The position numbers and the translations under genes were made by a program. Under the pieces are notes generated by a model, which made no database searches, was not told the DNA's origin, and saw only the letters and a list, made by a program, of their open reading frames with translations. From the NCBI GenBank assembly GCA_033439255.1, contig CM065878.1:1-64000 (forward strand): 64,000 nt of DNA, given 5' to 3'. The number at the start of each line of letters is the position of its first letter. The first letter of the stretch is position 1. Source of the stretch: Hericium rajendrae. Taxonomy: Eukaryota > Basidiomycota > Agaricomycetes > Russulales > Hericiaceae. This document shows positions 1 through 64,000 of the stretch, in pieces.

Positions 1-1095
1 ATACTTGATTGTAGTAACTGTTTTGAATATAATGATTTTGACTTTATATTTTTCGTACCTGATTGACTTGAGATAATGATATTAGTATTCATATCTCACT
101 TACTGTAGGGGTCATAGGGACCATAGGGACCATAGAAAGCCAGTGAATTTATATAGCAGCTATAGCTGCCCCTTAGAAATATATAGCACTATATAATGTC
201 TAACTACTGCTATATAGGCCATGATAGGCCTCATAGCCTTTTATAGTTGAGAAAGATAGCTACATAGATGATGATAGACGTCATAGCATTATGATAGGAC
301 ATATAAATGAACACTAGACTATATAAAATTTTAATTTCTCAGATGTTATCTTAGCCTTTGCAGATACTAATGAGCTCATTTATTACTCAAAATTCAACAA
401 TTGAGACTCAATAGATCCTGAAGCATGCAAAATAGCAAGAAATTTGTATGCAAGATAAGCAATGACTAAAAAGTCTTGATGGTTGTCCTGCTTTGTATAT
501 TAGAGGAGACTGCTTGTTATCTTTTTAGTAACTAAAAAATTATCAACACAGTAAATATGAGAATGTCTATATATTAAGAATAGTATATATAGACTATAAG
601 GAATAAAATTAAACAGAACAATATAAACACATTGATAGCAAGCAAATATCACATGTCATAATCAGCAAGAATATAGTGACTCAAAACATTTTGCTACATT
701 TTGAAATTGAAGTTCTTACAGTCACCTTGCTTCTCCTACTAGTAACAAGTATGAGAATGTCTATCAGATTGATTTTACTGCTGAATGTGTCCTGCAATGC
801 AAACTATCAGTGCTCTTCAGAGTGTTTTTTATGTTCTTGAAATAAATGTACTTAAAAAAACACTAGATCAGTTTATATAAAACTGAAATTATAGAATATG
901 GATGACTCACATGTTGATTTTTTTGACCATCTTAGCATCTCTTAAGCACTAATAACCAATATCACTTACTCTTTACTTTACTATATATTTTATGTTTTCA
1001 AGGCATTCTGTAAATAAATAGTAAAAAGAAATAGTAAAAACCATTTATACACAGTAAATAAACAAAATAGTTGGAGCCTTAGTAGTAAAACTTAT
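1..1095. other. AT-rich non-coding sequence with catagg/tagctat words
   Basis: I see no gene here. Bases 100-340 carry short iterated words built from CATAG and TAGCTAT. The same word style recurs at 44.6-44.85, 47.29-47.53, 51.6-51.8, 54.4-54.66 and 60.2-60.4 kb, so this is probably the edge of a copy of the dispersed repeat R1. The rest is A+T-rich, with stops in every frame. Confidence 0.5.
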
Positions 1096-1099
1096 ATTT

Positions 1100-2355
1100 G
1101 TCTACAAAAACTATGTACAAAGTATCTATGCTACTGGAGGGCATGGATGGCAGGCAAACAATGGTCTACAAGGCTGCGCAGGTCATACGGGGCCAGACAC
1201 AAGCATGCACGCAATTGGTGCATGTGAGCATGCATGCGGGGCATGGCAGTGGCACGCGACTCGTACGTGGCCACGCACACACATGCAGGGTGGAACGGGG
1301 TGGGTTTATGGTGTGGGGGTTGTCCAGCTCTTGGGCCGTGCATGCATGGTTGCGGGTTGGCGGCCATGCATGCACAGGGAGCGCTGCTCGGGTCTGCCTA
1401 CGTGCTGCGACCGTAGGAGTCACTGATGCGCGTGACCGTTCGTGACTGCACGCACAGCGTGCATGCGTGCCCAGTCTGTGGCCGTACGTGGCCGGCAGGA
1501 GCACCCTGCACCCGCTCGCACAGTGCGTGTGTGCTGGTGTGGTTGTATGTAGCGCCGGCTGCCACGGGACCGTGCATGATGCAGTGGGTCTGCACATGGG
1601 CGGTGCGAGGCATCAAAGGTGTGGACGAGGCACAGGGGGCGTAGACGAGATGCAGAGCCCACGTGCAAGGCACTGCACTGCCGAGGCCGTGCGCGAAGCG
1701 TCAGGTTGCCCGAGTTCGTGCACAAGGCGTCGGGCTCTCACGGGCCCGTGCACTACGTGGGAAGCACATGTACAGGCAGTGCAGCGCGAAACGTGCGTAT
1801 GCGAAGTGCGGGGATGCGTGGGCAGGGCCTGTACGCGAAGCACTGGGTCACCGGGGCCCGTGCGCGATGCGACGGACTTGCGCGCGAGGCGTGGTATCCT
1901 TGTGAGAGGTGCGGCGGGTGGGCGCAAGCCATCAGGCAGTCGCGGGCCCATGCGCGATGTGCATGCTTGCATGTTTGTGCTGGCGTGCCCGTCCCGGGGT
2001 GTGGCCAACCGGGTGCACTCGTTGCAGCGAGGCGCGAGGCGCTGGTGACATGGCGGTGAGGCGGCGAGGCAGCGACGGAGGAGGAGGGAGGGAAAAACAG
2101 ATCGAGAGTACATTCAAGTGATACTCTCAATGTTAGCATGTAAAAGAGAGAAGATAAGTATTTTGTACTCACCTTGGATATCCTCCAATACCCTCCGTGT
2201 CCAGCTTATGCCCTCCGACGCTTGGTTCGAACGAGCTGGAGAGGGATGAAAGGGAGCAGATGGGAAGGAGGACAGTGGTGGTGATCGAGACAGCGACATG
2301 TTGAAATTGCCTGGTGGCCTGTCTCGCAGGTGCGCGGCAGTTGCCGGAGTATGTT
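1100..2355 (+). repeat. R1 repeat, GC-rich block, left half of a copy split by the giant element
   Basis: A GC-rich block (about 1130-2060) of imperfect, tandem-like phrases such as GGGCCCGTGCRC and GCGCGAxGCG, rich in alternating purine-pyrimidine GCATGC/TGCACG. It is followed at 2060-2355 by a segment with spaced GAGAGT...ACTCTC half-sites and a donor-like GTGAGT on the minus strand. The same order appears in the same orientation at 54.8-56.0 kb and inverted at 45.8-47.2 and 61.4-63.2 kb. The copy ends abruptly at 2355, where the inverted repeat of the giant element begins. Its other half probably resumes at 40276. The overlapping open frames in several phases are composition artefacts. Confidence 0.55.
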
Positions 2356-2439
2356 CAGTCACTTAGTGCATTGAGGTAATGCCAGGCGAGCTTGACAAAG
2401 TGCCATTGTTGAATGGTCATCCCGCGCCGGCCCGTCGGT

Positions 2440-3870
2440 CACAATGTAGCAGTTACTCAATGACAGGCCTGCTCCCCTTATGTACCAATAAGTCATTGTC
2501 TGGCCTCTGGTCATTTAATCTGTAGTGTCCATTTATCATTGACTGGCCTGGTTCACTATGTACCAATGGGTCATTGTCTGGCCCACTGGATGTGGTGGGA
2601 GGTCATTGGCTGGCCCGTACTCATGAAGTATCTACTATCCATTTCCCATTGACGGGCCTGTAGTATATACCAATGCATCATTGACGGGCCGGTTCTCTTA
2701 CAATACCGCTGTACATTCATCATTCACCGGCCTGTCCTCTGACGTCCATTGGATCATTGACCGGCCCATTCCATCCCGCGGGTTGTCAATTGCTCAGCCC
2801 GTCTTCCAACGTCCATTGGGTCATTGACAGGCCCATCCTCTCATATCACCACTGTTCATTCATCATTCACCGGCCCGTCCTCCAACGTCCATTGGGTCAT
2901 TGACAGGCCCATTCCATCCCGCGGGTTGTCAATTGCTCGGCCCGTCTTCCAACATCCATTGGGTCATTGGCCGGCCGGTCCTCTTACAATACCGCTGTAC
3001 ATTCATCATTGACTGGCCCGTCCTCCAACGTCCATTGGGTCATTGACAGGCCCATCCTCTCATATCACCACTGTTCATTCATCATTCACCGGCCTGTCCT
3101 CTGACGTCCATTGGATCATTGACAGGCCCATTCCATCCCGCGGGTTGTCAATTGCTCGGCCCGTCTTCCAACATCCATTGGGTCATTGGCCGGCCAGTCC
3201 TCTTACAATACCGCTGTACATTCATCATTCACCGGCCCGTCCTCCAACATCCATTGGGTCATTGACCGGCCCATCCTCTCACAATTTCTACTATCAATTC
3301 CCCATTGACGGGCCTGCAGTATATACAAATGGGTCATTGATGGGCCCGTCCTCTTAGAATATACCATTGTACATTCATCATTGACCGGCCCACTCGATCC
3401 CGCGGCATCACAATTGCTCGGCCCGTCCTGTACCGTCCATCGGGTCATTGACGGGCCCGTCCTCTCACAATAACACTGTACATTGGGTCATTGGCCGGCC
3501 CGTCCTTGTACAATGTCTCCTGTACATTCATCATTGATGGGCCCGTCCTCCACCATCCAATGGGTCATTGGCTGGCCTGTCCTCCTACCATTTTTACCAT
3601 TTATTCATCATTGACGGGCCCGTCCTCTACCGTCCATTGGATCATTAACGGGCCGGTTCTCTCACAATGTCTACTGTACATTCATCATTCACCGGCCTGT
3701 CCTCTGACGTTCATTGGGTCATTGACAGGCCCATTCCATCCTGCGGGTTGTCAATTGCTCGGCCCGTCCTCCAATGTCCATTGGATCATTGACCAGCCCA
3801 TCCTCTCATAACACCACTGTTCATTCATCATTCACCGGCCCGTCCTCCAATGTCCATTGGGTCATTGACA
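2440..3870 (+). repeat. Subterminal tandem array, TCATTGACCGGCC word
   Basis: The phrase GGGTCATTGACxGGCCCxTCC(T/C) recurs dozens of times, often paired with ACATTCATCATTCACCGGCC. The longer phrases are about 55-65 bp apart and there is a higher-order repeat near 220 bp: compare 2820-2900 with 3040-3120. Several units carry the ATCCCGCGGGTTGTCAATTG variant. Dense subterminal direct words of this kind are typical of transposase binding regions in DNA transposons. The right arm has the same array inverted at 39430-40200. Short open frames across it are repeat artefacts. Confidence 0.85.
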
Positions 3871-4045
3871 GGCCAGTTCTCTTATAATACCACAGTGCAC
3901 GCTCGTTACTGGGGTGAAGGTGGGTGATACCGTGTTAATATATTCCATGAGATACAATGGAATTGCATGAATTTTGGAACCTAATGAGACAAGTGCGACA
4001 TCATGGAAACATAAATTAGAACGCAGCAGGCTGCTCCTGGTCCGT

Positions 4046-4262
4046 GGGTAAGGCAGGGACAACCCACCTAGCCGCGGGTAAGGCAGGGACAACCCCACCT
4101 GCTGCGGGTAAGGCAGGGACAGCCCACCTGCCGCGGGTAAGGCAGGGACAACCCCACTTGCCGTGGGTAAGGCAGGGACAACCCACTTGCCGTGGGTAAG
4201 GCAGGGACAACCCCACCTGCTGCGGGTAAGGCAGGGACAGCTAAGGCAGGGACAACCCACCT
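4046..4262 (+). repeat. 30-bp tandem array in the left arm
   Basis: About seven units of the form GGTAAGGCAGGGACAACC followed by CACCTGCCGCG. Many units hold a CCGCGG site or its one-base variants (GCTGCGGG, GCCGTGGG). Further units lie at 4490-4560, and an inverted, longer array lies at 38580-39260. The long open frames on both strands here simply read through the 30-bp unit, which is a multiple of three. Confidence 0.85.
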
Positions 4263-4267
4263 CCCGC

Positions 4268-4495
4268 AGGTAATCAGCCGCCGCCGGTGATTGATATATC
4301 CTGTGAGATACAATGGAATCTAATGAGACAAGTGCGACATGATGGAAACATACTGGCTGACTGGAGTGGATCATGAAGCCGTCGGTGAACTTCATCGACT
4401 TGGCATGGGCAGCACAAAGCTTGCCGGAAACAACGACTTCGCAACCCTTGGCACCGGACTCCATAACGAAGCGGAGCACACAGCAGGGACAACCC
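4268..4495 (-). pseudogene. RPS3: Second, shorter copy of the captured uS3 fragment
   Basis: This duplicates 4570-4790. The minus strand again reads [16 protein letters not shown] through [10 protein letters not shown] and the following intron. It differs from the neighbouring copy at a few codons (AAH for AAR, SSQP for SGQP). The upstream exon and first intron are absent because the 30-bp array joins at that point. The intron and the start of the next exon (reverse complement of ATATATCAATCACCGGCGG) also occur without the coding part at about 38700-38730 and 38850-38890 in the right arm. The fragment was therefore captured and then rearranged together with the arms. Confidence 0.8.
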
Positions 4496-4569
4496 CACCT
4501 GCCGCGGGTAAGGCAGGGACAACCCCACCTGCCGTGGGTAAGGCAGGGACAACCAACTTGCCGTGGGTA

Positions 4570-4895
4570 ATCAGCCGCTGCCGGTGATTGATATATCCTG
4601 TGAGATACAATGGAATCTAATGAGACAAGTGCGACATGATGGAAACATACCGGCTGACCGGAGTGGATCATGAAGCCGTCGGTGAACTTCACCGACTTGG
4701 CACGGGCAGCACAAAGCTTGCCGGAAACAACGACTTCGCAACCCTTGGCACCGGACTCCATAACGAAGCGGAGCACACCGTAGCATGCACTGCAAGAGGC
4801 TCAGATGCTGAACACAACACCCAAATCGATTGAAGCATGCACCGACGGATGGCGAGGCCACTAATGATCTTGTATAACATATACCCCCACACGCC
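4570..4895 (-). pseudogene. RPS3: Captured fragment of host ribosomal protein uS3 gene (two exons plus introns)
   Basis: On the minus strand this reads an exon end (SGLAIRR), a 53-nt GT-AG intron, then an exon with [33 protein letters not shown] and [10 protein letters not shown], and then a second intron of about 53 nt. Eukaryotic uS3 (RPS3) has the same order (NGLAIRR, then [19 protein letters not shown], then DGFLIHSGQP), so the identification is firm. It is only a central piece: the KH domain start and the C-terminal end are missing. Retained introns show that it was copied at DNA level, not from mRNA. It sits just inside the left inverted repeat and is bordered by TCATTGAC-type repeats. 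It cannot encode a ribosomal protein. Confidence 0.85.
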
Positions 4896-5345
4896 GGTTC
4901 TCTTATAATACCACGGTTCATTCATCATTGACCGGCCCATCCTCTTATGTCCAATGGATCATTGGCTGGCCCATTCGATCCCACGGGTTTTCAGTTGCTC
5001 GGCTGGTCCCCTACCGTCCATTGGGTCATTAATGGGACCATCCTCTTAACAATTTCTACTGGTCATTGGGTCATTGGCCGGCCGGTCCTCTTACAATACC
5101 ACTGTATATTCATCATTCACCGGTCCATCCTCTGACATCCATTGGGTCATCACCATGCCGCGGGATCAATTGCAGCGTGATGCTGTGGGATCAATCACAG
5201 TGGGGGGTTTCACTGCAGACAAAATTAGTCATTCAAAATATAAACCAGCCGTATGGTATATAACATATACCCGCACATGTGTGCATTGCATAAAACACTA
5301 ACTTTAACAATCACAACTGGTATCGCGCACGTGCCTGAATTGTCA
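4896..5345 (+). repeat. Residual TCATTGAC/GGCC repeats and spacer upstream of the first gene
   Basis: 4890-5160 holds seven or eight more degenerate GGGTCATTGGCCGGCC-type units. They lead into a unique spacer with ATGCCGCGGGATCAATTGC at 5157 and its decayed relative GATGCTGTGGGATCAATCAC, which looks like an old tandem pair. I see no gene before 5401. Confidence 0.6.
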
Positions 5346-5400
5346 TGTGGTAGGGTTTCGCGGCGAGGTCTACACTTCATCTCCATCCATCACTTTCCAT

Positions 5401-6126
5401 ATGTCAACGAGTCCCTCACCAGACCCCCTTGAAGAGTTCCGCACCCGCGATATGCAGGAACGAAAACGTCGGGTGGAAAAGTCTCTTGCTGCACTACAGG
5501 CATCGGAAGTCGGTGACACTAACCTGAATGTGAAGCAATGGGTACAGCAATCCATCTTCGCAAAGCCATGTCAATGTGCTAATCACACTATCACCATCGT
5601 TTTAGGTAGTACTTGCCAGAGATTTTGGCTTGATCGTTCATGGCATCCTCTCATTCCTGAATCCACCTCAACCATGACTGCTCGTGCAGCTCGTGCACAC
5701 ACATCCCGCGGCATTGTTAGCCCAGGACTCACCCACGGCATGCCACCATTGACCGATACACTCCCACGGTATAACGCCGCCCTCTTCTCGAGAGTGAGTT
5801 GAAATGTTTCTTGCCAGATCATACACACTAAATTCTCAAATCTACCAAATATCTAGAATGGTTACTATACTGTACCTGGCTCTGCACCTCCTGCAGATCT
5901 TTTCGAGGAAACAAACAAAAGTTTTTTGGAGGCTTTGAACGAGTCAGAAACAGCCCAACAGGAAGCGCGCGGTATGCTGCAGAGGGCGTTGGCTGCCGAG
6001 GATACCAAGGTGAAGCAGTGGAATAGCGAAATAGGGGTGACGATGAAGGGTAATCATAGTACACGTGGTGCCAATGCAGAGGACGTCACCGATGGCAATG
6101 ATACAGATGAACGTACAAATTCATAG
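5401..6126 (+). CDS. Unknown protein, two exons, near left end of the giant element
   Basis: Exon 1 runs 5401-5793 and opens MSTSPSPDPLEEFRTRDMQE. A 63-nt intron (GTGAGT...CTAG, 5794-5856) joins it in frame to exon 2, which ends at the TAG before 6127. The product is about 220 residues. It has a charged, probably helical start (ERKRRVEKSLAALQ), a middle rich in Pro and Ser, a helical stretch (FLEALNESETAQQEARGMLQ) and an acidic, hydrophilic tail. I recognise no domain. An upstream in-frame ATG at 5347 would add 18 residues; I chose 5401 because the extra residues look like leader sequence. The frame is intact, which suggests recent or current function in the element. Confidence 0.55.
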
Positions 6127-6281
6127 ACCTTTTGTTCTTTAGCCTAAAGCGTTATCCAAATCTGGCAGTAGTATTCCACAGTCCGATGATCTGATCAATG
6201 CCCCTTTCGGTATTTTGTCCACACTTCCGCACCCTCTGTCATCTTGTTCTATTTGACCAAGTTCACTGGAAAACAAGCCAA

Positions 6282-6659
6282 ATGCAGAGCCATCCTAGCA
6301 ACGACGGTTCAGACCAGGATATCAATCCATTGACGGACCAAACCCGCGGCTCAGGTGTGTGCAGAATTGTCGAGATCCTGGCATTGCTAATCAGTAGTGT
6401 AGACAGTAGCTGGCCGACCCTAGATGAATATGGATATGATGAGGAGGAGTGGGATGGACCCCCTCCCCTAAATCCAGAAGACACGGACTTTCCCCAAGCA
6501 CCTCCGCATTGCCTCGCACAACAGCTCCTCAACGAGTCTGCTTGGCGCATTCGTGATGCCATCCTATGGCTGAAAGACAAGGTGGATTACCCAGATTATG
6601 ATATTATGAAGGATCAGATCTATGCCGGCATAAAGGCAGAATTGGCAAGTGGTGATTGA
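6282..6659 (+). CDS. Unknown acidic protein fragment or small gene
   Basis: An open frame with MQSHPSNDGSDQDINPLTDQ, then LDEYGYDEEEWDGPPPLNPE and a C-terminal half with AWRIRDAILWLKDKVDYPDY. The segment from 6355 to about 6402 (GTGTGC...TGTAG) could be an in-frame-like intron. Its product resembles no family I know. It may be a 5' or middle exon of the same transcription unit as the helical block at 6980-7301, since both lie on the plus strand 300 bases apart. Confidence 0.4.
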   Translation: MQSHPSNDGSDQDINPLTDQTRGSGVCRIVEILALLISSVDSSWPTLDEYGYDEEEWDGPPPLNPEDTDFPQAPPHCLAQQLLNESAWRIRDAILWLKDKVDYPDYDIMKDQIYAGIKAELASGD

Positions 6660-6979
6660 TCTGATTGGATTCTGATTGATGCTGAACCCGACTAGGATGC
6701 CGCGGGTTTCATCATCGGGTGGGCAGCCTTCCACTGCGAACCCCTCCTAGTCCACGACTATTTAAGGAATGCGTACAACACATTCCACATATGCACCAAG
6801 GCATACGAGGCCCATAAGACCCCTGTTTCTGTGTCTCATATACCCTTTCAAAGGGGTAAGACTACCCTGACCAGAATTTACATGCCATTGTGGTGGATGG
6901 AACGTGGGGGGGAGTGGCTTTCAAAGAAGCAAGTGAATACCCAGGCAACAGCACTGGATAAGGCTTTCTGAAAGGGAGG
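6660..6979 (+). other. Spacer with a CTATTTAAGG box
   Basis: No convincing coding sequence. A TATA-like CTATTTAAGG lies at 6758-6767, followed by a pyrimidine-poor stretch and CCGCGG at 6700. It could be the promoter of the exons at 6980-7301 if those form a separate gene. Confidence 0.3.
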
Positions 6980-7301
6980 GGTTTCGATACCGCCAAACGT
7001 TCTGGACCATCTCATCGTCGCCATCCAGCTGGCTGTGACAGAGGTGAGCCACGACCAATGCTGCTGGACTCTACTTACTTCTGTATTCATACAGATTTGA
7101 CGCAATGACCCCATGGTGCAGAACATCGACAGTGCAATTACCCTGACCAAGAACATGATAACCGGTCTGAAATCAAGGCAGGGTGAAGACGATCAGATGG
7201 CAATGGAGATGGGGGCCCTGCTCAAATGGGCCAACATAAGCAAAGCGTATCATGGTATCGAAAACATGGCGGGCAGCTCTGGGGATATATGTGACAAGTG
7301 A
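6980..7301 (+). pseudogene. Helical C-terminal exons of an unknown gene, one in-frame TGA
   Basis: A first exon reads GVSIPPNVLDHLIVAIQLAV and ends at GAG before a GTGAGC...ATACAG intron (about 7050-7095). The next exon continues in phase as I-stop-RNDPMVQNIDSAITLTKN through LLKWANISKAYHGIENMAGS and ends at TGA in 7301. The stop is TGA directly followed by CGC, as expected if an arginine CGA codon decayed by C-to-T change. The encoded stretch is a likely coiled coil. I assign no function. Confidence 0.4.
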
Positions 7302-7315
7302 ATATGATAGGCAGT

Positions 7316-7381
7316 GGGATACAGTGCCACGGGGCATGGGATACAGTGCCGCGGGACATGGGATACAGTGCCGCGGGACGT
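7316..7381 (+). repeat. Three 22-bp tandem units carrying CCGCGG
   Basis: The unit is GGGATACAGTGCCGCGGGAC plus two bases, repeated three times. The first copy reads CCACGGGG instead of CCGCGGGA. It shows the CCGCGG-bearing phrase amplified locally in non-coding DNA between two genes. Confidence 0.8.
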
Positions 7382-7511
7382 GGTACCATGTGGTAGGATA
7401 TGCTGCTGTGAGATTTAATGCCGCGGAATCACATCAAGGACATAAGTACTGCCTTAGTGACAAATGTATGCATTGATTTGGACCCGACTCGAACTCAATA
7501 ACCTGAATATA

Positions 7512-10500
7512 TTACATGCCAAACTGCGATGGAGGATCGTCGCCTCTAGCAAGAGCAAATGCAGCTTCTGCGGTGGTTGCGAATTCTGCCCACATTGCAC
7601 TCTGACGGGCTGCATATGCCAAGTGACCCAGTTTCCCCTTCCTGTCAGCCCATATCTTCCTAGCATTCCAGGCTGCTCCACGTGTCCTGAACCCGCGGAC
7701 AGTCCACTCCATTTCAAATGGAAGCACTACCATTTGCTCCTCCCAGCGATGCAACCGAGCACGGGTGCGGAGCCATTGGACACAATGGACTGTAAGACAA
7801 GGATGAACAATCGGACATGCAAGAATGATTTTGGCTCACAATCTGCCAGCCATGTAGCCTCAGCGGAGTCCCCTTTCACATCTACACTCCAGAACCATGG
7901 CAGATTTGCATTCCGCAGCCCCTTGCCGCGGGATCCAATACCGCGGTATGGACCTTGAGCTGTGCCCTCTCCAGCAGCTGAAGTCGTTTCAGGACCAACG
8001 ACTTGACTTTCAATGTAACTAATGCCTCTCTTGCCTTCCGATATATGCGGGCCTGCTGTTGTACTGTGTTTTCAATGGACATGACATCTGCCCAGGCTCG
8101 GGTTTTGCCGCGTTGACTGCCAGCATTGCGGACGTCATGTCTGAAAACAAACACCTTATGTCCCAATGCTAGACGAAGGCTCTGCAAAGCATCATTTGCT
8201 TGGCCCTCCCTCAACTCGGCCTCCTTGGCAACAAGCGAGCGCATCTCCGGCAACGCGCGCAACTCGTCGTCCAGGCAGGATGGGATTGACAGGGCGACCC
8301 TCTCCACTGGGACATACACATTTGTGCCGTCTGCTGCAGCATTCCCTGGAGCATGTTGCTGTTCCGGCTGCTCGATATCCTCGCCATCTTCACCTACAAG
8401 GTCGAAGTCTTCCCCTTCATTTTCAGACAATGGGATGCCACCACCTGTGACATCTGTATCCTGTGGGAGATAGTCGCCTGCCGCCCTCTCAAATGTCGAA
8501 ACCCTGGCCTGGAGACGACGTCTGCGGTCTGCTAGATCATTTTTCTGCTCCGCGGTAAGGTTTTTTCCCAACTTGCACAGATGTGCTAGGATAGATAGCC
8601 TGCCAGTTCCATTAAAAGAATGAAATGCTGAATGAATAAGGCATTCTTTGGCAAGACTTACTGAGTTTCCTGAATGCGAAGTCCTAGAGTAATCCATGCC
8701 ACGGCACCTTGCCCCTTTTCCTTCTTTCGCTCTCGCTCATTCAATTTGGATAGGATCTCTGCTCTTGAAGGGGCTGTGTATCCCGCGGAAATCAACCCCT
8801 TGCCGTGGGAACACGTCGTACCAAGTTATGCGCACCTGTTTTGATTACTGTGTCATATATCGGGACCATGACTTCAGGCTTATCGCTGCGCTTATCCTGC
8901 GCACGCTGCTCTGCTTTGAGCCACGTGTCCCTATTCTCAGCCCCGACTGTTGCGTCGATATTTTCGAACCCAAGACGTGCCTCCGCAATGCCTGCCTTGC
9001 CCTCTTTATACTTGCAGGTAAGGTACGATACTGTGCACCATGATCAGGATCAATGATTATTGCTCGGGAGTGAATGAACCCACCCATCCCTGTCATCTTT
9101 TTCCAATTTGAGTCATTCATATGGTCGTCCAGGACCTCTCGGCGATGAGAAGTCGTCATACCAGACGTACTGCGAGAAATCTCGTTCAGTGGTGCCCAGA
9201 GTGTTTCGACGACTTCCCCATCAAACTGTCTGGCTCCAATGATGTAGTTTGGTGAGAACGACGGGATGCAAGTATCCTTGTGTCCGTGGACATGGAACAG
9301 CCCAATCGCCTTCTTCATTTCCTTCAAACTCATTGGAAGGTTGAGATATGGACTTCTCTCTACTCGCTCATTGAAATGCTTCCACCATTGACAAATGACG
9401 TCATAGTATTTCAAGATGATTTCTATCCCTTCAGTATTGTGGTTGATGGCCTGCACATGGAGTAGTCCATGTTCATTTGTCTGGTTGAGGGGGGTGCATG
9501 AGCCATGCTGCGGGATAGCGATATGGAACCTGCGGGATGCACCTTTCGCCTTTTTGAAAGTCAACAACAGAATGGGGATAGTAAGCACCATGGCCACAGG
9601 CGGTAGCACCGATTCCGGTGTTTTCAATGTTGTGACGATCCGAGTTGACACAGTTTACAGCGCGGTGCTCATTGCAGGTGGAGCGCTAAAACATGGTCAA
9701 GCAACCTTGACCCGCGGCAATGCTGAACCACCCTACCTTGGTGACCTCCAAAGCAACTTTAAGATGTTCCTGATACTCTTTCCTTCCCACCATGAATCCG
9801 GTGCCATCACTGAGCTGGACATCATTCTCTGGCTTTCGCATCTTCACCCCAGTCAAGTCAAAATTGCCATCCATGACAAATGTTCTTAAGAAAATCCACC
9901 TGACGAGGTATGAATCTGAGAGGAATATTCTTGAGGTGACATGCAGCTTACTTCCGTGGATCTAATTCCTTCCAATTGTCCGGCAAGTTGAACCCTGGCT
10001 GAGGGCATGCTGCACAAAACAGCGCAAATGCACCCGCGGCATCTGGCTTGTCCAAGTCCGTATGGCCAGCCCCAAACCATTTTCTCAACTTCATATCACG
10101 CCATTCTCTTTCTACTCTGAGAAGCTCTCTGTACCGATTCTGGAGGAATATCTGATCAAAGAAATTTCCCTCTGATTACAAGAAAGTATGTATCTCACCG
10201 GTACACTGGCCGGAAATGCACTGCTCGTGAGCCGACGCAGTTTCGCATAGAAATGCCAGGCTGTGGTCTTGCATTCTAAATTATCCAGTCGGAAGTCATC
10301 CAAAACATGAAACGTGAATGCAGATTGTGGTGCATTGAAGGAGGCTGGGAAGAAGCCCATCCGAAACAGCTGCTTTGCTGGTGCCTCTGCATCTGGACAC
10401 TGACACCATACGACTGGCAGCTGATGGACTCCGTTCGAATCGATCAAGCAGAGAATGGGATTGCCTTCATTATCCATGTCCTGCTTGCAGACTGAATCTG

Positions 10501-11247
10501 TCTGGAAGTGCAGTGTGTTGTCTTCGTTACTCTGGTTCGTCTGATCATCCTCCGCATCATCGTCCTCATCCTCAACCCGGACTCCATCTCCCTTCCAGCT
10601 TCCCACGGCATGTGGACATGCTTCTCCACCGTGACCAAGGTGGACCCGAACACCAGCTAGACGCAGCCATGAAGGTGCAAAAAATTCGCCAGTCCACTTT
10701 TCAACGCAATGGAGTGGAAGTGCCAGATGGCGCCGTGCGTAGCATGCTGTGCATTCAAAGGGTCAGCCCACACAATCTCCACATTTCCACAGACCTGGGC
10801 GTTCCTTGCATGAGATGCACTTGCCATCCACAGGCCGACATTCATGCTCCAACAGGATATGGAGATAATCCTGATGCTCATCAAGCCATTCCCGTAGGAA
10901 GTCATGCTGGCCCTATTGTAAAGCCAGTCATGCCGCCGCACTACGTGACTCGATGCCAATTCAATACTTACCTTCCTTAATGTATTTGCAAGGGGTACAC
11001 GATCGGGATCCACATCCGGTATGGTGTCCTCTTTCGGGCCCTCTCCAGATTGCTGACTGGATGCGCCACACAGTGGTGTGCTCCTGGCCCGGCGGGCCGG
11101 GTTGCTGGGATTCACATTACGGATTGGAATCGCAACTTGGCGATATCCGCGGGACATCTCCTTGAGCACTAGTGCCACTCGAGCCGGTTGACTTGGATTG
11201 CCAAATTCCTTGCGACGAACCCTGGTAGTACTCTTTCTGGTTACCAT
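7512..11247 (-). CDS. KDZ-family transposase with CxC2 cysteine cluster, damaged, of the giant element
   Basis: A multi-exon gene. It starts MVTRKSTTRVRRKEFGNPSQ, followed by an Arg-rich NPARRARS stretch usual at KDZ N termini. The CxC2 zinc-binding region has CISC, CGDC, CTAC and HCVEKW, then VHLGHGGEACP, VVWCQCPDA and the conserved FTFHVLDDFRLDNLECKTTA. The catalytic core shows the acidic residues expected of KDZ enzymes: FVMDGNFDLTG, then GIGATAC and VVDFQKGER, YYDVICQWW, and GEVVETLWAPLNEISRST. The C-terminal coiled region ends with EEQMVVLPFEMEWTVRGF and AYAARQSAMW. Two lesions are visible: an in-frame TGA at 10763-10765 inside CxC2, and a one-base frame change near 9450 just before YDVICQW. 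It is therefore probably not functional as it stands. The start is 93 bases from the end of the TET/JBP gene on the same strand. Confidence 0.9.
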
Positions 11248-11339
11248 GAGATTGGGTGAAGATGACTGTAGAATACAAGAACACGGCAAACCTGCTCGAC
11301 GAGAACATGTGTAAATTTGATCGATGGTATTCGTAACTC

Positions 11340-12676
11340 TTATCGATGGCAATTATCACCATCTTCATCAGCTAGACCATCTCTATCCTGCAGCAATAAA
11401 TCCGAATACTCCCACAGGTTCATCCAGCCTGGAGAAATAACCTTTGCCCATTCGTGAACATTGTCTCTCAAAAACCACGCATAGCAGATACGCTCTCCGC
11501 GGAATGGGCCCACAGCATGGTTCAGGGACTTCCCTGCCACGGCTATGACTGTGCGCCTGGGGTAGTTCAGGGTCCAATTCAAACCAGGAAGGTTGAATCG
11601 GGCCCCGGAGTAGTCTCCAATGGTACACAAGATGTCGTAGCCTCCAGTCAGGCCTTGGCTATCTCTGTGTGATGGGGTGATGCGATTTGATATGATGGAG
11701 ACTCCGTTGAATACCGAACTCCATCGATGTGCAACTGAAGCCAAGTGTTCATCTTCCCTCTGTACGCCAATCACGGAAGCCGCGGCACGGTAAAGGTCTG
11801 GGTTGACCACTGCTAGAATTGCACTGATAAGAGCCGCGGATTCCGCAATATCTCGGAGCCATTTGAATGGTTTCGCTGTCATTTTGTTGCGACGTTTTGG
11901 GTTCAAATTTGCTGACACCGTCCAATCATCACCTGGCATCTGTACATACGTCAGAACGTAGCCTACGTATACGCATATATCCACTGCACATACATCATGA
12001 CCCTGTGCAAACCATCCTGGAGAGAGGGTGACCGTGCCAGGTGAGAAGCGATGGGTTGCCGCAGGATCAATGAAGAGCCCAGCATACTCACGCCATGTTG
12101 CCTGGCTGGCGCTGGTAGCAACTTTGAAGTGTTCATTGAGGTGCTCTGTAGCCTCTAGCATCTTCCTCTGCATGTGGAAATCATAAAAATATTGCATATC
12201 GCAACTGAAACTAGGCATACTTCACGCTCCTCTGACAACAAGTCAGGCAAGTACCACAAGAAGGCCTGTTCCCCGATATCGACCCCGACGCAAGGATTGG
12301 TCTGCACTGGGCGGTCAGATAGAGGCGGATAGCGCTTCAAGAATGCAGGGGTGTTCTCAGTCCTCCTCCGCTCTGCGTAGCAAGCCATGTCCCAATGTAC
12401 TTGTACTGCCAAGCACGTCAATCAGATGCCGCGGTACGATGCCGTAAACATACCTCTGGTTTCCGCGGCATCTGCCAGTTTGTGGGCAATGAAGTCCAAC
12501 TCGATCAGAACATGGAGAGGTAGTATTGCAGGCCTTCGTACATCGCTAATGCTCGATCCCGCGGCTCCCCTCTGTGCCAGAACATTTGCAAAGCGGGCAG
12601 AAAGATAGTCTGCCATTTCAACCTCGTATGGGCATGCAACCGCTCTGGAATAAGGGATGGGCAGGAGAGGTGACAT
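11340..12676 (-). CDS. TET/JBP-family 2-oxoglutarate/Fe(II) dioxygenase, intact
   Basis: Four exons (12676-12454, 12405-12221, 12167-11994, 11939-11340) with GT-AG introns of 48, 53 and 54 nt give an unbroken protein of about 393 residues. The C-terminal half has the double-stranded beta-helix signature of fungal TET/JBP enzymes. WLRDIAESAALISAILAVVN precedes VFNGVSIISNR, then the iron-binding SHRDSQG (His285, Asp287), YDILCTIGDYSGARFNLPGL, the distal iron-binding His335 in SLNHAVG, and Arg344 in GERIC, which in this family contacts 2-oxoglutarate. Family members oxidise 5-methylcytosine or thymine methyl groups in DNA. In Agaricomycetes these genes are known to be expanded and linked to KDZ transposons, as here. 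No lesion is visible. Extra 5' exons up to about 13003 are possible but unproven. It may share a transcript with, or drive, the transposase 93 bases downstream. Confidence 0.88.
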
Positions 12677-13242
12677 GGCAGGGGCAGGCAGGGTGACAGC
12701 AACGACACAGGTTCTATTGATGGTGCGTTCATTAATGATTGCTTATGTTTGGTTCCTACGCGGCTATTGCTGGGCGTAGATACATCGTGCTGCCTTGCCA
12801 TCTTTAAATTCATTTTTTGGGGCGGAATGTGTTTTTGTGGGTTTCTTATCACCGCATCTATTGCTGAGGCATCGAAGCTGTGTTATGCTTTGTATGTAAT
12901 CATCAAATGGCTGCTGGCACCACTCCGCGGCAGGGACAGCCCTTGCTGCATAGTGCAGTGTCGCTGGACTGCATGACTGACGATGTCTCTTGCTCATCGA
13001 CATTTCAGAGACAAGAATATAAATAGTTTGCTGTGTGCTGTAGATTGAGACCGTTGCCTACTACCTGACTGTTGGCCACTGCAACGTCTTGCTGTGCCCC
13101 AGACTTACGATAGCTTCACGCTAACCGACCGGGTGATTTAATACCGACGGCATTCGCTTGGGTAAGTGCTACGTGGTCCTCTCAACAAGTCAACCTACAC
13201 CCTTACCCTCCCACATCCTCATTCCTACCTCCATCTGACAAA
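12677..13242. promoter_or_regulatory. Divergent spacer between the TET/JBP gene and gene A
   Basis: A TATA box, TATAAATAG, lies at 13018-13026 on the plus strand, 217 bases before the ATG of gene A. It is followed by a pyrimidine-rich leader with a possible GTAAGT donor near 13161. The minus-strand side (12680-12900) has no clear TATA box. One CCGCGG lies near 12925. Minus-strand open frames here (for example from 13003) could be untranslated or alternative first exons of the TET/JBP gene. Confidence 0.5.
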
Positions 13243-13795
13243 ATGGCACCTCGCGGACCTTCCAAGGGCAAGATGAACAGCAAGAAGCCCAAGTCAACTG
13301 CGCCGCGGGACGTTCCCCCTCCCAAGGGTATCGATCCTAAGACCCTTTCGCTCCCGGACAGATACAAGAAGGTCATCAAGGCATATGTCGAAGAGTTCCG
13401 GGATGGCGATAAGCAGGCACGACAGATGGTCATCAACAATGCCATGAATTCAATGAGGGATAAGTATCCGAAGGAGTTCAAGGACTGGAAGGAAGACAGG
13501 TTTCTTGTGAAGCGGGTAAGCGTGCACCACATCATGTCGTTCCTTCCATATTTAATCCTTGTACCAGGCAGTCGCTCAGTGGTTCAACAACAATGGTAGA
13601 AAAAAGGAGACAGGCCCCGACCATCACTTCGTCAGCAAGTACAACAAGTGGCTGGTCGCAGCGCAAGTTAGAAAAGCAGACTTGGACGCATTCATAGCAC
13701 ACCATGCTCCTGACGTTAACCTCTTTTCGAATTGGCAACAATTACTGTCTGCGTTCCTCAAAGAACATGTGGATGCAGATGAGGAGCCGATGTAA
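13243..13795 (+). CDS. Gene A, N-terminal exons (cut by the nested element)
   Basis: Exon 1 (13243-13515) opens MAPRGPSKGKMNSKKPKSTA and reads a charged helical region (YKKVIKAYVEEFRDGDKQAR). A 52-nt intron (13516-13567) leads to exon 2 with AVAQWFNNNGRKKETGPDHH, and the frame stops at TAA 13793-13795. The stop lies 6 bases before the TTGCTTAAG flank of the nested element. A donor-like GTAATA overlaps the stop, so the frame probably continued across an intron now holding the insertion. The rest of the gene resumes at 29254. The layout (helical start, NNGRKK-type block, globular domain, acidic tail) recurs in gene B of the nested element. It belongs to a widespread Agaricomycete family of unknown function, as far as I can recognise it. 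The exon after the start contains a CCGCGG. Confidence 0.7.
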
Positions 13796-13801
13796 TAGAA
13801 T

Positions 13802-13810
13802 TTGCTTAAG
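13802..13810 (+). repeat. Target-site duplication (left) of the nested KDZ element
   Basis: TTGCTTAAG directly precedes the element and is repeated exactly at 29222-29230. The 8-9 bp length fits KDZ (Zisupton-like) insertion. Confidence 0.7.
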
Positions 13811-14420
13811 ATCCTTGACTATGTAGTCACTGTTTAGCTTAAATATCTGCACGGCTGAATGTAGTCAACAGTATAGTCAATTTTTTAGTCACATAGATTA
13901 GTCGTACAATCTACTAGGATGTCTGGTATCATAGCAGTGTGACGGTATAGTAAACAGTCGGTGAAGCAGTCAGTCTGATAACAAGTCACCAAAATAGTCA
14001 CTGTATATAGTCAAGAATATAGTGCTGTACAGTAGGTATGACTGCTTGCAAATAGTCAATCAACTAGTCACCATCCGTAGTCACGGAACGAGTCGCCTAC
14101 CTTGTGTAGCCGGTTCACTTAGTCGCAATGGGTGTGGACCTAAATGACCAGTGGCTTTCCAGCTATAGTCACTTTTGAGTAGTCGATAACAACAGTCAAT
14201 ACACAAACAAAGTACTCCTACCAAAGACAGTCATACCAACCAGTCGCATATAGATAGTCATATCAACAAGTCGGTGTGAAGCAGTCATGCCAATTAGCTA
14301 CAGCGAAGCAGTCATGTTTACAAGCCAAACTGAAATAGTCATTCCAACGAGTCGACATGGACTAGTCATGCCAATTGCGAACTAGTCAAATCCAATGAAG
14401 CAATAACACGACTATGTGGT
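13811..14420 (+). repeat. Left subterminal TAGTCA array of the nested element
   Basis: I count about 28 AGTC words, nearly all forward (TAGTCAC, TAGTCAA, TAGTCAT, CAGTCAT, GAGTCG), spaced roughly 15-25 bases apart. Only about three lie in reverse. There is no coding sequence here. Confidence 0.8.
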
Positions 14421-14510
14421 CGCTATTTGTCGCTGCATATGAGCATCAGACCTACAGCTGGACCATCATCAGCAACATACGAAGTTCTGAAAAAGCTAAA
14501 CTCACCTAGT

Positions 14511-15740
14511 CTAGTCAGAGTCCGACTCGATCTCAATCATGTCCGAAACCTGCTGGTAAGCTGGCTTGGATATGACCCGCCTTTTCCCTCTCGCACTCGA
14601 ACACCCTTCTTCGAAGTCATCCTCACGAGTGCGCTTAAGGCATTGTTGAGAACCGCTCGCAACTGGCTGTCGATCGAGTGCCTCTATGACCTTTGATCTT
14701 CTTTGACCTTCGTGAACCACAGCGGTCGAACGTTCTCGTCCAAGATCGTTCGATCCCAGGACATCACAAAGTCTGGCACGGAAGTCTTCAGCATGCACAT
14801 CTAGGTCTCGTCCCACAGAGACCTTGTGAAAGCGCCAGATAAACGGGACATCAGGAACGATGGGTTCCCATCGACAGTCTTTGACAACACAGGAATCCCA
14901 TGAGCACTGAACAGGATCGAAGATGTCGATGATGTTGGTGGGCTTGATGTCGAACAACCTAGACAAGACAGGGATGTGATAGAGAATATTGAATGTTTCA
15001 GCTTTCGGCCACGATAGTCGCTTCAAGATCGGAGAATGATCATCCTGCAGGACAAAGATCAACTTCAACCCTATGCCACCTTGAGAAGAGCAACTCACCT
15101 GTGCGAAGAATACACTCAGGATACCTTCTTTCCCTTCATCACGTTTATCTTGCCCCTCGCGATCGCCAACGTACACCGTCGGAGACGATGGAATCATCCA
15201 CTGCGGATCGAGTATATTACGGCGCAGAGGAGGCTCAGTTATTGCCCCGTGATGGGCCACCGAAAGACTCTGTCGCTCTTCTGCGTGCCCTGGAGGCGAA
15301 GAATTCCAGCCATTTCTCACCTGTGGCAATGCTGGCCGTCCACCTCCCCCACGTCTTCCAGAACCACGGGGCTTCCCCAAATGCTCACGCTTCGCAATCG
15401 CTGCACCCTCCTTCGACAAACTAGCTTGCTCTGCTCGTGCACGGCGAAAACGCTCAACGAGTGCCAACTTTTCTGGAGAGAGTTGGTCAGTTATCGCATT
15501 CCATCCTGTCGCACAGGTCTCCCGTTCACGGCACTGAAAAGGCTGGTCAGCGGTATTGCGATCAAAGTATAGGTCGTGACGTACGATGTAGTACCAACGC
15601 CCGACGTTGGCATTTTCAGTCTGGTACTGTAGGCCCGACGCTCGAAGTCCATGGTCACAGACAACATGAATAGGCTGGGGGCAAGGCCCTGCTAGCTTCT
15701 CCACAAATGCTTTGAGCTCAGGATCTGCTTTGGGCAACAT
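14511..15740 (-). CDS. Unknown protein with a possible GRF-like zinc finger
   Basis: It opens MLPKADPELKAFVEKLAGPC. Residues about 20-70 read HVVCDHGLRASGLQYQT, ENANVGRWYYIV, and later QCRERETC. A cysteine/histidine pair, a GR-W/F-Y motif and a late cysteine is the general look of GRF zinc fingers (nucleic-acid binding), but spacing and residues are imperfect. A 54-nt in-frame segment at 15045-15098 (GTGAGT...CTGCAG) is almost certainly an intron, so the real product is about 391 residues. The middle is basic and low in complexity (KPRGSGRRGGGGRP). The C-terminal third has a folded-looking block (FIWRFHKVSVGRDLDVHAED) and an Arg/Lys-rich tail ending MIEIESDSD. The frame is intact. It lies beside the left array of the nested element, convergent with nothing, and may be an accessory DNA-binding protein. 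Confidence 0.6.
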   Translation of the reverse strand: MLPKADPELKAFVEKLAGPCPQPIHVVCDHGLRASGLQYQTENANVGRWYYIVRHDLYFDRNTADQPFQCRERETCATGWNAITDQLSPEKLALVERFRRARAEQASLSKEGAAIAKREHLGKPRGSGRRGGGGRPALPQVRNGWNSSPPGHAEERQSLSVAHHGAITEPPLRRNILDPQWMIPSSPTVYVGDREGQDKRDEGKEGILSVFFAQVSCSSQGGIGLKLIFVLQDDHSPILKRLSWPKAETFNILYHIPVLSRLFDIKPTNIIDIFDPVQCSWDSCVVKDCRWEPIVPDVPFIWRFHKVSVGRDLDVHAEDFRARLCDVLGSNDLGRERSTAVVHEGQRRSKVIEALDRQPVASGSQQCLKRTREDDFEEGCSSARGKRRVISKPAYQQVSDMIEIESDSD

Positions 15741-16100
15741 GGATGGCAGAGGGGTAGGAGGAGAATGGGAGCAAAAGGGTATCGACCGGAGGAAGAGACA
15801 TTGCTATATATTCGCCAGACAATAAATGACCAAAGCGTCGTCAGCAAGGCCACATACCTCGAACAATAGCTTGGGCCCATTCACTTCGCCCCGCAGCCAC
15901 AATTGATCTCTCCACCACCCATTGCCACTCGGTCAAAGCGAGAATTACAGCCGCAATCGACCTCCCCACCACTCATAACCACCCGGTCAAGGCGAGAACT
16001 ATTGTTCATTGTACGATACGAGAAGAAGCAACCAATTTCTACAATCTAGTACAATATCCCGCGCAGAATATTACTATGACAATTTGTCTCATCCAGCGAA

Positions 16101-18412
16101 CTATCTCCGGGAACCCCTGGTCCCTGCTGCTTTCTTATGTTTGGACTCCGGCTCATTCTTCTTTGTTGTCACCTTCGTGTTCGTTTTCTTCGTCGCGTTC
16201 ACTTTCTTCGTCGTGATCGCTGTCTTCGCACGTTTGGACACCGGGGGTTGGTCTTCAGTATCAGGTGCCTTCCGCTTCCTGAAATTTAAGAGATAATAAG
16301 AACATACATCCAAGATAATGAAAGGAAATGAACTGACCTGAGTCGCGAAGAAAGTGGAGCCTCTGTGCTCGATTCGGCAAGCGTAGAGTGAGCTTGGATA
16401 TGTCCTGAGCGGCGCCGTTCACCGTCAACACCAGCTGATTGGCGTTTAGAGCGGCGTGAGGCTGTCGCTCCCTTATGAACGTCACCGCTCTTGGAAGAGC
16501 ACAGCTGCTTCTTGAGCTGTGGTGGGATATGGGCTTGGGAAGTAGGGCCATGACCAATACGCGCACTCGAGGCCTCATCTTTGTCCTCCTCCCCATCATC
16601 ACTCCCCTCGTCCTCATGGTCTCCCTTGTCGCCGTCCTCGGCCTCGGCCTCCGCACCGTGGTTCTCATCATCCTCGACCTCAGAGTTCTCCTCGTCTCTG
16701 TCTTCGGCCTCGGCCTCGTTCTCAAAGTCAAGATGTGCTCTGCCATCGACTCTCCCCTGGCTCTCACCGTGTCCCGCGCCCTCGGCAATCAAACCACTTG
16801 CTTGTCCAATACGGTCGCCTTCATCATCCGACACGTCCGCGATGCGACGAGGCGTGCAACGAAACCTGCGTGATGGGGAAGGCTGCACATCCGATTCATC
16901 ATCGGAACCTTGGGACGCGTCTGCAAGATGGCGGGGAAAAGGGAGGCGCGGACGGGTCATCGTAGATGTTCGAGATTCTCGCAAGGCAGACTGAATGGCT
17001 TTCCCCTTCCCCTTGCTTCGCCTGGGAGTCACGAATTCCTGTGTCTGAGAACAAATGGGTGTACTGAACGTGGGATGGGCTTCTAGGGTAGCAGGGGCAT
17101 CCTTGCTAGGCGAGAGGGTCTGTGAACGTGCCCTAGAGGCCACGGGCGAAGGGAAAATGTCCTCCAAGTAGGTTTTGAATGTGTCGGAGAGGAGGACATC
17201 GGGAGATTGAAGCGCATCGACAAGGGGGGTAAGAATCGACCCATCAGGTCCGAAGGCATCGCTATCAGAAGGACGTCAACGCAAAGATGGGTGTGGCATA
17301 TCAGAGTACCCACACAGTCATTTGCAATATTCCCTGGTCATTTCGATACTCTACAACAGAGCACATCACCACATTGCACTGCTCAGTCCAGGCTCGGCCG
17401 TAGTGTCGAATGGTGCTATTCAAGTTTCGTAGTTGTCTACGATTGAGCGAGAAATCAGTAAAGTCACAGCGGACACGGATGTAGCAACCTACTCGATACG
17501 TTCGAGATCTGATTGGGAGACGCCTTCGCGCTCCGCCGCAAGAATTTGGGCTGCCTTCTTCTCCTTCTTCCTTTCATGAAACTCCACCTTCGCGGTGGCA
17601 GCACGATCTTTCCATAGCTTGAGAGTGTCCGGGTCTTTGAGCATCTCAGTGAGCTCTTCGTTGATACGAGCTTGAGCGCTCTTTCCATCCTTAGGACCTT
17701 CTTGACGAATCGCCGCCAAACGTTCTTGAACCTGGGGGTCTTTCTGCATGAGGTCTCACGTGCTAGGAGCGCGATTGTTGCCAAGATCCGCCGCCTTGAG
17801 GGCGAGAGGCTTTGGTTTGGAAGATCTGGCGGAACTGTTGTTCTTGCCTTCCAAAATGCCCTTGACGTGGTTGGAGAGCCATTTCCGAATATGCTGGAGG
17901 GACGTGAGGATGGAATGCGAACACAGATAACCAGAACTTACGGAATCAATTTCTCCCATGCGCTCCTGCACCTCTTCGTCGTTTTCCAGAGTCCCATCCT
18001 TTTTTCCTCGTGGGTTGGCAGGAAACTCAGAGCGGAAGTCTTTGATCAACTCCTTCTTCCACTTCACAAGCTCGCCGTTCTGTTTGGCGGTTGCATGGCC
18101 TTCAACAACTCGTTCGCAGAGCCAAGCGTATTCCTCGGGCGTTGTCCACCGCTCATTCGGCATGAGTGTCAAGGTCGTTGGAGGGATGCACTGGAGGTTT
18201 AGAGTGTACGTTCGTTAGACAGAAGGGATGGACGGAGAGAGTTTAACACTTACCGACAGGACAGCGCTTTTATTCCTCGACACTTGATTGAAAGATATGC
18301 CACTTGTGGCCGTGGCACCAGAGGAGAATAGACTCGCAGAGCGCGCTGCCACATAGCTGGATGAATGGAGAGAGGATCTCGATAGCATCGAACGGTCAAA
18401 GCTCGACCTCAA
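16101..18412 (-). CDS. Gene B, KDZ-associated accessory gene of unknown function (same family type as gene A)
   Basis: Multi-exon, minus strand. Exon 1 opens MRSSFDRSMLSRSSLHSSSY. After an intron comes LMPNERWTTPEEYAWLCERV, a helical N-terminal domain start seen widely in unknown Agaricomycete proteins, then KWKKELIKDFRSEFPANP. Further exons read KWLSNHVKGILEGKNNSS, QKDPQVQERLAAIRQEGP and, around 17200-17440, RHYGRAWTEQCNVVMCSVVE. This last matches in position and style the CGMTLIVMSAHVNSKG block of gene A. The tail is a long acidic/Ser region (EDRDEENSEVEDDENHGAEA) with a basic C terminus (FRKRKAPDTEDQPPVSKRAK). An in-frame TGA at about 17753-17755 (ACG TGA GAC) and another near 17310 suggest decay or unresolved introns. 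No function is assigned. Confidence 0.55.
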
Positions 18413-18602
18413 CCAAAGCTAAGTCTACACCGCCAAGCAAACGCTACGACCAGGGCGCAAAGCGTAGCAGCGACCATCTAAGATGCTGAGACAGTAGGCC
18501 ATGCACAAGACCCTGATGACACACCTCTGGACGCACTATGCGTGAAGTCGATCGGTGCGCCATCGCATGGTTAGAGGCCGATAGGAGGCGGTAAGGTGAT
18601 GT
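18413..18602. other. Spacer with a degenerate first copy of the 142-bp repeat
   Basis: No gene. 18499-18600 resembles the end of the tandem unit that follows (GACACACCTCTGGACGCACT against GACGCACCTCTCGACGCACT). Confidence 0.5.
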
Positions 18603-18890
18603 GGTGTACCAAGATGTATGTGTAGCATGGGATGCCCATCGTGAGGTCCTGACGACGCACCTCTCGACGCACTGCGCGTGGAGTCGATTGGTACGCCGCC
18701 ATGACAAGGCTATGAATGATAATCCTAGGCAATGGGGCAAATGGGGTGTACCAAGATGTATGTGTAGCATGGGATGCCCATCGTGAGGTCCTGACGACGC
18801 ACCTCTCGACGCACTGCGCGTGGAGTCGATTGGTACGCCGCCGTGACAAGGCTATGCATAATAATCCTGGCAAATGGGAAAGCAGAAGCC
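18603..18890 (+). repeat. 142-bp tandem duplication
   Basis: GGTGTACCAAGATGTATGTG starts a unit at 18603 and again at 18745. The copies are nearly identical through GTACGCCGCCATGACAAGGC. Short matching open frames in both copies are shadows of the repeat. Confidence 0.85.
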
Positions 18891-19782
18891 GCGCTTCCGC
18901 AGGATGTAATGGATCAAGGAAGGATAAAAAGTATTGGGTATCTCACCATGCTGTAGTCCTTGCCTCTCGCCATTATAATCACTGTACGGAGTCTATTCAC
19001 TCTTGCGCGACCGCACAAATGAGGATGGTGGGACATGCGGTAAGAAAATGGCAAACGAGACAATAAGGTGGGGAGGACATACCTACGCTGGATGAGCGAT
19101 GATCTATATCTTAAGTCTCGATAGAGGGTAAAGAACTCAAGGAAAATTGTGAACGCATATCCGGATAGGATCTGATAGCTGTAGGACACGGGAAAATCGC
19201 AGGAGCAAGTTGAAGTTGCGTCGCAAGAAGCGCCTGGTTTAGCGCTGATTACCTCCGATGGATTATGTCACCACCAAGCACATCAGCAACGAAGTTCGCC
19301 GCTGTCCTGCGGGCGATTTTCATAGTCACAGCGCTCAGACTCTCCTCAATTTCTTTTCCACTCTAGTTGAGCTCGGTTCTTTCTTTCTCGCCGTACTCAT
19401 TTCCTACAATCGTTTCATCGAAATCTGTGAGTAATCACTTAGCTCTTCAAGATTCGTTTACTCTAGCCTTCAGGCCTTCCCATCCCACAACCCCCCCTAC
19501 ATCGCCTTCTATCGGGTGCTGTGTGTACGGAACGAGCTTCACGCGTTGTGCGCTCAGACCGTGCATACTCTACCCGCACTTCTCAGTCCTCCAACTTGCC
19601 TTCTATTGGGCGCAAAATATAAGGAACGAGCTTCACGCGTTGTGCGCTCAGACCTTGTACACTCCCCCGACTCTCTTCTCTACAAGTTTCCAACCTCAGA
19701 TACTTCAATACACGTAGTGAGCATGAAGGTTTAGATTCACACCCACGTTACTCATTACTGCAATCATTATTTCAGCCTCGTC
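18891..19782 (+). other. Spacer and probable 5' leader of the next gene, with a 94-bp duplication
   Basis: I see no gene. AACGAGCTTCACGCGTTGTG followed by CGCTCAGACC occurs at about 19530 and again at 19624, in two imperfect copies of a unit of about 94 bp. Pyrimidine-rich tracts at 19360-19500 and 19560-19700 fit a fungal promoter/leader just before the ATG at 19783. Confidence 0.5.
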
Positions 19783-21771
19783 ATGGCCAGTGTCCGACGG
19801 CATTTCGACATGTCGTATACGTGTTGGGCTCTTGGATGGGGGCAACAGGAGATGGTTGTGGCAGCACACACAACCTATATCCCTCAATTGCCGGATGACG
19901 AGAAGGCCTTGGTTCGTGGTGATGGCTTATGGGGCCCGCACGATTGGGCCCGCTTTCCACAGCAATTCGACCCTCGCTTTCCCTACCTAGCTTGGATTCG
20001 TTTACCTACCAGTCAGAACTCCACTTCAATTCTGTATCGTCTGCCCACATGCTCTGATGTGTGTCCCCATCCTATTTTCACCTCGCGCCTTGTGCTGTCG
20101 CCGAAGTGGGTCGATGCCTTACGTGAGGAACGAGATAGTCTTCTAGCCAGAGCACAGGAATGTTTTTCTCGGATGGTCGATCTCCCTGCATTTCGACACA
20201 TAGCTTACCCGTCCACTGCGCCTCGCCGCATCGTCTCAGCCTTGATACGGCTCAAGGATGCTCCATGCTTTTGGCGGGACGTCGTGGAGGTAGTTCGAGG
20301 AATTCAGCGGCACTTGCTTGAACTCCAAGCGTTCCGCGACTGGTTTAGGTGCATTTCTTCGGAGTTACCTACAACAGCACCCGTTCCCACTCGCGGCAGC
20401 ATTACTACGGACCCTGAAGTGTATCGGATGCTCGAGTTCAATCGGATAACTGTATATCTTCGCCTCCCTGTCTCGCACTACCACCCACTCGCGTCTTGTG
20501 ATCAAAAAGGTCTACTTCGCTTGGTAGACTGGTGCAACTTCGTTGGTGCCGACTTCAAGGAATGGCGCGATCAGGGAGTACAGGCCGGATTCGTACAAGA
20601 ACACACCAAAGAGCTCTGGTATTATCCGCCCTCACCAGCTACCCACACTGTCTTCGAGCGAGCAGCGCGCGGCTATGCCCCACGTCGTGATGTTCAACAT
20701 CTCACGCAGACAGCTTTGGGGATGCAAATGCGCCGAGAGCAAGATCGTAAGTGATACTCGTCTTCGCATATATCTGTTTCTTACGAGAGGATATTAGTTG
20801 CCCACGAGCGCAATGTGATCAATGCGTCGAAGCCCAAACACACTCATAGCAGCAGACGTGTTCAAAATGCGGTCACTCCTCCGGAATGGGTACCCAAGGC
20901 CATTGCAACCTGGCATGAGTCCGTTGCTAACACCGCCCCCATTTTCACGGACAAGAACCTTTCCCGTGGCTGGCCGTACCATCTGCCTCCAATTCATCTT
21001 TTCTGGGGTCCAGCCGAAGAGAAGGCACGAGAGACGTTTTTTTATCATTGGCACTGTTTGGCACGATGTTGGGACTGGCGGCATGTCCTCCACCGCGACC
21101 TTGCTTTTACGCCGTCCGAATGGCGCTCACTTCTAGGCGATGCACACTGGAAGCGTCAATGGCCGAAGGATCGGCAATACGAACCAGACAACTTTTGGGC
21201 TCACGGTTCTGAGTTTTTCTTCGGGTCTTTGTCCTCGGGCATTGTGACTATGGGGATCATCAATCGTCCGCTTTCTTGTGGCTGCAAAGCCAGTCCTCGT
21301 GTATCTTACGATCCGGCCAACCGCGCAATCATCCTCTACAAGCTCAACATGGCGCATATCTATTGGGAGTTCGAGCATCACGACGAGCTTCAAATCTCAG
21401 CGGAAGATTGGGACGAAGATCGGCGTAGCAGACGGGCAGAGCAACGGAGGAAGGTTTGGCCACATGGTCCGAACTACGGCGACATCCAGATTGGCTATGA
21501 ATATGGCTGTCAAAAACAGGATTGGCGGGATAGGATGCCATGGTTCGAAGACCTCAGGAAGATCATGTCATCGTGGAAAGGATTTCCCGGCATTCTGAAT
21601 TTCTCTTTTATCTGTTTGCAGCGTAATGACTACATAGATCGTGAGTTGAGATTGATAACGTTCTATCAAGATTCTTTCATTTCCACGCACGGTATTCTAC
21701 CTTCCTTGCCCATGCAGAGAGTAGTCGAATGCCCTCCGACATGTGTGCACAAAACTCTGTACCTTTGTTAG
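19783..21771 (+). CDS. Unknown two-exon protein, about 645 residues
   Basis: Exon 1 opens MASVRRHFDMSYTCWALGWG and runs to about 20748. A 50-nt intron (GTAAGT...ATTAG) joins in frame to LAHERNVINASKPKHTHSSR and the frame then stays open to TAG at 21771. The protein is rich in Trp, His and Arg with no transmembrane segment. Two blocks stand out: FPYLAWIRLPTSQNSTSILY in the first third and WRSLLGDAHWKRQWPKDRQY with DNFWAHGSEFFFG in the last third. I recall similar unknown proteins near KDZ genes in mushrooms but can attach no activity. The last 60 residues may include an unspliced intron (a possible acceptor at TGTTTGCAG near 21620). It lies 190 bases upstream of the KDZ transposase on the same strand. 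Confidence 0.65.
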
Positions 21772-21964
21772 AGCTGTTTATCTACATTGTTCGCTTTGTT
21801 GCCCCTTTTTGACTCTTTCAACAAAGCTGTTTGACACGTTCATTGTCATTAGTGCCAAAACGCGTTCCTGACTGCTTTGTCCGAGTTGTCACTGCTCATA
21901 GCCCAAGTGATGCCTGCGTTCGTGCTTCCCTCCTACTGGTCACTCCTTCCATACCTACTTCACC

Positions 21965-24900
21965 ATGGGCAAGAAACGCAAAGTCGTGGAGCCGCTACCT
22001 ACTCCTACTACTCTCTCGACTGGGATCTTAGTTGGCGGCATCGATGCAAATGGGTCAACAAGAATTCATCGTTTCCATGAAGAGCCGAGCCCTAAGAAGA
22101 AACGTGTCCTAGAAGTGCCACCGTCGTTGGCTAATGAACAAGACCAAGACAGTTCGATGAGGATGGTAGAGGACGACTTTATTCCGACGCCGGGGCAGAA
22201 GTCTGCAAGTGGCACGGTGCGTATCTTGCTTTGTCTTTCTGGCGACTGGCGCTAACCATTAAACAGAAATCTATGAGTGAGGCGACAGACGAATTCCTCA
22301 ACGACTGGGCACAAAAGTACCTGGAGATTCTTCACAGTCGATACCACCATGCCAACGCCGGGAAGATATGCTCCAAATGCCTAGGCGAAGACGCGCTCTA
22401 TCGATGCACGGAGTGTTTTCACGCACATATGTTCTGCTCGAAATGCATTGTTGAAGCCCATCGCCAAGACCCTTTCCACGTTATCGAGCGTTGGTCGGGT
22501 TCGTACTTCGAGAAGGCTACGCTCAGTAGTCTCGACTTAGTGATCTACCTGGGTCACAACAGTCATCGATGTAGCTCTTCTAGATGAGCTCTGGTGGAGA
22601 TCGTGTGTGTTCATACTACTGGCATCCAGAATTGCAAGTTCGAATTCTGTGGCTGCAACCATCTGGACACGTATGAGCCTGTCGAGCGGCCCTGTCAACT
22701 TCTACGGGCTGGCCTTTGGCCCGCTTCCTTCAAACATCCTCGCACTGTCTTTACACTCCATCTCCTTCGTCATTTCCACCATCTCTCTGTACGGGCAAAA
22801 GTCACTGCGTACGATTTCTCTGCTGTTTTGCAGCGCCTGACGAATAATGCCTTCCAAGGGGATGTTCCGGTATGCTGCCTTGCCATTTACTGCGTGCATT
22901 ACTAACACTGTAACAGGACCGTTATAGGCAACTTTTATGCGCTTCTCGGTATTTTGATTTCCTTCAAACGTTGAAGTGGCATGGTCGCAACGCGACTGAG
23001 CCGCTTGAACCCGGCTGTCTAGTGCCGATGTGTCCAAGTTGCCCATTGATAGGCATCAATATGGACCCGGATTGGGAGAAAGCTCCCGCAGATTCCATGT
23101 AAGTTCTCATCGTCTGTAGAGCAATCTCGATAATCTACAACACTTCCAGGTATCTACATGCGCTTCGTTATGCAAAGGACGGTAACTTCTCAAGCAGCCT
23201 GCATGACAAGCCCATGGACCACAATGACCGCCCTTTAACACATGGTGCCGCCTTTTTTGCCAATGAAACTGATTATCAAAACTGGCTCGAGCAGTGCCCC
23301 CAGAATGCGAAGGCTGAGGTACGTCATGATGTCATTGTTTCCGGGAATAGTCGTTAACCTGATGGGAGCCAGACGTCGACGTGTAGTTCCTTCAAAGCCT
23401 TGACCAATCAGTATTCGGGCAAGATCGTATCAGGAATCTTGGCGCTTGCATGTGCACGATCTGGTATGATCATGGCAAATGGGGTGGTTGATCTCCCGAA
23501 AGGCGAGCGGTGAGTGTCATTCTTGACGCGTGCAAGCAGAGTAGCTTACTATCTGGAACATAAGGTACTGCAGCGTAGACTTTGCGAAAGTCTCCGCAAC
23601 GCGCCGATTTGTTTTACTCCTCCTTTGGTATGAATACTACGACATTGTGTGTCAGTACATGATCAACTTTGACAAACGCATGATGGATTTCCCTGGTGCT
23701 CCAGTATTTCCGAAGACTCATCATCTGATTGGTTCGTATCATCTACCGGGTCACATTAAACCCGAATGCAAGACAAAACACAATGGTCACTTCGTCCCCG
23801 GGACGGGCCATACAGATGGCGAGGACCTGGAACGCCTTTGGTCGGTCCAGAATTCGATTGCGAGAAGCACGCGGGAGATGGGAGCTGGGCATCGACACGA
23901 TTCGTTGAATGGGCATATGTCTGACTATAATATGCAGAAAGTATTCAAAGAAGGCAAGTTCTGACGACACTTTCATTCCACGCAAGGCATTGCTAACTGC
24001 TGTTTTACCCTCTCAGCATCCCTACTTGCAAAACGTTTCAAGCGAGTGCATGCAAGGCTTGATACAGACCAAGCAAAGCTAGAGGACATGGAAACCTCAC
24101 TGACGGAACGTGACGCCCCGTTGCAAGACTGGCATGAGCAGGAGCAAGACTGGTTGCAAAAAGTCAACGATCCATATTGGAAGCGAGAAGATATCACAAA
24201 CCCGTACGAGCCCGCGGAGGACAAAGGTACTGTCCGTACTGCTTAGCCATGAAGAAAAGTACTCATATCTCCTAGCGCCAACACAAAAGCAAGCCTTGGC
24301 AGAGCTCAACAGGGAGAACGAGCGACATCGCGCCGCGAATGGAATTACCATTGAGCCCAGTCACCGTTTAGGGCAGATGGTGAAGTTTGCAATGGATATC
24401 GAACAGAAGCAGTGAGTGCGTGCTACATTGTATATTGCCATCTAAAATTGTAACTCCACTCAACAGACGAAGGATTCATACGCAACTTCAAGAGTACGAA
24501 GCGAACAAATCAGACGCGATCTATAACGAGCTCGAACTTCTACGCCAACGATTAGCTGAAGACGTAGAAGAGTGGGAGGCTCTATATACAGACTCTCTAG
24601 GTCTCATTGTCGAGGAGCTGGAAACACTTCGAAGTTTTGCTTCCATCGCGTGGCCTCCAATGCCATCGGTACAGCGCTGTAACCCCGAGGACGTCTCCCT
24701 ACCAGTTCCGTCACAGCATCCCCCACCCGTTCGTCACTGCGCACAATTTGCTAAGGCGATAAGGACAGAGCTGCTACTCCGTGAAGGTCATGCAAATGAT
24801 CTTATTCGAGATATAAAGAAAAGTTCCGCTATGCGCGGTTTTCTCTGGCGATCAACTAAAGATACTACAGGCCAAAACAGCAAGACTCGTAATGGTCAAA

Positions 24901-25551
24901 TTTTATCTACCGCCTCATCCAGACTCGAAGCTCTTCGACAAGAATATGAACGCACTCAATCAATACTGATCGTCCTCGGCTCTGACAGTCACAACTATAA
25001 GCCACTTCGTCCAGAGGACTGCTACGCGCCGACCGTGTATCACGGTGCTCGTGCGAAGAGTAGGAAAAAGGGAAAGGACCAAGCGAGTGAAGGATCATGG
25101 ATTTGGCAAATGGGCTCCTATCGTAGTTCCTCAACAGATGCAGCTGCTGACGAGTGGCTGAGAGAATGTGAGTAGCAATTGGAAGTCGTGTTGAATTGAT
25201 ACTAACATAAGCTTTTTGAAGATGAAAGAGTCAATTGGTTCAGACAACGCGCTGCAGTCGCGCGATCAAAAGAGCAGAAGAATCTGCTCGAAGTGGAGAT
25301 GCGACGAACACAGCGGACGTTCCGTAGTTGGTACCGCCAGTGGAAAGCGAAAGCAGACGTTCTGCTTGCCAGTAGTGATCCGGTCGACAAGGGGCAAGGA
25401 AGTTATGCCGCAAAGTATGTCTATTAAAGGTAGCAATATCCTGATGCTAACAGAATTTTGACAGGCAAGCGAACATGTGGAAGGGGCTATTCCATGAGGC
25501 GCGATTGCTCTTTCCAGAGGAGCAAAGGCGATCGTTTGACGGTGACGATTG
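21965..25551 (+). CDS. KDZ-family transposase with CxC2 cluster of the nested element, one in-frame stop
   Basis: About eleven exons. It starts MGKKRKVVEPLPTPTTLSTG. CxC2 reads KICSKCLGEDALYRCTEC, HMFCSKCIVEAH and FHVIERWSGSYFEKATLSSL, then IYLGHNSHRC. CKFEFCGC and FTLHLLRHFHHLSVRAKVTA follow, then the catalytic acidic sites in ALRYAKDGNF, YEYYDIVCQYMINFDKR and TDGEDLERLWSVQNSIARST. KTHHLIGSYHLPGHIKPEC is the usual His/Cys block between them. The C-terminal coiled coil ends with VNWFRQRAAVARSKEQKNLL and KQANMWKGLFHEARLLF. The only lesion I see is TGA at 22585-22587, in frame between HRCSSSR and ALVEIVCVHTTGI. The splice pattern is otherwise regular (for example GTATGC...AACAG near 22870-22917). 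It is a different KDZ lineage from the minus-strand copy at 7.5-11.2 kb. Confidence 0.88.
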
Positions 25552-25863
25552 ACATTTTATGTAGTTGACTATGTAGCCCTGCGAAACGCGACTTTATAGG
25601 TTTCCAGCATGCTATTGACGCACACAGATCCCTTGTCTGCTTTGAACATCCTACGTACACTCCATCCTCGCATCTGTTCATCACGTTCTCGTGGCCGCTC
25701 GTCGCATTCTCGCGGCAGCTTGTCGTGTTCTCGGGGCTGCTCATTGCATTCTTGCGGCTGCTTGTCGCATTCTCGCGTCTGCCCATCGCGTTGTCGTGTC
25801 TGCCCATCGCGTCCTACACCTCACTGGCACATCTTCCTATTACAACTTCACCCTACTACCTCA
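25552..25863 (+). other. Spacer with 21-bp degenerate tandem phrases
   Basis: 25690-25810 repeats the phrase GCTTGTCGCATTCTCGCGGC with drift (about six copies). It gives long open frames in all three phases, which I regard as artefacts. It may be leader sequence of the small gene at 25864. Confidence 0.6.
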
Positions 25864-26221
25864 TGCCCTCCCTCAACCTCACTCTCCACGCGGTCGTTGC
25901 ATCCTTAGCAGCCCTGACCTGCAGCATAGCACGTTGCGGCATCCACGACGAAGACAATGAGTGCATCCAACAAGTCGTACAAGACGGAGAGGATGGGATT
26001 AGCAGGATTACAATCCCAATGATAGTGTGAGTACAACCATCGTTGTTTTCTGATGGCTCTGACGGCAATCCTGCCTAGTGTTACACCACCAGATGCCGAC
26101 CCTACCATGTGCTTCAAACGCGCGATGGCATGAGCCAATGCTCCGCCGTCACAAATTCCGATCCCAAGCGGTGGGTTGACATCGGCAAGGAGGGTACGAC
26201 AAGTCTTACAGGAAGTGTTTG
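25864..26221 (+). CDS. Possible small secreted cysteine-containing protein
   Basis: ATG at 25864 gives MPSLNLTLHAVVASLAALTC, a plausible signal peptide, then ARCGIHDEDNECIQQVVQDG. A GTGAGT...CCTAG intron (about 26026-26077) keeps the frame open into CYTTRCRPYHVLQTRDGMSQ and KRWVDIGKEGTTSLTGSV, ending at TGA 26221. The mature part would be about 80 residues with six cysteines. No family is recognised. Another open frame in a different phase (26176-26439, helical, Glu-rich, ending EEGEDGAAASA) overlaps its end. Only one of the two need be real. Confidence 0.35.
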
Positions 26222-26439
26222 ATGGGATGGAACGCGTAGTTGCTGAAGCAGTCGTGCTTGCGGAGGAGTGGGCGGAAGAGGCAGTCGCCGAATTCCGCGA
26301 TACACTGGCAATCATGCAAGAGCAGGAGGTCATTCAGCAGGAAATGATTGTGAGCACAATCGCCGGTATGGTAGAGTCGATGCGTGATAGTCCGGATGGT
26401 TCGGAGGAGGGCGAGGACGGGGCTGCTGCGAGTGCATGA

Positions 26440-26760
26440 AGGCGAAGGGAATGGTGAATGTTCTTGGTATTTTCTTGTTGCTCTATTGCTGTGATGTAGG
26501 ATAATGGCCGGTCGTGGTGCACAGTTTTGGCATCAGCACCATATATAAGGACGCCCTGACTTGCCGCTTCCCTGCATCCCCCCCTCTGTGTGTCACGCAC
26601 CTGTTCACGATCCCATGCACACCTCTGCTCTGTCCGCCAGAGAACCCCACCATGCTCTACAGCCTGTTGCTGCTCTACGGCCTGTTGCTGCCCAATCGCC
26701 ACCCACCGCCAACATACCGACCCTGAACCCCAAGACGTTCAACAAGCAACCTGCCTACCG
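26440..26760 (+). promoter_or_regulatory. TATA-bearing spacer upstream of the MUB1-like relic
   Basis: ATATATAAGG at 26541-26550 is a good TATA box, followed by a C-rich initiator-like tract. If it was captured with the gene piece it came from elsewhere, because the MUB1-like coding relic begins only at about 26765 and lacks a start codon. Otherwise no gene. Confidence 0.35.
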
Positions 26761-26764
26761 TTTC

Positions 26765-28005
26765 TCACTCGCCTTGCGGTCTATCGTTAAGTCGGCATTC
26801 GAGGGAACGAGGCCATCCGCGCTCGTGTTATACAGGTTGGCACGCTGGAAGTTGTCGGTTGCATTCTTGAGGCGACCGAGACCGATGGTATGCAAACCAC
26901 AGACGTCGTCGCACAATTGGAGAGCTGTCGGCATTGTTTCTGATGCCGGTTCTGCAACGGCGAACGCTTCTCTTGAACTTAATTCTGATGCACACATTAT
27001 CATCAATAGTGATCAAGAGGTTGGTGGGGACGGCGTGGGCATAGAGGATGGCATCGTTGCTCTGGACACCAATGATGATTTCGCGATGGGTGCTCCTCCT
27101 GGGGCACCGGGTGCGATCGAGCCTACGCGGACTGTTCGGGACAGTGGAACCATGCAACGTGCTCGCAACACCACTGATGTCACGCCGCGGGCTGTCACTG
27201 TTGGCTTGCTCTTCGCAGCCGACGCTGGAATGACACCTCGCGGGCAGGATAGTGATGATGCCCAGGAAGCTACCCCCATGCGACCAAACGCGCCCATTCA
27301 GCGAAACCTTCCTCTTCCCAACGTTTGTCCTGGTGTTCCTGGTGTTGATGCCAATGCCGCCAACGCCGTACGTGCTATTGCTCCTGGCCATGGCCACCAT
27401 CACCATCGTGACTCGGATACCGGGCCATATCGTGATGAGGACGTCCTTGTCAGCTTACAGCTGCTTGCGTACCTCAGTAAATATCCTCATGTTCGACAGG
27501 CTTTTTATAAGCCACGCCCAAGCTTCCATCCAGCAACTGACGCTCTGCATAGTTCTGGGATTCAGCGAAGCAGTGGTGGTACAATCGGATCATCTTCGAC
27601 TGGTAGTACTGGATCTTCCCGCACACCTGGGAAGGAGGCTTCCGGAGCTGGATTCTTCAAAGCGTTCAGGCGTGGTAAGGAGAAGGAGAAGGAGCGGATA
27701 CCATTTGTGCCTCCCACACCCACGCCTGCAGCGCCTAATCCACTACGTCAGACCAACATGTTTTCATTAGTGGAACGGTTCACCTTCCGGCCTAGCTCCT
27801 CCGAAAGTGATCTGCCCAATCCTCCACCGACGCTTCCGTCGGACATTCAGTACTGGGCAGGAGTTATCATGCGCAACGCTTGTCGAAAGGATGATAGCAG
27901 AGGCGGGATTCAGCAATGTGCCACCAGTGGGTAATGTTCATTCCGTCTTATTGCATGGGTGAGGGGATGGATTGTATTTACAGTGCTTTGTGATCGGTAG
28001 GAATC
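26765..28005 (+). pseudogene. Captured fragment of a MUB1/samB-like MYND-finger protein gene
   Basis: In one phase the start reads GNEAIRARVIQVGTLEVVGC and ILEATETDGMQTTDVVAQLE, the armadillo-like part of fungal MUB1/samB proteins. In another phase the later part reads GPYRDEDVLVSLQLLAYLSK, YPHVRQAFYKPRPSFHP, NMFSLVERFTFRPSSSESDL and IQYWAGVIMRNACRKDDSRG, then GGIQQCA, where the MYND finger should begin. A GTGGGT...TTTACAG intron (about 27930-27981) precedes TGCTTTGTGATCGGTAG, where the expected LCGRW has become LCDR-stop (TGG to TAG). So frame changes and a nonsense change have broken it and the zinc finger is gone. MUB1 partners the Ubr2 ubiquitin ligase in yeast. This piece cannot do so. 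The retained intron shows a DNA-level capture. Confidence 0.8.
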
Positions 28006-28021
28006 ATACCCACAAGGGAGC

Positions 28022-28383
28022 GTGCCTCGCCGGCATATCTTCAGCAGCCCACCCACATCCTCGCTTTCCAGCGGCGAGACGCACCCCGGGTACGATGTCA
28101 TTTCGAACAGCGTCAGCGGCAGCTCTGACACAGACTGCGAGGCGTGGATCACGGTGCCCATGCCGAACGGTTTCTCTGCGGTTTCGCACCCACTGGGCAC
28201 GGCCACGATGATGCGTGCGAGCTCAGCGACGTGGTCGACGGGAATCTGCACGTGTACGACACGGCAAACGTGTGCGTCGTCGACACGAGCATGTTGCCGA
28301 TGCAGGTGAGCACGCACCTGCAGAGCACACTATACGGCGTCGCGGAGAAGGCCGTGGACATCATCAAGGCCGCGCAGAACTAG
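28022..28383 (+). pseudogene. Captured C-terminal fragment of a GMC oxidoreductase gene
   Basis: It reads SGETHPGYDVISNSVSGSSD, then FSAVSHPLGTATMM in one phase. After a one-base shift near 28212 it continues DVVDGNLHVYDTANVCVVDT, MLPMQVSTHLQSTLYGVAEK and a stop at 28383. This is the C-terminal end of fungal FAD-dependent GMC enzymes (aryl-alcohol/glucose oxidase type), including the SHPxGT motif and the HLQST segment with the second active-site region. The FAD-binding N terminus is absent. It starts within about 40 bases of the end of the MUB1-like fragment, so two unrelated host genes were joined. Non-functional. Confidence 0.85.
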
Positions 28384-28860
28384 TGCGTGACTGCATGCTT
28401 GCCAAGACCCCCCGATAATGGACATTCTTGGACTCGTTTCAGATACGGACATTCGCTTGGTTTACAGTATAGCTTATTTTCGCAGCACCACCGCCTCGCT
28501 CCATGCACCCCACCATGGACTCGATCCAGAGTGTCTGCTTTCTGTACTTTGTGTGCGCAATGGACTCTAGCTTATACCTTTGAACAGTTGACACATATGG
28601 GCTTACAATACCATATTATCCACCCGACCCATCGATGTGCCGTCCATACTCTGTGATGCTAACTTCTAACGGACAGGTCCTACAGATCTCGTGCCCCAGT
28701 CATTCTGTTGTCTCGACTCTGTGGTGCATACCCCGTCTGCATGCTCCCCATATCTTATCCAGCAGATAAACGCGCGCACTCGTCGGAGACAGGTCATACA
28801 GATATGGGGATCCTAGTTCTGCATCGTGTTCGTGTCTGATGCCGCCATGCTCACGCAACG
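28384..28860 (+). other. Spacer downstream of the GMC fragment
   Basis: I see no gene or strong repeat. A GGACATTC pair at 28420-28460 and GATATGGGGATCC-like sequence near 28800 are the only short echoes. Confidence 0.4.
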
Positions 28861-29221
28861 TAGTCATGCAATCTAGTTGTTGTTATAGTCGTTTGATCTA
28901 GTCATTTGTACAAGTCATTGTACGTAGTCATTTAGTCACTCATATAAGTCGTGGGATGTAGTCATTATGATAGCTCCTAGTATGTAGTCATTGCTTCAAG
29001 CATCTAGTCACAAAATCATATAGTCATTAAATGTAGTCGGATTCTCACTCAAGCAGTCAGTGCGGAAAACTAGTCATTGAAAATAGTCACATTGTTATGA
29101 AACTTTTGTTGCTAATCTAGTCTACATAGATGAAATGAACAATCATATATTTTAGTCATCAAAAACTAGCCTGCAAATTTGCTTAAGGCAGCTCTGATTA
29201 GGGGGTGACTAGCTAGTCATC
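28860..29221 (+). repeat. Right subterminal TAGTCAT array of the nested element
   Basis: About 18 forward AGTC words (mostly TAGTCAT) in 360 bases. They have the same orientation as the left array, which is unusual for an inverted-repeat element. The last 15 bases (TGACTAGCTAGTCAT) are nearly palindromic and make the terminal inverted repeat with 13815-13830. Confidence 0.75.
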
Positions 29222-29230
29222 TTGCTTAAG
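29222..29230 (+). repeat. Target-site duplication (right) of the nested KDZ element
   Basis: TTGCTTAAG, identical to 13802-13810. A further TTTGCTTAAG at 29179-29188, inside the element, is a possible alternative boundary, but taking it as the end would lose the terminal inverted repeat. Confidence 0.65.
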
Positions 29231-29253
29231 CCAATTCTGTTGCTACCCCACAG

Positions 29254-32200
29254 ATGAGATGGAGGGATATGCTGCATTGGCACAGGAATGGTCAGAAAGT
29301 GGGCCACCAGTTGAGGTCCAGCGGAAGTGAGTGCTTTCCGCAATGATCTTGTCTTGCAATGCTGATTTTTACCCAGAAATGTGGACAACCGGGCAGTGAA
29401 ATACATCAAGGATTTCTCAAAGGAGATGTTCCGGCATTGCGGGATGACCCTCATTGTGATGTCCGCCCATGTGAATAGCAAGGGCATGTTGTGCCAAGCA
29501 GAGTAAGTTCGTATTTGTTGGAATGTGTCATTTTACTAACTATTTGCAGACATGACTACACGAATAACTTGATCCCAGACAAGAAAGGTTTTACGGACAC
29601 CAACCCGAAATGGATAACGGAACCCAACGTGGCTGATGCATTCAGAAAGTGGGCAGAGTTCGCTTTGAGTGAGTGCATTATCTCCATCCCGCGGCATTCT
29701 CTCATGGCTCCCCCTCATGTTGTTTTGATGAATTCTAGATCCAGAAGTTCAAGGCTACGATGACATCGATGAAGAGGACGTGAGCATCATGGAGATCAAG
29801 TACAATGTAGACAGCAGCTGGCCTGTCCTTTTGCCGATGGACGAGTGGAAGGTGTTGGACCGCACGACGCAACAGAAGTTCATCGGGGTTGGCTCACAGC
29901 ACACTACCGTAAGTCCCGTGGCATCATATACCATGCTCTGCAGATATTGACATTTGAGAAGACATCTCTAAAGGTGTGAACCAGGGACCTGTCCCCTGGG
30001 GTGATGTTTGGAAGTCTGAAACCGGGTACGTTAAGGCTGAATACCTTCCAGATGGCTGGGACACTTGGCACCATCCCTCAAAATGGACTGTCAAAATGAT
30101 GAACAAAATCTACCAGCACTGGATAGAGAGGGACGATGACAACAAGATGCCATTCCGCTGGTCTTTTTGGGCTGACACTGTACGTGGCAAGGCGGTGCCC
30201 AAACGTGCCCTTGATCCGGTCCCTGGGCAAGGGCCATGCACTGTGCTGCCCCGCAAGAATCGGCCAGCTCGTCCCGCGGCATCGGCTCCCGCGGCGTCAC
30301 ATCCCACGGCATCAGCACCCGCGGCATCAGCGTCCAGCACCGCAAAGAAGCCACGGAAATCTCGGCAATGTTCTCCATCCGAGAAATCAGCTTGCTCGAC
30401 CCCGGAGCGATCTGAGAGCTCTGCGTCTGACGATTGGAAACCTCAATCCAGTGGCAACTCAGACGAAGATGAGGAACAGGAACAGGAGCAGGATCCGGAA
30501 GAGGAACTGGAAGGCAAGGAGGAAGAGGAAGATTTTCAGAAGATGATGGATCTGGCTGACATCTTTGGTGACGAATCACAAGAACCTGTGCCCATGGAAG
30601 AGGACGATGAGGAAGAACATGTTCCAGGCCCAGAGGAAAGCTCGCCAGCTCCAGACGGGGGCAATGGCAGGCAAGGCAAGGTCAGACTTGGAAGAGGACT
30701 CCGACACTGGGTTCGAGGACTTACTTCAGTATGTACAAGAGGGAACCAATGGAGGTGGAAGCGATGAGGATGAGGATCCTGTGGTGACCAGTCGGCCCAG
30801 GGCTACCAACAAGGGGAATAGTCCAGGGCAAGCTGCGCCTGGGACCACCCCCACACCCTCCCGCCCATTAGCCGTCGGTGCGAAGTCGAGTGGAAGGCCT
30901 GACCACGGTCGAGCAGCCAGTGCGGTTCACTCCGACAGTGCAGCAGGTGCGCAACCCACCCGCGGGATCCCCCCCGCTCTGCAAGAACGGTCGCGTACCC
31001 CCACACCCCCACCAGCCCCCCTGTCCGCAATTCATGGATCATACTTTGAAGATGACATATCAATGGGTGAAGAGGAGGCTGGCAGCGAACAAGATGTCGA
31101 GCGTCTTATGGCACCAAACAGAAGTGCTGGTCACCCAACTACCGGTGACAGCCCAGCGGCGACTGGTACCTCCGATGCAAATAGGATGGATTATCTTCGT
31201 TCCTTGAGCATGATTAAAGAGTACCACGACCTTCTGGATGCCATCAACAGCTCTAAGGTATGTGGTCATTAATTGTCATTACACGATCTGAACTTGGATG
31301 ATATTGTAGAATTCCTACCCCCCGCGGGCAATGCATCTGCCTGAAGGGTGGGACACAAAGTGGGGTGGATGGTCTTTCCAGAAGGAGTGGCTTCCAAAAT
31401 CCCTGCATACCAAAGAAAGCGTCCGACATGTGGTAGAGTGGATCGATGGTGAGCCTTGGTACATTCCACTTTCTGAGAAGAGCAAAGGCAAGTCAACGAA
31501 GCCACGGGATCTATACTCAAAGAGGGCACTGTTAGTGTTGGCACTCCTTCTGGGCATGCTGATGCATGATGTGGAAGCGAAGACATATCATGACGAAAAT
31601 GCGCCAAGCCAAAGCATGTGCATCAGTCAGGCTGGTTTGAAGAACAGTATGAACACGTGTTGGTTGCCACGATTAAACGAATGTCATCTGTGTTGGCTCA
31701 TTCTGGCAAAAAGGTTCATATTCTATTCCAATTGGGCCACGGGTTTCTGATCTGGAAACTATCTCTAGGTGGCCGGCAAGTCGTCGGAGACCAGCAAGAA
31801 GCATCAAGACGATGACCAGGAGGCTGAAGAGGAGCCTGCACCAAAGGTCCGTCTTCTGCCAGGATCCCGCGGTATCGATGACTCACCTGGAACTATTTGT
31901 TTAGAAACAGGGTGGTGCAAAGTCATCTCGGACTGAGACGCGGCGTGGACAGAGAGATGGGGCACAGCCACCTGCCAAGAAGGTATGTCTCTGGCTAAGA
32001 CCTGGCCACATTGGTCACTTATCACGGTGCTATGTGTGTAAGGGGCCCAGTAAGCAGTCTGCGATGAGGAAGACTGGAGATATTGCCGAAGCTGAACAGG
32101 AACCTGCACCAAAGGTGTGACTCCTGCTAAGATGCAGCCACATGAGTAACTAACCACTGAGCCATGTCTCACTAACAGGCCACCGTCAAGTCGTCGCAGA

Positions 32201-32836
32201 TGCTCATGAGACGTCAAGAGCAGGATGCCGCAGAAGAGCCGCGTGCCAAGAAGGTACCACTTCTCATACGATCCCACGGCATGGGTCACTGACTGCAGAG
32301 TTGTGTCCAGAGGGGGAATGGCTTGACGCAGTCGTCTGACACTGGCAAGAAGCGTCGCCGTGGAGATGAAGTGGAAGGGCAGCCAGCCCCCAAACGTAAC
32401 AAGAATCACATGCAGGCAGACATTACCTCTGCCAACATCCTTGAGGTGCCCTGTCAACCAAAGCCCAGCCAACGGGTCCTTGAGTTTGTTGTCATCCCTT
32501 GCTATGTTTATTTGGTACTAACAGCAAGGCAGGGCGATGGCGCAGGATGCTTTGAAGGCAAAACGGGGTAAGGCCAAGGCAGCTGGTCCTGTTCGGAAGA
32601 GTGTGGCAGGACCTAGTGGCATGAATCCCGTGGGAATGATCGATGTTCCTGCTGCTGGATCAAGCCGCGGGATTAGTACGGAAGAGCTCGAACGATCTGC
32701 AAGAAGGAAGGGGTGCCCTCTGGAGGTGGTTATTGAGATCCCAGCACTGCGAAAGAAACCCGCTGCACGAACGACCGGTGATAAAGCATCAGGCACCAGT
32801 GGGAAGGAAGGTGCTAGCAGCCACAGAAGGCGTTAG
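29254..32836 (+). CDS. Gene A, remaining exons: conserved domain, acidic region and micro-exon ladder
   Basis: The first exon reads MEGYAALAQEWSESGPPVEV and, after an intron, VKYIKDFSKEMFRHCGMTLI, VMSAHVNSKG and DHDYTNNLIPDKKGFTD. GPP-EVQ plus CGM is typical of an unknown Agaricomycete family. Later exons give PVLLPMDEWKVLDRTTQQKF and YLPDGWDTWHHPSKWTVKMM. Then comes a Pro/Ala run built on CCGCGG repeats, an acidic run (EDEEQEQEQDPEEELEGKEE), and a second LPEGWDTKWGGWSFQKEW block at 31320-31400. From 31769 five phase-0 exons of 72-78 nt each end in PAPK or AKK. The last exon ends SSHRRR. Frames around 31560-31640 do not join simply, so an intron or a lesion is there. The N-terminal exons lie at 13243-13795, across the nested element. 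The phase at the junction is off by one base by my reading. Possibly a chromatin-associated protein; function unknown. Confidence 0.6.
31769..32400 (+). repeat. Tandem exon-intron modules in gene A (136-138 bp)
   Basis: Exons 31769-31846, 31905-31982, 32043-32114, 32179-32253 and one from 32299 all start in phase 0. They are 24-26 codons long and close with EEPAPK, QPPAKK, QEPAPK, EEPRAKK and GQPAPK. Exon starts are 136, 138, 136 and 120 bases apart, so exon plus intron was amplified as one unit. The introns carry CCGCGG or decayed CCCACGGCAT words. Confidence 0.75.
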
Positions 32837-33157
32837 TATGGGCACCGACCACGGTGATATCCCGCGGTTTCAACTCCACGGGAACAGATACTGGTGTGGT
32901 TTCAACACTGCATAGAGGCTTCCATACAAAATTACTGGACATTCATGACTCCCTGAAATGATTGTTACCTTACCTCCCATCTCAATATATGTCAGTTCTG
33001 TTTGCAGAGCATCAAGACCATGATTGATTCAAAGACCATGATTAATTCAAAGATCACGATTAATTCAAGATGATGATATCGTAAATAGACATGTAAACCG
33101 ACAATCGAGTGATATGCAGAACAAAACAATTAGATGCGAGTGGAAAGCAGGTGTCAA
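32837..33157. other. Convergent spacer between gene A and gene C
   Basis: No gene. An 18-21 base phrase GACCATGATTAATTCAAAG is repeated about three times at 33010-33070. It probably holds the 3' ends of both convergent transcripts. ATCCCGCGGTTTC lies at 32858. Confidence 0.5.
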
Positions 33158-36100
33158 TTATGCATGCCTGGCACCTGCAGAGTCCTCATTGGCGCTTTCC
33201 TGCAAGTCCCGGGGGGAGTGGGAACCCGCGGCACCAGCGGCACCATTGGACTCCTGGGAGGCCGGACTCTGACCACCACCCGCGGCACCACTGCCAGACG
33301 GACAGGGCGTCAATGACTGACGGGAAGCCCACCCGAAGCCGAGGGTCAATGCCTTGTTCGGAGCTGGAGAGGCTGCTATAGTTGGGAGCTGACCGCCATC
33401 TGATGTGGACTGAGGGAGCCTCTCCGCATGAGTAGCAGTCAGTCTAGCGAGTTCAGCTCGCATTTCACCTCCTGCAGCCCGTTCCGCGGCTACCTCCTCC
33501 CTCATGCGACCCAAGTCATTCTGCAGCATCTCGCGGTAAGACTCCAGCAGGTCCTGCTTGAGCTGGCTTTGGCCATCCTGCATTGTCTTCTGGAAGTGGT
33601 TTCCCACTTCCTCGAGAACCGCGGGGTCGATCGTCTTTGACTTCCCCTCTACGTCCGCCATCCGGTGCTCCATGCGCTTCATGTCGTTGAAGTGGGCCGT
33701 GTTGATGCAGTCCATGCGGGCATCGATGTCCTTGAATCTCGTGGCCATCGCGGTCTTGTGGTCGTCAATGTCATACGTCAGCTTCGCAAACTTTGGCTCC
33801 ATCCCGCGGAGCTGCTCGATAACACCGCCTTGGGTGCGAACCTCCATGATGAGGTGCTCCATTCGGGAGACAAGGCCATCATACTCTGTGCAAGATACCA
33901 CGGGTTGGGATCCTGCGGGAGCCAAGGACGTCGATGCCGTGGGATCTTGCGAAGCAGCGGATGCCACGCCAGCCGGCATGTGGTTGGGAGGCGGCGGCAG
34001 GTGCTCGAACCCAGGAGGAAGGGGTGGAAGAGGGCCTTGACCATGACAAATGAGGACATCCCAGAGCTCGGGTGTGGTGTAGTTGACCACCCCCACTTGT
34101 GACACCATAGGGTCGGAGGGAGCACTTCTTCTTGCCGGCGGTGCACAGGAGGCAGGCAGACCCCACTCCTGGGTAGGAGCACAGTTCCTTTTTGCCGTGC
34201 GCAATACAGTTCCCACAAGGACTCAGCTGGCAACACTGGTCAGTGTCGTGGAATGGAAACAGCGAAGGGATGTACCTTCACTGCTTTGGCAGCCAGTCAG
34301 AACTGGAGTTCAGCCTCGTTCAGCTGGCTGTCGCTGTACCGCTTTGTCTTGTCCTTGACCTCATTCTGCTACTCCTAATATCAGCCTCGCAAGACTTTTA
34401 GAGTATGACTTTCCACTACCTTCTGAGCAGTATCCGCGGGAGGGGCCTGTGATATGCCGCGGGATAAGGGCTGAGTGTGTGCAAACAACGGTCAGCAATG
34501 ATCATTGCTCACCTTACTCCGAAGCACCTTCTGCACTGTCTCTTGTGGTGATGCACGCTGCTTCCCTTTGTCCTTCTGTTCATGACAGGATCAGTCCTGG
34601 TCAACAATGCAACAATGCCACTCACATTTACGATGGGGATCTCCGCCTCTGTTTCAACAGGCTTTGCTGCCTGCTTACCTTTCTGCTTCTGTAAATGGTG
34701 GACCAAGTCAATTTGTGTCATCCTGATATTTGAAATACTAAGTACCTTGGTGGGAGGAGCATCACCCTGATTGTCAGGCGATGCTACCCGCTTTGTGTTC
34801 TTGCCCTTCTAGATTCCACGGCATTGGTGTCTACACCTCAAGGCATCGAGAGGTACTTACCTTGCTTGATGGTAATTCGGGCTCTGCTGCCTGGCTAGTA
34901 GGGCCCTTTACCCTTTGACGCTGCACAGCAGATGTTATGGTCAGCAGTGCAATCATCTTTGAAGGTGGGGCATCACCTTGGCCAAAGGCTCATCGTCGTC
35001 ATCATCGTCGTCATCCTCGGTGGCGGCGGCATCCTTGTCCTCCTCGTCCTGGTGCTCCTCTTCATTCCGGACCTTGTCTTCATGCTCGTTCTCCTCGCCC
35101 TCAGCCATATCTTCGTCTATTGTGGCAGGCGGCTTGCTTCTGCGTGTCTGGAACCCGCGGGATCAGTGCACGGCACAAAATAGTTGTGGCTGCAGCTTAC
35201 TTTCTTAGCCGGCATGGGCTCCTCATCCTCCTCCTCGTCCTCAGTGGGAACGAGGGCCGGCATCTTGTACACCCTCTTCTTCGGCCGAGAGGTCCCCTGG
35301 CCACTAGGTCCAGCATTCACCTCATCCTTCTTGGTCGACTGGGTGGGCTTGCTGCAGGCACGCTTCCGGCCCTGCTCCATCATCGTGTTGGTCTCCTCGT
35401 CCGAGTTCGCATGCTTGTGGCTCTGCCGGGTGTCGAGTTCCACGAAATCCAGCTTCTTCTGCGTTTTGGGCTGACGGCACGGTGGGGCGGGATCCAGTGC
35501 TGTGCGTGGTGCGGGGGTGGTGCGTGCAGGGCATCCCCGGCGTGCGGTGGGTGCCGCGGTTTCCGCGGGTGCCGCAGGTGCCGCAGGTGCTGCAGGTGTC
35601 GCGGGTGCTGCGGGTGCCGCGGGTGCCACGGGTGCTGCGGGTGCCACGGGTGCCGCGGGTGTCGTCCGGGCTGGAGGTATCCCGCGTGTCATGCGCCCAG
35701 CGGGTGCCGAGGGTGACACGGTTTCCGTGGGTGCCGCAGGTGCTGCAGGTGTCGCGGGTGCTGCGGGTGCTGTGGGTGCCGAGGATGCCGCGGGTGCCGC
35801 GGGTGCATTTGTGCTCTCAGGAGGAGGCCTCGCTGTTGCTGGAGGCGGGGTTGCTGTGGAGGCTTGGGCACCGGTGGGGACCACAGGCCTGTCTACCACA
35901 GGGCCAGGTGGATGGTGGGGCGCTGCTTGTGGAGCAGAAGGGATATCAGAAAATGTTAAAAACAAAAGAAATATGCTGGAATGAAAAATACCTAAGTGTG
36001 CCCACCAGATACCTGAGCCATCCGGCTGCCCCGCGGGACCCGCCGCCTCTTCCATCGTGGCCCAAATACGAACCCAAGCCTTGCATGGCTCAATACGCGG

Positions 36101-36452
36101 ATCATCTTCGTAGACATCACGGATGCGGATGGGACGATTTTGTTCCTTGGCTTTTTGGCTTTCGGCCACATAGCTGAGAAACAAGGCCGAGAGGCCACAA
36201 TGATCACCGGCAATCATGATCTTTTTCATGCCGGCATGTACCTCACGCTGTCGGTGTGCGCACGGTAAGAAGAAAGTAGTCGTAAAAAATCAGTTGAAGG
36301 TAGCATACAACGTGGTTCTCCAGAAGGGCAGTCCAAGCGGCCACATCTGGGTTGTCCTGTTGCTTGTAACAAGCGATGGCCTGTGCCACGTATGCAACCC
36401 GCACGACGTGCTGGATCTGCAAGGGGGTCAGAGTGCGTTCTGGAGTGGACAT
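33158..36452 (-). CDS. Gene C, unknown multi-exon protein with Zn2Cys6-like cluster and coiled coil
   Basis: The start MSTPERTLTPLQIQHVVRVA (exon 1) continues to ENHV. An intron leads to REVHAGMKKIMIAGDHCGLS, AKEQNRPIRIRDVYEDDPRI and ACKAW-like text. Next is a long Pro/Ala/Thr region coded by GCGGGTGCC-type repeats (35540-35810), then basic and acidic text (KKRVYKMPALVPTEDEEEDE). Four phase-0 micro-exons of 20-21 codons follow (34405-34925). A cysteine cluster at about 34090-34210 reads CGNCIAHGKKELC in one phase and CLLCTAGKKKC in the next, together C-x2-C-x7-C and C-x2-C-x6-C, like a fungal Zn2Cys6 DNA-binding cluster but with a phase change between the halves (lesion or mis-read intron). 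The C terminus is a long coiled coil (MEHLIMEVRTQGGVIEQLRG to MREEVAAERAAGGEMRAELA). It is divergent from gene D. Function unknown; a DNA-binding accessory protein is plausible. Confidence 0.6.
34405..34925 (-). repeat. Micro-exon ladder in gene C (20-21 codons each)
   Basis: Four exons read RQRVKGPTSQAAEPELPSSK, KGKNTKRVASPDNQGDAPPT, KQKGKQAAKPVETEAEIPIV and KDKGKQRASPQETVQKVLRS. They measure 60, 63, 63 and 63 nt, all phase 0. They are separated by GT-AG introns of about 50-60 nt, with a longer one after the last. The repeated K-x-KGK opening shows they arose by duplication. A DNA-level match between units is weak, so the expansion is old. Confidence 0.65.
35540..35815 (-). repeat. GCGGGTGCC-type minisatellite coding Pro/Ala in gene C
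   Basis: Nine- and fifteen-base units such as CCGCGGGTGCTGCGGGTG run in frame as APAAPAAPATPAAPA on the minus strand. There are two blocks (35550-35680 and 35725-35810), split by a Thr/Arg-rich linker. CCGCGG and its one-base variants are the core of most units. Confidence 0.8.
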
Positions 36453-36640
36453 TGTAAAGAGAGCAAACTGAGCAGATAGCAATGGGGAGTGGATGTGGAC
36501 AGAAGAGATCAGATGCGACGGAGTTCACCGCGTCGTGTTGACTTGTGCCGCGTCTCTGACAGCTGATCACGTGATCTCGATCGGGTAATCCGTGGCTCGC
36601 CACGTCAACACGCAAACTACCTAATCTGGTCAACTTGTTG
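36453..36640. promoter_or_regulatory. 188-bp bidirectional promoter of genes C and D with palindromic E-box
   Basis: The two start codons face away from each other across 188 bases. The spacer holds GATCACGTGATC at 36565-36576, a perfect 12-base palindrome centred on a CACGTG E-box (the bHLH type of site), and two CCACGTCAACACG-like copies nearby. No TATA box is clear. Confidence 0.45.
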
Positions 36641-37777
36641 ATGAATTCCAACTTTGATCTCTCTCTCTTCGACGGGCTGTACACCATCCCGAAGGAAGAA
36701 TCCCTGTCTCCTTTCATGCCAGTAGACGACTTGCCACCTTCTCGTGGTCCCGACACCAGCAATGCGAGCAGGGTGAATGCTCCAGACGATGACGATTGGG
36801 CGGCGATGTTGGAGGATGCCCCGGACATGTTGTGGGCTCCTGCGAAAAATGAAAACCAGGCCCAGGAGCCTGTTGATTTGATGGAAGAACTCGACATACT
36901 GCTCGCCAATGGCCCACAGAATGCCGCGGCAAACACAATGTCCATAGATAGGCCAACCAAGGACTAGATCCCGCGGGATGCTCATTGCCTCCAAACTGGG
37001 ACCCTTACGTCCAACAGATCAGGAGAGAGAAGTCATCATCATTCCAGACTCTGATGAAGACAGGCCAAAGAAAAAGGTATGTCTCCTGCATTCATCAATC
37101 ATGCTGGCACCAAAATTCTTCAACAGCGGAAGACTGCTCCAGCAGGCAGCGAAGCCGCGGTAGGTGGTTGTTTGGATATCATGACGACCCTCGTACTGAT
37201 GGAGGTCCTTCAGGTCAAGGGTGGCAATACCACAGCAGTAGGGGCCGTTATTGAGACTACATAATCAGTCTTAACACTGACTCACAGGGCTCATCTTCAT
37301 GCCGCGGCAATCCGTTGCCATCTAACAGCAAGGGCAAGGCTGTAGACCAAGGCTCCAATGCACCGGTAAGAAAATATGGACTATGTGATGATTGGGTCTC
37401 ATAGACATTTAGGGTTTCTGGACCACGAATATTGGTCCCAAGGGGGATCCAGAGGCCCGACAGGCCGCGTTGTCCACGATGGTAAATTATGATTTATGTG
37501 ATTGAAGGTTGACCATTCACTCTCCATCTAGACAGATCTGGAGAGGAGTCTCCCACCCCTGGACCAGCCATTTTTGAATACCGGTGAAGTTGGACACCCG
37601 GCAGCGGTCATCATGCAGTCCGCCATTAGTTTGATGGCTTCCCAGAGGGACAATGCGGTGCGAAGCAGCAAGAGGTTTCAGGACATGATTGACATCCACC
37701 AGAAGGTAGAGGAATCATTGGAGCACTTGAAGGATCAGTATTTTGCATGGCGCGAGGATCGTCGTTGGGATCATTAA
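36641..37777 (+). CDS. Gene D, unknown acidic protein with helical C terminus
   Basis: ATG at 36641 gives MNSNFDLSLFDGLYTIPKEE, then PDDDDWAAMLEDAPDMLWAP and LMEELDILLANGPQNAAANT. Exons further on read TDQEREVIIIPDSDEDRPKK (with a possible SUMO-interaction look: VIIIPDSD), RKTAPAGSEAA, and SNSKGKAVDQGSNAP. The final exon has SAISLMASQRDNAVRSSKRF and VEESLEHLKDQYFAWREDRR before TAA at 37777. The exon after 36967 (a TAG follows PTKD) needs a splice that I could not fix exactly. Acidic-hydrophobic segments resemble activation-like regions, but this is inference. It is the last gene before the right inverted repeat. Confidence 0.5.
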
Positions 37778-38320
37778 TCAATGTGCTGTAGGATCCTGAT
37801 CTGTGATGGACAATATTCAAGCATCATAGGAAATGGTGGTAGTAGACACTGTTTGATCCAAACGCTGTGCATGATCGCAGTCCAGAGCCAATTGTGAAAA
37901 TGATGAATGAGTCCTTAGCAGTGTACCAGACTGGGGCATGACCCTTGGCTTATGGGTCGACTCATAAGAGTAGAGGCAATCATGAAGGTCAGAAACAGCC
38001 CTTGTTCGAGATACCCCGGGATTGGTAGATAAGAACACGAGCGAGGTTGCTGCATGCAGGGGGGGAATCGTGCATTTGCCGCTGCCCCTGCACATGCACG
38101 GAAACGGGCGGCCTGAGGAAAGGGACGGAATTGTGATGCTGCAGCACATCACGAAAACATCCTAAAGCAAATGGTGGCTCGTTTGTCCCAAGACCTGCAA
38201 GCACTGTGGCCTTGTCCCTGCCGGTCACGGACGAGTCGGCAAGCATGGAGGGGGTTCGGGTCTTGGTGGTGGTCTGCAGCACCACAGAATCAACTTCGAT
38301 AAATACCATCCTGGTGTGAT
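37778..38320. other. Spacer before the right arm
   Basis: No coding sequence supported. A CACATGCACGG/GCATGCAGGG-rich patch lies at 38050-38105. Confidence 0.4.
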
Positions 38321-38332
38321 GTGTGCTACAAC

Positions 38333-38590
38333 ACGGGTTCAGCAAGGTACTCGGTAACGGCCAGCTGCCCAATCTTCCTGGAACCCACCCAGACATCACC
38401 CTTCCCCTACCCGCAGCAATTGGGTTGTCCCCCCAACCCTATGGCCCACGGAACCTATGGCCCGCGGAATGGGGTGGCTCTGGAGGCAAAGAAGCCCACC
38501 ATGCATGATATGACATTATCTAAATTTTCGATGTGCTGCAGCACACATTCAGCAAGGTGCTCGGTAACGGCCAGCTCCCCAACCTACACC
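38333..38590 (+). pseudogene. Possible fragments of a ribosomal protein uL15 gene, twice
   Basis: [14 protein letters not shown] is encoded at about 38336-38380, and the same stretch, truncated, lies at about 38546-38585 (TCAGCAAGGTGCTCGGTAAC). Eukaryotic uL15 (yeast RPL28) has YFKVLGKGRLPNIP-like text. The match is only about 14 residues, so the assignment is tentative. The two copies lie in a direct repeat 210 bases apart next to the 30-bp array, in the same setting as the uS3 pieces of the left side. Confidence 0.4.
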
Positions 38591-39260
38591 CACCCCTTAC
38601 CCACGGCAGGTGGGGTTGTCCTTGCCTTACCGGCGGACCAGGAGCAGCCTGCTGCACTCTGATTTATGTCTCCATCATGTCGCACTTGTCTCATTAGGTT
38701 CCATTGTATCTCACAGGATATATCAATCACCGGCGGCGGCTGAGGAGCCTACGTACCAGGCGGCTGACCCCGCATTTGAGCAGCCAGCTGCCTACCAGGA
38801 GCAGCCTGCTGCGTTCTAATTTATGTTTCCATCATGTCGCACTTGTCTCATTAGATTCCATTGTATCTCACAGGATATATCAATCACCGGCGGCGGCTGA
38901 TTACCTGTGGGAGGTGGGTTGTCCCTGCCTTATCCGCGGGAGGTGGGCTGTCCCTGCCTTACCCGCGGCAGGTGGGGTTGTCCCTGCCTTACCCGCAGCA
39001 GGTGGGGTTGTCCTTGCCTTGGCAGGTGGGCGGCAAGTGGGTTGTCCCTGCCTTAGCTGTCCCTGCCTTACCCGCAGCAGGTGGGGTTGTCCCTGCCTTA
39101 CCCACGGCAAGTGGGTTGTCCCTGCCTTACCCGCGGCAGGTGGGGTTGTCCCTGCCTTACCCGCGGCAGGTGGGGTTGTCCTTGCCTTGGCAGGTGGGCG
39201 GCAAGTGGGTTGTCCCTGCCTTATCCGGGGCAGGTGGGTTGTCCCTGCCTTACCCACGGA
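38580..39260 (-). repeat. 30-bp tandem array in the right arm
   Basis: About fourteen units of TGTCCCTGCCTTACCCGCGG followed by CAGGTGGGT. A block of about 180 bases inside it (38960-39040 against 39125-39215) is duplicated, including the CTTGGCAGGTGGGCGGCAAG variant. It is the reverse complement of the left array, with more copies. Confidence 0.85.
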
Positions 39261-40275
39261 CCAGGAGCAGCCTGCTGCGTTCTAATTTATGTTTCCATGA
39301 TGTCGCACTTGTCTCATTAGGTTCCAAAATTCATGCAATTCCATTGTATCTCATGGAATATATTAACACGGTATCACCCACCTTCACCCCAGTAACGAGC
39401 ATGCACTGTGGTATCATAAGAGAACTGGCCTGTCAATGACCCAATGGACATTGGAGGACGGGCCGGTGAATGATGAATGAACAGTGGTGTTATGAGAGGA
39501 TGGGCTGGTCAATGATCCAATGGACGTTGGAGGACGGGCCGGTGAATGATGAATGTACAGCGGTATTGTAAGAGGACCGGCCGGCCAATGACCCAATGGA
39601 TGTTGGAGGACGGGCCGAGCAATTGACAACCTGCGGGATGGAATGGGACGGTCAATGATCCAATGGACGTCAGAGGACAGGCCGGTGAATGATGAATGTA
39701 CAGCGGTGTTGTAAGAGGACCGGCCAGCCAATGATCCAATGGACGTTGGAGGACGGGCCAGTCAATGATGAATGTACAGTGGTATTATAGAAGGACCGGC
39801 CGGCCAATGACCCAATGGATGTTGGAGGACGGGCCGAGCAATTGACAACCCGCAGGATGGAATGGGCCGGTCAATGATCCAATGGACGTCAGAGGACAGG
39901 CCGGTGAATGATGAATGTACAGTGGTATTGTAAGAGAACCGGCCCGTCAATGATGCATTGGTATATACTACAGGCCCATCAATGGGAAATGGATAGTAGA
40001 TACTTCATGAGTACGGGCCAGCCAATGACCTCCCACCACATCCAGTGGGCCAGACAATGACCCATTGGTACATAGTGAACCAGGCCAGTCAATGATAAAT
40101 AGACACTACAGATTAAATGACCAGAGGCCAGACAATGACTTATTGGTACATAAGGGGAGCAGGCCTGTCATTGAGTAACTGCTACATTGTGACCGACGGG
40201 CCGGTGCGGGATGGCCAATCAACAATGGCACTTTGTCAGGTTCGCCTGGCATTACCTCAATGCACTAAGTGACTG
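38820..40275 (-). repeat. Right terminal inverted repeat arm of the giant element
   Basis: Reverse complement of 2356-4350. The outermost CACTAAGTGACTG ends at 40275. It contains the inverted TCATTGAC/GGCC array (39430-40200), read here as GGGCCGGTGAATGATGAATG and similar, and the shared segment with CACCCACCTTCACCCCAGTA at about 39377-39396. An open frame crossing the outer end at 40211-40558 is accidental. Confidence 0.8.
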
Positions 40276-40600
40276 TTTCATGTGGTTGCCGGGCATTGTG
40301 ACCTCGCTCGCAACTCCGCTATTTAAGGCTCGCGCGATGCACGACCTCTCTTTCTTCCCAACCACTATCTTCCGCATTGCTCGGTATTGCTTGTTGTTAC
40401 TCTTCTACATTGTTGTGAGTGTAACATTATTATTTTTATTTGTTATCTTTGTCTTTATTATTGATCTCTTTTATACTTCAGGTATGTTTTTCTTCTATAT
40501 TAAGCTTGGTATGTTCCTTTCATTTTATGATATTATTTGTATTATGTTACAGCACTAATATTTCTCTATCTTAGATCTGTATCTTGCTTTTTGTACTCTT
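40276..40600 (+). repeat. Probable R1 leader region, right half of the copy split by the giant element
   Basis: A TATA-like CTATTTAAGG at 40319-40328 is followed by CTCGCGCGATG, a C/T-rich leader and a GTGAGT donor at about 40413. The R1 leader at 56305-56530 has the same order (TATATAAGG, CTCGTGCGACG, C/T-rich leader, GGTAAGC). Similarity is partial, so the match is probable rather than certain. The giant element would then have inserted about 45 bases upstream of this box. Confidence 0.45.
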
Positions 40601-41340
40601 TGTAAGTTTTAAAGGTTAGTATAAATAGTTTTAGGTTACTTTGAATTTGTGAGAATTTCTAGATCAGCTATATCTTTGTTTATTAGATATTATGTATTAG
40701 ATAGCTTTTAATAAAAATCAACTTTGATCCTTGTTTCTCAACTTGTCTGTTGTTTTTAGGTGTATAATTAATGATAAAACAAACTATTGACATGGGTTAT
40801 TTTGTTCTGACTAGCAGCAATTACTGCTACTTGGATGGCAATTGATGGCAATTGATGGCAATTGCCACATATTTGGCATAAGAAAAGTTGTTCAAATAGA
40901 TATAAGCATGCCTGAAATTATATAGAAACACTATAATTTGATAGGTTATAAGTAGATAATTGGGTTCCAAATAACTGCCAAAAATGTGGCAAAGAATTTG
41001 AGGAGGTTCTCCAATTGCTACAATGACTAAAGTTATTGCCCAAAAGGTCTCAATTTGTGGCAAGTTGTGGCAATTGACATGAATTGAGAGATAATTAGCA
41101 CATGGGGTTTTTTCTGATGCGATGTCATGGCCAAGCAGGGCAGGTGGCTATCAGATGCCTTTTTGACTTACTGGAGAAAAATTCAGAGCATACTTCCTTC
41201 CTTCATTTCACAGGCCTTTTCAGTTTCAGAGCATAGTTGTTTGCATTCTGTCATGAATGATTTCGAGCATAGTCTGGATTCTTAATACAGAATGCCCATT
41301 TTGTGATCTTTCACATGGAGCCTGGTGTGGGGTGGCTTGG
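40601..41340. other. AT-rich spacer
   Basis: No gene. A short tandem repeat of ATGGCAATTG lies at about 40833-40863. Scattered TGGCAA words continue to 41075. Confidence 0.5.
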
Positions 41341-41344
41341 GGGT

Positions 41345-42185
41345 GTTTTTAGGGCCCCGAGGTTGTGAGCTGTGCTTTTTGGGGGGTCTCAGTGCCTAAA
41401 ACCCAGGAAGGGTGGACAGCATTTGCCAGGGCCTCTCTGCTCTGTGAGCAGCTCATAGTTTTGGGGTCAGCAGCAGGACGTGTCGTTGGTGCACGGATCA
41501 TTGATGGGTGACACGTTGATCACAAGGGTCACATGCCCTCATCACGTGCCTCCCTGTGGCTCCTCCAAAACTCCATCCTCACCTCAATAGTAGCAATCAA
41601 CACTGAGTCCATGCTAGGACCAAGTTGATTTCCATTGTCTCCCTGAGAACATCTCTCTGTCTTGCTTGGTGAAGTACTTTGCCAATTAGCTAGCAGTGAA
41701 GCAACTGAGCAGCCCGGCCTTAGCCATTGCCCACAGCAGAGGAAAGGACAGGACACACAGGGAGAGATTTCCCATGCTCCTTCAGTCCTCTGCCTCGTGT
41801 CACTGTGCTACAGCTGAATTTTTTCACCCACCCACCTCCCTAAACACTAGTGCTTGCATGCAGGGGGGACCTCAATGCCTAAAACCTGGAGAAGATGGAG
41901 CGGCATTTGCTGGGCCCTCTTTGCTTTGCAAGTAGCTCAAGCTTTTGAGAAAGCAGCAGGTCGTGCCAAAGGCACGCGATCCTTGAAGCATGACATGCTA
42001 CTCACATCGGTCACATGCCCCCATCACATGCCCTCCTGCTGCTCCCCAAAAACTCCCCTCCCCACCTCAAAGACTAGCAATCAGCATTGAGTCCTCAACG
42101 AGATCAATCTGATTTTATTCTCTGTCTTTGGAACATCTCTCCGTCTTGTGAACGAAGTATTCTGGCAATTAGCTAGCTTACACAT
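41345..42185 (+). repeat. Direct duplication of a unit of about 330 bp
   Basis: 41375-41695 and 41865-42180 share the same order of phrases: CTCAATGCCTAAAACC, then GCATTTGCxGGGCC, AGCAGCAGG(A/T)CGTG, CACATGCCC, GACATCTCTCxGTCTTG-like text and GGCAATTAGCTAGC. Identity looks about 75-80 percent. No coding capacity is preserved in both. Confidence 0.65.
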
Positions 42186-42479
42186 AGGCAGGCAGGACCT
42201 GGCAGGACCTGCTGCGACCCATGGGCCATACCACCCACAATGTTGACATAAGGTCATGCTATCACAGAATTCTATCCTAAAGGAGCTGTTTTGCCCTCTA
42301 GTGGAAAACCCAGACATCATAGTCACATTTTCCGGACAAGCATGGTATGATGGACAGCATTCTGCAGTGTTCGGGAAAAGTCTCATGATGTTCAGGTGAA
42401 AAGTCAGATGTCTGGGTCTGGGTCCAGGTCTGGTTTTTTTTCCTGGACTTCTACGTCCCAAATGCCCTCAGATTGGACT

Positions 42480-43275
42480 GGTTATGGAAGTTTTTGGGTT
42501 GTCTGCATTTTTGGTCAGATGCGGATGACAGGTTGGACTCGAGTGCAGACATCAGACGAAAATGCAAACATGAGACAAAAAAACATGGACGTCCGCCAAA
42601 AAGTGTGGATGTGACATCTGAGACATGTATGTCACATAGTTACATCAGCTCCCTTTTCTGGATGTGACCCGTGGGGCCTATTCTTGTGGCCTGCCATGCC
42701 CTCAGCCTTGATGTTGAGACTAGCTTTAGCCATTGTCAGTCTGGACTGACAGTAAAACTAAGAGATCCCAACTAATCTATAAGACTTCAGACTACATACC
42801 ACAAAGTAGCTTTTGTGGTCATACCGGTTGAGGTTGGGATGAGTTGGGTTGGTGGTTGGGTTGGCAGTTGGGTTGGTTGTTGGGTTGGGTTGTTGGGGTT
42901 GGGTTAGCCAGTATATGTTTGCTGGGGGGGGGTTGGGTGAGGAGGTTGGGTTGGGGCAGGGGCTCGCATGATCATGACTAGTCTAGGTATTTTTATGCAA
43001 ATTTTTTGTGAGAAGCTTCATCCTTCTTTCTTACTTGGACATGACCCACTATGATCCACGGGTTGTAGCTCTGTTTGATGATGTAAGCAATATGTCTACA
43101 CTCAAACAGGTCATGTAGCCGTCCGACAGAAAACACGGACTTCAGGGTCACATTTATCAGGAAAACATGACCCCCCAGACAAAAACACAGATGTCCGCAT
43201 CCATGTCTGCATCTGAGAAAAAATGCAGACTTCCATGTCTGGAATGTTCAACCAGTTAAGTATGGAAGTCTGAGG
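42480..43275. repeat. Possible foldback element with inverted ends
   Basis: GTCTGCATTTTTGGTCAGAT at about 42500 pairs with the complement of ATCTGAGAAAAAATGCAGAC at about 43211. TGGTTATGGAAG on the left pairs with the complement of ACTTCCATACTTAACTGG-like text on the right. The arms of about 60-100 bases are imperfect. Between them lie a TTGGG-rich tract and many CAGAC/GACATG words. It could be an old MITE. Confidence 0.4.
42829..42962 (+). repeat. TTGGG-rich microsatellite
   Basis: Imperfect repeats of GGTTGGGTTGG with several G3-G8 runs, one reading GGGGGGGG. It has G-quadruplex potential. It is not telomeric: no run of TTAGGG units exists and it lies in the middle of the window. Confidence 0.75.
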
Positions 43276-44458
43276 TCATGTCGTGAGAATTGACATAGGT
43301 TTCTAGTTGGGTACCCCAGCTGGTAATGAGGAGCTTGCTATATCTGAGTTTAGATTCACAATAAAATTTGTATTTAATGGCTTATGCAAAGTAATCATAT
43401 ATTTATTGATAAAATCTATCAACATAATCACTCATATCTATACCATACCAATCATTATCCAATGTCAAATCTTCCCTATGTTGGTTATCCAGTTCTAATG
43501 CTAATGTAGGTGAATTTGGCTTTTGCATTCAGCTCAATACAAATGGAGATCGAAACATCAAACTTTTTAGTGATCAAACTTGAGATATTGCAACAAATGA
43601 CAGACCACAAGAAAATTCAGTAGGTCTCAAGTAAACTTGAGGAAAATGGGCCGATGCTTCACACGGCAAGACGATTCCTTTTTTTATTAGTTACATTTCA
43701 CTTGGAGGAAGAGGGGTGATGCTTCACATAACAAGATAATTTTTTTTCAATTGTTAGTTATATTTAGAACAGTGCATAAATGAGTAAAGTCTCACTGGTC
43801 AGATTGATTATAAATTGTGGCCCAACTACATAGCAGCTATAGCACTATGAAACTAGGCATAGCATTGGCTGGCAGCTATGTAGATTTTACATTTTTGAGA
43901 TGGCTGCACATCTATGCTCACATATGCTATTATACTGTTAAGTTATATATACTACATAACACTATTATCAGAGTCATAGCATCATTGGTTAAAAGTTTAG
44001 TACAAAGAAAGCTCATTTTTTGGACATATAAAATTGATTTTTTTAAACATTTAATTCAATGTTTTTGAGTGTACAAATTGATTCTACATGTAATATATCA
44101 ATACACATAAGTTTTACCTGTCAAGCATTAAACACATTTATTATAAATTAAAACACAAGAAAAAACAAAATGGCCAGAGGTGGAATTGAACCTAAGCAAA
44201 CACCTTAACAGCCGTTAAGGCATTGCTTACATAAGCAAAACTCGGTTTTTGAAGTGCAACATCTCCCTGCTAGCCTTTTCTTCAGACAGTTGTTGAAGCC
44301 AGTGGTCCCTCTACCAGTGGCTGTAACACTTTCAGACTACTTCTCCTCCCCTCGATGTGGGTGGGTGGAGAGGATGTCTACCCAATGGCTGTAGTGGTCA
44401 TCCTGTATGTATCTCACTTGCTAATGTGGCAGACTAATTTCATTTTAGCTCTATCAAT
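43276..44458. other. AT-rich repeat remnants
   Basis: No gene. 43645-43815 holds two partial copies of the R1 head (GGGCCGATGCTTCACACGGC and GGAAGAGGGGTGATGCTTCA), diverged from the 44459 and 56555 versions. A tRNA-like SINE head begins at 44172. Confidence 0.55.
44172..44245 (-). repeat. tRNA-like SINE head (B box), copy 1
   Basis: GGCCAGAGGTGGAATTGAACC on the plus strand. Its complement ends in GGTTCAATTCC, a good polymerase III B box, and then GGCC. The sequence inward does not fold as a clean tRNA, so this is a relic rather than a tRNA gene. Confidence 0.4.
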
Positions 44459-45520
44459 ACTTGGTGGAAGAGGGCCGATGCTTCGCACGGCAATACGATT
44501 CCTTTTTTATTGTTAGTTATATTTAGAAACAGTGCATAAATGATGTAAAGTCTCACTTGTCAGATTGATTATAAATCTCTATAAAATCTATAGCTACCTC
44601 AAGGTCAACATCTGAGAAATATGTCACTGGTATATAACACTATATTAGCTACATAGCTTTCCTAGGTCCATAGCTGTCCTCTTTTATACATAGCAGTCAA
44701 GTAAACTATGCAAAGCTATCATAGCTTGTCATAGCTGTCATAGCATAAGGCATAAGTTATCATAGCTACCATGGCTACCATAGCATAGGGCATAAGCTAT
44801 CATAGCTATCATAGTTATTCTAGTATAAGATAACTATAGAAGCTATATTAACTATATAATATATCTCTATCATTATATTATATCTCTATCATTATATTAT
44901 ATCTAGCTAGTAAGATTTCTATCTACTCTATATTACTTCTATCAAATATGTTAAAATAGCATATAAAATAAATATATTATAGATTCAATAGTCTGATGTC
45001 TTACAGTCACAAACATCGAAAATTGGATAAATTATATTACTCAAACAATTTCATTACAAAACATTACTATAGCTACAGAGACTACTACAGAACTACAAAA
45101 GGTAACAAACTTACAATGACTACAAAAAGCAAAAGATACAAATAAGAAAAGACATGAGTATTAGAAGATAACAAAGATAATATATGAAGACTTACCAGAT
45201 TAACAAAAAAGCAAAAATCTACAAGACAATTTGAAGACATCAGTAGAAAAAAACAATCAAGCTTACCTAGTAGGACTACATGGTAGTGTAATAAGTATGA
45301 AGACATTAGTATAAGTTATAAGATAATTAAGAATAACAGCATACCTTTAACAACAAAGAGAACAATAATAATAAAATAAGCAAACGACAACAACGAGTGA
45401 ACAAATGATGATGACAAGTGAGCAAATGATGACAAGTGAGCAAACAACAATGACAAATGTGTCGACATGGCAAGGGATGGTGGGGGTTAAAGAGCAAGAG
45501 GTAAAGTGCATCATGCCAGC

Positions 45521-45528
45521 CTTATATA
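45521..45528 (-). promoter_or_regulatory. TATA box of R1 leader, copy 1
   Basis: TATATAAG on the minus strand, preceded by GGGATTCC. Downstream it is followed by the conserved ACCTCTTGCTCTTTAACCCC leader, CATC/TTTGCTCA repeats and a GGTATGC donor near 45345. The same box occurs at 56305-56312 (plus) and 61077-61084 (minus). Confidence 0.55.
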
Positions 45529-47536
45529 GGAATCCCAGACAGAACTGGGATTTGTGATTGCTGGGCGCTTGCCGAGTGTTGTGACAGAGACTGGATGCCA
45601 GACTTTACTACATTGATGCTGCTGCTCACAGATTTACAGTCCAGTAGATACACAGTGTTCTCATACATTCTAATTAAATGTATAATCTATCACTGTCCTT
45701 TTTTTCATTGAATTTATACAAGTTTATTTGATTTGCTGAGGCTCGAGCAATGAAGCTTCGCTCGTTTGGTGGCTGAAGCACGGAGTTTAACACATCGACA
45801 CTTCACTCCTTTTGACCAGTCTCCCTTCCCCTCCTTCGTGTTTCCTCCTCCAGCCTCCTTCCTTCCATTTCTTTCGTTCTCTATCAGCTTTCAATACGGC
45901 TGGGATGGTTTTTTTAGCAGATACTTAGAGGGCCTTAGGTGAGTAAAAAAAAAGCCTCTTATCATTTTTTCGTACTAATCAAGAGAGTGTCAATTGTTTT
46001 TCAAGCAACACTCTCGATATCTTTTATTCTGTTGATCCCACATCCCTGTGCTACCATCCTATGATCCTGCCGCCTTTTTTGCACTCTCATCGCCCCTTCC
46101 TTGGCCTGTCTACACCACATCCACGCCCCACATGCAGCTCGTACACCCCATGCCTGACTCCAACAACAGGCTGCGACCCCTGCGCATGCCTCCAACCACC
46201 ATCCCCTTCTACGTGCACCAGTGTGCACAAGGCCACAGCATGCATGCATGCGTGTACCACATGGCTTTGTCTGCACGACATCAACGACATGTGCGCATGG
46301 GCTATGTCATCGTCCATGCCCCACGTCCATGCATGTGCATGTGCTGTAGTCCCATTGCCATGGCAATGGGACTCGGATGTCATTCATGCCTATCAGCTAT
46401 GACCCCGCATGCTCATCTCAATCCCCACAAGGCCTCATGCTTGTGTTCAACACCGTGCACACTTACAATGTCCCGTCTGCGTGCTCAAGCCCCCACACCC
46501 ACTCACAATGCCTCGCACCTGCTCACAATGCCCCAGACATGCACGCCATGCCCGGTTGCGTGTATGCTCCTGCACCTGCTCAACTCAACATGCCCCGCAT
46601 GTGTGCGCAACAACCTGCACAGATGCACGACAACCACACATGCATGACATGTCATACAGTGTCTCTTCGTGCATGCAGAATGTCCCGCACGCTCGCTCCA
46701 GGCCTCCCGCACATGCTCAACACCCACACGTGCTGAACATCCCCCGCACGTGCCCAGCTTTGCCTCTGCATGTGCACAGATGCCAGTGCATGGTGGTGCT
46801 GCAAGGCCCCATCCCACAACAACGTACATATGACACCCAGCATTCACACTCAACGCCACTTGCCTACAATGCCTTGCATGCGTGCGTGCTCCCGCATGCC
46901 TGCTCAACACTCTGCACCCTTCAGATGCTCTGCATATGTGTGCAACGTCCCACGTGCATGTACGCAACCTGTGTGCATGCATGGCAGCCCTGACTCCATT
47001 TGTGGGCATGGCAACCCAGCTGGACCATGTGTAGCTGCGTGCAGCCCACACCTACCCCTGTGCCCTCCATGCCGGCATTCGTGCATACCATGCCACCTTT
47101 TGTGTGCACGTGCTGTCTTTTGTGTACCCGCACTGTCTTTGCACCTGTGCCTGCACCCTCCATGGTGACTTGCGTGCCCTCCGTATCCTGTGCCCTACGC
47201 AGTAGCTCGACTAGCTTACATATGTATGATAGTAGATTTATTACAATTTAATATGATAAATTTTGACTTGTAATATCTGGTGCTTATCTGACTTGTGGTA
47301 GTTATCATAGGCATCATAGTAGCCATAGCACACTTTGTTAATCATGAAAGCCCTATGTATATCAGACTACAGGCTATGGAGGCTATGATAACCCTATGAA
47401 TGTCACACTGTCTGCTATGTAGGCTATGATAGCTCTCATAGCTCTACATAGCTGGATAAGCAAACTTCATAGCTCTGATAGCTCAATGATAGCACCTATA
47501 ATGTAACCTGCAGCTATGTCAAATTCAAATTTCTCA

Positions 47537-48960
47537 GATGAAGATCAGCTTGAAAGGAAGATCTCAATTTCGAATTTTGATTTTTGAGTTCTGGATGGAC
47601 TGAGGCCTATGTAGCATGGCTGGAAAGCGATTAATCAGTACATTTCAGTGCATTTTAGAAGAATTAAATTGGTGAAGAACTGCCAGACTTACCTCAAGGT
47701 CAAGATCTTGGGGGGAGATCTCAGTTTTGAGTTTTGATTTTCGAGTTCTGGGCAGATTGGGGTCTATTTAGCATGGCTGGAAAGTGATTAATCAGTACAT
47801 TTCAGTGCATTTTAGAACAATTAAATTGGTGGAGAACTGCCAGACTTACCTCAAGGTCAAGATCTTGGGAGGGAGATCTCAGTTTCGAGTTTTGATTTTC
47901 GAGTTCTGGGCAGATTGGGGTCTATGTAGCATGTCTGAAGAGCAATTAATTAGTACATTTCAATGCAATTTAGAACAATTAAATCGGTGGAGAACTGCCA
48001 GACTTACCTCAAGGTCAAGATCTTGAGGGGGAGATCTCAGTTTCGAGTTTTGATTTTCGAGTTCTGGATGGCATGGGGTCTATGTAGCATGTCTGGAAAG
48101 CGATTAATCAGTAAATTCCAGCGCATTTTAGAACAATTAAATCAGTGGAGAACTGCCAGACTTACCTCAAGGTCAAGATCTTGGGAGGGAGATCTCAGTT
48201 TCGAGTTTTGATTTTTGAGTTCCGGATGGCATGGGGTCTATGTAACATGGCTGAAAAGCGATTAATTAGTACATTCTAGCGCATTTTAGAACAATTAAAT
48301 TGGTGGAGAACTGCCAGACTTACCTTAAGGTCAAGATCTTAGGGGGAAGATCTCAGTTTCGAGTTTTGATTTTCGAGTTCTAGATGGCATGGGATGTATG
48401 TAGCATGTCTGGGAAGCAATTAATTAGTACATTCTAGTGCATTTTAGAACGAGTGAATCGGTAGAGAACTGAGAGACTTATCTCAAGGTCAAGATCTTGG
48501 GGGGGAGATCTCAGTTTCGAGTTTTGATTTTCGAGTTCTGGATGGTTTGGGGGCTATGTAGAATGGCTGGAAAGCAATTAATTAGTACATTCCAGCCAGT
48601 GAATCGGTGGAGAACTGAGGGACGTATCTCAAGATCAAGATCTTGGGGGGGAGATCTCAGTTTTGAGGTTTGATTTTCGAGTTCTGGATGGTTTGGGGGC
48701 TGTGTAGCATGGCGGGAAAGAGATTAATCAGTAGAGTTGAACGCATTTTAGAACGAGAGAATCGGTGGAGAATTGAAGGACTTACCTCAAGGTCAAGATC
48801 TTGAGGGGGTAATCCCAATCTTGAGTCTTGATTTTCGAGTTCTGGATGGTTTGGGGGCTATGTAGCATGGCTGGAAAGCGATTAATCAGTAGAGTCCAAT
48901 ACATTTTAGAACGAGAGAATTGGCAGAGAATTGATGGACTTACCTCAAGATCATTAGAAT
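47537..48960 (+). repeat. 158-bp tandem satellite of R1, about nine units
   Basis: TCAAGGTCAAGATCTTG recurs at 47694, 47851, 48009, 48167, 48325, 48483, 48629, 48787 and 48945, so the spacing is 157-158 with one 146. Other fixed phrases are GAGATCTCAGTTTCGAGTTT, GCGATTAATCAGTACATT and GGTGGAGAACTGCCAGACTT. The array restarts at 63531 and runs off the end of the window. Confidence 0.9.
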
Positions 48961-49529
48961 AATGATAATTGGTTGATTTTCAACTAGGCAGATAGGCTAG
49001 CATAGCTCAGAAGGCCTCATCTGGAAGCAGCTATCAATATCATTTTGATAAGCTCTAATATACCTTAGTTGGTGCTAGATTTAGAGACCTATAAGTAAAT
49101 TAGTCTGCCAGCTCAGCAAGTTAGATACATACAAGACGACCAAGGTGAGCCGTCGGGTCGAGTACCTCCTGGTTCCAAACTGTCAACCACTCAGCGGATG
49201 ACTTGGAGATACCCATCGAGCCTTGCAGCCAACATGACATGCATGCAGGATGTAAAGCTCATGAGAAAGCAAGACTTTACTGCTGGTGCTTCAAAACTGA
49301 AATTTTGATTATATAATCAGTCTTCAAAATTATAGATTTCTAGGCATTTCTGTACTTATAATATACTATAAGAGTAGACATTGTACTAATGCTAATTGCT
49401 CATTGATTATATTATTCTTAGTATTAAAAATATCAAAAAAGTCTGGCATGAACTGGAATTGAACTTGCAAACTCAAGAGAACTCACACTTCACCACCGAG
49501 TTTTGATTATGTAATCATCACATGATCAC
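48961..49529. other. AT-rich spacer with a SINE-like head
   Basis: No gene. 49444-49500 carries GGCATGAACTGGAATTGAAC, another B-box-like relic of the type seen at 44172, 50071 and 51203. Confidence 0.4.
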
Positions 49530-49555
49530 CACCATGGTACGGCCGTACCATGGTG
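49530..49555. repeat. Perfect 26-bp palindrome
   Basis: CACCATGGTACGG followed by its exact reverse complement. Looser pairing extends outward on both sides (ATCACATGATCACC against TGCTCATGTGAT). A decayed second copy follows at about 49573-49600 (ACTATGGTACAGCTATACCA). It can form a cruciform or hairpin. Confidence 0.85.
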
Positions 49556-49599
49556 AAGTGCTCATGTGATCACAACTATGGTACAGCTATACCATGATG

Positions 49600-50045
49600 A
49601 AGTGCTTCACATTCTATGAGTTCTGTATGGATCAAAATGCAAAAAATATGATTCGAAAGCTATAAATGAGTAGTATTTGATCCACTTGAGAACGAGTAAA
49701 TCGGTGGAGAATTGATTGAGATAACTAAGAATCAAGCATACTAGGAGGAAAAATACAGAAATGCTTTGCATTCTGCAAGATCTGCATGGATCAAGATGCA
49801 TAATATATGGCTAGAAAGCGATAAATGAGTAGATTCTGGTGCATTTGAGAATGTGTGAATTGGTCAAGAACTGACTGAGCTAGCTGAGGATCAAGCATAC
49901 TAGGGGGAAAAATACAGAAATGCTTTGCATTCTGCAAGATCTGCATGGATCAAGATGCATAATATATGGCTAGAAAGCGATAAATGAGTAGATTCTGGTG
50001 CATTTGAGAATGTGTGAATTGGTCAAGAACTGACCAAGTTACAGT
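49600..50045 (+). repeat. Diverged relatives of the 158-bp satellite, about three units
   Basis: Units of about 160 bases with CAAGCATACTAGGxGGAAAA, TGCATTCTGCAAGATCTGCA and AAAGCGATAAATGAGTAGAT. The GAGTAAATCGGTGGAGAATTG phrase links them to the satellite at 47.5-48.9 kb. Confidence 0.7.
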
Positions 50046-50070
50046 AAACAAAGTGTAAAAGAAAAAGTCT

Positions 50071-50220
50071 GGCCAGAGCTAGAATTGAACCTGCAAACTC
50101 GTTAGATTGAAGATGTGTGATTATATAAGCCAACTGCCTAATGGGCATCGTCATCGTTTTGGTGTCATTTTCACTATGAAAAGGTGGTATAGAGTAAACG
50201 ATTCTAAGGAATCGTAATTA
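50071..50220 (-). repeat. tRNA-like SINE relic, copy 3
   Basis: The complement strand reads GCCCATTAGGCAGTTGGCTT (D-arm or A-box-like), then CAGGTTCAATTCTAGCTCTGGCC-type T-arm text split here as CAGGTTCAATTCTAGC and TCTGGCC. The neighbouring phrase ACGATTCTAAGGAATCGTA is shared with the copy at 51203. An acceptor stem does not pair well, so I do not call a tRNA. Confidence 0.45.
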
Positions 50221-50466
50221 TAGCACCATTGGTTGTTGAGATAGGAGACAATACTGTTTTGCTGATGTGGCACATAAATCGAGAAATATCTCTGCTTGGA
50301 GTGATCCGATTATTATATTCTAAACTGGGTTGGAAAGATGTAATCTAAGGTATTAGAACACAATTTACCGTTTGTCGATTGATGGCTTCATTGCAGAGCT
50401 ATAAAGCAATCACTGTATACAGTGTAATGGCTCTCTAGGCAATTTATGCTTATGTAAGCGGGCACT

Positions 50467-50494
50467 AAGACCTTGTTCGGCCGCACAAGGTCTT
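50467..50494. repeat. 10-bp stem, 8-nt loop hairpin
   Basis: AAGACCTTGT, loop TCGGCCGC, ACAAGGTCTT. The loop itself contains CGGCCG. No U-run follows, and a bacterial-type terminator is not expected in a fungus. Confidence 0.75.
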
Positions 50495-50639
50495 GTGGGA
50501 TCACATGACCAAGTCTCAGGACCCACTGCTACCGATAAATTGCATTGTTTTGCTCATCTTATCAATAAACAGTATATACATTTGTTTGCTGTGTATCATT
50601 TTAGTGGCTGTATCTTTTTGTGAGCAGTAAATTGTGTTG

Positions 50640-51195
50640 AAGACCAGCTTTCTGATATATTAGGATGTATTTTAGAACAAGTGAATCGGTTGAGTACTGA
50701 TTAAGTTAGCTGGAGTTCAAGCATTCTAGGGGGAAAATGCAGAAACAATTCGCATTCTGCGAGTTTTGCACCGATCCTGACGCATGAGGTACCGTCAGAA
50801 AGCTATCAATAAGTAGATTCTGATGCACTTTAGAACGAGTAAATCGGTTGGGAATTGACCTAGTCAGCTAGGGTTCAAGCAATTTAAAAGAGGAAAAAAA
50901 GAAACACTTTGCATTCTGCAAGTTCTTGACCAATTTGGATGCATAAAATATGGTAGCAAAGCTATAATTGAGTAGATTTAGACGCATTTAAGAACAAGTA
51001 AATCAGTGGAGAATGGACTGAGTTAGCTCAAGTCCAAGTGTCATAGAGGGGAAATGTAGAAATTCATTGCATTCTATGAGTTCTCCACAGATCAGGATGC
51101 AAAAAATACTGTCAGAAAGCAATAAATGAGCAGATCCAGATGCATTTGATAACAGGTGAATTGGTTGAGAACTGATCAAGTTACATTAAATCAAG
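50640..51195 (+). repeat. Second diverged block of satellite-like units
   Basis: About three more units with GAACxAGTGAATCGGTTGAG, CAAGCATTCTAGGGGGAAAA and GCATTCTGCGAGTTTTGCAC, spaced roughly 170 bases. They are more diverged than those at 49.6 kb. Confidence 0.65.
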
Positions 51196-51202
51196 AAAGT
51201 TT

Positions 51203-51390
51203 GGCCAGAGCTGGAGTTGAACCTGCAAACTCATTAGATTGAAGATGTGTGATTATATAAGCCAACTGCCTAATGGGCATAGTCATCGTTTGCATGTCGT
51301 TTTCACTATGAAAAGGCGGTATAGAGTAAACGATTCTAAGGAATCGTAAAAAGGCGGTATAGAGTAAATGATTCTAAGGAATCGTAATAA
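51203..51390 (-). repeat. tRNA-like SINE relic, copy 4
   Basis: Same head as at 50071 (GGCCAGAGCTGGAGTTGAAC), followed by a tandem doubling of AAGGCGGTATAGAGTAAACG and ATTCTAAGGAATCGTA. About 95 percent like copy 3 over 130 bases. Confidence 0.45.
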
Positions 51391-51809
51391 TCTTGATGTA
51401 TTGAAATAATTTATATTTGTGTGATCATATGTTATTGATTCTGATATGATTGTAGAAAAGATATTATTGCTTCAATATATATATCAGGCCTACATATTGA
51501 ATGTAAGATATATAAAACACATATCAAATATAGAATATGTGAGATACATATTGAGTGTAAGATATATGAGATACATATTGAATGTAGGATATGTAAGACA
51601 CATAAGTCTTATAGCTTTCATAGACACTTATAGCTTTCATAGCTAGTCATACTATCATAGCTGCATAGTTAGCTCTCATAGCTATGATAGCACTCCATAG
51701 CATCACCCTTAAGCTTCATAGCACTATATAGCATCTTCCTTTAACTATGTGGGCTACGGAGAAAAGGGCAGTGCTATGGAACTATGAAATCTATGTAGAC
51801 TTCATAGAG
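51391..51809. other. AT-rich spacer with catagct words
   Basis: No gene. GATATATGAGATACATATTG-type direct repeats lie at 51500-51600. CATAGCT word arrays lie at 51610-51800, next to the 3' end of the gene on the minus strand. Confidence 0.5.
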
Positions 51810-53710
51810 CTATGTACCACTTGTAAGTTTTTCAGATGCAGGACCTTTGACCGAAGGAGCGAGGGACTCCCTCACAAGCAGGCATGAAGATGGACCCACA
51901 GTGAGACTTGCCATGGCCTTCCCCTTTGTGTCGCTAGCAGTGTCCACAGGCTCATCCTTGGTGACCTTGCCCTCTTCATCCACCTCCGCTGCGATATACT
52001 TGCTGCATGTGCCTGTATAGAGGGCCGTGATGAGCCTCTTGATGGTGAGGATCTGGCTGTGGTTCGACATGCACTGGAGGTACAAACCGACAAGCTGCTG
52101 CTCAGTCTCTGTGAGTAGGGTGCAACAGAGCAACAAATCATGCAGGATGCATGCGTAAGGGTCGACGTAGTCCCAGGCCCCAGGACAGAAGCCATCAGAG
52201 GCTGAGAACGGAAGGTGAGATGTGAGTGCCTTGAGCAGGGCTGCAGGTGGTCACCCAGTCAGCGAACACATAGGAATAACAAGGTAGGGACTTACAGAGC
52301 ACACCCATGGGGTCTGGTATTCCCGGCAAGACTGCAGGGGAGTCAACCACCTGGTCGAGACCAGAAGAAGCCACAGCAGTGCATGTGGCAATGGGATCCA
52401 CGATGCGCATACCCATCCATGTCAGATGTGCATTGAGGTCGATGCAGGTGAGGCAGGAGGTGCATTTGTCACTGTACTCGAAGCACCACTCATGCTTCGC
52501 ATGCCTGATGTTCTTTGCAGGGAGGACTCGGTGGAGGCACTCCTTGCCCTCGTTGATGCAAGCAGTGCACCACTGCTTGGGCAGGCACTATACAAACAAG
52601 AAAATTAGTGTCAAGCACAGGTGGAGTGGATGGGTACTTACCAGACCCCACTTCTCATCAGACTCTTTGGCCTTGGCCTTCCCTTTCCCCTTGTTCATGG
52701 CAATGTCCCCAGCTGGTCCCATACATGCCCTCTTCATTGGCGGGGGCACCTCGACAATCTTGTCCCCTGCATCCTCCTCCTCAACAGGCTCCACAGCCTT
52801 GCGCTTGGCCGCATGAGTCGCAGCAAACACTGGAGCATCCAGAGCTGGGTCTACGTCCACCTGGTGGATGTGTTTACAACACCAGTGGTGGTCAACAGGG
52901 TGGCAACTTTGAGGTGGTCTTGCTCACCGGTCTGCAAATGGGGCAGTGACAGAGCCCTGGTGCACATGGAAGATGAGGCCTGTGGGGTCTCGTGGGTTGG
53001 TGCGACTGCCTTCTTGCCTTTGGGGGGCCCTGTCTTGCATGTTGAAATGGGCACGACCTGCACGGGCCCCTTGCCCTTGGGTGTTGCAGCTGTGAGTAGG
53101 GTATTGTTGTCACTCTCCTCGAGCTCATCGGTCTCCTGGTCTTCTGTCTTGGTCAGATCTTCGGGGGGCTTGAATACGTCAAGCACCTTGGTGCCCCACT
53201 TGCAGTTGGACTTCAGCTCAAGGCAGCCAAAGACTTTGCAGGCATTGGCGATCCCACAGCAGAAGAAATCGTTGTCGAGATGGGCTGAACTCAACCTCAG
53301 GAGAGGGCCCTGTCAGGAGTAGTGGTCAGTGGAGATGGAAGCAAAACATGTGCTGACAGACTCACCAAGCAAGTGGTGACCTGGGTGATCCACTCTGCCC
53401 AGACCTTGCCAGGGTCGTCTTCACACGGATGGCCTGACCCAAAGAGATGTTCGAGAGCCTAGATGTTCTTGGGATAGTTGTCAGTGTATACGTAAACCAT
53501 GGGAGACAAGGTGCTGAGGAGCAAGTTGCCTTGCAACTCAGTGTTCATAAGGATTCTGCAACAAGACAGAAGTGCTGGGCAAATTGCCTCCAGAGAAGCC
53601 CCGTGTACATGTAGCTTCACAGCTTTGCACAGAAGCCCATGATGTGGGCACCCAGCCAAAACAGTTGTTGCTTTGGACTCAATCAGGATCTCAGGCCCCG
53701 ATTGGTGCCC
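51810..53710 (-). CDS. Unknown multi-exon protein with a cysteine cluster (gene E)
   Basis: The last four exons join cleanly. They read NDFFCCGIANACKVFGCLEL, ETDELEESDNNTLLTAATPK, then KRKAVEPVEEEDAGDKIVEV and KGKGKAKAKESDEKWGL. After a GTAAGT...TATAG intron comes LPKQWCTACINEGKECLHRV, then EWCFEYSDKCTSCLTCIDLN, and finally DGFCPGAWDYVDPYACILHD with LVGLYLQCMSNHSQILTIKR and a TAG/TGA end at 51810. The C-x2-C-x6-C followed by C-x6-C-x2-C-x2-C suggests a zinc-binding cluster. The acidic/basic linker ahead of it resembles gene C. Upstream exons probably include ALEHLFGSGHPCEDDPGKVW (about 53360-53460) and text to about 53710. It is flanked on both sides by catagct repeats, so it may be part of another mobile unit. 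Function unknown. Confidence 0.5.
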
Positions 53711-53851
53711 ATTTTCATTTCAACCATGTCTTGCAAACAGGAAGCCTATTTGGTGACAGGCAAGTCCCACAGGTGGCATAGTGCGCTTTGGCACCAGAAT
53801 AGCTCAATTGAACAGCAAGGCATGCTTGCCACCAGCATACATCATACTAAA

Positions 53852-54406
53852 CTAATCTGCAGCCTCTTGCATGACCCTGTTGCAGGCATCCTCCTCATCT
53901 ACATGGTAGGGTGGAAGCTGCAGCAGCTCGGCCAGATTGAGGGCCTCCACTACTAGGCAGCGCATCGTCTCTATCTCATGAGGATCCTCACCCACCTCCC
54001 CCCCGGTGTCTTCCCATAGCAACACCAGTGCAGAGACTGCTTGATGCAGCCTGGTGAACAATGGCTTAGCCTCCATGTCGATGATGTCATACTGGTACTT
54101 GCAGCAGGTAATATTGATTTCCTCCAGGGCCACCGCATGGTGCATCTCCCACAGCTCAGACTCAGCCACAGACAGGTGGCCTGCAGCATCTACCTGATGG
54201 TGCTCCAGGGAATCGAGCCACTCATGCTTCAGTGATGGCATGAGGTACCAACCCCAGTTGAGCCAACAGCAGACTTTCCTGGATGTGTGGGCAGCCTCAG
54301 ACAGGAAGTGGTCTGACATCTGCATGATATCATCCTGCAGGCCCACATCGATGGTGCCAGCATAGTGCTGGTAGTCCTTCTGGAGTCCCGAGATTAGCAG
54401 GTACAT
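53852..54406 (-). CDS. Unknown helical protein or 5' exon of gene E
   Basis: An uninterrupted frame of 184 residues: MYLLISGLQKDYQHYAGTID, then LQDDIMQMSDHFLSEAAHTS, KVCCWLNWGWYLMPSLKHEW and LFTRLHQAVSALVLLWEDTG, and a tail AELLQLPPYHVDEEDACNRV. It is mostly helical, with several Trp and Cys. It lies on the same strand as gene E, 140 bases upstream of its first recognisable exon text, and could be its N-terminal exon, though I found no certain splice. Confidence 0.45.
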   Translation of the reverse strand: MYLLISGLQKDYQHYAGTIDVGLQDDIMQMSDHFLSEAAHTSRKVCCWLNWGWYLMPSLKHEWLDSLEHHQVDAAGHLSVAESELWEMHHAVALEEINITCCKYQYDIIDMEAKPLFTRLHQAVSALVLLWEDTGGEVGEDPHEIETMRCLVVEALNLAELLQLPPYHVDEEDACNRVMQEAAD

Positions 54407-54419
54407 CTGAGAAAACTGA

Positions 54420-56545
54420 ATTTTATATAGCTGCAGGTTATATTATAGGTGCTATCATTGAGCTATAGAAGCTATGTAGCTTGCCTACCTAGCTATGTAG
54501 TGCTATGAGAGCCTTCATAGCTTTCATAGCTGATGGTACTAGCTATAAAGTGCTACCATAGCTTTCATAGCTAGTGGTACTAGCTATGGAGTATTACCAT
54601 AGCTTCTGTAGCTAGTAATTGTACATATATAGTACTATCATACCTAGCAAGGTGAGCTATCAGAGCCTATGACTACTATGAACACTGTCTTGAAGTCAGT
54701 CAAAGCTTCCAAGTCAAAACTGGTTGTATTTAATGAGAGCACTACTACAATCTACTATGCTACAGGTATCAATAGTGCTAGCAGGGCACAGCAAGGCACA
54801 CATGTGCACGAGGCACAGCATGTGCACACGATGCGACAGCCGTGCGCAAGGCACAATGGGTGGCGGGCTCATGCATAATGGGCGGTGGACATGCACGAGA
54901 TGCTGTGGGGCAGAGCGAGGCGCCGTGACCATGTGCGAGGCATGAGAGGCTGGCGCGGTCCATGAGAGCATGCACAAGGTATTGGGACTGGCACAAGGTG
55001 TGCGGTGGGTGTCGGGGTGCAGCGGGCCCGTGCACGAGGCGTGATGGCTGCACGCAGAAGGGTGGGCCCGTGTGTGTGTGCTGGCTCACATTCGCTGGCA
55101 CGCCCGGTCGCCCGCATACTACCTGTGCCCACACGTGCTGGCACAGTGGCCATCCGCAGGCCATGTGTGCACTGGCGGAGCCATGCGCACGCACCATGGC
55201 AGGATCATGTGCAACATGTGGAGATGGGGAGGCCACGCACAGCATCACTGCCCCGTGCACCAGGCAGAGTGCTGCACGCGGGATGGCGAGGCCATGCACA
55301 ATGGGCAGAGCCCGTGCGCAAGGCAGTGGGCTTGCGTGTGGGGGTGTGAGCATGAGGCCTTGCAGGGGTGCGAGGCAGGGTCTTGCAGGGGCACGAGCGT
55401 GAGGTCTTGTGCACGTGCAGGGAGTGAAGCTGGGGCGTGAGACGTGGGGAGGTGGGGAGATGGTGATGGTGCGCCAGGGATGCCCACTGCATGCTTGAGG
55501 CACAGGGGCCGTGAATGGGACAATGTTCGAGTCCCGTTGCTGTGGCAACAGGATGAGGTGACATGTCCTACGCATAATGTGGCACCATGATGGGAGGTAA
55601 AAGGCAGGCGAGCGAGTGCTGTGAGTGTGCAGAGGCAGCAGGGGGCCGCATTGGTGTCGTCCGGGGCAGTGCGTGTAGCGTTTGAGTGGTGCGGCCATTG
55701 TCTGAGTGCAGAGAAGGCGGAGGAGGGTGGTGGGGGTGTGCAAAGGGTGATGATGCATGGAGGGCCATGCCGACAGATGCTGGCGATGTGTGATGGTGGT
55801 GGGAGATGTGAGAAGTCATCGAGAGAATGAGTGTCACTCGAAAATGAGTGACACCCTTGGTTAGCACGGAAAACCAATAGAAAAGTCTTTTTTTACTTAT
55901 CTGAAGCCCTCCCCTTGACTACATATCCACCCAGCCTTTGAGATCATCGACATACGGTGGAAGAAAGGTGAGGGAGGGAATCAGAAACATGTGAGGAGAG
56001 GTGGGGAGAGTGAGGAGGAGAGAATAAGTCTGAAGTCTCAATGTGCGTTCAGTGCTTCAGCCACCAAACGAGCGAAGCTACATTGCTCGAGCATCAGCAA
56101 ATCAAACAAAATCATGAAAATTCAGAGAAAAAGACTGGTGTAATATATCATACATTAAACTAGAATGAATGAGACTTCTATATATCTAGTGCACCGTGAA
56201 TCACTGAGCGGCAGCATCAACATACTAAAGTCTGGTGCCCAGTCTCTGACGTGATGCTCGGCAAGTGCCCGGCAACCACAGATCCCGGCTCTGGCCAGGA
56301 TTCGTATATAAGGCTCGTGCGACGTGCGTTACCTCTTGCTCTTTAACCCCCATCATCCCTTGCCACGTTAATGCCTTTGTCGTCATCGTTTGCTCTCTCG
56401 TTGTTGTCTTTTGCTCTCTCGTCATCGTCTTTTGCTCTCTCATCGTCGTCTGTCACTTGCTTATTATCTGCATGCTCATCGTTGTTTGATCACTTGTTGT
56501 CATTGTTCTCTCTATTATTTAAGGTAAGCTTTTATTCTTTATGAT
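54420..56545 (-). repeat. R1 dispersed repeat, copy 3 (inverted)
   Basis: It begins with catagct words (54430-54660). The GC-rich block (54780-55640) is in the reverse sense to copy 1, with GGGCCCGTGCACGAGGCG-type phrases. Then come GAGTGTCACTCGAAAATGAG (55832), the TTTACTTATCTGAAGCCCTC segment, GCTCGAGCATCAGCAAATC (56090) and the TATA leader (TATATAAGG at 56305) running in the plus direction to a GGTAAGC donor at 56522. It is more diverged from copies 1 and 2 than they are from each other. Confidence 0.65.
56305..56312 (+). promoter_or_regulatory. TATA box of R1 leader, copy 3
   Basis: TATATAAG in GGATTCGTATATAAGGCTCG. Downstream are ACCTCTTGCTCTTTAACCCC, iterated TCATCGTCTTTTGCTCTCTC phrases and a splice-donor-like AAGGTAAGC near 56520. 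The spacing fits a real start site with an intron-bearing leader. Confidence 0.55.
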
Positions 56546-56879
56546 CTTATAACTACTTGGTGGAAGAGGGCCGATGCTTCGCACGGCAATACGATTCCTT
56601 TTTCATTGTTAGTTATATTTGGAAACAGTGCATAAATGATGTAAAGTCTCACTTGTCAGATTGATTATAAATCTCTATAAAATCTATAGCTACCTCAAGG
56701 TCAACATCTGAGAAATATATTACTGGTGAGGCATCCTTGTAACCCATTTTCAACCTGTACCAGTAACAACAGGTGGGAGGGTTGCAAACTGTACCAGTAA
56801 TTAGGGAGGGTTCAGGACCCAATCTGGGCCATTCAAATCACTCATTATAAACCCGAAAAAATCATTATAAATATAGTAA

Positions 56880-57860
56880 AATCCAGGCCGTACACTACTC
56901 GCTGCCGTGCGCTTAGCGCACCTACTCAAATGGCTCCCCTCAGCACCATGCCCGCCTTGAGCGCTTCCTGCCTCGGCTATGTGCATGCCGCCTCCTGCCT
57001 GCCGACCTTGGCTATGCGAGCGCTTGGCTTCACGCTCGCACGTCCTGCTCTCAGCTACGCGTGCGCCCACCTACCCCCGCCGCCACTGGCTCCCCGGCAC
57101 CATTGCCGCAATGCACGTCAATGGTGCCACTGCTGTCGTCGTCGCTGCGTTGCTGGCGACCACTACTGCATGCTGCCGCCCGGACTCTGCGCCGTTGCTG
57201 TGCACCATTGTCGGGGTGTTCCATGTGGGGCGATGGGCTCGAGCGCACGTGCTGGGAGCATACACTGTGGCTGTGCTCTGCATACTGATGCCGGGGTACT
57301 GCACGTTGTGCGCAGGTGTTAGCGAGCTGGTGCGAGTGTCGACCGATGCTCGGGGGTGTTGAGGACCGCGGGCATGTGACACGTGATGCATAGGGGCTGC
57401 GGGCACGCGACGTGCAATGTGTAGGGACCACGAGCACATAATGCCGGGTGTTGTCGTGGGCATGGACGCTGGTGCTGCACACACGCAAGTGCGGGTGTCG
57501 GGCATGCGTCTACGTCGTTGTACTGGGCTCATGCGCATCCGGAGCATCTTGTACAGTGCTTCTATGCATGCCCGGGCCACACAGAAGGGGTGGAGGGCTG
57601 CTGGGAGCTGTGGAGGGTGTGGTCACGGGGCATAGAGGGCGTCGGATGGGCGGGTGGGATGCGAGAAGCAAAGGGCGAGCAGAGAGGGATGCGAGGCGCG
57701 TGAAGAGCACGGAGGTGCGCATGTGCACAAAGAGGGAAGAGGGTGGGCAGGAGAGGGAGGAGGGTACAGAGGGAGAAGATGGGGATGAGCTGCATACGTG
57801 CTGTGGCACGGCTCGGAGATTGCTGAACTTGCCCGAAGTGCCCGAGGATGAGTGATGCTC
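56880..57860 (+). repeat. GC-rich block 1 inside the 3.48-kb element
   Basis: Imperfect phrases such as GGCACGCGACGTGCAATGTG and CACGAGCACATAATGCCGGG repeat loosely. Open frames occur in all phases with no domain. I see no gene. Confidence 0.5.
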
Positions 57861-58710
57861 GATGAGAGGGACGCTGGGAGACACGTTTCGGAGAGTTTTA
57901 GATAGTGAGAGTGCCACATACATGTAGATACGATAGAATACGATTTATTTGTGGAAGATTAGTGGATTTCGAGCAGGATTACAGCCAGAATAGCAAAATT
58001 AGGCTAACCCTATTGTAACCCCATGGTGCATTTCTCGGACTACATACTTCACGACGTGATTTATGAGCTATTGGGTTGAGCGAAATGGTTCACAGTACTG
58101 CTAGCCATGTATATACCATGTTTCAATTTTTTTGCTTACGATTACAGGGCTTGAGACCCGAAATACAGCCCATATCACACTGAGATTCAGCAAAAAACAC
58201 GAAACTTAGCCAGATCTAAATGATCTGGGCCCGCATAAAATACAATAAAGTCATGGTAGATTAGGAATGTATATCCCTATGAACTATTGTATACCGATAG
58301 AGAGATAAAGGAAATTGTGGTACAGAATCACAACTCAAATCCGATGTCCGGCGTGCCCGAGGCGTCGATTCCAGCTCAACGCGTTTAGTCTTTTGCACGT
58401 TTTAGACTTTCTTATCAGTGTCTCACCAGTTTCTCTCCTCCATTGAACCTTATTACTACCAAACTTCATATTATATTGTATTCACATTATATACATATAC
58501 TGTATTATTTCTAGTAGTTAATTGAATTTATTCGCTCTGGAAAGTTGTCTTCGATGACTCAGGATGAGCCATGTAGCCTAATTCAGCAATTGCCGAATCG
58601 TGCCAGAAGGCTCGTGGCTATGTATGGTCCCTTTTCCTCCACCCTCACTCAAGCGGGCATCGTGCGAGGCTCAATAGCCTCTCGTTCGTAAGTTTCTCCC
58701 TTTCTATATC
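57861..58710. other. Central AT-rich part of the 3.48-kb element
   Basis: I see no gene or strong repeat. A TTACAGG-type phrase occurs twice (57970 and 58142). Confidence 0.4.
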
Positions 58711-59960
58711 TGTATGTATCCTATTGCTAACTGTATACTGCGTCAATTAGCCCGAAATCACAGTGACCTGGCACGTTTCACGAGCCACCGTGATGCCGCC
58801 ACCGCCAATCGACCCATCACCTCCCTCGCGCTTGCAAATGCGTGCCCGACGCCTTCCAGTGGCGTGAAAGATGACCCGCAGCAGCCAGGCCCCACCCTCG
58901 CAACTGCGCACCATCAAAGTCTTCCGGAGGCACCCCACGTCCCATCCCCCACCCCACTGTCCCATCCCCCACCCCGCTGTCCCATCCCCCACCCCGCTGT
59001 CCCTCCCAGCACTGTCCCCGTGCACCCCAGCACCATCCCATCACGTCAGTCCTGAGTCCGCGCCATTCACGTGCATTCCAATGCCTTCCCTGCACAGTCC
59101 AGCTCCGTGCCTGTGCCCTCCAGCCCCGAGCCTGCGCCCGCGCATCAGCCCCGAGCCCGCGCGTCCCAGCGCCTTCCCCCACACTGTCCCAGCTCCATAC
59201 CTGTGCATGCACATCAGCCCCGAGTCCGTGCGTCCCAGCGCCATCCCAGCTCTGTGCCCGCGTGCTCGTGCGCGCTGAGCCTGCGCGTTTTAGCCCCGAG
59301 CCTGGGCATCTCAGCCCCATGCCTGCCCGCCATGCCTCCCAGCCTCCCGCCCCTGCCCACCATCCTTCCCAGTCTTGCGCCTGCACCCGTGCCACCGTCT
59401 CACATCTGCGCGCTCCCAGCCCCAAGCTCATGCACTCCAGTGCCATGCTGCCTTTCGCACGCTGCGCCCGCCATCTGAATGCCGTGTCCCCCGTCCCAGC
59501 TCCGCGCCCGCCCACTAGCATCGCACCCCGGTCCCCGCGCGTGCATTTTGCCTGCGCACTCCACGCACAGGAGTCATGAATGCATGGTGAGCATGGTGGA
59601 CGGCGTGGGCACGTACCCTCCTTGTGCCGACCAAACCGCGGCATGCACGCTCTGCAGCGGGCATGCGGCGAACAGCGCGCACAATGCGCATGCGGCGAAC
59701 AGCGCGCACAATGCGCATGCAGTGTGTGTGTAGCCACAGGGTGGGAGCAGGAATGGCAGGCGGTAGGCACCAGCGAGCACGAGGGGTGAGCACGCAGAAG
59801 TGCCGGCGAGCTTGCGAGGAAGCGCCGGCGAGCGCGCATCGAAGCGCCGGTGAGCGCGCATTGAAGCGCTGGTGAGCGCGCATCGAAGCGCTGACGAGCA
59901 CATAAGGAAGCGCGAAGGCAAGCGCCGGTGAGCACGTGTGGAAGCGCTGGCGAGCTGTAG
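58711..59960 (+). repeat. GC-rich block 2: several minisatellites inside the 3.48-kb element
   Basis: Three 21-bp units CCCATCCCCCACCCCGCTGT lie at 58936-59005. CCCAGCTCCGTGCCTGTGCC-like and CAGCCCCGAGCCTGCGCC-like units run at 59090-59330. Two 24-bp units CATGCGGCGAACAGCGCGCA lie at 59664-59710. About seven 22-24-bp units AAGCGCCGGTGAGCGCGCAT lie at 59780-59950. A 464-residue minus frame across this block is a repeat artefact. Confidence 0.75.
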
Positions 59961-61076
59961 GTAGTGATAGTGGCCGAGATCCTTAAGATCTCGGCCGATA
60001 TGTTTTTTTTTGGAATATAACATGTTTTATGGTCATACTTGCATATGTTATTCCATGCAAAACATATTCTATGCAAAACATTGGATGTTTCAAACATTCC
60101 TTTTAGCCCGAAAATACTGCTTATACTGTTACTGGTACAGTTGGAACTCTCCCTCCTATAACTACTGGTATAGGTTGTAAATGATCTACAGGGTCTGGTG
60201 TACAGGTACATAACACTATATTAGCTACATAGCTTTCCTAGGTCCATAGCTGTCCTCTTTTATACATAGCAGTCAAGTAAACTATACAAAGCTATCATAG
60301 CTTGTCATAGCTGTTATAGCATAAGGCATAAGCTATCATAGCTACCATAGCTACCATAGCATAGGGCATAAGCTATCATAGCTGTCATAGTTATTCTAGT
60401 ATAAGATAACTAAGAAGCTATATTAACTATATAATATATCTCTATCATTATATTATATCTAGCTAGTAAGATTTCTATCTACTCTATATTACTTCTATCA
60501 AATATGCTAAAATAGCATATAAAATAAATATATTATAGATTCAATAGTCTGATGTCTTACAGTCACAAACATCGAAAATTGGATAAATTATATTACTCAA
60601 ACAATTTCATTACAAAACATTACTATAGCTACAGAGACTACTACAGAACTACAAAAGGTAACAAACTTACAATGACTACAAAAAGCAAAAGATACAAATA
60701 AGAAAAGACATGAGTATTAGAAGATAACAAAGATAATATATGAAGACTTACCAGATCAACAAAAAAGCGAAAATCTACAAGACAATTTGAAGACATCAGT
60801 ATAAGAAACAATCAAGCTTACCTAGTAGGACTACATGGTAGTGTAATAAGTATGAAGACATTGGTATAAGTTATAAGATAATCAAGAATAACAGCGTACC
60901 TTTAACAACAAAGAGAACAATAATGATAAAATGAGCAAACGACAACGACGAGTGAGCAAATGATGACGATGAGTGAGCAAATAATGACAAGTGAGCAAAT
61001 GATGACAACAAATGTGTTGATGTGGCAAGGGATGGTGGGGGTTAAAGAGCAAGAGGTAAAGTGCATCATGCCAGCC

Positions 61077-61084
61077 TTATATAG
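61077..61084 (-). promoter_or_regulatory. TATA box of R1 leader, copy 2
   Basis: TATATAAG on the minus strand, in the same context as at 45521 (GGGATTCC before it and the CTTGCTCTTTAACCCC leader after it). Confidence 0.5.
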
Positions 61085-62094
61085 GAATCCCAGACAGAAC
61101 TGGGATTTGTGGTTGCTGGATGCTTGCTGAGTGTTGTGGCAGAGACTGGATGCCAGACTTTACTATGTTGATGCTGCTGCTCACAGATTCACAGTCCAGT
61201 AGATACACAGTGTTCTCATACATTCTAATTAAATGTATAATCTATCACTATCGCTTTTTTTGTTGAATTTATACAAGTTTATTTGATTTGCTGAGGCTCG
61301 AGCAACAAAGCTTTGCTCATTCAGTGGCTGAAGCACCGAGTTTAACATGTCGAGACTTCACTCCTTTTTACCAGTCTCCCTTCCCCTCCTTCGTGTTTTC
61401 TCCTCCAGCCTCCTTCCTTCCATTTCTTTCATTCTCTATCAGCTTTCAATATGGCTGGGATGGTTTTTTTAGCAGATACTTAGAGGGCCTTAGGTGAGTA
61501 AAAAAAAAGCCTCTTATCATTTTTTCGTACTAATCAAGAGAGTGTCAATCATTTTTCGAGCAACACTCTTGATATCTTTTATTCTGTTGACCCCACATCC
61601 CCGCGCTACCATCCTACAATCCTGCCGCCTTTTTTGCACTCTCATCGCCCCTTCCTCGGCCTGTCTACGCTACATCCACACCCCACGCACAGCTCGTACA
61701 CCCCATGCCTGACTCCAACAGGCTGCGACCCCTGCACATGCCTCCGACCATCATTCCCTTCCATGTGCACCAGCATGCACAAGGCTACAGCATGCGTGCA
61801 TGTGTGTACCATGTGACATCGTCTGCACAACATCAACAACATGTACACACGGGCCACGTCATCGCCCATGCCCCACGTCTGTGCATGTGCATGCACCATA
61901 GTCCCATTGCCATGGCAATGGGACTCGGACGTCGTTCATGCCTATCGGCCATGACCCTGCATGCTCGCCTCAATCCTCGCAAGGCCTCATGCTCGCATTC
62001 AATACCGTGCATGCTTGCAATGTCCTGTCTGCATGCTCAAGCCCCCACACCCACTCACAACACCCTGCACCTGCTCACAATGCCTCAGACATGC

Positions 62095-62495
62095 ATCAGG
62101 AACCTTGACAACTTTCTGTTTGACCTGCTGGGTCTGACAGTATCTGACAGAAACTTGTACAAGTAAAATCAGATGCATCAGACAGTGTAAGAAAGCAATT
62201 AGTAAAAATAAGACAACATCAAACCCTATCAGACAAGATCAGAAAATTTGACCTCAAGATGCTGTCAGAAATGAGCTCAGAAAGCTCTCAGATTGGTGTA
62301 AATTTCAATATTGAGAAATTCTGCTATAATATATGATTAAAGACAAATGACTTATATATCTTATGATAGGTAACAATCTTCAAATGTATCATATGAATCA
62401 GATATAATCATTTGAAAAGTGGCTTCAGACTGGTCAGATCCTACAGTAAGGTTAGAAACTGTCAGACTCATCAGAAAATTGTCAACCTTCCTGAT
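62095..62495. mobile_element. 401-bp MITE-like insertion in R1 copy 2
   Basis: Ends are ATCAGGAACCTTGACAACTT on the left and, complemented, ATCAGGAAGGTTGACAATTT on the right. TCTGACAG then follows in both. The matching place in copy 1 (46540-46560) is uninterrupted (CAGACATGCACGCC), so the empty site is known. Flanking TGC is repeated (3-4 bases). AT-rich inside, with many TCAGA words and no frame. Confidence 0.75.
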
Positions 62496-63530
62496 GTGCA
62501 CGCCACACCTGGTTGCATGTATGCTCCTGCACCTGCTCAACTCAACATGCCCTGCGTGTGTGCACAATGATCTGCACAGGTGCACAACAATCACACATGC
62601 GTGACGTGCCATACAGTGCCTCTTCGTGCATGCAGAATGTTCCGCACGCCCGCTCCAGGCCTTCTACACATGCTTGACACCTGCGCATGCCCGACATCCC
62701 CCGCATGTGCCCAGCTCCACCTCTGCATGCACACAGATGCCAGTGCATGATGGCACTGCAAGACTCCATCCCACAACAATGCATGCACGACACCCAGCAT
62801 TTGCACTCAATGCCACTTGCCTACAACGCCCTGCATGTGCGCATACTCCCGCGTGCCCACTCAACACCCCGCACCCTCCAGATGCTCTGCGTACATGCGC
62901 AACGTCCCACACGCATGTACGCAACCTGCGCGCATGCACGGCAGCCCTGACCCCATTTGTGGGCATGGCCACCTGCACGCAGCTACACATGGTCCAGCTT
63001 GCTGTGCATGGACCATGTATGCTGTGCGCGGCCCATGCCTACCCCTGTGCCCTCTGTGCTGGCATTTGTGCATGTCGCACCACCTTTTGTGTGTATGTGC
63101 TGTCTTTTGTGTGTCCGTGCTGTCTTTGCACCTGTGCCTGCACCCTCCACAGTGACTTGCATGCCCTCCGCATCCTGTGCCCTACGCAGTAGCTCGACTA
63201 GCTTACATATGTATGGTAGTAGATTTATTACAATTTATTATGATAAATTCTGACTTGTAATATCTGGTGCTTATCTGACTTGTGGTAGTAATCATAGGCA
63301 TCATAGTAGCCATAGCACACCTTGTTAATCATGATAGCCCTATGTATATCAGACTACAGGCTATGGAGGCTATGATAACCCTATGAATGTCACACTGTCT
63401 GCTATGTAGGCTATGATAGCTCTCATAGCTCTACATAGCTGGATAAGCAAACTTCATAGCTCTGATAGCTCAATGATAGCACCTGTAATGTAACCTGCAG
63501 CTATGTCAAATTCAAATTTCTCAGATGAAG

Positions 63531-64000
63531 ATCTTGAAAGGAAGATCTCAGTTTCGAGTTTTGATTTTTGAGTTCTGGGCAGATTGGGGTCTATGTAGCA
63601 TGTCTGGAATGCAATTAATCAGTAAATTCTAGTGCATTTTAGAACAATTAAATTGGTGGAGAACTGCCAGACTTACCTTAAGGTCAAGATCTTGGGGGGG
63701 AGATCTCAGTTTCGAGTTTTGATTTTTGAGTTCTGGATGGCATGGGGTTTATGTAGCATGGCTGGAAAGCGATTAATCATTACATTCAGGCCCAATTTAG
63801 AATGAGTGAATCGGTGGAGAACTGCTAGACTTACCTCAAGGTCAAGATCTTGGGGGGGAGATCTCAGTTTCAAGTTTTGATTTTCGAGTTCTGGGCAGAT
63901 TGGGGTCTATGTAGCATGGCTGGAAAGGATTAATCAGTACATTCCAGCGCATTTTAGAACAATTAAATTGGTGGAGAACTGCCAGACTTATCTTAAGGTC
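63531..64000 (+). repeat. Start of the 158-bp satellite in R1 copy 2 (cut by window end)
   Basis: Three units with AAGGTCAAGATCTTGGGGGG and the GGTGGAGAACTGCCAGACTT phrase, like 47537-48960. The array continues past the window. Confidence 0.85.

Follow-up and report, generated by a model that had tools for sequence, protein, structure and literature searches.

The segment between positions 2356 and 40275 of the window analyzed here (the whole 64-kb stretch of DNA) spans about 37.9 kb and is best read as one unit, an unusually large KDZ-type transposon that carries cargo and is now in decay; we put the probability of this reading at roughly 0.6. It is bounded by exactly matching inverted ends, encloses two KDZ transposase genes and a TET/JBP dioxygenase gene, and carries further gene models in sequence unrelated to its flanks.

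Matched ends and inverted arms

As the first-pass annotation of this DNA had claimed, the termini are exact inverted copies: the sequence CAGTCACTTAGTG is identical at 2356 (plus strand) and 40275 (minus strand). The perfect inverted match extends to 34 nt. A search with the first 21 nt of the terminus, allowing up to six mismatches, found no copy beyond these two on either strand of the 64-kb window. Behind each end lies an arm:

2356-5150 (plus strand), about 2.8 kb: left arm, with the terminus CAGTCACTTAGTG, a subterminal 34/42-nt array, a GGCAGGGACAACCC array, and ribosomal protein S3 (RPS3) pieces
38595-40275 (minus strand), about 1.7 kb: right arm, an inverted copy of the left arm with shorter arrays and the terminus at 40275

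The arms are inverted and share arrays, as had been proposed, but are of unequal length rather than both 1.5-2 kb. Positions 2356-2909 and 39722-40275 are 95% complementary. In an alignment of the arms, counting ungapped blocks 40 nt or longer, identity was 98.0% over the outer 407 nt, 93.9% over 343 nt, 99.3% over 294 nt, 97.2% over 145 nt, and 92.1% over 126 nt. Pooled, these five blocks hold 45 differences in 1315 sites, 34 of them transitions. The count leaves out one 52-nt block (84.6%) and the four innermost blocks (40-137 nt, 32%-43%), in which the aligner had matched unrelated DNA. The 34-nt exact ends, the 98% identity of the outer 407 nt, and the presence of exactly two ends in the window all speak for one unit. 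In the left arm, the 34/42-nt motif array occupies 2493-3862 and 4925-5071, and the second array has a unit of about 30 nt, GGCAGGGACAACCC. Array copy number differs between the arms, and the repeat containing RPS3 was seen in the left arm only, with no RPS3 exon seen in the right.

The strongest evidence that the arms are the two ends of one unit is a 13-nt motif, TCATTNNNNGGCC, that is oriented and confined to them. The left arm has 33 copies, every one on the plus strand, and the right arm has 15, every one on the minus strand, so that all 48 share one orientation with respect to their own end; the rest of the 64 kb holds none. The motif was picked post hoc, from inspection of the arms, and in 100 single-base shuffles it appeared 0.43 times on average and three times at most.

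Boundaries and target site

Similarity stops at the ends, in line with the divergence immediately outside that had been described: of 313 self-alignment rows (E ≤ 1e-5), not one connects the segment with its flanks, and the interior (5151-38594) has no blastn match to either flank (word size 7, E ≤ 1e-3). The flanks are rich in repeats; on the right, Pfam scans of 51500-56496 (minus strand) and 40276-45272 (plus strand) gave no match.

The lack of a clear target-site duplication (TSD), acknowledged from the start, is confirmed: no repeat of 3-9 bp adjoins 2356 and 40275 (..AGTATGTT on the left, TTTCATGT.. on the right), where 7-8 bp would be expected for the KDZ superfamily and 4-8 bp in Cryptococcus. 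TT abuts the segment on either side, which would fit a 2-bp TSD and could easily be chance. An 8-mer, GTTGCCGG, is common to both outer flanks, 8 and 9 bp off the ends; a single-base simulation that covered the outer 20 nt gave P = 0.0016. We dropped it as a TSD, since it was found post hoc and the score of the 150-nt flank alignment is commonly reached in shuffles (equaled in 84 of 300, and in 24 of 300 for the inverted comparison).

Transposase and TET/JBP genes

Pfam domains bear out the KDZ transposase and TET/JBP genes read from the sequence earlier:

7512-10912 (minus strand): KDZ-1 transposase gene with CxC2 zinc cluster (KDZ 4.1e-24, CxC2 8.9e-27)
11343-12676 (minus strand): TET/JBP dioxygenase gene (PF12851, E = 8.9e-23; 7vpn, E = 1.8e-22)
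21965-25552 (plus strand): KDZ-2 transposase gene with CxC2 (KDZ 1.8e-25, CxC2 1.5e-27)

The two transposase genes lie in opposite orientation and are 28% identical. Both combine the transposase domain with the N-terminal cysteine cluster that characterizes the KDZ superfamily, and with breaks read as X they cover PF18758 almost end to end (4-217 of 217 for KDZ-1, 3-217 of 217 for KDZ-2). The DGNF, YYD, and DGE motifs, which we take to be the sites of the catalytic residues, are identical between them. The KDZ-1 frame appears to be interrupted by an in-frame TGA (10763-10765) and by a probable frame change near 9.45 kb, and that of KDZ-2 by an in-frame TGA at 22585-22587. Because both frames look interrupted, this copy seems inactive now. 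In the TET/JBP product, the HxD and the later H line up with CcTet.

Cargo

Besides the KDZ and TET/JBP genes and the RPS3 and GMC oxidoreductase pieces, the segment holds about eleven orphan gene models. The predicted passenger features are:

4663-4788 (minus strand): RPS3 piece (PF00189, E = 2.7e-21, in two stretches), adjoining intron-like sequence
5401-6971 (plus strand): two small orphan models, 220 and 204 aa, without Pfam match
13243-13795 (plus strand): orphan model, 166 aa, without Pfam match
14511-15740 (minus strand): orphan model, 391 aa, without Pfam match
16101-18163 (minus strand): orphan models, 486 and 119 aa predicted, without significant Pfam match
19258-21812 (plus strand): orphan model, 752 aa, without Pfam match
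25863-28418 (plus strand): orphan model containing the GMC oxidoreductase piece
29259-32292 (plus strand): orphan model, 749 aa, without Pfam match
33158-34108 (minus strand): orphan single-exon model, 316 aa
34953-36452 (minus strand): orphan model, 461 aa, with a low-complexity middle

The RPS3 match, which has a second copy at about 4366-4491, substantiates the captured ribosomal gene pieces noted earlier. The GMC piece is a 39-aa C-terminal fragment (28228-28344; PF05199, E = 1.6e-5, scoring 26 bits where the cut-off is 24.6). Gene families labeled A, C, and D, for which no definition was given, were not recovered: among 19 predicted proteins, the only similar pair is KDZ-1 and KDZ-2. The product of 13243-13795 was compared with the PDB, and its best match (E = 0.029) was judged not meaningful. 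Rfam gave no match with 4227 families at the gathering score.

Searches for internal units

We searched for internal units having their own terminal inverted repeats (TIRs) and a TSD of 6-9 bp, with ten single-base shuffles of each region as control. Around KDZ-2 the counts were 3, 1, 1, and 0 against control means of 4.3, 1.1, 1.2, and 0.2, and at tighter limits 1, 0, 0, and 0 against 0.8, 0.5, 0.2, and 0.0. Thus, of the whole second KDZ element that had been proposed, the transposase gene is present, but no TIR plus TSD above the shuffles surrounds it. Near the outer termini, candidates were far more numerous (75, 38, 20, and 5 against 3.1, 1.2, 0.3, and 0.0); those listed, six from each longer list and the complete set of five from the final one, fall within the arms, whose repeats and short palindromes generate them. 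Around KDZ-1 and TET, where the counts were 0, 2, 0, and 0 against 2.3, 0.5, 0.4, and 0.1, one 7-bp candidate (4126/12935) was dropped because it begins within the left arm array. The other is:

6715-16894 (no strand assigned), 10.2 kb: candidate nested unit enclosing KDZ-1 and TET, with TTCATCA flanks and a 17/20 terminal match

Alternative explanations

Were this candidate real, KDZ-1 and TET would form an ordinary KDZ transposon inserted into the larger arm-bounded unit, a passenger element rather than the outer unit's own genes, and the outer ends would be served by KDZ-2 or by neither gene. Such nesting is compatible with a 38-kb unit and alters which genes are its own. The TTCATCA direct repeat of 7 bp (direct match 11 nt) fits Kyakuja, the length falls within the KDZ range of 9.2-11 kb, and when the interior was simulated 300 times with an order-2 Markov model, such a pair appeared once with a 7-bp repeat, twice with 6 bp, and never with 8 bp. 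However, the right end lies inside an open frame (17275-16286, minus strand) that runs for 127 codons outside and 203 inside the candidate, with its sole stop at the end; 203 stop-free codons would occur by chance with a probability of about 4e-4, and this placement makes the unit doubtful. In addition, the left end falls within a predicted intron of another gene model, the ends are not CA..TG, and the terminal match is partly due to a local palindrome. We consider the nested unit unlikely.

Set against a single unit are the missing adjoining TSD, the apparently broken KDZ genes, the size, the possible nesting, and the one copy examined. One alternative is a pair of asymmetric, Kyakuja-like KDZ elements that lack TIRs and encode a transposase each, inserted close together in opposite orientation with the same end outward, in which case the arms would not be the TIRs of one unit. 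The oppositely oriented KDZ genes between the arms and the lack of a TSD common to both ends agree with this, and two TET-bearing Kyakuja families without TIRs are described in the accessible text of PMC12730594. Yet no direct copy of the 7-mer that precedes 2356 exists within the segment, none of the three internal copies of the 7-mer right of 40275 is followed by the expected CA, and the 28% identity of KDZ-1 and KDZ-2 is far below the 92%-99% of the homologous arm blocks; the arrangement is quite unlikely. Two complete back-to-back TIR elements were rejected, as inner copies of the terminus are absent. Under accretion, the segment would never have moved as a whole; in a repeat-rich locus, unrelated transposon-linked genes would have become enclosed through inverted duplication of a terminal array or through the arrival of two end fragments. 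This agrees with the missing TSD and draws on the repeat-rich flanks and on the tandem arrays of the arms, since such arrays are prone to duplication and conversion. It seems improbable, given that both arms start at exactly the same base, that 48 of 48 motifs are consistently oriented with none elsewhere, and that the interior lacks similarity to the flanks. Long inverted arrays are also hard to assemble, and arms that had been collapsed or joined chimerically would leave no TSD either; but the 45 differences in 1315 aligned sites, together with indels, mean that the arms are two distinct sequences, and an assembly artifact is very improbable. The giant cargo element originally suggested retains its matched ends, mirrored arrays, KDZ and TET genes, captured pieces, and unrelated interior, but lacks an adjoining 3-9 bp TSD and has apparently interrupted KDZ frames.

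Comparison with known elements

TET/JBP-encoding KDZ transposons of Agaricomycetes (Kyakuja, Zisupton) were reportedly described by Iyer et al. in 2014. The segment resembles them in having a KDZ gene with a cysteine cluster next to a TET/JBP gene that is close to CcTet, and in its outermost bases, CA..TG. According to the accessible text of Kojima 2025 (PMC12730594), TET genes within complete KDZ transposons are established, and the two TET-bearing Kyakuja families described from Laccaria bicolor lack TIRs and are flanked by TSDs of 7 bp. The ends of our segment are unlike those, for it has the CA..TG bases but also TIR arms of about 1.7-2.8 kb and no TSD, besides two KDZ genes and much cargo. 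The active KDZ1-KDZ3 of Cryptococcus neoformans, as given in the accessible part of PMC12810828, are about 9.2-11 kb long, with TIRs of 139-241 bp, TSDs of 4-8 bp, and CxC1 as the cluster domain. They share with the segment a KDZ transposase and TIRs, the latter also a feature of Zisupton, but the segment, at 37.9 kb, is 3.4-4.1 times as long, its best cluster match is CxC2, and no repeat adjoins 2356 and 40275. It would be an unusually large, long-armed KDZ variant with two transposases.

CACTA/En-Spm-like (CMCT) elements carry oriented subterminal arrays. They also share the CA..TG ends, and the flanking TT would suit a 2-bp TSD, although a CMCT-type TSD of 3-5 bp was not found at the segment ends, and six-frame Pfam scans of the interior (coverage with gaps) gave no match to an EnSpm or Plavaka transposase. 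Starships resemble the segment in spanning tens of kilobases with numerous passenger genes, and eight of these giant transposons are reported from the basidiomycete Tremella fuciformis in the accessible part of PMC13066641; they have a tyrosine-recombinase captain, for which the same gapped scans of the interior gave no match. In a viral contig collection we found no relatives, the pattern matches (5, 1, and 32 stretches) failing in tblastn. A 17-nt motif matched four stretches in genomic contigs, all in bacterial records, and these were taken as chance.

Proposed mechanism and implications

Given the ends, arms, oriented motifs, protein domains, and frame interruptions observed, the single decaying transposon would have worked as follows. 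A KDZ transposase would bind the many oriented TCATTNNNNGGCC sites in both arms, pair the two ends, and cut at CAGTC/GACTG, and the TET/JBP enzyme may oxidize methylcytosine in the element and so ease silencing. The remaining genes would be passengers, some of them possibly captured as genomic DNA, as the RPS3 exon with its intron-like edges and the GMC oxidoreductase piece suggest, and the whole would move as one 37.9-kb unit. Tentatively, and with the odds still against it, the segment may stand for an Agaricomycete class of giant cargo mobilizers that is Starship-like but uses another recombinase, combining a DDE-type KDZ transposase, kilobase-scale array TIRs, a TET eraser, and two transposase lineages per unit.

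The 48 oriented subterminal sites offer a specific candidate for the sequence that a KDZ transposase recognizes, which we have not seen described in the portions of the literature covered. If the segment does move as one piece, mushroom DDE transposons would be able to carry about a dozen genes together, their mobility would be coupled to an epigenetic eraser, and Agaricomycetes would have a vehicle for the transfer of gene blocks comparable to Starships.

Ends and subterminal arrays

The segment at 2356-40275 (~37.9 kb) is bounded by CAGTCACTTAGTG, an inverted terminus at 2356 (+) and 40275 (-) that matches perfectly over 34 nt, and inward of it the arms are 98.0% identical over 407 nt and then align in blocks of 93.9%, 99.3%, 97.2%, and 92.1% identity, which agrees with the exact inverted termini described in the first-pass annotation. 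The features considered here are as follows:

2356-5150 (+): left arm
38595-40275 (-): right arm
~4366-4491 and 4663-4788, left arm: ribosomal protein S3 (RPS3) pieces
7512-10912 (-): KDZ-1, transposase gene
11343-12676 (-): TET, TET/JBP dioxygenase gene
21965-25552 (+): KDZ-2, transposase gene

In five aligned blocks the arms differ at 45 of 1315 sites (34 transitions and 11 transversions), a count that leaves out a 52-nt block (84.6%) and four innermost blocks of unrelated DNA (32%-43%). The arms reach inward to ~5150 and ~38595, and array length is the main difference between them. Copies of TCATTNNNNGGCC, a motif chosen post hoc once the arms had been inspected, number 33 in the left arm (all +), 15 in the right arm (all -), and none elsewhere in the 64 kb; 100 single-base shuffles gave a mean of 0.43 and a maximum of 3. 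Spacing is mostly 34 and 42-43 nt, frequently alternating. These oriented arrays are the strongest evidence that the arms are two ends of one unit. Oriented subterminal arrays have a parallel in En/Spm, and they may be bound by the transposase or an accessory protein.

Gene content and state of the transposases

The interior was scanned against Pfam in all six frames, with stops read as X; the scans covered all but the arms (2356-5199, 38702-40275), 12902-12999, and 19482-19699 on the + strand and 2356-3857 and 37902-40275 on the - strand, where only three open frames were scanned from 7903 to 10649. Matches were to TET/JBP (E 8.9e-23), KDZ-1 and KDZ-2 (each with a CxC2 zinc cluster), a left-arm pair of C-terminal RPS3 fragments (E 2.7e-21), and the end of a GMC oxidoreductase (39 residues, E 1.6e-5). 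Matches to apolipoprotein, Phasin_2, collagen, CCDC71L, VP4_2, DUF6781, and CoV_NSP13_ZBD, as well as ING, DUF6574, zf-B_box, and CEBP_ZZ in the KDZ profile comparison, were discarded as weak or low-complexity. A simple, purpose-written splice-aware predictor gave 19 models (14 scoring at least 8.9, five at most 5.3), whose scores are not independent evidence because it was trained on long open frames from the same region. Among the 14, one fuses TET and KDZ-1, one contains KDZ-2, and one (34937-35984, +) is antisense to a better-scoring model, leaving eleven orphan gene models. A 9-nt tandem array at 35549-35806, within a cargo gene model, encodes an Ala/Pro-rich stretch.

An alignment of the TET domain to CcTet of Coprinopsis cinerea (7vpn; E 1.8e-22) includes the HxD and the later H; this fits an Agaricomycete origin. 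Splice-like signals border the RPS3 piece (CAG preceding the exon, GTATGT following), which suggests capture as genomic DNA rather than as a processed transcript; the adjacent intron-like part is repeated in both arms.

With just 28% identity between them, KDZ-1 and KDZ-2 represent two lineages rather than a recent duplication. When their exons are joined and breaks are replaced by X, they cover positions 4-217 and 3-217 of the 217-position KDZ profile. Both genes contain an in-frame TGA, which falls in the zinc-cluster region of KDZ-1 and at 22585-22587 in KDZ-2; near 9.45 kb the reading frame of KDZ-1 also appears to change. Candidate GT-AG introns of 42-100 nt could skip these TGAs (three for KDZ-1, seven for KDZ-2), but each one listed deletes residues identical in both proteins or shifts the frame. 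Given these lesions, this copy is probably not autonomous, barring unusual splicing or sequence error.

Borders and flanks

Divergence immediately outside the ends is confirmed: 0 of 313 self-alignment rows in the window link inside to outside, and blastn of the interior against each flank returned nothing at E<=1e-3. Directly past the right border (40276-41000) G+C drops to 0.32, against 0.54 within the right arm, whereas the left border shows no comparable step (0.52 inside, 0.56 outside). The lack of a clear target-site duplication, conceded at first pass, also holds, as no 3-9 bp repeat adjoins the two ends; TT is present on either side, and GTTGCCGG, 8 bp beyond the left end and 9 bp beyond the right, was not counted. 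In a single copy this absence can result from recombination or loss, and it removes the customary proof of insertion.

Long direct repeats in the right flank (44626-48016 and 60202-64000), at 92% across 1.9 kb and 87% across 1.5 kb, lead into a 158-nt tandem array, the window ending within the second copy. A ~70% identical repeat common to both flanks (195-345, 47399-47540, 63386-63527) is consistent with their being parts of one repeat-rich region. At 53852-54442 (-), a 196-aa open frame without a Pfam match resembles, by eye, the C-terminal part of a KDZ-type protein.

Best and alternative readings

KDZ-1 and TET might instead form a nested element of 10,180 bp at 6715-16894. It is framed by a 7-bp repeat (TTCATCA) with a terminal match of 17/20 bases, exceeds the shuffle background, is the sole interior pair with a 7-bp repeat at 14/20 or better, and agrees in size and repeat length with known KDZ elements; in 300 simulations, pairs of at least 17/20 arose once with 7 bp, twice with 6 bp, and never with 8 bp. 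Yet its right end cuts a 329-codon open frame midway, a predicted intron contains its left end, CA..TG termini are absent, and the match is owed partly to a local palindrome; we consider it unlikely, though it slightly lowers our confidence in both the single-unit and the two-element readings. The whole second KDZ element initially proposed as cargo is supported only as a second transposase gene, as no pair of terminal inverted repeats plus target duplication around KDZ-2 exceeds the shuffle background.

The arms could also belong to two asymmetric KDZ elements lacking terminal inverted repeats, in opposite orientation with the same end outward. Such repeats are absent from two Laccaria Kyakuja families (7-bp duplications, CA..TG ends; PMC12730594); we regard the two-element arrangement as improbable.

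The anatomy of 2356-40275 is genuine, and the giant KDZ cargo element first proposed is best read, at a probability of roughly 0.6, as a single oversized KDZ-type transposon-like unit with cargo, probably now defective, although that it is mobile as one unit we only infer.

Relation to known elements

TET/JBP genes sit within Agaricomycete Kyakuja and Zisupton elements (Kojima 2025, PMC12730594), active Cryptococcus KDZ elements measure 9.2-11 kb with terminal inverted repeats of 139-241 bp and duplications of 4-8 bp (PMC12810828), and KDZ families have been counted in Agaricus bisporus (PMC7473861); KDZ and Zisupton are absent from a review of giant eukaryotic transposons (PMC6431247). In literature searches that reached few subscription papers and not the Kojima supplementary table, none of the papers listed was recognized as describing a KDZ element near 38 kb, which is weak evidence of novelty. 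We claim neither Kyakuja nor Zisupton membership because the target-duplication test failed. Eight Starships are reported in the basidiomycete Tremella fuciformis (PMC13066641), which offers a precedent for giant cargo elements in basidiomycetes. Our verdict is that 2356-40275 works like a KDZ transposon.
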